This document shows positions 1 to 34,218 of a stretch of 34,218 nt of DNA, piece by piece (the stretch's first letter is position 1; every line of letters begins with the position of its first letter). Position numbers and translations under genes: made by a program. The notes below the pieces were generated by a model, which saw nothing but the letters and a program-made list of their open reading frames with translations, was not told the DNA's origin and ran no database searches. The stretch spans positions 5,955-40,172 of the forward strand of contig PDIM01010262.1 of the NCBI GenBank assembly GCA_002811675.1, given 5' to 3'. This DNA is from Ichthyosporea sp. XGB-2017a (Eukaryota; Opisthokonta; Ichthyosporea).

Positions 1-21
1 AAAAAAAGAAGATAAGAAAAG

Positions 22-108
22 ATGCATAATAGTAGTAGAAAAGTGTTTGTTTTGGTAGTGACGGTTCTGTCCTGTCTGGTTCTGTTCGTGGGTGGTCTGG
101 TGAATGGG
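22..108 (+). other. Signal peptide of the giant protein
   Basis: Residues 1-29 have a short polar and basic head (Arg6, Lys7), a hydrophobic core of Val, Leu, Phe and Cys at about 8-23, and a small-residue region ending V-N-G before Glu30-Asp31. This is a classical secretory signal, with cleavage likely after Gly29. It also supports the ATG at 22 as the true start. Confidence 0.85.
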
Positions 109-3100
109 GAGGACCATCCCTCTTTGGATCTTCGGACTAAAGCGACACGAGCAGACGAAGTGTATGGATTATTGGGAAGTTACTATACGAACAGTAATTT
201 AGAGGGAATCCCTATTCAAAAACGTGTTGAGTGGGATTTTGATAAGAAAGGGATTGAAGATTTTTTCCAAGAGACTACGATAACGGAGATTCCTGAAGAT
301 CACATATTCTCAGCAAGATGGACTGGTTATGTGACTTTCCCGGACTCTGGGATTGTAGTTTTCCATATCGCTTGCAATGATGGAGCGAGACTGTATATCA
401 ATGATAACCTCGTTATTGATATTTGGGAGTTGGGAGTTCACCCTGGGACGGAGAGTCTTCATTGGCATGTGAAGAGTGGGAAGAGTTATCATATTATTTT
501 GGAGTATTATAATATACACGATAACCCGGAAATCACGCTGACATACCAAAAGTTGGAAGGCGATGGTTCGTCAGAGAGAGTTCCGCTTGCCAAGCAACAG
601 TTAAGTCCGGATACGGAAGTGCATGGGTTTGTTGGGCACTACTATGGCGGGACCCAACTTGAAGGGATAGAATTGTTCTCCGAAACAAACCCAAGACTGA
701 ATTTCCAGGAAGGATATGACAACTTTGCCGGGGACTTGGCCGAGTACGACGAATTTAGTGTTGAGTGGGAAGGGGCATTGGTGGTTGAAGAATCTCAATC
801 CTATGTCTTCCACGTCAGGACAAATGGGGGAACAACACTCTTTGTGGGTGCGCACTCTGTCTTGGACGAGTGGTACAAGCCCGACTCCTTGAGCGAGTAC
901 GAGACTAGATCCATATTACTTTCTCCGGGTTTTCGCTACATTATGAAAGTGAGGTTTTTCTTTCGGGGCCCTGGTACGCCTATTTTTGATTTAACGTACA
1001 GTTCAGATTCTTTTGCAAGAAAACCAATCCCTTCAAAGGATGTCTACTCCGAGGGGGGGAAGACAAATTTGATTTGGATTTTTGGAGCAGCTGGACCTGG
1101 ATACTATAGGGTGGAATCTGCCAACAAAGACACGAAAATCATTGAAGAGGAAGTTGATGGGATTGCCGACTTTATGTTAGTAGATAGTAGTGATGGCTCC
1201 GATGTTGGGGTCCTTACCGATGGACTCTTTATTGATAAATCTCGCTTTGAATTGGGGCGCTTTAACGTACGTGTTGATGGAATCATCCCGTATGATGGAA
1301 GTGTTAAGTTCTATGTCAACAACACATTGGTAAGGCTAGATAATGAATTGCCATATTTTATTGCAGGCGATTTGTTTGGGGCTCGTGATCAAGACGAGTC
1401 GATGGCTGCTTGGCATGTACCCGAAGGAACATACGTCATAAAAGCTGTCCCTTACAAACATCAGGATGGGACGGGTGGTGCATTAAAATCAAAAAATGTC
1501 ACCATCCACATTACGGCGTCCGAAACATATGAAGGAGTCACAGGGTTTGCGGTAATTGATGCGGCAACTGGACAACCAATACATTCTTTGCACAATGGAA
1601 TGGTTATTAACAAGACCAAATCAGACGAAGTTCACTTTAATGTGAAAGCCATCACGCACCCGGAAAAGGTGGGATCTGTCAAGTTCTATCTTAATGGAAC
1701 ATTGATTAAGATCGACGAAACGTTTCCATACAGTCCTGGGCCAGAAGAAAATGGTCATTATGAGCCCTGGGACACTGGTGATGGATATTTCGAAGTGTTA
1801 GCGAAGGCCTACACCGATAGAGACGGGGGTGGATTTGAGCTTCCGTCCCTCACCGTAGCCTTTTCGGTTTATTCTCCTCCCGATTTTGTTATTTCCCTTG
1901 AGCTCGTGGATGTGGTTTCGGGAAATATCATACAGACCTTGCAGCCAGGAAATGATATTGTAGATATCATGTTGGTACCATCAGGGGAATTCTCCATCCT
2001 GGCCCTTATTGAGCCCGCCGGAGAAGCAGGAAGTGTGATATTTTATATGAATGATGAAGTTCTTTCTGTTCAAAACGAAGCACCCTTTGCTGCGATGGGT
2101 CATGATAGTGGCATTTATACCCCTGTAGCCTTGCATGGGGGTGTGAATGATTTTAAAATTGAAGTATATCAAGGTAAAGATGGAACTGGCAGGTTCTTTC
2201 AGGAAATTTCGTCATCATTGAACTTCATTAATGTTCACGAAACACTCGGTGTGGTAGCCCTTGGAATAGTGAATATCGAGACGGGCGATATTGTGCAAAC
2301 GCTCACAGAGCCAAATGAAGTGTTCGATAGAGCAAATTTAACCCATGGAAAGTGGGGATTGATTGCAATCACTCATCCCGAAAATATTGGCAGCGTAGCG
2401 GTCAAAATTGATAGCAAACCAGAGGAAGTTTTGAATGACAAGCCGTTCTCCTTTTGCGGGGGTGAAAGTACCGAGATTCAAAGCTGCGTATGGGAAATTG
2501 AAGAAGGTGAGCATGTTCTGTATGCGGCGGCGTACAGTCAACCAGATAAAGGAGGGTTGACCCTTCTCTCAAAAGAGATCTCTTTGCTGGTATACAGCTC
2601 TTCAAACGTCGATGGTGTCACTGGCATCCAATACGTGGAGGTATTCAATACCAGTTCATATGGAGGTATCCAAAATGGCAGCGTAATAGAGCGTTCACAT
2701 TTCCACCTTGGAAGATATAATCTCCGAGCTATGGTTCATGATGAAAATGAGGTTCAAAGCGTAAAGTTTTACCTTGACAATAACTTTGTTATCACAGATA
2801 GTGAAGCACCATTTTATATGTGTGGTGAGCTCAATGATGAAATTAAGTCCTGCTTTATCGAGGATGGCTTTCACACTTTAACCGCCATCGCATATACCTA
2901 TCCTGGAGGGGTTGGAAATGAATACAAGCGATTCACCATTACAATATTAATCTCCACCTCTGTGCAAGTGGAGGGTGTAATGAAGTTCCTTTTAGTAGAC
3001 TCCTGGAACAATGAAGACTTGAGAGAAATTGAAGATGGTTCTATTGTTGATAGAGCCTGGGTCGAGGGTGGAAGATGGGCAATTAGAGCTCAAACAAAGC

Positions 3101-6100
3101 CCGAAACTATTGGCAGTGTCAAACTCTATTGGAACGGAAGAAGGATCTCGACTGATAACTCTTTCCCTTATTCGTTCTGTGGGGATGAAAGTGGGAACTA
3201 CACTTCTTGTATTTGGAACTATAAGGATGGAGTTCATACGATAAAAGCTGTTGGTTACGAACTTGAAAATGGTGGTGGTAGAATTCTTCCCGAGAAGAGT
3301 ATTACCTTCACCCTTATTACGTCTTCACAAGTTGATGGGGTTACTGATTTGCATCTCGTTAATGGAAACGATAACACTGTTGAACGGGAAGTGCCATTTG
3401 GAGGGATCATCGATAGAGCTGAATTTCAATATGGTGAATGGAACATGATTCCTACCACTTTTCCCGAAGATATTGATTACATCAAGTACACCATTAATGG
3501 ACGATATCATGCGAAGCGCACAGAAGCCCCATTTCCACTTTGCAGCAACCATACGTGCTATTTGAACGATGGTCATTATACAGTTTCAGCCACTGCGTAT
3601 CAAGTCAGGAATGGAAGGGCCCATCAATACCCCAGCTTTTCACTGAACTTCACTTTGATAACTAGTGAGCAGGTCGAGGGAGTTATGACTCTTCAGTTAG
3701 TTGATGCAGCGACTGGTCAATTTGTTCGTAATTTGACTGAGAGTGACCATATTGATAGATCCCTCATGACATACGGTGAATGGACTATACGAGCTATACT
3801 AGAATCAGCCACTGCAGGAACTGTCAAATTCTACAAAAATGACAGATACTTTTCGCAATCGAAATCGCCTCCATATTATCTCTGTGGAACTCATTCTACC
3901 TCTGTATCACCTTTGCCGTGTACTCAGCGGGTCGCAGAGGGGTTGCATAATATTAGCACCCGAGCATTTGCACCAAAAACAAATGGTCAAAGTAGAGAAA
4001 TCCCCGGGAATCGCGTTGAGGTTTCCATATCTTCTTCCTCCCATGTGGATGGGGTTATTCAGTTCACATTGATTAATGCATTCACATCGCAAGAGGAGAC
4101 GCTGATAGAGAATGAATTTCTGCTTGATAGGGCCCGTTTTCCGTATGGAATGTGGAATTTAAGAGCAGACTTTGCACCTCCTAGTATTAGAAGTGTCAAA
4201 TTCTACGTCGACGGTCGGTTTTTTGCCGTAGACAGTGAAGTCCCATTCTCGCTGTGTGGCGATTATGATTCCACATTCTTCTCGTGCAGAATATCGAATG
4301 GTAGTCACGTTATTAAAGCTGTGGCATACACTGAATTAAATGGAAGAGGGTATGCATATCCCGCTCTGGAAAAGTCTATCACCATTATTACCACATCACA
4401 AGTAGAAGGGGTGATGCTAATTAGTGTGGTGAATGCATTTGACAATTCCTTGGTATTTCAACTTGAGGATGGTGGCATCATTGATCGAGCTCAATTCGGT
4501 CAAGGGCAATGGAATTTACATGCACACACACAGCCAGCTGATCTGGTTAAGAGTGTTAGATGGTACTTGAATGGCAGGTCATACTCGCTTGATAGCAGTG
4601 AGCCATTTACACTCTGCTCCCCGAACAGTTTGTCATATGAGTCCTGTGTGTTTCTTGTTAGGGAGGGGACGTATGTTGTCACGACAAAAGCATACATGCT
4701 GGCAAATGGAAGAGGAGAAGTTCTACCTGGACAAAATATGTCATTTACAGTATTTTCATCAAAGCCTGTTGATGGTACAATTGGCTTTTCTCTTATCGAC
4801 CCTCCGACACAAGAGGAGATAATGCGCCTTTCGAGCAATAACTCAGTTATTGATAGATCTGAATTCCATTTGGGAAGGTGGAATATCCGCGCACTCACCG
4901 TTCCAAATAACACACATGCAGTGAGATTTTCTGTAAATGGGCGACATACATACACTGACTACACGTACCCTTTCCAATTGTGTGAGAAGGAAGATATGAA
5001 CTACTGTAGACTGAACGATGGGAGGTATGAAATATCTGCCCAAACGTTTGCTTTAGTTAATAACCGGTCCAGAGCCTTTGATAATATCTTTTACATGAAT
5101 GTTACCGTAGATACCCCAGAACAAGTAGAGGGGGTGTTTAATATAACAGCGTACGATTTTATCACTGGCGAAGAACGGGTTTTTCTTCGAAACGAAAGTG
5201 TTATTGATCGTGCACAGTTCACTACAGGACTCTTTAATTTGAAAATCACCACTGCTCCTGAAGAAGTACACGAGGTTCGAACATACTTGAATGGGCGTCA
5301 AATCTCACGAAATTTTGAGCTTCCTTACGTTGCATGTACGAATTCCACAAATAACTTCCCCATCGCCTGCAAATGGATCATTGACGAAGGTGAACACATT
5401 CTAAAGATCAGATCGTTTGTAAGGGAGGCTGGTCGTACTGTTGAGCTCCCGAGTAAAGAATTACACTTTACCGTTGTTCGCTCCAGACAAGTGGATGGCG
5501 TTCTGTCTGCTTCTTTAGTTGATGCAAACAACGGAACCGTGAGCCGTCGAGTCACAAATGGCAGCACAATTGATGTTGTTGAATTCGACATGGGACTGTT
5601 CAATATTGCGTCCAACGTAGCCCCCTCAAACATACAAAGTGTAGAGTATCGATTGAATGGTAAGCGGTACTCTATTGCGTCAGAAGAGCCATATTATTTA
5701 TGCACAGAGAGTTGCTTCTTCGACTTCGACCAATTTCATACCTTGGAAATAACTGCATTCACAGATGATAATGCCCGCGGAAAAAGATACCCAACTTTAG
5801 AAGTTAACTTTTTCTTAAAGAAGAGTTTTCAGGTAGATGGCGTAATGGACTTTGTTCTTGTTGATACTGTGACCAATGAAATTGTTGGTGAACTGACGGA
5901 TGGAGGGGTTATAGATCGTTCAGAATTTACGTATGGGTTATTCAGTATCAAGGCAGTCACCATTCCGCGAAATGTAGGAAGTGTTACCTTTTATTTGAAT
6001 GATAGGTATATTAATAGAGATAACAACTCTCCTTACCACTCCTGCGGCGAAACCAATGACACTGTTCATGGGTGCCGATGGACCATTACCGATGATAGCC

Positions 6101-9100
6101 ATTTCATTAACGCTGTGGCCCACAGTGAAGCAAATGGACGGGGAAGGCTAATGGACGGAAGAAATATTAGCTTTTCTGTGATGTCATCTTCCTATGTTGA
6201 TGGTGTTACTGGATTTGCGATCGTCAACGCCAACAACAACCAAATATTTAGCCGATTAAATGATGGTGACAGCATTGATCGCGCAAATTTTGAACAAGGA
6301 AAGTGGTCAATCAAAGCTTTAACTGCTCCTCCAGGTTCGGTAAGCATGGTGAACTTTTACATTAACGACAGATATGTTGGGAAAGACATGGAAGAGATGT
6401 TTTATCTTTGTGGTGATGTCAATGGGACGGCAACAAGGTGTCGTTACTACGATGGGGAATATAATATTAGTGCCTTGGCTTTCACAGAATCCAGAAAGCG
6501 ATATGATTTACACAAAATATCGTTCAATCTTTTTTCTAGTAGAAAAGTCGAAGGTGTGATGCACTTCAGATTATTTAATGTGATCAACCAAACCGAGTCT
6601 AGAAACATTATCCAAGGGGATGTAATCGAGAGAAGCTTTTTCAAACATGGCCAATGGGCAATCGAGGCAATAACTGTCCCCCCTGTTGTGGGTAGTGTTA
6701 AGTTTTATGTTAACGGTCGATACGTTCGCAAAGACAATTTACATCCATATGCCGCTTGTGGACAAGAGAATGAGGAACTTCAAACCTGTGTGTGGTTGAT
6801 GGGTGATGGGGAGCATAGCCTTTCGGCCAAAGCATATACGGGGAGCGATGGTAGAGGATTCGTGCTTCCAGGCCTTGAATTGAACTTTACCATCGTTACC
6901 TCCAAACCGGTTGATGGTGTTGTTGGTTTTCTTGATGTAGACTCGGCAAGTGACACTGTTGGTAATCTCCTTGTAAATGGAACGACATTGGACAGGGCAA
7001 CGTATCCTTTTGGCCACTGGAACTTAATGGCAATAACTCAGCCCAATGATGTCTTGAGCGTTAAGTTTTTGGTTAATGGGAGAAGTGTAAGGGTTGATAA
7101 TAGTCAACCGTTTACGTTATGCCCATCCGAAAGTGGGGACTTTGATACTTGCGAGCTCGAAGATGGTGTGCATTCCATTACTGCAGTAGCATACCGTCAG
7201 ATCAACGCCCGAGGGGCTGCCTACCCTAGCTACAAGTTTGTGCTGAATGTTACCACTAGCACACAAGTGGATGGGGTAATGCAATTTTTCCTTGTTGACA
7301 GTAGAACTGACCAGATAATCCGCGAAGTGTTCAACGAAGATGTTGTCGACCGAAGTCAACTTACCTATGGTGAGTGGAATTTAAAAGCAGTTACAATACC
7401 ACCTACAATGCGAAGCGTGCACATGTATGCAAATGGAAGAAGAGTTTACACGGACGTCGAAGTCCCATATTCGGTGTGCAAGTCAAATGCCACAAATTTC
7501 GAGAATTGTGCTTGGCGCATTCCAGATGGTCGCCACGAAATAACATCTATACCAGTTCGACTTGGATATGGTCGAGTGTTCCCTTCGAAATCCATCAACC
7601 TTACCATTACGACATCAACGCGAGTCAATGGTGTTATGAATTTCACGTTGGTTAATACCACGTCTGAAGAATATGTTTCATTGGTCGAAAATAACACTGT
7701 TATTGATCGGGCAGGATTTCCGCAAGGAAAGTGGTCCCTACTTTTATCAACGGCCCCGGCCACGGTCGGAAGTGTAAAAATATATGTAGATGGAAGATAC
7801 AGAAGAGTCGATAATGAATTTCCGTACACGTTATGTGGAGATCGGGAGGATGAACAGGATGATGATGATGATGATGAAGAAGATGATGATGACGACCTTA
7901 ATGAAGGAAATCTGTTTCAGCGATGCCGCCTGGGAGATGGGCGCCACACAATCAAGGCAATTGCTTATCAGCAGGCAAATGGGCGCGGATACTCTTATCC
8001 AGCTCATGAAATCGCAGTTGAGGTTATCACATCCAGACAGGTCGAAGGCGTCTTCACTTTCCACGCATTTGACGTCAGCACTGGAAATGATACTGTAGTT
8101 GTCGAACATGGCGGAGAAGTCGATCGAGCGCTAACTTCAAAGGGTTTGTGGAACTTGCGAGTGGATACTGTTCCTTACCCAACAGGAAGTGTGGCCTTTT
8201 ATGTGAACGGAAGACTGCGCCATGTCGATAACACTGCCCCGTATGTTGCGTGTACGGATAGTGACATTGGCTGCATTTGGTTAATGAAGCATGGAACCCA
8301 TACCGTGAAGGCTGTTGCATATGAGGGTGCAAATAGAACTGGATATGCCCTCCCATCAAAAGAAATAACTTTTGACGTATTTACCTCAGAACCTGTGGAT
8401 GGTGTCATTGCCTATTACCTTCAAGATGTTCTTAACCAAGAGGAAGTCTACCCCGCTATTACGAATGGTAGTGTAATCGATAGGGCGAACTTTAAAGAAG
8501 GTGAATGGAACATTAGAGGTCATACAAATCCTTTTGTGGGAAGTGTGGCCTTTTATGTGAATGGCAGATGTGTTCGTGTAGATAACCAAGCCCCATACTT
8601 TCTGTGCGAGACTAACAACACAGCCATTCCCTGCAGATATAAATATGGATGGCACAAATTCGAATTTAGGGCATTTACCGAAGCTAATGCTAAAGGCCAC
8701 CGATACCCGTACTTTGTGATAACTGTGAATGTAACTGCCAGTCGGCAGGTCGACGGGGTCATGTCGGTCCATTTAGTTGATGCAAATACAGGTCTGGTTG
8801 TTCGCGAGCTCTTTGATGGGAGTTTTATTGACCGAGCCCAATTCGCAACTGGAAGATGGAATTTGATTGCGCGAACTATCCCCACAAATTTGGGGAGTGT
8901 GATAGCATACGCTGATAAGAGGCGAATTCAGATTTCGAATGAGAGACCTTTCACTGCATGCGGTTACAATCATACAGTAGGGGAATTCGACTCCTGCGTT
9001 TGGAAGATACGTGACGGCGTGCGACGAGTCATATTTACTGCTCATAGAGATGCTAATGGTCGAGGTGAAAAGCTACCTGGAAGAAACTTTTCGCTTACCA

Positions 9101-12100
9101 TTGGACCTTCTTTTCAGGTTGATGGTGTTGTAAGGTTTGCAGCAGTTAATGTTTTAAACAACAGTATCGTGACAAATGTCACTAATAGATCAACTATTCA
9201 AAGATCAGAATTTGATGATGGAATGTGGAACGTCGAAGCAATAACTGCTCCTGCACAGGTAGGTAAAGTTGCCTTTTACGTAAATGGACGACGGATTATG
9301 GTCGATAGTACGTATCCCTACAGGCTATGTGAGGAAATGTGCTATTATAATGATGGACCTTACTCCATTAAAGCCATTGCATATAGTCCGGAGGGGTATG
9401 AATACCCTGCTTTCACAATAACATTCAATCTACACACCGAAACGAAAGTGGATGGGGTGATGAAAGTTTTCTTAGTCGATGCTGAGTCGAATGAAGTGGT
9501 TAAGGAAATAGTAGATGGTGCTTTGATCGACCGCTCGTTTGTTACACACGGAAGGTGGAATCTTATGGCCGAAACGATCCCAAGTTCGGTAGGCAGCACT
9601 GTCGCTTATGTTGATAGAAGGCGACTATACAGGGACAATCACCCACCATACTCCATTTGCGGCGATGACGGTGATGGGTATGACAATTGTGTGTGGTCTA
9701 TCAAAGATGGCGAGCATTCCTTGAGAGTCAGTGCCTATGTCAATGCCAATCAGCGAGGCTTTAAATACCCCGAGTTAAATCTTCAATTTACCGTCTTTCG
9801 ATCGCAACCTGTAGAGGGTGTGACGGGATTCACTCTCATAGACGCAAATGATGGATCAATTAAGCGCGCAATTGTGAACGGTAGTACTATCGACAGGGCA
9901 GAGTTTGAACAAGGAAAGTATGACTTGATAGCAAATATCGCGACTCCTGATATTTTAAGTGTTCGATACCATGTCGATAATAGACATTTCGATACTCAGC
10001 CAACCAATGCTAGTAATATGCTGTGTGCAGATAATGACTATTGTCGATTTAAAGATGGCTTTATTACTATTAAGGCAACATCATATCTTGGTGAAAATGG
10101 CTCAGGGAAAGCATATCCACCCACATCCTTTATTTTGCAGATTATTACCAGCGAACAAGTCAATGGAGTTATGTCCCTTAGTCTTATGCAGTCTTCTAAT
10201 GGCAATATAACTAGGAACATGGTTGAAAATGATCTCATTGATAGGGCATCATTCCCTCTTGGAGAATGGAATATCAGAGCAAATACCATACCGGAAATTG
10301 TTGGTAGCGTTAGATTTTACGTTAATGGGAGACACTTGAGAACTGATAACGACGCACCTTACACTGCCTGTGGCGACAACGGTACTGAAATAGAGTCCTG
10401 CCTCTGGAAAATATCTGATGGTCAAAATACGATCAATGCTATTGCCTACGTTGGAGCAGACGGAAAAGGAGAAAAGCTTCCGAACCATGAGATTCACTTT
10501 AACCTTATGCAATCGAAAAGTATTGATGGCGTCATCGGATTTATTCTTGTGGACATCAATACCAACACTGAAATCCGGCGCATCCATAATGGTGATGTAA
10601 TTGATAGAGCTGATTTTTATAGAGGAAACTGGACAATGAAAGCTATAGTCCAGCCTGAGGATATTGGAAGCGTTGCAGTATACGCCAATGGTAGATATAG
10701 TCATGTAGACAGCTCGTCCCCATTTTCCCTTTGCGGAGATCTTAGTGGCATTTTCCCTAATTTCCAACGTTGCAACTTCGCAGACGGGGACCATGAAATA
10801 GTAGCAACTGCATATACGCTCCCTGGTCGAAAGGGCAAGGCATACCCTCCTTTTGGGCTTAACTTCAGGGTTCGTACTTCAACTCGCGTGGAAGGGGTAA
10901 TGGCCATATCGGCAATAGAGTCAAACACTGGCGCAATCAAGCAACCCATATTTAATGAGGGCACCGTTGACCGCGCCGACTTTGCAGAAGGTAGATGGAA
11001 TATCGCTTTGGACATAATACCGTCCTGGGCTGACGTTCACATTTACATTAATAGACGAAGAGTAGAGAGAGATGGTAGTGAGCCTTACTATGTCTGTGGT
11101 GAAGAAGATGGCAATGCCGCTTCATGTTTGTGGAAGCTTCCAAACGGTAGTCATAACATTAAAGTAATAGCTTATGATGGGAGAATGGCCTTACCTGGCG
11201 CAGATATTAATGTAACAGTATTAACATCTCGTAGAGTAGATGGTGTAATGTCGCTTACATTGATTGATGCGGATTCTCAGACTCTTCATGAGAATTTAAG
11301 TCAGGACAGCATTGTGGATCGATCACGATTTTACCGTGGAAGATGGTCCCTTCTCGCTACGGTGGTTCCGGGCCAGTTTATTGAGAGCGTAAGCTTTTAC
11401 AGGAACGGAAGGCATATTCGAACCGACAACGATGCGCCGTATACTTTGTGTGGTGAAACTAATGGAACTTATACGGCATGTGCAACCAATTTCTTGAACA
11501 ATGGAGAGCATGATCTGGAGGTTATTGCTTTTACCGGTGACAATAGAAAAGGAAGCAAATATCCATCATTACATGTGCCTTTTGAGCTTATCAGTAGCGC
11601 TCGATTTGAAGGTGTTATCAACCTCACAGCGTTCGATGGGGTCACCGGAGACGATCACAAAGTACTAACCGATTTTGACGAAATCGAAAGATCAAACTTT
11701 ACTTTGGGCGTATGGAACATTCGCGCGGATATGATTCCGAAGGAATCTGGCAGCATTAAGGTGTATGTAGATGGTCGTTATAAGAGGCTGGACAACGTTT
11801 TCCCATTTACTGCTTGTGATGAAAATTGTTTATGGAGTATTGGCAACGGCCTTCATATCGTAAAGGTAGTGCCTTATGAAGGTAAAAATGGAACCGGTGC
11901 CGCTCTTCCGCATTCAGAAAAAGCTATAATGGTTGAAACATCCTACCCCGTAGATGGCACAATAGGCTACAACCTCATTCATGCAAATCACACGATTCAC
12001 ACTACAGCATTTCAAACCAATGGTGTGGTGGATCGAAGCGATTTCTTTAGAGGACGATGGAATATGGACATCGTGACAGCCCCCGACTCGATAAAAAGTG

Positions 12101-15100
12101 TTAGAGTTTATATCAATGGCAGGCACTTTCGAACGACAAATGCGAAGCCATATGTGCTCTGTGATGATCACTGTTCTTCTTTGAGTGGAAATTTAGACAT
12201 CAAGACCGTTGCATACACAGAAGCAAATGCCCGTGGAAAAGCTTATCCTGCAAACTACATCAGAGTGAATGTGAAGACAACCACAAGAGTAGAAGGATTA
12301 CTAGAGTTGATTTTAGTTGATAGTGTGTCAGGCAATTCATCTGGGCATCTGCTGAACAATTCTGTCATTGATAGAAGCAAGTTCACCAGCGGTCAGTGGG
12401 GAATTACAGCAATAACGCTTCCCAAACATAATGCCACCCTGACCGCTTATGTTGATGGTAGACGTGTATTTTCTAATGATCCCCAAATGGGATGCCCTTA
12501 CCAGCTTCCAGGCTTACAGCATCCTACATGCGTTTGGCATATTAAAGATGGGGCACACAAACTTGATTTTAGAATTGTCGAAAAGGTGAACGGGAGATCA
12601 TATTCACTTCCAGGAACTGTTATTTTCGTTAATGTCGTGTCACCACCTCATATAGATGGTGTCACACATTTTGAGCTTGTAGATGCGTACGATGATTCCA
12701 AAGCAAGGACTTTGACATCCGGTCATCATCTTGTCGACCGTGCAGATTTTGAGTTGGGTCGATGGAATATAGAAGCTAGCGCTAATGAAGGAATAGTGGG
12801 AAGTGTAAAATTTTACCGCAATGGCCGATACATTGGTATTGACAATGACCCACCGTTCACCCTTTGCCCAGAAGAAGCGGGTGACTTTAGTTCATGCTTT
12901 TGGAATGATGGAAATTATACAATCAAAGCTACCGCTTTTACTTTAGAAAAGGGAAGAGGTTATTCCTATGGTCCTTTCTCCGCAAATATTACTCTCGTTA
13001 CATCCAGCCAGGTTGAAGGTGTCTTTGAGTTTATTCTCATAGATGCATTCACGGATGCGGCAATAAGACAGCTTTCTTCTCAAGACATAATAGATCGTTC
13101 TGAGACAAGCACTGGCAGTTGGAGCATCCAAGCTATGACAAAGCCTAGTAATGTTGGTAGCGTGTCTTTTTATGTCAACGGGAGATTCTTTTCCCGCGAC
13201 AACGAGTTTCCATTTTCGCTTTGCGGTGGCAATGGCACAGATCATGAAAGCTGTTGGTGGAATATCAACCATGGAGAGTATAAAATAGAAGCCATAGCCC
13301 ATGAGCTTCCAAATGGAAAAGGTCGACGCCTTCCTGGTTCAGTTATCAACGCAAAAATATTTTCATCGTCCAATATTGATGGAGTGACTGACATAGCTTT
13401 AGTTGATGCCCATAATGATAAAGTTGTTCGCGTTTTGGCATCTAATAGCGTGATTGAAAGGTCCGACTTTTTCATGGGGCAGTGGAACCTAGTTGCACGA
13501 ACAGCCGGGCCTTCTATAGGAAGCGTTCACTTTTATGTCAACAGCAGACGCTTTGCAATTGACAGCGTTTATCCGTATACACTCTGCAAAGAAACTAATG
13601 GAACCTACGAGAGCTGCAGATTTGCAGATGGTAATTTAACACTTACTGCTATTGCGTATACTGAAAAAATCAATGGTAGGGTCAAGGCATATTCTCCTTT
13701 GGAATTGAATTTAACTATTCAAACATCTACTCAGGTAGAAGGAGTAATGTCTCTGGTCGCAGTAGATGCGGTCACAAACAGAGAAGTCATTGAGCTACAG
13801 AACGGAACAGTGCTGGATAGATCCATATTTAGCGCCGGTTCGTGGAATATACTTTGCAAAACTATTCCCGAAAAAGGCTTGCACAAAGTGGACATGTACG
13901 TGAACGGCAGGCGAATTAGAAGTGACGACGATTTCCCATACTCAATGTGTGGAGACTTTGGACCGAATAATTATACAAGCTGCTTTTGGTATATGAATGA
14001 CGGAGTATTTGAGGTTAAAGCCATCCCTTATGCAAATATGTCCAACAAGATTATTCGCCTTCCTCATCAGGAAATGGTCATCACCGTTGTAACAAGTACA
14101 CCTGTTCATGGGGTTACCGGCGTAGTTTTAATAGATGCGCACCATCAAACACGCGTAAAATCGCTTGAGAATAACACATCTATTGACAGATTCGACTTCA
14201 TTGAAGGAAAGTGGAATGCTGCTTTCGTTACTGCAACGCACGTGGAGACGATTCATAAAGCAAATGTATATATCGATGGGAGGTTGTCACACGTCGACTT
14301 CTCCTATCCTCTATCACTATGCAAAGACACGGATGGCGTATTCGATACTTGCCTTTTGGAAGATGGATTTCATAACATCACTGTTATTCCCTACAATAGC
14401 AAAAGACAAAGGTTTCCAGAGTTTAAGTTCGGCATCAATGTAACTACTAGTAGCCAAGTCAATGGCGTTATGTCGTTAACGGCCATTGAAGCTGATACCG
14501 GTAGAGCCATAGCAACATTAGTTGATGGCTCTGTCATTGAACGTTCGCGTCTTGCAATTGGACGTTGGAATATTCGAGCCAACAAAATACCTAGAGATAC
14601 CGGCTCTGTCGTTTTCTATGTGAACAAAAGACGTACGTATATTGCAAATGAATTCCCTTTTGCACTCTGCGGATTTAAGAACGGCACCTACGAAAGTTGT
14701 AGTAGAAGCATATTTGACGGTAATCACACGTTATTAGCTGAAGCATTTACGGATATTAATGGCCGGGGAAGAAAATTACCCAGCCATGAAGTTCAGTTTC
14801 AAGTTATAACCCGTGTCCCTGTCGATGGTGTCGTGTCGTTTGTTGTCATTGATGCCCTTAATGGTACAGCCCATGAACCCATAGTTAATAATTCTATTAT
14901 TGACAGATCGTCTTTCACTCAAGGAAAATGGACCATTCAAGGAATCGTTTCACCGTCTTCAATTGGTAGTGTACACTTCTATTTGAATGGGCGAAGACTG
15001 AATACTGATAATGCAGCTCCTTTTTATTCTTGTGATGACAGTACTAACGCACCCATAGCTTGTGATCTTGATGAGGGAATCTATACTCTAAAGGCGCTAG

Positions 15101-18100
15101 CATACGAGCAACCCAATGCCAAAGGCTTTAGATTCCCTGCCAATGAAATTACTTTTAGTGTTATTACAAGCACTCAGGTAACTGGAGTCAATAGTATGCG
15201 TGTTTTTAGCACTCAGTCGAACACAATAGCAAAGACAATTGTGGAAAATGCTGTTATTGACAGAGGTGATTTTCCTGGAGGACATTTTGGAATTAGTGCG
15301 CAGACCTTTGAAGGTACCAAGAGCGTGGTATTTTCCCTTAATGGTAGGAGCATCCGAGTTGATAGTGAGGCCCCTTTCACAATGTGTGGAGATGAGCTTG
15401 ATATTAGTGGAACCTGCTTTTGGAACCTCCCAGAGGGGAACCATGTTATTCAGGCTGTTGGATTCGAAGACGTCGGTGGAAGGGGTAATAGACTCCCAGA
15501 AAGAACATTCAACATTGAAGTTATTTCATCTGTTTACAACGCAGGAACTGTAAGCTATAATCTAGTAGAGGGAAACGATACTGTAATCGAATCTCTGGAT
15601 GCAAATGATGTCATTGACAGGTTTCTTTTCTACAGGGGCCGGTGGAATATTCGTGTTGTCACTGAGCCTGAGGTTGTTGGCAGTGTTGCGGTTTATGTTG
15701 ATGGAAAGTACAAAACTACAGCGAACTCCCCCCCATACACTGTGTGTAATGAGGACTGCAGCTCGTGGACAAATCAGCAACATACCATCAAAACTGTTGC
15801 TTATACAGAGGCTAATAGAAGAGGAAAATCATATCCCCCTAATTACTTAAATGTCACTGTTAAAACTTCTCGTCGCGTTGAAGGGGTTATGGATCTTATT
15901 CTGATTGATACGGTTACCGGCCAGGAAATGGAGCAGTTATTTAATAACTCGTTCATCAACAGAGGTGATTTTACGCATGGACAGTGGGGTGTGAAAATTG
16001 TAACTCACCCTGAGGTCGATGTCTATACACAAGCCTACATTGACAAGAGGAATATATTGACAGATAAAGTAGCTCCATTCAGTCTCTGCCCGCCAATTAC
16101 CAAAGATGTGTCAGATGATTTTCCAACATGTGTCTGGAGAATCGGCGATGGGCCCCACGTTATCCGCGTGCGTGCTTTTGAAATGGTGAACAAACGTGCA
16201 ATTGCTTTACCCGAGACAGAAATCAATGTTGAAGTCTTCTCACCCGTGAATGTAGATGGTGTCACTGAGCTCCAGTTAATAGATTCGAACTCTAATAGTG
16301 TAATTGCCAACATTTCCCATGGTTCTACCATCGATAGGTCACAGTTTCATCTTGGTCGATGGAACATACGAGGGGATGTTCATCCACTGTCTATTTCGCG
16401 AGTAATCTACTACATCAATGGTCGCAAGGTTCGCGATGACAGAGAATCTCCTTTTGCTTTGTGCGCTGAAGAAGATGGTGACTATGATACCTGCTACTTG
16501 CCGGATGGTAAGCATTCATTAAAGGCCATTGCATACGAACTCTCAACAAGTTCACGCTACAAGTACTCTCCCATTGAAATGGACTTTAACCTGGTGACAA
16601 CAATTCCAGTCGAAGGCGTAATGAATCTTCATTTGATAGCTACGGAATCTAATGAGACAATGCAAGAAATTGTTGATGAGACAGTTGTGCTACGGTCTTC
16701 TGTGCTCTATGGTAGCTGGAACATAGTTATGAATGTCACTGAGAATGTAGACTATGTTTTAGTTTATATTAACGGGCGATACAAGCGAAAAGAAACCAAA
16801 GGACCATTGAGCGTCTGTGGCTCTACAGGAGATTCGCTGAATAATTGTCTTTGGACGATGCAAGATGGAGAGCATAAACTTCTTCTAAAGCCTTACGAAA
16901 AGGGGACAAGGAGGGCCTTGCCTATCTTTGAAGTTAGCTTTCAAGTATTAACCAATTCGGCAGTTGACGGAGTAGTGGCCTCTGCCCTTGTGGATGCTAA
17001 CAATAATACGGTATATGAAAACGTTACCGATGGAGGAACCATTGATAGGGCACGCTTTAATCTTGGCAAATGGAACTTGCATTTCGCTACTGTTCCCGAC
17101 GCCGTTGATAAGGTGAAAATCTATATTAATGGAAGGTACATACGCGAAGATAAGTCGCGGCCATTTACTTTATGTAACGATGCAAATGGCGCATACTGTA
17201 CTCTCGGTGATGGAGAACATAGTGTTAAGGCGATTGCGTACGCCTCCCGAAATAAGTATCCCGAAAGATCTTTCAAGATTAATGTTGAAACTAGTGAGCA
17301 AGTTGAAGGGGTCATGTCACTATCTCTGATTGATGCATATAATGGCACAAGTCACGGCCCTCTTGATCCTAGTACGGTTATTGACAGAAGCAGCCTCACG
17401 TTTGGAATGTGGACATTGAGAGCCAATACGCTTCCAGATAATGTAGGAAGAGTAGACTTTTATGTTAACGGTAAGCGGAAGTACATTGACAAGAAAGCAC
17501 CTTATTATGCGTGCGGCGAAGAAAATGATGAACGCAAGAGTTGTTCGTGGATGATCCCTGAAGGTCAAAGAACTATTCAAGCTATTGCCTATGATGTCAA
17601 AAACAAGCGCCTGCCTGACCATAAAATAGAAGCAGTGATATTGAGCTCATACAAAGTTGATGGTGTCCTAAACTTCACACTTTTCGATATAGATACCAAT
17701 GAAGATATTCGCGAGTTGAGAGACCAGTCTAATATTACAATCGGTGAAGGGTCACTTGGAAATTATGGCATTAGAGGAAACACCCATGCAATTGTGGGCA
17801 GTGTTGCTTTCTTTTCCAATGGCAGACGATTGTATGTTGACAATTCGCACGCATACAACGTTTGCGGAGAAAAGTCTGGAAAGGCACTTCCATGCACTTT
17901 CCCCCCCGGAGAATATAAGATTAAAGGAACCGCGTATTCAAGTGCAAGCGGACGGGGGAATGCATACAGCCCTTTGGAAATAACAATCAACATTTTGCCG
18001 AGACCCATTCTCCCCGTTCAAGCATTCGTGTTCGATATGACATCGAATAATTCCATCTCGAGCCTCCGTGATGGATCCGAAATCGATAGATCCTCGACAT

Positions 18101-21100
18101 TGGAAGGAAAATGGAATATTGCTTTTGACATTTCCTCAATAGGTAGCCTCAAATTTGAAATAGACCGCAAGGTCTTCGGAAGTGTGAACAATGATCAAAG
18201 CAATGCAAACATCTTGTTATGCACGGACGAGACCCATGGATGCTTATGGGACATCAAAGAAGGTAATCATGTACTGAATATCAAAGGGTATGAACAGGCC
18301 GACGGGGCTGGAAAATATATTGGAGAGAAGACGATTAGCTTTGCCCTCATAACTAAAGATCGAGTGGACGGAATAGTTAGCTTCACTTTAGTTAATTCAG
18401 AGGACATATCTGAAGAATATGGGGTGTTGTCAGAAGGGCTGATAATCGATCCGAATGAATGCATGAACTGTACCTATAATATTATTGGTGAGAACGTACC
18501 AAACGATATTCAAAGTGTCAAGTTCATTCTCAACGGTGCAACATTTGTTGACAACGAGCACCTTTTTAGCGTTTGTGAAGATGTATGTCCATTTACCTTA
18601 GGAGAGAACAGTTTAGAAGCTATTGCATACACTCAAAAAGGCGCCAAAGGCCACTCATACCCTCCGTACAAGATTAAATTTTGGGTTGGAACCCCGACCA
18701 CATCCATTACAGTGAAACTGGTAGATGCATACACCGAGAAAGATGTTAGAACTATTGGTGACATGGATACCATTGACAGAGCATCAGTAACTCATGGCCT
18801 TTGGGCAATGAGGTTTGTTCCTCCTGCTTTGCTTGGTGTCAAGAGTTTCAAAGTTTATGTCGACGGTAAAAAGATTCACACCGATTCATCACCCCCATAC
18901 TCGTCTTGTGGTGATAAAAACAGTGACTTTGAAGACTGTGTTTGGATAATCCCAGAAGGAGAGCACACAATTAAAGCCGAAGGGTTTTTAAAATCTTCTG
19001 GGAGAGGTGGTAAAGCTATTGAAAAGGTCTTCAATACCACAATTACCAGCTCACAGCAAGTGGATGGGCTAATGAAATTCGTTCTTTTAGATACCGTTAG
19101 ACAGACACCTCTATATGACTTGGCAGATCAGCATTTCATAGACCAAGAAATCGTAGTCGATGGTCTGTGGAATATAGAAGCTTCGGTTGCTCCGAAAGAC
19201 CACATCAGGAGTGTTAAGTTCCTCATAAACGGAGTTAAGAAGATAGACAACTCGTTTCCTTATACCTTATGTGGTGAACTAGCTTCTGCTGGGGCATCCG
19301 CATGTCATTACGATCCTGGTAATTACTCTATAGTAGCAACACCATTTACGAAATCGAATGCAAAAGGAAATGCATACCCTTCGAAAACGTTACTTCTAGA
19401 GGTGGGTGAGGTGCCAATCCCACCCCCTGTGGTTGTCACAGAACTTGTTGATTTAGAGGCAATGCAATATACTAGACTCTCGGGTAGCGAGTGGAATATT
19501 ACCAACGCTCACATATCGTTTGTCGATTGGTCCATAACGTTCAAAACGGATCGTCCAGTAGGAAGATTTGTGATAGAAAAGGATGGCCAAGTAGTGTCAG
19601 ATGACGACAGTACACCACACAGCATTTGTGGTCAAGTCAATGGCGAGCTACAATCGTGCTTTGGCCTGCTCAACAATGGCGCTCACAGTATCAAAATTAC
19701 TATCTACGAAGTTAATGCCAATACGGTTGTCTATACTGCAGATTTCACCTTGCACAACGAGGTGCAGTATTTAAATGTATTTGGGGATAGCTACGTAGTT
19801 GATACATTGACGGGGCAAGATATTTCCACTGTTACAGATGGCGGTAAAGTAGATCTTGCATTGCTATCGGGAATGGGATTTAATGTTCGCTTTGAACAAG
19901 CTATTCCCATTACAAGCGTTCGTATTCAAATGAACTCCTGGTCCAGGATAGAAAACGAGGGTCCTTTTTCATTGTGTGGTTATGATCAGACTTCTAACGC
20001 GTATCTTAACTGTGATCAAGTGGACGACACATTTGTGGTCAGTCTCATTGCTTATAGCAGATCCAATGGAGAAGGTTCAGTCATCGCAAGGAAAGAATTT
20101 TCTTTCTCTTTGGCGTACAGCAAAGTAATCCTAGTTCAATTCTCTTTGTATGATGTAGAGAGTGAAGGTGTAATAAGGACAGTTTCCAGTGGTGATGTTT
20201 TGCATTCAGCAGAGTTAAGAAGCAAATGGAATATTCAGGCCAGTCTTTCTCGCCCCATTGGTAGTCTTGAATTCAAAATCAATGACACTTTGACTTCAGT
20301 TTCCAATATTGGCCCATTTTACGCTTGCGGCTTGGACAGCTATGGCGTTCAGACTTGCACTTCGAATATTGCGTTTGGTTATGCAACGTTTTCTGTGAAA
20401 GCATTTAGTGGACCGAATGGCGGGGGCTTGGAAATAGGCAGTGGGCAGGTGACCCTGAATATTGTAGATACGGAAATACCTTCACTGCTCTTGACGTTGG
20501 TTAAAGTTGAATCAAATGGTACCACTGTAGACGTCAGGCATTTGGACACCAATGATCATATTGGATACAGTGATGTAGGTAGCAATGAATGGAATATTCA
20601 TATCACTCCATCCACAGGGGTCGGTAAGCTTACTCTCAATGGTAATGAGTTGATTGCCACTGCTGAAGGCGTATATAAGCTTTGCGATACTGTATGCAAT
20701 CTATACGAAGTAGAAAAATGGCATTCATTCGAAGTTAAAACGTTTTTTATTGATGTGGGACGAATATTCTTGCTAAGTTCCAATGAAATCCAGATTCATG
20801 TAGATGGACCTGTTGAAGGAACTCTTCAGCTGACGAATGGAGATGGTTCCGTTCTGAGAAGGCTCAGCCACGCTGATGTTATTCAGACCACGTCCGCTGT
20901 TAATGGCGAGTGGAATGCACTGCTTACTTTGAACAAGAACATTTCAGTTCTAGAGACTGTAATTGACGACGTATCGTTCAGTAATCAGACCATTTCTCCA
21001 TTTATGCTATGCGTTGGTGGTTCGTGTGGTGGTGTGATAAAAGATGGCTCTTATAAGGTGGTATTCAAAGTATTCAAACATTATACCCTTATTGGAGAGC

Positions 21101-24100
21101 TGATGTTTCAACTTGAGGTTACAACACCGGTGATTCCACGTGTGGAGAGCTTTTTGCTAAAGAATAGTAACGGGGACAGTCTGGGTGAGCTGAATGATGG
21201 CAGCAGAGTTCGATTGCAAGCAAACGAAAAGTTTAACGTAGAGGCCATTGTTGTACCCCCAGAAGCTGAAATGGAGGCTTTGATATTTGTACTGAACGGC
21301 AACCCATTTGTACGCCCAACAGCACCCTATATGCTCTGCCCAATACAAGAAGGGTGTCTTTTTGATCTTGGAAAGGCAACTATTAAGGCATTCCCAGTAC
21401 TACCTAAAGACGTTGACGGTCATATTTTCCCCAAAGAGGTGAATGTAACAGTTTTGCCTCCGTATACAATGTCTCTATTGCTCCTAGATGGGGATTCTGG
21501 AATTGATATAAGGGTTCTTAGTCACCAAGACACATTAGAAACCTCTGAAGCCTCGAATGGAAATTTTAATTTGGAATTTAGAATGTCAGAATCAGTACCA
21601 AAGATGAATATCTACGATAATGACGAGTTGATAATTGGTGATACTACGCTTCCTTACACTCTATGTGAAGGAACCTGTAAAGGAGTTGTTGAGGATGGTC
21701 TACATACTTTCCGAGCTAACGTACTCGATGAGGGTGGGACGGTTGTATTCGAAAAAACATTTACCATAACTGTGAGTACACCGATTATTCCAGAAATTCC
21801 ACATGTTAGTCTTGTTAACAGGCAAAGCGACCATATTTCAAGAATTGAAGACGGCGATTCCTTCCGATTAAGTGAAAATGGAAAGTCTCAATATTCTTTG
21901 ATGGCTCATCCTGACCCATCCCCAGTCGGAAGCATTGAATTTAAGATTAATGGCACTTCAAAGCAGACTGAAAATTATGTGCCTTATTGTATGTGTGGAG
22001 ACAATGGTAGAATATGTCATGCGTGCTCCCTTTCCCCAGGAAAGCTTACCGTGGAGTTTATTCCCTATGAAGCAAGACGAAGAGGCGGAGAGCGGTACCC
22101 ATCCAAGATAATGACATTTGATGTTTTGCCTGCTTTCCATTCTGCATTGCATTTCATTGATTCCAACTCAAGCGAATTTATTCGGGAACTTAGCCACACT
22201 GATATTGTCGAGAAGTATGAAAGTAATTCTGCGTCTTGGGACTTAAAGATTGTAGTATCAGAGCAAGTCAATCGCATTGTTGTTACGATTGACGACGAAC
22301 CCAGCGCAATACTGCAGCATGCCCCCTTTTTGCTTTGTGGTTCATCTAGCGGCTGCACCATGGCTGATGGTTCTCATATCATCAACATCGTTGTATTTGA
22401 CGTAACTAACGCTGCAGTGTCAAATAAGACATACACGTTGACTGTTACTACTCCTATGATTCCATACGTAAAAGCACTCCAGTTGTTTGATCCTTCAAGC
22501 TCCTGGACTCAGGAGATATTCGACAATGACGTTATTCGATTAGAAGAGGGAAAGGAATTAAATGTGAAAGCCATTTTGGAGCCCGATACTGGAGATGTGG
22601 GAGTTGCAATGAGCTTTGGTGGAGCAACTAGGCATGAAAAACATTTACCCTACACTTTGTGCCCCAAAGATGAGGGATGCAACTTTGCCCCAGGTGAAAC
22701 TGAAATACGAGCAATTCCATTTTCGGAGGATGGCAGCACAAATCTTCCGTTTGTTGCTAAAGAGGTCACGCTGACCCTTCTCCCGCCGTATGAGATGACA
22801 GCAGTTTTGATTGACACCCAGAATGGAGTCACAATTAGACAGTTGTCTCACAAAGACACTGTGGAGACAAATGAAGCCTCATCTGGCAACTACAACATTG
22901 AATTTGTAGTGTCAGAGCCTGTACATGGTATGAATATCTATATTGCCGGGGAACTGTTTGAAACCAGCACCGGGGGACCTTTCGCATTGTGTGGACGAGA
23001 GAACGGCATTTTTAACTCCTGCATAGGCAAACTAGCCGATGGCTCCTATGAAATTAAGGCCGATGTATTGGATGCCGATAATACTGTAGTGTTCTCTAAA
23101 TCCTTTACATTTGCCATTTCAACCCCGATTATTCCTGAAATTCCTAGTGTATTGCTGGTCGACCGTATCAATGGAGACACGAAGAAAGAAATATTTGATG
23201 GTGATAGTTTTCGCCTTAATAGTGAGAATGAACGTCAATTCGCTCTTCAAGCTCTCCCAGAACCATCACCAGTTGGAAGCATTGAATTCAAAATCAATGG
23301 CACTTCAAAACAAACCGAAAATTACGTTCCATATTGTATGTGTGGAGACAATGGTAAAATATGCCACCCTTGCGCAATATCTACTGGACAAATGGTGGTG
23401 GAACTCGTGCCTTATGAGAAGAAACGCAAAGGTGGTATTGAATACCCCTCAAAGATAATGGTGTTCAACGTTTTGCCTGCATTCACAACTGTTCTGTCAC
23501 TAGTGGATTCTGATACAGATTCACAATTGCGTTTGCTTTCTCATAAGGATACCATAGAAACATATGAAGCATCGAAAGGAAACTGGAATGTTAAGATTTC
23601 AGTGTCAGAGAGCATTAGCTACATGAACTTCTATGTAGATAATCACCTGATAAATAGAGCTACTACCGCACCTTACACAATGTGTGGTAGTTCCAATGGT
23701 GACATACTGTCTTGTAGTGGAAAAATTGAAGACGGACAGCATCACATTACTGTTGAAGTTTATGATCTGAATGGACAACTTCTTTCTAGTAATAGTTATG
23801 AATTTTCTGTTATAACTCCGATCATTCCTATAGTTAAGCACTTGAAGTTGGTTGAAGTAGGAGGAGCTGAAAATATCATAGACGAACTGTATGATAATTA
23901 TGTACTGAGGTTGAATAGTTCTCAGAAGTATAACGTCAGAGCATTTTTAGAACCCGATGAAAGTCACCTCGGGGTTGCCATGTCTCTGGACGGTGTTACA
24001 CGCATGGAAAGACATGATCCATACACTCTCTGCCCTCGCTGGGAGGGCTGTAACTTTGCCCCAGGCTCAGTCAACATTCATACTATTCCGTTTGATGAGA

Positions 24101-27100
24101 ATGGAGCCTCAAACGTGCCCTTTGGACCCAAAGAACTGACTTTGGTAATCCTTCCGGCTTATGCAATTAACTCCTATTTTATCAATACGGATACGCAGGG
24201 AGTAATTCGAAGCACCTCTCACGAAGACTCTTTTGTAACTTCAGAAGCTGCCGATGGGAACTTTAATATCAAATTTGAAGTGTCTGAGGCGGTCTTTGGA
24301 ATGAAAGTGTACGTAAACAATACAGTAATTAGAACTGCGCAGTCTGAACCGTATTCGCTGTGTGGTGATGTATCTGGACAGTTACAGTCTTGCGTGGGCC
24401 AACTTCCGGACGGCTTGCATACTATAAGGCTCGAGTTACTGACCAGCGAAGAGGCGGTGGTTTATTCCAAGACGTACAATGTTAGAATTTCAACCCCAAT
24501 TGTTCCTGAAATTACTCGAGTAGATGTTGTATTACCTGATGGAAGCATTCAATCGGAATTAACAGATGGGCGTGTTATAAGAACAGACCAAAATGGATTT
24601 CCATTTGGAATTCAAGTTCACACTCTACCTGAAAATATAGAAAAAGTCGATTTTTCTGTTAATAGCACAAGTGTTGCATCCGAAACTGAACAGCCGTATT
24701 GTATGTGCGGAAAGACAGCTGATGACAATTGCTCCCCTTGTACTAATTTTCAACCAGGGACTATGCAACTTTCTTTTACCCCACATTTGAATGGTAAATC
24801 GTATGCTGATAAGCAACTGCAATTAACAGTACTACCCACTCTTGGTCTGAACGCTCATGTCATTGACAAAGATGGGGAGGTTCAAGGTCAGGTGCCCAGT
24901 AATGGTCCCTACGAAATCGAACCCAGAAGTTTTCGCGACCAGGAGTGGTTTATTGAGTTTCATCCAAGTGAGTCCGTTAGCTACATCAATATTTATGTAG
25001 ACGGAAACTTGGTGAAATCTGATAGAGGATATCCATATAGCTTGTGCGAGAGCAATGGTGTTTCGTCACCTTGCAACTCTCACATTGCTCCCGGGAAGCA
25101 TGGTATAACTGTAGAAGTACGGGACTCCGTCATGGACCGATATGCCACTTTTCAATTCACTATAATAGTATTTGAAACGATCACACCAGAGGTTGTATCC
25201 CTTGAAATGATCGATGTAGAATCCGGAGTATCCAAAGGACTAGTCACGGACGGAGCTACGTTCGTAATAAGCCCCGAAGACATTGGGAAATATTCTATAG
25301 TGGCTCACATAGAACCAATTGACGTTCCAAGTGTCCGATTCGCTCTAAATGGGTATTTAAATACAGACAACCAAGGACCCTATAGCTTGTGTGGAGAAGC
25401 ACCAGGGCAAGATCATGCTCCATGTCAATTGTCCTATGGCTCACAGAGCCTTGAAGTGACTCTGTTTGAAGAAAAGGATGCAAATGGGGGAGTTATATCG
25501 GCTTCTACAGCAGCTTTTACTATTAAACCCCCTGTGAGTATTAAGATTCAACTCGTTGACTCTACATCAGGAGTGAAAGCCAGACAGCTCAGTTCCAGGG
25601 ATATCCTGGAACCAAATGAGCAGAATGACGGAAACTATAATATTCTGTTTGAGATTTCTGAAACAGTGAGTTCTGTGGAGCTCTTGAAGGGCGATACCTT
25701 GATTGGAGTAAAGTCTGAAAGTACGCCACATGCCCTGTGTGGGTTTTCAAATGATCAATATTTGCCATGCGCAGATACAATTCCCGTAGGATCTCATTCA
25801 TTGGTCATAAAGGTTACTCTCCTTGATGGGTCACTGAAAACATTTGCATTTTACTTGACCATTTCAAGTATTCCAGCCCCGCATCCGCTTGAATATTTCG
25901 CAGTATTCCCTGAAATGGATACTGATCCTTTGCATGTTGAGGCCAACGACGCCATTTATTTGGGTAGTTCGCCTTTGGACATCGAGGCGCGATTTCCGGC
26001 CGAGTTTGCAGGAAGCGTGGAATTCCAATTCGGTACAGTGTCTGTTTTGCGAAATTCTGCACCGTTTCGACTATGTGGGGTTGACAATCCCGGCCCAGGC
26101 TGTCTCTCTGCCGGCACAATGGAAGTTACGATTCGTGCACACGCTGGGAAAGATGGCTCAGGCTATCATTTTCCAGCGATTTCTACTGTTTTCTTCATTA
26201 AGAACCCAGTTCAGTTTTCATTTAATCTGATAGATGCTACCAAGGATACTGTGCAAAGAGAAATCCAATCTGGGGACTCCTTTAGAATTCAAGACTGTTC
26301 AAACGGAGAATGGAACATACAAGCTGCTGTCTCCGAAACTGTGGGAAGTGTTGTATTCGACGGAGTAGCACGGCGAACGGAAAATTATTATCCTTATGCC
26401 TTGTGCAGTGATTGGCGTGGTAACTATAACTCTTGCCACCGTCATATCGTACCTGGTACACACAGTTTTACCGCCAAAGCCTACAGTGAAGACGGCGGAA
26501 AAGGCATGTTGATGGGTGAAGAAGATTTTACATTTACCGTTATTGAAGACATTGGGCAGGTTGTAAGCTTTATGCTATACGACGCAAAGAATGACATACC
26601 GATTGGTCCAATCGACAATGGTGATGTTATTGACTTTGAAATTCATGGAAAAGAATTAACGATCGTTGCTGTAACAGACCCCGAAACAGTTGGAAGTGTT
26701 AAAATGGAGTTTAATGACAAGCACAGAACGGAAAACTACAAACCATATTCCCTGTGTACTGAGTATACCATAGGAAATTTTATTGATTGCAAATTTACTC
26801 CAGGACAGACAATAACGGTTAAGGCTACTCCTTATTCGAAGTCACACCTGAGAGGCATCGAAGGCAAAGGAAAGTCTATTACTGTTAGTGTGAAAAATGA
26901 GCCTATAAATACCGATTTTGATATTTTCTTGTTCGACGTTGAAACTCAGGCTGTTGCAAAAGAGCTACTGGACAAAGAAGTAATTGACAGAGCTGATTTT
27001 GCTGACGGTCAATGGGCTATTAAATTGTCTCTTCCCGCAACTGCTCGAAGTGTAGATGTGCTGGTGGATGATGCGAAGTTAAAAGGCCGTTCTAAGCATG

Positions 27101-27792
27101 ATTTAGATAGCGTTTGTGGCACTCGTCGAGGTTCACTTAAGACTTGCATATGGCAAATCCCGGAGGGAACACATACCTTGAAAATCACTGCCTATGCTGA
27201 GAAGAACCTGAAAGGTGCTGTAATTGGTCATATAGAAAGAGATTTTGAAGTAATGAGTTCTGAAAAGATCGATGGTGTCACAAAACTTTACCTTGTAGAT
27301 GTGGAAACTGGGAACGATATAGAAGAGATAACTGACGGAGCCAAAATCAGCGTGGACAAGGACAAAGCATATAATGTAAGAGCTGAAGTAGCACCAGTGA
27401 GTTCGGTGAAAAGCGTTGTTTTCGAGTTTCGGGGTGAGAAGGTCAAGGACAGTTCCTCTCCTTTCAGCTTGTGTAGGGACAAGACGAAAAAGAAAGTAGT
27501 TGAATATGATGAGTGTGAGTCGCTCGAAAGTGGCACATACTCTCTGAAGGCAACTGCTTACAACTTATGGAAAGGGCGTGGTGACAGTTATATGCCACTG
27601 GACGTGACGTTCGAAATTGAAATGAGCGGGGAAGAGGAAGATGAAGACGAAGATAAAGGAAAAGGAAAAGGAAAAGGAAAAGGAAATGAAGATGAAGATG
27701 AAGATGAAGATGAAGATGAAGATGAAGATGAAGATGAAGATGAAGATGAAGATGAAAGCAAAGGCAAGGGCAAGGGCAAAGGCAAAGACTAA
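22..27792 (+). CDS. Giant secreted PA14 / Ig-like repeat protein (9256 aa), probable fibrillar adhesin or matrix protein
   Basis: One open frame starts at an ATG preceded by a purine-rich leader and ends at TAA. It encodes a signal peptide (residues 1-29), PA14 domains at about 46-178 and 199-332, a linker to about 374, about 75 tandem repeats of ~118 residues (375 to ~9200), and a charged Lys-Gly/Glu-Asp tail. The repeat core reads roughly DG-x-x-IDR-A, G-x-WNI, VGSVxFYVNGR, DN-x-x-PY-x-L-C, DG-x-HxIKAIAY, then a (Q/P)V(D/E)GV linker. This resembles bacterial Ig-like repeats of the Big_9 type, with an added cysteine pair per repeat. There is no C-terminal membrane helix or GPI signal. Many N-x-S/T sequons fit a secreted glycoprotein. 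Known giant bacterial adhesins combine long Ig-like stalks with ligand-binding tips, so an adhesive or cell-surface matrix fibre is inferred. Function, partner and ligand are not shown by the sequence. The frame and domain order are certain; the role is not. Confidence 0.93.
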   Translation: MHNSSRKVFVLVVTVLSCLVLFVGGLVNGEDHPSLDLRTKATRADEVYGLLGSYYTNSNLEGIPIQKRVEWDFDKKGIEDFFQETTITEIPEDHIFSARWTGYVTFPDSGIVVFHIACNDGARLYINDNLVIDIWELGVHPGTESLHWHVKSGKSYHIILEYYNIHDNPEITLTYQKLEGDGSSERVPLAKQQLSPDTEVHGFVGHYYGGTQLEGIELFSETNPRLNFQEGYDNFAGDLAEYDEFSVEWEGALVVEESQSYVFHVRTNGGTTLFVGAHSVLDEWYKPDSLSEYETRSILLSPGFRYIMKVRFFFRGPGTPIFDLTYSSDSFARKPIPSKDVYSEGGKTNLIWIFGAAGPGYYRVESANKDTKIIEEEVDGIADFMLVDSSDGSDVGVLTDGLFIDKSRFELGRFNVRVDGIIPYDGSVKFYVNNTLVRLDNELPYFIAGDLFGARDQDESMAAWHVPEGTYVIKAVPYKHQDGTGGALKSKNVTIHITASETYEGVTGFAVIDAATGQPIHSLHNGMVINKTKSDEVHFNVKAITHPEKVGSVKFYLNGTLIKIDETFPYSPGPEENGHYEPWDTGDGYFEVLAKAYTDRDGGGFELPSLTVAFSVYSPPDFVISLELVDVVSGNIIQTLQPGNDIVDIMLVPSGEFSILALIEPAGEAGSVIFYMNDEVLSVQNEAPFAAMGHDSGIYTPVALHGGVNDFKIEVYQGKDGTGRFFQEISSSLNFINVHETLGVVALGIVNIETGDIVQTLTEPNEVFDRANLTHGKWGLIAITHPENIGSVAVKIDSKPEEVLNDKPFSFCGGESTEIQSCVWEIEEGEHVLYAAAYSQPDKGGLTLLSKEISLLVYSSSNVDGVTGIQYVEVFNTSSYGGIQNGSVIERSHFHLGRYNLRAMVHDENEVQSVKFYLDNNFVITDSEAPFYMCGELNDEIKSCFIEDGFHTLTAIAYTYPGGVGNEYKRFTITILISTSVQVEGVMKFLLVDSWNNEDLREIEDGSIVDRAWVEGGRWAIRAQTKPETIGSVKLYWNGRRISTDNSFPYSFCGDESGNYTSCIWNYKDGVHTIKAVGYELENGGGRILPEKSITFTLITSSQVDGVTDLHLVNGNDNTVEREVPFGGIIDRAEFQYGEWNMIPTTFPEDIDYIKYTINGRYHAKRTEAPFPLCSNHTCYLNDGHYTVSATAYQVRNGRAHQYPSFSLNFTLITSEQVEGVMTLQLVDAATGQFVRNLTESDHIDRSLMTYGEWTIRAILESATAGTVKFYKNDRYFSQSKSPPYYLCGTHSTSVSPLPCTQRVAEGLHNISTRAFAPKTNGQSREIPGNRVEVSISSSSHVDGVIQFTLINAFTSQEETLIENEFLLDRARFPYGMWNLRADFAPPSIRSVKFYVDGRFFAVDSEVPFSLCGDYDSTFFSCRISNGSHVIKAVAYTELNGRGYAYPALEKSITIITTSQVEGVMLISVVNAFDNSLVFQLEDGGIIDRAQFGQGQWNLHAHTQPADLVKSVRWYLNGRSYSLDSSEPFTLCSPNSLSYESCVFLVREGTYVVTTKAYMLANGRGEVLPGQNMSFTVFSSKPVDGTIGFSLIDPPTQEEIMRLSSNNSVIDRSEFHLGRWNIRALTVPNNTHAVRFSVNGRHTYTDYTYPFQLCEKEDMNYCRLNDGRYEISAQTFALVNNRSRAFDNIFYMNVTVDTPEQVEGVFNITAYDFITGEERVFLRNESVIDRAQFTTGLFNLKITTAPEEVHEVRTYLNGRQISRNFELPYVACTNSTNNFPIACKWIIDEGEHILKIRSFVREAGRTVELPSKELHFTVVRSRQVDGVLSASLVDANNGTVSRRVTNGSTIDVVEFDMGLFNIASNVAPSNIQSVEYRLNGKRYSIASEEPYYLCTESCFFDFDQFHTLEITAFTDDNARGKRYPTLEVNFFLKKSFQVDGVMDFVLVDTVTNEIVGELTDGGVIDRSEFTYGLFSIKAVTIPRNVGSVTFYLNDRYINRDNNSPYHSCGETNDTVHGCRWTITDDSHFINAVAHSEANGRGRLMDGRNISFSVMSSSYVDGVTGFAIVNANNNQIFSRLNDGDSIDRANFEQGKWSIKALTAPPGSVSMVNFYINDRYVGKDMEEMFYLCGDVNGTATRCRYYDGEYNISALAFTESRKRYDLHKISFNLFSSRKVEGVMHFRLFNVINQTESRNIIQGDVIERSFFKHGQWAIEAITVPPVVGSVKFYVNGRYVRKDNLHPYAACGQENEELQTCVWLMGDGEHSLSAKAYTGSDGRGFVLPGLELNFTIVTSKPVDGVVGFLDVDSASDTVGNLLVNGTTLDRATYPFGHWNLMAITQPNDVLSVKFLVNGRSVRVDNSQPFTLCPSESGDFDTCELEDGVHSITAVAYRQINARGAAYPSYKFVLNVTTSTQVDGVMQFFLVDSRTDQIIREVFNEDVVDRSQLTYGEWNLKAVTIPPTMRSVHMYANGRRVYTDVEVPYSVCKSNATNFENCAWRIPDGRHEITSIPVRLGYGRVFPSKSINLTITTSTRVNGVMNFTLVNTTSEEYVSLVENNTVIDRAGFPQGKWSLLLSTAPATVGSVKIYVDGRYRRVDNEFPYTLCGDREDEQDDDDDDEEDDDDDLNEGNLFQRCRLGDGRHTIKAIAYQQANGRGYSYPAHEIAVEVITSRQVEGVFTFHAFDVSTGNDTVVVEHGGEVDRALTSKGLWNLRVDTVPYPTGSVAFYVNGRLRHVDNTAPYVACTDSDIGCIWLMKHGTHTVKAVAYEGANRTGYALPSKEITFDVFTSEPVDGVIAYYLQDVLNQEEVYPAITNGSVIDRANFKEGEWNIRGHTNPFVGSVAFYVNGRCVRVDNQAPYFLCETNNTAIPCRYKYGWHKFEFRAFTEANAKGHRYPYFVITVNVTASRQVDGVMSVHLVDANTGLVVRELFDGSFIDRAQFATGRWNLIARTIPTNLGSVIAYADKRRIQISNERPFTACGYNHTVGEFDSCVWKIRDGVRRVIFTAHRDANGRGEKLPGRNFSLTIGPSFQVDGVVRFAAVNVLNNSIVTNVTNRSTIQRSEFDDGMWNVEAITAPAQVGKVAFYVNGRRIMVDSTYPYRLCEEMCYYNDGPYSIKAIAYSPEGYEYPAFTITFNLHTETKVDGVMKVFLVDAESNEVVKEIVDGALIDRSFVTHGRWNLMAETIPSSVGSTVAYVDRRRLYRDNHPPYSICGDDGDGYDNCVWSIKDGEHSLRVSAYVNANQRGFKYPELNLQFTVFRSQPVEGVTGFTLIDANDGSIKRAIVNGSTIDRAEFEQGKYDLIANIATPDILSVRYHVDNRHFDTQPTNASNMLCADNDYCRFKDGFITIKATSYLGENGSGKAYPPTSFILQIITSEQVNGVMSLSLMQSSNGNITRNMVENDLIDRASFPLGEWNIRANTIPEIVGSVRFYVNGRHLRTDNDAPYTACGDNGTEIESCLWKISDGQNTINAIAYVGADGKGEKLPNHEIHFNLMQSKSIDGVIGFILVDINTNTEIRRIHNGDVIDRADFYRGNWTMKAIVQPEDIGSVAVYANGRYSHVDSSSPFSLCGDLSGIFPNFQRCNFADGDHEIVATAYTLPGRKGKAYPPFGLNFRVRTSTRVEGVMAISAIESNTGAIKQPIFNEGTVDRADFAEGRWNIALDIIPSWADVHIYINRRRVERDGSEPYYVCGEEDGNAASCLWKLPNGSHNIKVIAYDGRMALPGADINVTVLTSRRVDGVMSLTLIDADSQTLHENLSQDSIVDRSRFYRGRWSLLATVVPGQFIESVSFYRNGRHIRTDNDAPYTLCGETNGTYTACATNFLNNGEHDLEVIAFTGDNRKGSKYPSLHVPFELISSARFEGVINLTAFDGVTGDDHKVLTDFDEIERSNFTLGVWNIRADMIPKESGSIKVYVDGRYKRLDNVFPFTACDENCLWSIGNGLHIVKVVPYEGKNGTGAALPHSEKAIMVETSYPVDGTIGYNLIHANHTIHTTAFQTNGVVDRSDFFRGRWNMDIVTAPDSIKSVRVYINGRHFRTTNAKPYVLCDDHCSSLSGNLDIKTVAYTEANARGKAYPANYIRVNVKTTTRVEGLLELILVDSVSGNSSGHLLNNSVIDRSKFTSGQWGITAITLPKHNATLTAYVDGRRVFSNDPQMGCPYQLPGLQHPTCVWHIKDGAHKLDFRIVEKVNGRSYSLPGTVIFVNVVSPPHIDGVTHFELVDAYDDSKARTLTSGHHLVDRADFELGRWNIEASANEGIVGSVKFYRNGRYIGIDNDPPFTLCPEEAGDFSSCFWNDGNYTIKATAFTLEKGRGYSYGPFSANITLVTSSQVEGVFEFILIDAFTDAAIRQLSSQDIIDRSETSTGSWSIQAMTKPSNVGSVSFYVNGRFFSRDNEFPFSLCGGNGTDHESCWWNINHGEYKIEAIAHELPNGKGRRLPGSVINAKIFSSSNIDGVTDIALVDAHNDKVVRVLASNSVIERSDFFMGQWNLVARTAGPSIGSVHFYVNSRRFAIDSVYPYTLCKETNGTYESCRFADGNLTLTAIAYTEKINGRVKAYSPLELNLTIQTSTQVEGVMSLVAVDAVTNREVIELQNGTVLDRSIFSAGSWNILCKTIPEKGLHKVDMYVNGRRIRSDDDFPYSMCGDFGPNNYTSCFWYMNDGVFEVKAIPYANMSNKIIRLPHQEMVITVVTSTPVHGVTGVVLIDAHHQTRVKSLENNTSIDRFDFIEGKWNAAFVTATHVETIHKANVYIDGRLSHVDFSYPLSLCKDTDGVFDTCLLEDGFHNITVIPYNSKRQRFPEFKFGINVTTSSQVNGVMSLTAIEADTGRAIATLVDGSVIERSRLAIGRWNIRANKIPRDTGSVVFYVNKRRTYIANEFPFALCGFKNGTYESCSRSIFDGNHTLLAEAFTDINGRGRKLPSHEVQFQVITRVPVDGVVSFVVIDALNGTAHEPIVNNSIIDRSSFTQGKWTIQGIVSPSSIGSVHFYLNGRRLNTDNAAPFYSCDDSTNAPIACDLDEGIYTLKALAYEQPNAKGFRFPANEITFSVITSTQVTGVNSMRVFSTQSNTIAKTIVENAVIDRGDFPGGHFGISAQTFEGTKSVVFSLNGRSIRVDSEAPFTMCGDELDISGTCFWNLPEGNHVIQAVGFEDVGGRGNRLPERTFNIEVISSVYNAGTVSYNLVEGNDTVIESLDANDVIDRFLFYRGRWNIRVVTEPEVVGSVAVYVDGKYKTTANSPPYTVCNEDCSSWTNQQHTIKTVAYTEANRRGKSYPPNYLNVTVKTSRRVEGVMDLILIDTVTGQEMEQLFNNSFINRGDFTHGQWGVKIVTHPEVDVYTQAYIDKRNILTDKVAPFSLCPPITKDVSDDFPTCVWRIGDGPHVIRVRAFEMVNKRAIALPETEINVEVFSPVNVDGVTELQLIDSNSNSVIANISHGSTIDRSQFHLGRWNIRGDVHPLSISRVIYYINGRKVRDDRESPFALCAEEDGDYDTCYLPDGKHSLKAIAYELSTSSRYKYSPIEMDFNLVTTIPVEGVMNLHLIATESNETMQEIVDETVVLRSSVLYGSWNIVMNVTENVDYVLVYINGRYKRKETKGPLSVCGSTGDSLNNCLWTMQDGEHKLLLKPYEKGTRRALPIFEVSFQVLTNSAVDGVVASALVDANNNTVYENVTDGGTIDRARFNLGKWNLHFATVPDAVDKVKIYINGRYIREDKSRPFTLCNDANGAYCTLGDGEHSVKAIAYASRNKYPERSFKINVETSEQVEGVMSLSLIDAYNGTSHGPLDPSTVIDRSSLTFGMWTLRANTLPDNVGRVDFYVNGKRKYIDKKAPYYACGEENDERKSCSWMIPEGQRTIQAIAYDVKNKRLPDHKIEAVILSSYKVDGVLNFTLFDIDTNEDIRELRDQSNITIGEGSLGNYGIRGNTHAIVGSVAFFSNGRRLYVDNSHAYNVCGEKSGKALPCTFPPGEYKIKGTAYSSASGRGNAYSPLEITINILPRPILPVQAFVFDMTSNNSISSLRDGSEIDRSSTLEGKWNIAFDISSIGSLKFEIDRKVFGSVNNDQSNANILLCTDETHGCLWDIKEGNHVLNIKGYEQADGAGKYIGEKTISFALITKDRVDGIVSFTLVNSEDISEEYGVLSEGLIIDPNECMNCTYNIIGENVPNDIQSVKFILNGATFVDNEHLFSVCEDVCPFTLGENSLEAIAYTQKGAKGHSYPPYKIKFWVGTPTTSITVKLVDAYTEKDVRTIGDMDTIDRASVTHGLWAMRFVPPALLGVKSFKVYVDGKKIHTDSSPPYSSCGDKNSDFEDCVWIIPEGEHTIKAEGFLKSSGRGGKAIEKVFNTTITSSQQVDGLMKFVLLDTVRQTPLYDLADQHFIDQEIVVDGLWNIEASVAPKDHIRSVKFLINGVKKIDNSFPYTLCGELASAGASACHYDPGNYSIVATPFTKSNAKGNAYPSKTLLLEVGEVPIPPPVVVTELVDLEAMQYTRLSGSEWNITNAHISFVDWSITFKTDRPVGRFVIEKDGQVVSDDDSTPHSICGQVNGELQSCFGLLNNGAHSIKITIYEVNANTVVYTADFTLHNEVQYLNVFGDSYVVDTLTGQDISTVTDGGKVDLALLSGMGFNVRFEQAIPITSVRIQMNSWSRIENEGPFSLCGYDQTSNAYLNCDQVDDTFVVSLIAYSRSNGEGSVIARKEFSFSLAYSKVILVQFSLYDVESEGVIRTVSSGDVLHSAELRSKWNIQASLSRPIGSLEFKINDTLTSVSNIGPFYACGLDSYGVQTCTSNIAFGYATFSVKAFSGPNGGGLEIGSGQVTLNIVDTEIPSLLLTLVKVESNGTTVDVRHLDTNDHIGYSDVGSNEWNIHITPSTGVGKLTLNGNELIATAEGVYKLCDTVCNLYEVEKWHSFEVKTFFIDVGRIFLLSSNEIQIHVDGPVEGTLQLTNGDGSVLRRLSHADVIQTTSAVNGEWNALLTLNKNISVLETVIDDVSFSNQTISPFMLCVGGSCGGVIKDGSYKVVFKVFKHYTLIGELMFQLEVTTPVIPRVESFLLKNSNGDSLGELNDGSRVRLQANEKFNVEAIVVPPEAEMEALIFVLNGNPFVRPTAPYMLCPIQEGCLFDLGKATIKAFPVLPKDVDGHIFPKEVNVTVLPPYTMSLLLLDGDSGIDIRVLSHQDTLETSEASNGNFNLEFRMSESVPKMNIYDNDELIIGDTTLPYTLCEGTCKGVVEDGLHTFRANVLDEGGTVVFEKTFTITVSTPIIPEIPHVSLVNRQSDHISRIEDGDSFRLSENGKSQYSLMAHPDPSPVGSIEFKINGTSKQTENYVPYCMCGDNGRICHACSLSPGKLTVEFIPYEARRRGGERYPSKIMTFDVLPAFHSALHFIDSNSSEFIRELSHTDIVEKYESNSASWDLKIVVSEQVNRIVVTIDDEPSAILQHAPFLLCGSSSGCTMADGSHIINIVVFDVTNAAVSNKTYTLTVTTPMIPYVKALQLFDPSSSWTQEIFDNDVIRLEEGKELNVKAILEPDTGDVGVAMSFGGATRHEKHLPYTLCPKDEGCNFAPGETEIRAIPFSEDGSTNLPFVAKEVTLTLLPPYEMTAVLIDTQNGVTIRQLSHKDTVETNEASSGNYNIEFVVSEPVHGMNIYIAGELFETSTGGPFALCGRENGIFNSCIGKLADGSYEIKADVLDADNTVVFSKSFTFAISTPIIPEIPSVLLVDRINGDTKKEIFDGDSFRLNSENERQFALQALPEPSPVGSIEFKINGTSKQTENYVPYCMCGDNGKICHPCAISTGQMVVELVPYEKKRKGGIEYPSKIMVFNVLPAFTTVLSLVDSDTDSQLRLLSHKDTIETYEASKGNWNVKISVSESISYMNFYVDNHLINRATTAPYTMCGSSNGDILSCSGKIEDGQHHITVEVYDLNGQLLSSNSYEFSVITPIIPIVKHLKLVEVGGAENIIDELYDNYVLRLNSSQKYNVRAFLEPDESHLGVAMSLDGVTRMERHDPYTLCPRWEGCNFAPGSVNIHTIPFDENGASNVPFGPKELTLVILPAYAINSYFINTDTQGVIRSTSHEDSFVTSEAADGNFNIKFEVSEAVFGMKVYVNNTVIRTAQSEPYSLCGDVSGQLQSCVGQLPDGLHTIRLELLTSEEAVVYSKTYNVRISTPIVPEITRVDVVLPDGSIQSELTDGRVIRTDQNGFPFGIQVHTLPENIEKVDFSVNSTSVASETEQPYCMCGKTADDNCSPCTNFQPGTMQLSFTPHLNGKSYADKQLQLTVLPTLGLNAHVIDKDGEVQGQVPSNGPYEIEPRSFRDQEWFIEFHPSESVSYINIYVDGNLVKSDRGYPYSLCESNGVSSPCNSHIAPGKHGITVEVRDSVMDRYATFQFTIIVFETITPEVVSLEMIDVESGVSKGLVTDGATFVISPEDIGKYSIVAHIEPIDVPSVRFALNGYLNTDNQGPYSLCGEAPGQDHAPCQLSYGSQSLEVTLFEEKDANGGVISASTAAFTIKPPVSIKIQLVDSTSGVKARQLSSRDILEPNEQNDGNYNILFEISETVSSVELLKGDTLIGVKSESTPHALCGFSNDQYLPCADTIPVGSHSLVIKVTLLDGSLKTFAFYLTISSIPAPHPLEYFAVFPEMDTDPLHVEANDAIYLGSSPLDIEARFPAEFAGSVEFQFGTVSVLRNSAPFRLCGVDNPGPGCLSAGTMEVTIRAHAGKDGSGYHFPAISTVFFIKNPVQFSFNLIDATKDTVQREIQSGDSFRIQDCSNGEWNIQAAVSETVGSVVFDGVARRTENYYPYALCSDWRGNYNSCHRHIVPGTHSFTAKAYSEDGGKGMLMGEEDFTFTVIEDIGQVVSFMLYDAKNDIPIGPIDNGDVIDFEIHGKELTIVAVTDPETVGSVKMEFNDKHRTENYKPYSLCTEYTIGNFIDCKFTPGQTITVKATPYSKSHLRGIEGKGKSITVSVKNEPINTDFDIFLFDVETQAVAKELLDKEVIDRADFADGQWAIKLSLPATARSVDVLVDDAKLKGRSKHDLDSVCGTRRGSLKTCIWQIPEGTHTLKITAYAEKNLKGAVIGHIERDFEVMSSEKIDGVTKLYLVDVETGNDIEEITDGAKISVDKDKAYNVRAEVAPVSSVKSVVFEFRGEKVKDSSSPFSLCRDKTKKKVVEYDECESLESGTYSLKATAYNLWKGRGDSYMPLDVTFEIEMSGEEEDEDEDKGKGKGKGKGNEDEDEDEDEDEDEDEDEDEDEDESKGKGKGKGKD
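157..555 (+). other. PA14 domain 1
   Basis: Residues ~46-178 begin with VYGLLGSYY, typical of the PA14 N-terminal strand. They contain the core W-x-G-x-V, a proline-glycine turn, then NDGARLYINDNLVID followed by W, and end with a tyrosine-rich strand and ITLTYQ. PA14 is a beta-barrel seen in bacterial toxins and glycosidases and in yeast flocculins, where it often binds carbohydrate. The acidic ND and D-x-W positions match the family pattern. The placement suggests a membrane-distal ligand-binding head; the ligand is unknown. Confidence 0.88.
616..1017 (+). other. PA14 domain 2
   Basis: Residues ~199-332 again start with a VHGFVGHYYGG strand. They contain VEWEGALVV, a FHVRTNGGTTLFVG segment and a closing PIFDLTYSS strand. 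Compared with domain 1 the acidic loop has changed: NDGARLYIND is replaced by NGGTTLFVG, so the canonical Asp is missing at that site. Two adjacent PA14 domains that differ in the presumed binding loop may have different ligands, or one may be structural only. Confidence 0.82.
1144..2241 (+). repeat. Ig-like repeats 1-3, lacking the cysteine pair
   Basis: Three repeats (starting at 1144, 1525 and 1882) have the fold signature: VDG or YEG linkers, GSVKFYVN, P(Y/F) and a late G-x-x-x-I/V-A strand. The loop after P(Y/F) has no cysteines, whereas from repeat 4 onwards nearly every unit has two. These membrane-distal, PA14-proximal units look closest to ordinary bacterial Ig-like domains. They could be either the ancestral state or a diverged adaptor. 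Confidence 0.8.
2242..18006 (+). repeat. Ig-like repeats 4-47: cysteine-paired, alternating A/B units
   Basis: Forty-four repeats of about 105-140 residues (~350 bp) follow, with linkers at 2605, 2965, 3328, 3670 and so on. Even-numbered A units typically have C-x-W-x-I-x-(D/E)G in the cysteine loop and end near an LP(G/S) turn. Odd-numbered B units have a loop about two residues shorter, usually C-x-x-DG without Trp, and end near YP. B-to-A linkers are usually QVEGVM or RVEGVM; A-to-B linkers are often PVDGV, NVDGVT or HIDGVT. The dimer is therefore about 235 residues (~0.7 kb). DNA copies have diverged, so this is an old array and not a recent expansion. Each cysteine pair probably forms a disulfide stapling the loop after the PY strand. 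Confidence 0.9.
7846..7896 (+). repeat. Asp/Glu-rich insertion in the cysteine loop of repeat 19 (GAT/GAA microsatellite)
   Basis: A run of GAT, GAC and GAA codons encodes about 17 almost wholly acidic residues. It sits between the two cysteines of repeat 19, where other units have only a few residues. The DNA is an impure trinucleotide repeat, so the tract probably arose by slippage. An acidic cluster in an exposed loop could bind calcium; that is inference. Confidence 0.85.
18007..21129 (+). repeat. Diverged Ig-like repeats 48-56
   Basis: From repeat 48 the VDGV linker is often lost: ILPVQAF at 18007, TSITV in repeat 50, PPVVV in repeat 52. The IDR-A motif fades, although W-N-I, the cysteine pair and the DG/EG turn remain. 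Repeat 49 adds a C-x-x-C in front of its third strand. Repeat 56 starts at 20809 and introduces the LSH-x-D motif used in the next zone. The segment looks like a junction between two independently expanded blocks. Confidence 0.75.
21130..25182 (+). repeat. Three copies of a four-unit Ig-like block (repeats 57-60, 61-64, 65-68)
   Basis: Blocks start at 21130, 22456 and 23821, giving periods of 1326 and 1365 nt. Within each, units 1 and 3 start with an (I/V)(I/V)P-x proline linker and units 2 and 4 start after LP(P/A/T). Unit 1 of blocks 2 and 3 shares VGVAMS and EGCNFAPG. Unit 2 shares SH-x-D, EA and GN(F/Y)N(I/L). Unit 3 carries four cysteines, C-x-C then C-x-x-C. Unit 3 of blocks 1 and 2 shares 31 identical consecutive residues (21916-22008 and 23263-23355) with many synonymous differences. 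This duplication is more recent than the rest of the array, and purifying selection has probably acted since. Confidence 0.87.
25183..27630 (+). repeat. C-terminal Ig-like repeats 69-75
   Basis: Seven units lead to the tail. Units 69-73 keep the divergent proline-rich linkers. Unit 74 (from 26905) and unit 75 (from 27265) return towards the main-array consensus: unit 74 has VIDRADF, GQWAIK and C-x-W-x-I-P-E-G, and unit 75 has KIDGVTKLYLVD. Unit 75 has a lysine-rich loop between its cysteines. The array ends at about residue 9203. Confidence 0.78.
27631..27789 (+). repeat. Block-charged C-terminal tail: acidic, (KG)n, (ED)n, (KG)n
   Basis: The last ~53 residues are a polyampholyte. A short acidic run is followed by (AAAGGA)5 at 27655-27684 coding Lys-Gly repeats. 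Next is (GAAGAT)11 plus GAA at 27688-27756, coding 23 alternating Glu/Asp. A second Lys-Gly run then leads to a final Asp and TAA. The pure hexamer is a coding microsatellite and is likely length-variable. Alternating blocks of opposite charge could drive self-association, bind mineral or polysaccharide, or anchor the fibre to the wall; none of these is shown. Confidence 0.9.
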
Positions 27793-27949
27793 ATTACTAT
27801 GGTCATCATTGGGGTACAATCCTTCTTAACCTCCCAAATAATACAGCCAAAAACTATCACCTACAATCTATTCATTCACACTGTTATAAGGGCAGAAGAT
27901 AGGATATTGTACTTCATTGATATTGCCATTGCATTAACTATTTTATATG

Positions 27950-27955
27950 TTTATT
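27950..27955 (-). terminator. Candidate polyadenylation signal of the minus-strand ML-domain gene
   Basis: TTTATT on the plus strand is AATAAA on the minus strand, 76 nt past the stop at 28031. It lies inside the 3' UTR of the giant gene, so the convergent transcripts should overlap by a few tens of bases. Confidence 0.45.
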
Positions 27956-27978
27956 CAAATTTCAATTACAGTTATTAA

Positions 27979-27984
27979 AATAAA
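27979..27984 (+). terminator. Candidate polyadenylation signal of the giant gene
   Basis: AATAAA lies 187 nt past the TAA, with an overlapping ATTAAA at 27974-27979, in AT-rich DNA. The 3' UTR (27793 onwards) shows no other recognisable element. Confidence 0.5.
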
Positions 27985-28030
27985 AACTTAATCTAAAAAT
28001 AACAATACTGCATATACTTTGGAGTGCAGG

Positions 28031-28312
28031 TCAATGAAATACAGTCTCCGAAATCTCTGCTATTTCAGCAACAATTCCAAAGCATAACCAAAGCGACCCC
28101 GCATTGTCTTCCACCCTGACGTCAACATTGTATCCACCTCCAGGAACAGTTGAAGGGATTGGTTGCTGCATTGTAATGGTATGCTCACCAGTCTCAAATG
28201 GACAAGGCTGAAGATCACAAATGTTATAGTCCAGACTAGTCAAAGGGGTACGATTCACATCGTCATCGGTCATACTTGATATTGCTACACGCCACATACT
28301 TTGGATGGGACC
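28031..28312 (-). CDS. C-terminal half of an ML (MD-2/NPC2-like) lipid-recognition domain; exon or gene remnant
   Basis: The frame is open from just after an in-frame TGA (28313-28315) to the stop at 28031; its first ATG is at 28297. It reads YNIC-D-x-x-P-CPF-x-x-GEH, then IPSTVP-GGGYNV-x-V, EDNAGS-LWLC and VAEI. This is the order expected for the second half of an ML domain: the LC-x-x-x-CP motif, the IP-x-x-P-G-x-Y strand, and a late cysteine before the last strand. The N-terminal half and a signal peptide are not found in this frame. They may lie in an upstream exon or be lost. ML proteins are small secreted lipid or sterol binders. The family is fairly sure; whether the gene is intact is not. 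A polyadenylation signal just downstream favours a transcribed gene. Confidence 0.6.
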   Translation of the reverse strand, partial: GPIQSMWRVAISSMTDDDVNRTPLTSLDYNICDLQPCPFETGEHTITMQQPIPSTVPGGGYNVDVRVEDNAGSLWLCFGIVAEIAEISETVFH

Positions 28313-28362
28313 TCATGGCCGAATCTAGGAAGTGCTTTATAACCTTATCTGGATGCACGCAA

Positions 28363-28779
28363 TTAAACTTCAAATGGATTGAATAGATTGTAATACATTT
28401 GATTGTCCACACATGGAGCGGGGTTTCCATTGATGGTAAACGTCTTCACACAGTGAGACACATGCACCCACTCATTTAAATCTAATCCTCTTCAAGTTCA
28501 CATTTATCATCACCCGCAATTTGGTGGATTACCAAATTACATAGTCCTTGATACATCCTGCACAAACATTGGACCAAAATAATCCCCCATTGGGGCAAAT
28601 AACTCTCCCTTGAGCTTATTGCCAGTCTTTACCTCAATTCCATTGGCAAACACCTTACTCAGATTAACATTTGGGTCATCCGCCACACCGAACACGTGAA
28701 TTCCTGTGGCTGTATACTTACTTATTCTATCCGCAATTGTGTTCTCCATCAGGATTTCCCTCTTCTCTTGGTCCCCCAG
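28363..28779 (-). other. Short coding-like scraps upstream of the ML fragment
   Basis: Two short minus-strand frames lack a recognised family. Frame 28363-28491 (42 codons) reads NEWVHVSHC, TFTINGNPAPC and DNQMYYNLF. Frame 28537-28779 contains an ATG at 28749 and reads IHVFGVADDPNV, ANGIEVKTGN and APMGDYFGPMFVQD. Another frame at 28263-28445 overlaps the ML fragment and competes with the first. They may be exons of the ML gene, pieces of a decayed gene, or chance. No frame links them without introns or frameshifts. Nothing else is seen up to 28875. Confidence 0.25.
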
Positions 28780-28875
28780 TCAGAAGAAGATGGATTCTCA
28801 AGGAGAAGCTCCCATGTGAAGTCCCAAATCCCAATGAACACAACTCGGGCCTTTTTGTTCTTTTTTTAGTTTCTT

Positions 28876-28881
28876 TTTATT
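28876..28881 (-). terminator. Candidate polyadenylation signal of the RCC1-like gene
   Basis: TTTATT on the plus strand reads AATAAA on the minus strand, 90 nt past the stop at 28971, in a T-rich (minus-strand A-rich) stretch. Confidence 0.45.
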
Positions 28882-28903
28882 ATTGTTTCGGTCTTTAATT
28901 GAT

Positions 28904-28938
28904 GCCACGTGCAATTGGCACACTATTACCCACGTGGC
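28904..28938. repeat. 8-bp perfect inverted repeat containing two CACGTG hexamers
   Basis: GCCACGTG at 28904-28911 and CACGTGGC at 28931-28938 are exact reverse complements around a 19-nt spacer. They lie 33-67 nt past the RCC1-like stop. They could form a stem-loop in the 3' UTR, or be two E-box/G-box sites. A third CACGTG is at 30590-30595, upstream of the same gene. Confidence 0.5.
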
Positions 28939-28970
28939 CTGTTTTCTTCCCCCTTGTTTCTTTCCCATCA

Positions 28971-30389
28971 TCAATTAGGTACATTGCTTGGAATAGTTGT
29001 TTGATTGTACCCATTGTATCCCCAGCATCGTAGTCGTTGAGAGTCTGAGAGAAAGACACATGTGTGTGCCCCACCTGCTCCAACAGAACTTACCTGGCCA
29101 ATATTACTTGGGATTTTTGATTGTTTGTAACCATTCCCTCCCCAGCACCTCAGTTGCTTGGAGTCTGAGAGAATCACACACGTGTGTGCAAACCCCGCAG
29201 AAACAGCACTTACTTGCCCAATGTCAGTTGGGATATCTGTTTGATTAAACTTGTTTTCTCCCCAGCATCTCAGCTGGTTAGAGTCTGAGAGAAGTGCGCA
29301 TGTGTGATGAAACCCCGCAGCTACATCAGTTACTTCACCAATACTGCTTGGAATATCCGTTTCATTCGATTCATTTCCTCCCCAGCATCTAAGCTGCTTT
29401 GATCCTGACACAATAACACAAGTGTGCTTATCACCAGCGGCAACAGCAATCACTTGCCCAATACTGCTTGGGATATCCGTTTGCCCATAGTTATTCCTTC
29501 CCCAACATCTCAGTTCCCTCGAGTCGGAGAGAATGGCACAAGTGTGCTCATCCCCCGCCGCAACAGCACTTACTGTAACAACAGTGGGTGGAACATCGGC
29601 CTGGCCATGATTACTCGAGCCCCAACATCGGAGATGGTTAGAGCCTGAGATGATGGCACATGTGTGATAGCCTCCACCTACAACAACATCAACACTTGTG
29701 TGGCCAAAATTATTTGGGATAGTCGCTTGAGCATCATCATTCAACCCCCAACACAAAAGTTGTTTGGCATCAGAGAAAATAGCACAAGTGTGTTGCCGTC
29801 CTGTTGCGAGTACAGTTCCTCTGGGAGAAGGGTCGCCAGTTTTGTCATCCTTGCTCTTTCCCGTCAGTATCACAAGCAAAAGGAAAATGAGGAAGAGAAC
29901 AAGCACAATGGCCGCTGCTGATACAGCAGAGAGGACAACCATTTTTCTACTGCAACATTTCCTATTGGAAGAGGTAGTAGGATTAGAATTATGATCAGGA
30001 GAACTGCTCACTTCCTTTTCAAACTTGGGCAATTGATGAGAATCACATTTGCTGTTTCGCAAGTATTCTTTCGACTTTTCTTTCTCGATAGTAGCCTCAC
30101 CAGAAATGCTAATACATGTGGGAGATGGCCCGGAGCTATTCCCCTGAGAGCATTCAGTACTACGAAAACATAGAGATGCACTGTCATACTTCTCATCGAA
30201 CTCTTTTAAGTCACCCGGGAGACCTTCCTTGAGGGATTTGGCATATGTGGGGGATGTCTTATCCTCAACCTCCTCTACAGTCGTCCATTCGTCATACACG
30301 TTTTCAGTGTCTTCCTTGTAGTCATAATCATAATCATAGTCATAATCATACTCGTATTCATCCCCACAGGAGGGGGAACTAAGCGACAT
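28971..30389 (-). CDS. Probable type II membrane protein with a seven-bladed RCC1-type propeller (472 aa)
   Basis: The start is the ATG at 30389, which has A at -3. The frame extends upstream to 30497 only from a TTG, so the longer form is not favoured. Residues 1-149 are polar, with a Tyr/Asp tract at about 11-24 and a basic dicysteine KCCSRK just before the membrane. Residues ~150-176 form one transmembrane helix. From ~192 to the end are seven ~40-residue repeats with the signature AG-x-x-HTC-x-x-x-S-x-x-x-x-L-x-CWG-x-N then IP. Basic residues on the N-terminal side of the helix suggest that the head is cytosolic and the propeller is outside or lumenal. Two cysteines per blade fit an oxidising compartment. 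Family members such as RCC1 and plant UVR8 bind proteins; a chromatin role is unlikely here because of the membrane helix. Ligand unknown. Confidence 0.83.
   Translation of the reverse strand: MSLSSPSCGDEYEYDYDYDYDYDYKEDTENVYDEWTTVEEVEDKTSPTYAKSLKEGLPGDLKEFDEKYDSASLCFRSTECSQGNSSGPSPTCISISGEATIEKEKSKEYLRNSKCDSHQLPKFEKEVSSSPDHNSNPTTSSNRKCCSRKMVVLSAVSAAAIVLVLFLIFLLLVILTGKSKDDKTGDPSPRGTVLATGRQHTCAIFSDAKQLLCWGLNDDAQATIPNNFGHTSVDVVVGGGYHTCAIISGSNHLRCWGSSNHGQADVPPTVVTVSAVAAGDEHTCAILSDSRELRCWGRNNYGQTDIPSSIGQVIAVAAGDKHTCVIVSGSKQLRCWGGNESNETDIPSSIGEVTDVAAGFHHTCALLSDSNQLRCWGENKFNQTDIPTDIGQVSAVSAGFAHTCVILSDSKQLRCWGGNGYKQSKIPSNIGQVSSVGAGGAHTCVFLSDSQRLRCWGYNGYNQTTIPSNVPN
28974..29816 (-). repeat. Seven tandem RCC1-type blades
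   Basis: Seven units of 37-43 codons each contain HTC and CWG. This is the number needed to close the canonical seven-bladed propeller, so the domain is probably complete even though the last blade ends only a few residues after IPSN. Asn-x-Thr sequons occur near several blade ends. Confidence 0.85.
29862..29942 (-). other. Transmembrane helix of the RCC1-like protein
   Basis: Residues ~150-176 are almost wholly Val, Leu, Ile, Ala and Phe (VLVLFLIFLLLVIL core), flanked by KCCSRK before and GKSK after. The cysteines next to the membrane are plausible palmitoylation sites. Confidence 0.85.
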
Positions 30390-31170
30390 TGTGCTAATCA
30401 GTAATCTATACTTGTCAATCAAAGAGGCTGGACAGAAGAATATATGTCCTTCTGTGTACTTTCTCAAAGGAACCCGGAGAGGAGGAGGTCCAAACAACTG
30501 CCTTTACACAGGTTTGTTTGTCCTTCTTCCCCTTTACCATAAACACCTGCCTTAGCATTCCTGCCTGTCTCTTTTTCTTCTTGAACCATCACGTGGATAA
30601 TGAGCTAATTAAATGTTAATTGCCACATTTTGCTAATTAGCATATAGTGGGATTTTGTCCTCCTGTGGACAGGGGGACAGATTATCTTCTAACCCTTTTG
30701 CTAGACTGTGAATTGTAATGAGAGTCTTTCAAGCTCCACAGGAATGAAGTCGGTGCCTTTGTCCTTATTCTGAAACAAACCCGGAACAAACCAGACATGT
30801 TTGCAGTAAGATGGGCAAATAGTACGGCGACCTTGGAAATCAATAGACCTTTTAATTAGTGTAAAGGAGCAACTAAGACAGGGAACTGACTATTTAGTAT
30901 TTTGGGCAAGGTTGCTGACTTGTACCAATTGTGTTTTAATCTTAGATGCCATTCTGGCCTACGTTTATTTGCCTTTAGAACCTCGAAGTAGGAGCACAGT
31001 GCGCAACCAGAAAGCAACACAATAAGTCAAAAGTCGCATGTCCCGTTACTTCTTTCTGGAACTATTAGTGGTGTTAAGCGAAAAGTGCACTGGGGGCAGG
31101 TGCACAAAAGCTCCATGTGCAATTTAGAGAGTTGAAAGATAGGGATTTCGCGACGGGAAATGTTTTCTAG
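30390..31170. promoter_or_regulatory. Divergent intergenic region between the RCC1-like and GNAT-like genes
   Basis: No convincing coding frame is seen in these ~780 bases. They should hold both promoters. Visible elements are CACGTG at 30590-30595, an AT-rich segment at about 30600-30650 with a perfect 10-bp palindrome GCTAATTAGC at 30632-30641, and a related GAGCTAATTA just before it. No clear TATA box was recognised. The right end (TTTTCTAG, 31163-31170) could be a 3' splice site for the coding frame that follows. Confidence 0.4.
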
Positions 31171-31331
31171 TGCTCCCTGAATAAGCTTCTCGATGGTTAC
31201 AAGCAAGATTTGCCTAAGTTTAATTTAGATGATGAAAAGGAAACGCTGGATATTGCGCAGAAATGTGTTGTTGAGATATGTGATAGGCCTGGATATGCGT
31301 TGGATAGGGAAAATGGAAAACCCCCCGAAAA
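31171..31331 (+). CDS. 5' coding segment of the GNAT-like gene, in a different frame (exon or frameshift)
   Basis: After a stop at 31168-31170, this frame reads SLNKLLDGYKQDLPKF, then DDEKETLDIAQKC, EICDRPGYALD and GKPPEK. Its composition fits a real protein and it has no ATG. It then loses sense, while the next frame starts at 31335 with MDRKIWEQ. Joining the two at 31320-31334 needs a -1 shift, and that stretch contains runs of six C and six A. A 44-nt GT-AG segment at 31299-31342 would also join them in phase, but its donor is poor. TTTTCTAG immediately upstream is a plausible splice acceptor for an earlier exon carrying the start. Confidence 0.5.
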
Positions 31332-31334
31332 AAT

Positions 31335-32864
31335 ATGGATAGGAAGATCTGGGAGCAGTGTGATATTCTCTCGCAGGAGTTGTGTGATTTTGCCACTGCC
31401 ATGTACGGAAGTCAAATGGGGATGTATGGACTGATGGGACTAAGGACGGGCGGTGGAGGAGGAGGAGAGAAGGGGCCGTTGTCGTGGAAGGGGAAGACGA
31501 GGAGGAAGATTGAAAGGGAGGAGCTGCTGTTGGAAGGGGAGGAGGAGAAGTATCTGGTGAGGGAAGTGATGTATTTGGAAAGACTGGAGGTAGAACCAGA
31601 CTTTCGGAAGAAGGGTGTGGCGGAGTTTGTGTTGGAGATGCTTCAACGCGTGCATCCAGCCCTGCTTGTGGCCCAAGCGCTTCCACTTCGTAATCATAAG
31701 ACGGCAATATATCGTGATCCACATGAGCGGCCCAGTGCGGAAGAAAAGGCGGCGACTAAAGCAGCCATTGGGAAGATCCGGGCACGGTACAGGAGTTATG
31801 GCTTCAAGTTTTTCTCTGACCTTGATGGTGGTCAGAATGAGAGCCTCGAGACGTATGTGTATCGGGGTGTGAAGCAGAAGCCGCTGTGGGAAGTGGCCCC
31901 GATGCTGTTTGATGCGGATATGCTGAAGACCCTGACTGAGGAGGAGAAGAGGACTACCCTGCAGGTGTGTTGTGAGTATGGGAAGTGTAAGGAGTTCATC
32001 GATGGCAGACTGTGTAATATGTTTTATGATGATGGTAAGGAAATGGTCCGTCCGCCTCGACGACTCCGAGCGGATGGTGGAGGGAGATATTCGAGCCCTA
32101 TAAAGTTTGTAAATCGTATCTACCCCATTGACGCTCAGGGACTGATGTTGCAGTCACATGCAGAGCTCTTTATCACAACCCATCTAGGCGATACGTATAC
32201 TTTTGTTGAGGCAGGTAGCAGTGATAGCGAGGACTCCGAAGATGAGGAGGACTCTGATGATGAGGAGGGCTCCGAAGATGAGGAGGGCTCTGATGATGAG
32301 GAGAGGACCAAGTTTTGCATTGGGGAGTTTCGTGGAATGATTGTATCGCCGACTCTTGTGAAGATGTGTAAGGACCCCTTCGATACAACTCTGTCCAAAA
32401 CCTCCCAGACTAAACTATCCATCTTCAAGGACCTCCTGGCCCATCTTCCACAGGTGTGCGGCACTTGCAGTCGTAATTCCGTGCTGGCAGAGCTGATATA
32501 TATCGACCCAGAAGCCTATCATCGGTTTGAGTTTACAAATTTATGGAGTGGCCGATTGTGGTCCATGCTGTCCCCCGCAATGCTTGTAAGTGAGTGTGGC
32601 TTACATACGGGACCCGATGCAGAACCTGAATCCTTTGCGAAGCATTTGGAAATCCTATGTAGCACCTTTAAAGATAAAACAAGTCTTGCTTACGCCTCTT
32701 CCTGTGTAGCAGAGGGCGTTGAGTACTTTAGTTTCAACAATGGGGAACTTTCGATGCATGATGATGAATGCGCTCGTCGTTACTCCTTGTATCCCTCCGA
32801 AGAGATGTGCGCCAAGCCGTATGAGAAGGCATACCTGGTAAACCGATACCTGCCAGGGAAATAA
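31335..32864 (+). CDS. GNAT-type N-acetyltransferase-like protein with a long C-terminal extension
   Basis: The 509-codon frame from the ATG at 31335 has GNAT landmarks. Residues ~80-105 read YLERLEVEPDFRKKGVAEFV, with the R-x-x-G-x-A acetyl-CoA pyrophosphate loop. Residues ~151-160 read RYRSYGFKFF, the usual late motif. The usual spacing between them is stretched by a polar insert (HERPSAEEKAA). A Gly-rich segment lies at ~39-44. After about residue 170 comes an unrecognised region, a Ser/Asp/Glu tract at ~300-323, and a cysteine-containing C-terminal part with no family I can name. Substrate is unknown. The true N-terminus probably includes the segment at 31171-31331, so this start may be internal. 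No signal peptide is visible; a cytosolic or nuclear place is likely. Confidence 0.65.
   Translation: MDRKIWEQCDILSQELCDFATAMYGSQMGMYGLMGLRTGGGGGGEKGPLSWKGKTRRKIEREELLLEGEEEKYLVREVMYLERLEVEPDFRKKGVAEFVLEMLQRVHPALLVAQALPLRNHKTAIYRDPHERPSAEEKAATKAAIGKIRARYRSYGFKFFSDLDGGQNESLETYVYRGVKQKPLWEVAPMLFDADMLKTLTEEEKRTTLQVCCEYGKCKEFIDGRLCNMFYDDGKEMVRPPRRLRADGGGRYSSPIKFVNRIYPIDAQGLMLQSHAELFITTHLGDTYTFVEAGSSDSEDSEDEEDSDDEEGSEDEEGSDDEERTKFCIGEFRGMIVSPTLVKMCKDPFDTTLSKTSQTKLSIFKDLLAHLPQVCGTCSRNSVLAELIYIDPEAYHRFEFTNLWSGRLWSMLSPAMLVSECGLHTGPDAEPESFAKHLEILCSTFKDKTSLAYASSCVAEGVEYFSFNNGELSMHDDECARRYSLYPSEEMCAKPYEKAYLVNRYLPGK
32232..32303 (+). repeat. 18-bp acidic coding repeat (four copies)
   Basis: Four 18-nt units encode DSEDEE, DSDDEE, GSEDEE and GSDDEE. 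They alternate so that a 36-bp unit is also duplicated. The Ser-Asp/Glu pattern matches casein kinase 2 target sites. The tract probably forms a flexible acidic loop in the GNAT-like protein. Confidence 0.85.
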
Positions 32865-32927
32865 GGTGATGGGAGGAGGAGGAGAAGGTCGTGTCATGAC
32901 GGCAACAATGGATTTATTTAATTGTGC

Positions 32928-32933
32928 AATAAA
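32928..32933 (+). terminator. Candidate polyadenylation signal of the GNAT-like gene
   Basis: AATAAA lies 64 nt after the stop at 32864. The rest of 32865-33138 is spacer with a T-rich run at about 33000-33025. Its single open frame is low-complexity and not convincing. Confidence 0.5.
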
Positions 32934-33138
32934 TGAAATGAAACAGTCATTTGAATGGGCTTCTGTGGACAAACGTGTTTTATCTCTTGAGGCAGATGTT
33001 TTTTGTTTTTGTTCTTTTTTTTTCATCCACAGTCATGGACACGGTTATTCCCTTTTAAAGTACAAATATTCTAACATTACCATTATCATAGCTCTCTCCC
33101 CCGAGACCCACAGCCAAGCAGGATGGACGGTAAACTGA

Positions 33139-33735
33139 TTTGCCACTGCTTGGAAAGCGAGAAATGGTTTCTTCTACGGGGACGAGGAAGTACCGAACGT
33201 GGAACAACTCATCCAAAACGTTCAGTGGGAATGGAACACTCGGGCCAAAGCAACGGAGGAGGATAACGGTATATAAACAACTTTTTCTTTTTCTTTCCGT
33301 GAGAGACTTGGCTATAAATACACAGCCGAGGAACTAGACACCCGTGTGCTAGCTCATGTTTATGAGGCTTTGAACTCAAGTGGGTACTATGCAAATTTCT
33401 TCCTAGTGTTTCAAGGTTTCAAAATCTGTGTGGACTTCCTGCGACTCAAAAAAGCTACACATCCAATACCAAGAGAAAACCAACGTGTGTGTCCTGCGAG
33501 CGATTATGGTCGACCTCGACCTTTGCAGTTTCCGTTAGGGGAGTACAGAGCGGGCGAAGGACTAACTGAGTTTGTTCGCTTTGATGAAGAGAATGATCAG
33601 AAAAGGCATGAAGCATACAGCCAATATCACAAAGGCCTTGGTGTTCGGCGCCGCATGAAGATTCCCGATTGCTTTGTCTTCGACCTTCACCTGTGCTTTC
33701 CCAATGGAGCTGTAACTGGTCACGAGGGAAATTGA
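33139..33735 (+). CDS. Unrecognised protein, two exons likely
   Basis: Upstream coding (from 33139) reads NGFFYGDEEVPNVEQLIQ then WEWNTRAKATEEDN. Downstream (33326-33735) reads EELDTRVLAHVYEALNSSGYY, FQGFKICVDFLRL, and at the end RRRMKIPDCFVFDLHLC before the stop. Both parts are in the same frame, separated by TAA at 33274. A GT-AG segment at 33269-33325 (57 nt, pyrimidine-rich) removes the stop and keeps phase 1. The start is unresolved. The ATG at 33123 is in another frame, but a 28-nt GTAAAC...AG segment (33130-33157) would join it in phase; that is very short for an intron. No family is recognised. The protein is rich in Tyr, Arg and Glu and has no signal peptide or membrane helix. TATAAATA at 33313-33320 could instead be a promoter element. 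Confidence 0.5.
33269..33325 (+). other. Candidate 57-nt spliceosomal intron
   Basis: It starts GTATAT, has a tract of T and C at about 33281-33298, and ends ACAG. Splicing joins a first-position G to CC, giving Ala in frame, and removes the only stop between two coding-like segments. Splicing at the earlier AGs (33303, 33305) would not keep the downstream frame. Confidence 0.5.
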
Positions 33736-33838
33736 TCGTGCGTTGTTTACATTAAATTAAATTGTTTTTCGGAAACAAAAAATGTAGTTTAGGGCCCTCC
33801 CTGGCTCCAAATTCAGAACTATAAGTGCAAAACAAAAA

Positions 33839-33844
33839 AATAAA
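33839..33844 (+). terminator. Candidate polyadenylation signal of the last plus-strand gene
   Basis: AATAAA lies 104 nt after the stop at 33735, inside an A-rich stretch (33831-33850). Confidence 0.5.
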
Positions 33845-34057
33845 CAAAAGAAACAGTTTCATTTCAATGAAGAAAAACTAATCTAAAATCGAAGACGTCT
33901 CAAGTCAAAAGGTGTAAAGCGACATTTTTGGCGCGCTTTTTGATCAAAAAATGCTATCATTTCTTTAACTTTTTCTTTCTTTCTTCTTTTTCTCCTTTCT
34001 CCTTTCCTCTTTCTCCCAACGGGCCATGGCCCAGAGCCCAGGCCCCTCTTCGGTATT
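33845..34057. other. Spacer with an E2F-like site and a pyrimidine tract
   Basis: TTTGGCGC at 33927-33934, within TTTTTGGCGCGCTTTTTG, matches the E2F/DP consensus TTTSSCGC. From about 33960 to 34017 the plus strand is almost pure T and C. Read on the minus strand, it encodes Lys, Arg and Glu in a frame (33883-34206) that is open to the window edge. No clear gene is established. Confidence 0.3.
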
Positions 34058-34218
34058 CCCCCACCTCTTCCCGCCACCTCTGGGCTCTGCCCCCCTCTCC
34101 CTCCACATCTTCCCGCCACCTCTGGGCTCTGCCCCCCTCTCCCTCCACCTCTTCCCGCCACCTCTGGGCTCTGCCCCCCTCTCCCTCCACCTCTTCCCGC
34201 CACCACTGGGCTCTGCCC
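34058..34218. repeat. 42-bp minisatellite, nearly four copies, cut by the window edge
   Basis: The landmark TGGGCTCTG recurs at 34081, 34123, 34165 and 34207, exactly 42 bp apart, with only occasional substitutions (for example ACATCT for ACCTCT at 34105, CACCACTG near 34203). Because 42 is a multiple of three, a minus-strand frame reads a 14-residue Gly/Arg-rich unit (GGQSPEVAGRGGGR) and stays open to the edge. It may be the end of a repeat protein lying mostly outside the window, or simply noncoding DNA. Near-identity of copies points to recent expansion. Confidence 0.85.

Follow-up and report, generated by a model that had tools for sequence, protein, structure and literature searches.

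The 34,218-nucleotide stretch of DNA analysed here (the window; C136:5955-40172, whose end is the contig end) contains a single open reading frame for a giant protein of 9256 residues, in which two N-terminal PA14 domains are followed by a stalk of 75 Ig-like domains. The order of repeats 20-66 of this stalk is conserved in a protein from a separate source, and the gene product is a candidate extracellular fibre. The features of the giant protein, in window coordinates, are the following:

22..27792, + strand: single ORF, giant PA14/Ig-like protein, 9256 aa
22..108, + strand: signal-peptide-like N-terminus, residues 1-29 (end approximate), from a hydropathy peak only
163..561, + strand: PA14 domain 1, residues 48-180, profile match
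622..984, + strand: PA14 domain 2, residues 201-321, profile match
1153..19404, + strand: stalk zone 1 (residues 378-6461) with Ig-like repeats W1-W51, two-repeat periodicity and sequon enrichment
19429..27618, + strand: stalk zone 2 (residues 6470-9199) with Ig-like repeats W52-W75, which are more divergent and show no sequon enrichment
21469..24144, + strand: four-repeat block W58-W61 duplicated as W62-W65, best pair 65% identical
27622..27789, + strand: hydrophilic tail, an acidic run between KG repeats, without hydrophobic C-terminal segment and without LPxTG

The ATG at position 22 opens a frame of 9256 codons and is preceded by an in-frame TAA at 13-15, read off the window sequence; neither the ORF nor the window contains any N. 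The GC3 of the frame is 0.39, and the calculated mass of the product minus its first 25 residues is 1.02 MDa. The hydropathy maximum of the protein lies at residues 8-27 (19-residue mean of 2.85 vs 1.74 for the next best segment elsewhere), and the N-terminus appears signal-like, consistent with putative secretion. At the opposite end, residues 9201-9256 comprise 32 D/E and 10 K; no membrane anchor was seen in the hydropathy of the protein, and the tail is of a soluble type. A Pfam scan of the three pieces that together span the protein detected no catalytic domain at E <= 0.01. The first-pass annotation had described one long intronless frame with secretory-type features and a charged tail. 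Frame, N-terminus, sequon excess (see below) and tail all agree with that description, and the word intronless holds for the open frame, beyond which it does not reach.

The two-PA14 head was recovered by profile search, PF07691 scoring 102.7 bits against a Pfam gathering cut-off of 24 in two stretches, both above the family cut-off (E 6.1e-16 for 163-561 and 6.5e-12 for 622-984). Comparison of the head with RsgI3 of Clostridium thermocellum (PDB 6qe7) aligned 295 residues spanning both PA14 domains (E 3e-24). Both proteins carry a PA14-PA14 dyad with NGG in the second PA14; in contrast, the first PA14 has DDG in RsgI3 and NDG in the giant protein, and the RsgI3 dyad is part of a bacterial anti-sigma sensor. 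PA14 calcium-dependent lectins of the Flo5/Epa1 type carry a DD motif in their calcium loop; the giant protein has NDG in PA14-1 and NGG in PA14-2. By homology, the head may bind sugar: in the passages of PMC4711584 on this dyad, pectin binding is reported for RsgI3, with a role in plant-polysaccharide sensing. The sole NCBIfam match of the head was to part of a xylosidase model (48.5 bits, far under the cut-off of 1250), and the proteins matching the head include P0007, a chitodextrinase by its source's name. An AlphaFold model of the head from a two-row alignment was unreliable (pLDDT 50) and was left out of the fold searches; an alignment of the head with four full proteins was set aside, the second PA14 being scattered in it.

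A hidden Markov model iterated on the protein resolved 75 repeats of about 116 residues in the stalk, with start-to-start spacings of 106-126 residues and four exceptions (139, 98, 146 and 79). When the model was built from the 47 repeats of the relative P0001 alone, 76 segments were found, repeat 19 being split in two at its acidic insert, and the two controls, a reversed and a shuffled copy of the giant protein, gave none. The three pieces scored 125.6, 187.9 and 78.7 bits against PF17957 (gathering cut-off 24.1). Scanned alone, 15 of 33 single repeats matched this family at E <= 0.1, and one single repeat scored 21.2, under the cut-off. Structure prediction of three repeats gave Ig/Fn3-like sandwiches (pLDDT 91). 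The Foldseek matches listed for these models included SiiE (best E 4.1e-6), the 1.5-MDa ice-binding adhesin MpAFP (best E 1.9e-7), GhpA (best E 7.3e-7) and PrgB, as well as Fn3-like modules, pilins, S-layer proteins and cadherins, with low whole-model TM-scores throughout. These results uphold the two-PA14 head, the roughly 75 domains and the Ig-like fold proposed in the first-pass annotation, as well as its choice of PF17957, a family named Big_7 in the Pfam copy used here and not Big_9 as had been given. At least two cysteines are present in 72 of the 75 domains, making a local disulfide possible. At the general value of about 4 nm per Ig-like domain, the stalk would measure about 300 nm.

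The stalk retains traces of how the array was built. Repeats at even spacings are more alike than those at odd spacings, both in W1-51 (32.5 vs 29.7%) and in W52-75 (24.9 vs 19.4%), a difference that none of 1000 permutations reached in either zone; in W1-51 the best spacing, among those up to 23, was ten (35.1%). Because of this even-spaced likeness and the best spacing of ten, the data suggest that the array grew from a two-domain unit and then by larger block duplications, in zone 2 by a four-repeat block. Run on the DNA, Tandem Repeats Finder detected no array in the stalk and, within the ORF, two short runs only (7858-7892 and 27631-27756).

Among 3029 candidates, P0001 (5527 aa; source ENA) was the sole giant relative at E <= 0.001. 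It is collinear with residues 2683-8159, with 5461 aligned residues at 52.6% identity, and in the aligned part it conserves 101 of the window protein's 102 cysteines, 53 of its 60 tryptophans and 45 of its 71 sequons. The best match of 40 of the 47 P0001 repeats was the window repeat in the same position; six of the other seven fall within the duplicated stretch W58-W66, and the remaining one, P13, takes W42 with the collinear W32 two bits behind. In the tree, 36 of the 47 were the exclusive sister of their collinear window repeat, while the rest formed two non-collinear pairs (support 0.05 and 0.00), four leaves pairing inside P0001 and five without a single sister. Because of these same-position matches and sister pairs, the number and order of domains in repeats 20-66 were fixed before the split of the two species, with little sign of homogenisation except in W58-W66. 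Judged from these comparisons, the gene is old and constrained. This is titin-like domain-by-domain conservation, in an apparently extracellular protist protein made of a module that Pfam calls 'bacterial'.

The distribution of N-glycosylation sequons divides the stalk in two. Residues 20-9200 contain 110 sequons vs 81 ± 8 in shuffled sequences. The excess lies in W1-51 (96 vs 57.2 expected; 0 of 1000 shuffles as high), whereas W52-75 have 14 vs 22.1 expected by shuffling. The counterparts in P0001 behave alike, with 71 vs 38.3 expected in zone 1 (0 of 1000 as high) and 16 vs 12.7 in zone 2 (177 of 1000 as high), so that enrichment is confined to the head-side stalk zone in both proteins. The last eight repeats of the giant protein have no sequon, with 4.5 expected for residues 8391-9199 (seven repeats). 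Since the enrichment is restricted to the head-side zone, it would follow that the fibre is glycosylated on the head side and barer on the tail side, the glycosylation itself being putative.

The eukaryotic setting noted earlier could be narrowed to a species. A 1482-aa protein encoded on contig C38 was 100% identical to EukProt Nk52_evm19s1737, and such a Nk52_evm number belongs to Chromosphaera perkinsii according to a passage of PMC6981761. This organism is a dermocystid ichthyosporean from marine sediment with 0.7 introns per coding kb (passages of PMC5560861), and one long exon is therefore less surprising here than in an animal. C. perkinsii divides by cell cleavage. The genome searched comprised 25.06 Mb in 291 contigs vs the 34.6 Mb given in a passage of PMC5560861, which makes it a partial or other assembly in which absences, such as that of any NIR_SIR match, are weak evidence. 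Corallochytrium (24.1 Mb and 0.0 introns per coding kb in passages of PMC5560861) was considered as the source and dropped in view of the Nk52 match and the lack of NIR_SIR, since nitrate assimilation genes are reported to form a cluster in C. limacisporum (passages of PMC6400420). It contains 12 SH2 matches and three frames that combine SH2 with a tyrosine-kinase-type domain (C10, C41 and C268).

The same module was found in five paralogous proteins on three further contigs (C38, C7 and C199):

L019:2599-7044, - strand: C38 protein, 1482 aa, nine modules (module HMM), hydrophobic span, cytosolic-type tail
L020:1280-2269, L020:2946-3764, L021:992-2824 and L022:2397-3650, + strand: single-module proteins, module C-terminal

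In each of the four single-module proteins a short stretch after the module precedes the end. The three on C7 have a signal-like start by eye, the one on C199 is membrane-type, and that of L021 also carries Kazal domains. P0011, which is related to the C38 protein (46% identity, covering 80% of the latter), conserves its hydrophobic span and several of its cytosolic tyrosine motifs, including YDPSDPEWIRYYA, YYHP, SYLTA, YSNYDN and YDDP. Because these motifs are conserved and SH2 and tyrosine-kinase genes are present, the C38 protein looks like a possible receptor signalling by phosphotyrosine. Elsewhere in the genome, a 1149-codon frame on C195 (L023:6404-9850, +) encodes three PA14 stretches and Laminin_G_3, with DDG in two of the three PA14 by eye. 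A 10684-aa frame on C64 was considered as a second giant and rejected as an artefact of N runs (17722 of 39954 bases of the stretch are N); the adjoining gene has kinase- and cyclase-like sequence by eye.

Several other features were recorded. RGD tripeptides occur four times in the giant protein (residues 5081, 5314, 5450 and 9186; window 15262-16377 and 27577-27585, +) and once in P0001 (residue 2643). Downstream in the window, a 508-codon frame (28971-30497, -) encodes seven RCC1_2 repeats (E 1.3e-52) after an acidic, tyrosine-rich N-terminal part, with one hydrophobic span by eye, and its product resembles a type II membrane protein whose cytosolic tail carries tyrosines. An ML-domain fragment (PF02221, E 2.6e-9) lies in a short open stretch at 28031-28312 (-); the two adjoining open stretches on the minus strand had no Pfam match, and introns or a decayed gene may account for the fragment. 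A 509-codon frame at 31335-32864 (+; GC3 0.55) had no Pfam match above cut-off and shows an acetyltransferase-like stretch by eye only. A 42-bp tandem repeat of 3.9 copies (34057-34218) occupies the contig end. No RNA family at gathering score and no tRNA was found in the window. Adjoining the C199 protein is a leucine-rich-repeat-like protein (L022:3914-7000, -) with a hydrophobic span and a repeated YDEP near its C-terminus, by eye.

The first-pass annotation had likened the protein to bacterial giant adhesins, a likeness that extends to the general plan but not to class membership. SiiE, MpAFP and Aureispira GhpA share with it a very large size (evident for SiiE and GhpA also from their entry titles) and a long tandem Ig-like stalk; unlike them, it has an N-terminal head, sequons, a eukaryotic genome and the cysteine content described above. 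RTX, type I secreted giant adhesins end in a C-terminal array of RTX nonapeptides. No such array was found in the giant protein, where GGxGxD occurs once (residue 4402) and the looser GxGxD three times, one of them at 9252 within the KG tail, and a search for LPxTG gave no match, which separates it from the sortase-anchored class. The Fn3-like modules of CbhA (PDB 3pdd, 3pe9) are cellulase modules without a 75-domain array. Titin and fibronectin differ in that no I-set or fn3 match was obtained among 33 repeats at E <= 0.1; titin was also absent from the 50 alignment matches listed, which does not exclude it. Cadherins are marked by LDRE and DxND motifs; Pfam detected no Cadherin domain at E <= 0.01 in the three pieces of the giant protein, which has no LDRE-type motif and three scattered DxND motifs. 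A further parallel is colossin A (ColA) of Dictyostelium, described in a passage of PMC3188802 as structural, with many copies of a bacterial-type repeat. The comparison is by repeats only: both are eukaryotic proteins of many bacterial-type repeats, but those of colossin A are Cna_B, of which the giant protein has none at E <= 0.01 (three pieces) or E <= 0.1 (33 repeats). By analogy, the giant protein would function in the manner of a giant Ig-like adhesin or of colossin A, while as tested it belongs to neither.

We regard it as moderately probable that the gene specifies a secreted fibre whose head binds polysaccharide and which bridges cells, coat or substrate, or builds a coat. The product would be an extracellular fibre of about 1 MDa in C. 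perkinsii, its tandem PA14 head gripping polysaccharide and its Ig-like domains forming a long rod with N-glycans on the head-side two thirds and few on the tail-side third. With no membrane anchor seen, retention of the fibre in the coat or wall would fall to the soluble, charged tail, acting electrostatically or via a partner. An adhesive role is putative, and a purely structural, non-adhesive coat or wall protein similar to colossin A, with a head that merely anchors it to wall polysaccharide, is a possible if less probable reading that overlaps with the bridging fibre. The absence of a visible anchor and the conserved length and order suit such a structural part; the head-at-one-end plan, on the other hand, is adhesin-like, and nothing decisive was found against the structural reading. 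Rather doubtful is a fibre for nutrient capture or predation, in which the PA14 dyad would grip external polysaccharide or prey. The sensing role of such a dyad (PMC4711584, same passages), the name of P0007 and the partial xylosidase match point that way, but the giant protein has a soluble tail and no catalytic Pfam domain in its three pieces at E <= 0.01.

Repeats can be mis-built in draft assemblies and the frame is known here from DNA alone, yet it is very unlikely that the frame is an assembly artefact, a pseudogene or an in-silico fusion of several genes. The ORF has no N; the stalk has no DNA-level array, and reads could therefore presumably be placed; and the order of 47 repeats recurs in P0001, which comes from a separate source. 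Over repeats 20-66 (residues 2683-8159), this collinearity speaks against assembly expansion, which the first-pass annotation had named as a refutation, and against a pseudogene. That the DNA is a bacterial contaminant, or a bacterial giant adhesin gene recently transferred whole, is the least credible reading of all, even though PF17957 and PA14 occur in prokaryotic control genomes and full-length modules occur in proteins of prokaryotic look. Contamination is already unlikely in an assembly that carries SH2 and tyrosine-kinase genes, a protein identical (100%) to an annotated one of C. perkinsii and five paralogues on three other contigs. As the proposed repeat phylogeny has it, the 142 modules from this genome, P0001 and P0011 stand apart (support 0.946) from 20 prokaryote-type ones, a label given to P0003-P0005, P0010 and P0012 by our own judgement, based on their domains, their sources and the sizes of the contigs. 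Four repeats were also used to scan GTDB contigs; this gave 125 pattern stretches and no relative, within a reach of close relatives only. The module itself may have arrived by ancient transfer.

In the titles and passages of the open-licence literature, we found no description of a giant protein combining PA14 and Ig-like domains, none by title of such a protein in papers naming Chromosphaera or in work on matrix and adhesion in Ichthyosporea, and none of what holds C. perkinsii cells and their coat together. The collinearity with P0001, the predicted repeat fold, the RsgI3-like head, the sequon zones and the module paralogues are what this analysis adds. We tentatively propose, as an idea that is rather unlikely as a whole, that C. 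perkinsii and a second species possess an adhesion or matrix system based on a disulfide-bearing bacterial-type Ig module. Its parts would be the giant fibre, whose head binds sugar, small secreted proteins with one module each, and a receptor that crosses the membrane once, is built of the same modules and feeds the SH2/tyrosine-kinase machinery through its conserved tyrosine motifs. If true, such a system would link matrix to phosphotyrosine by a route that does not depend on the animal toolkit. The megadalton fibre gene and its tyrosine-motif membrane paralogue offer a gene set with which cohesion outside the animal cadherin/integrin toolkit may be tested.
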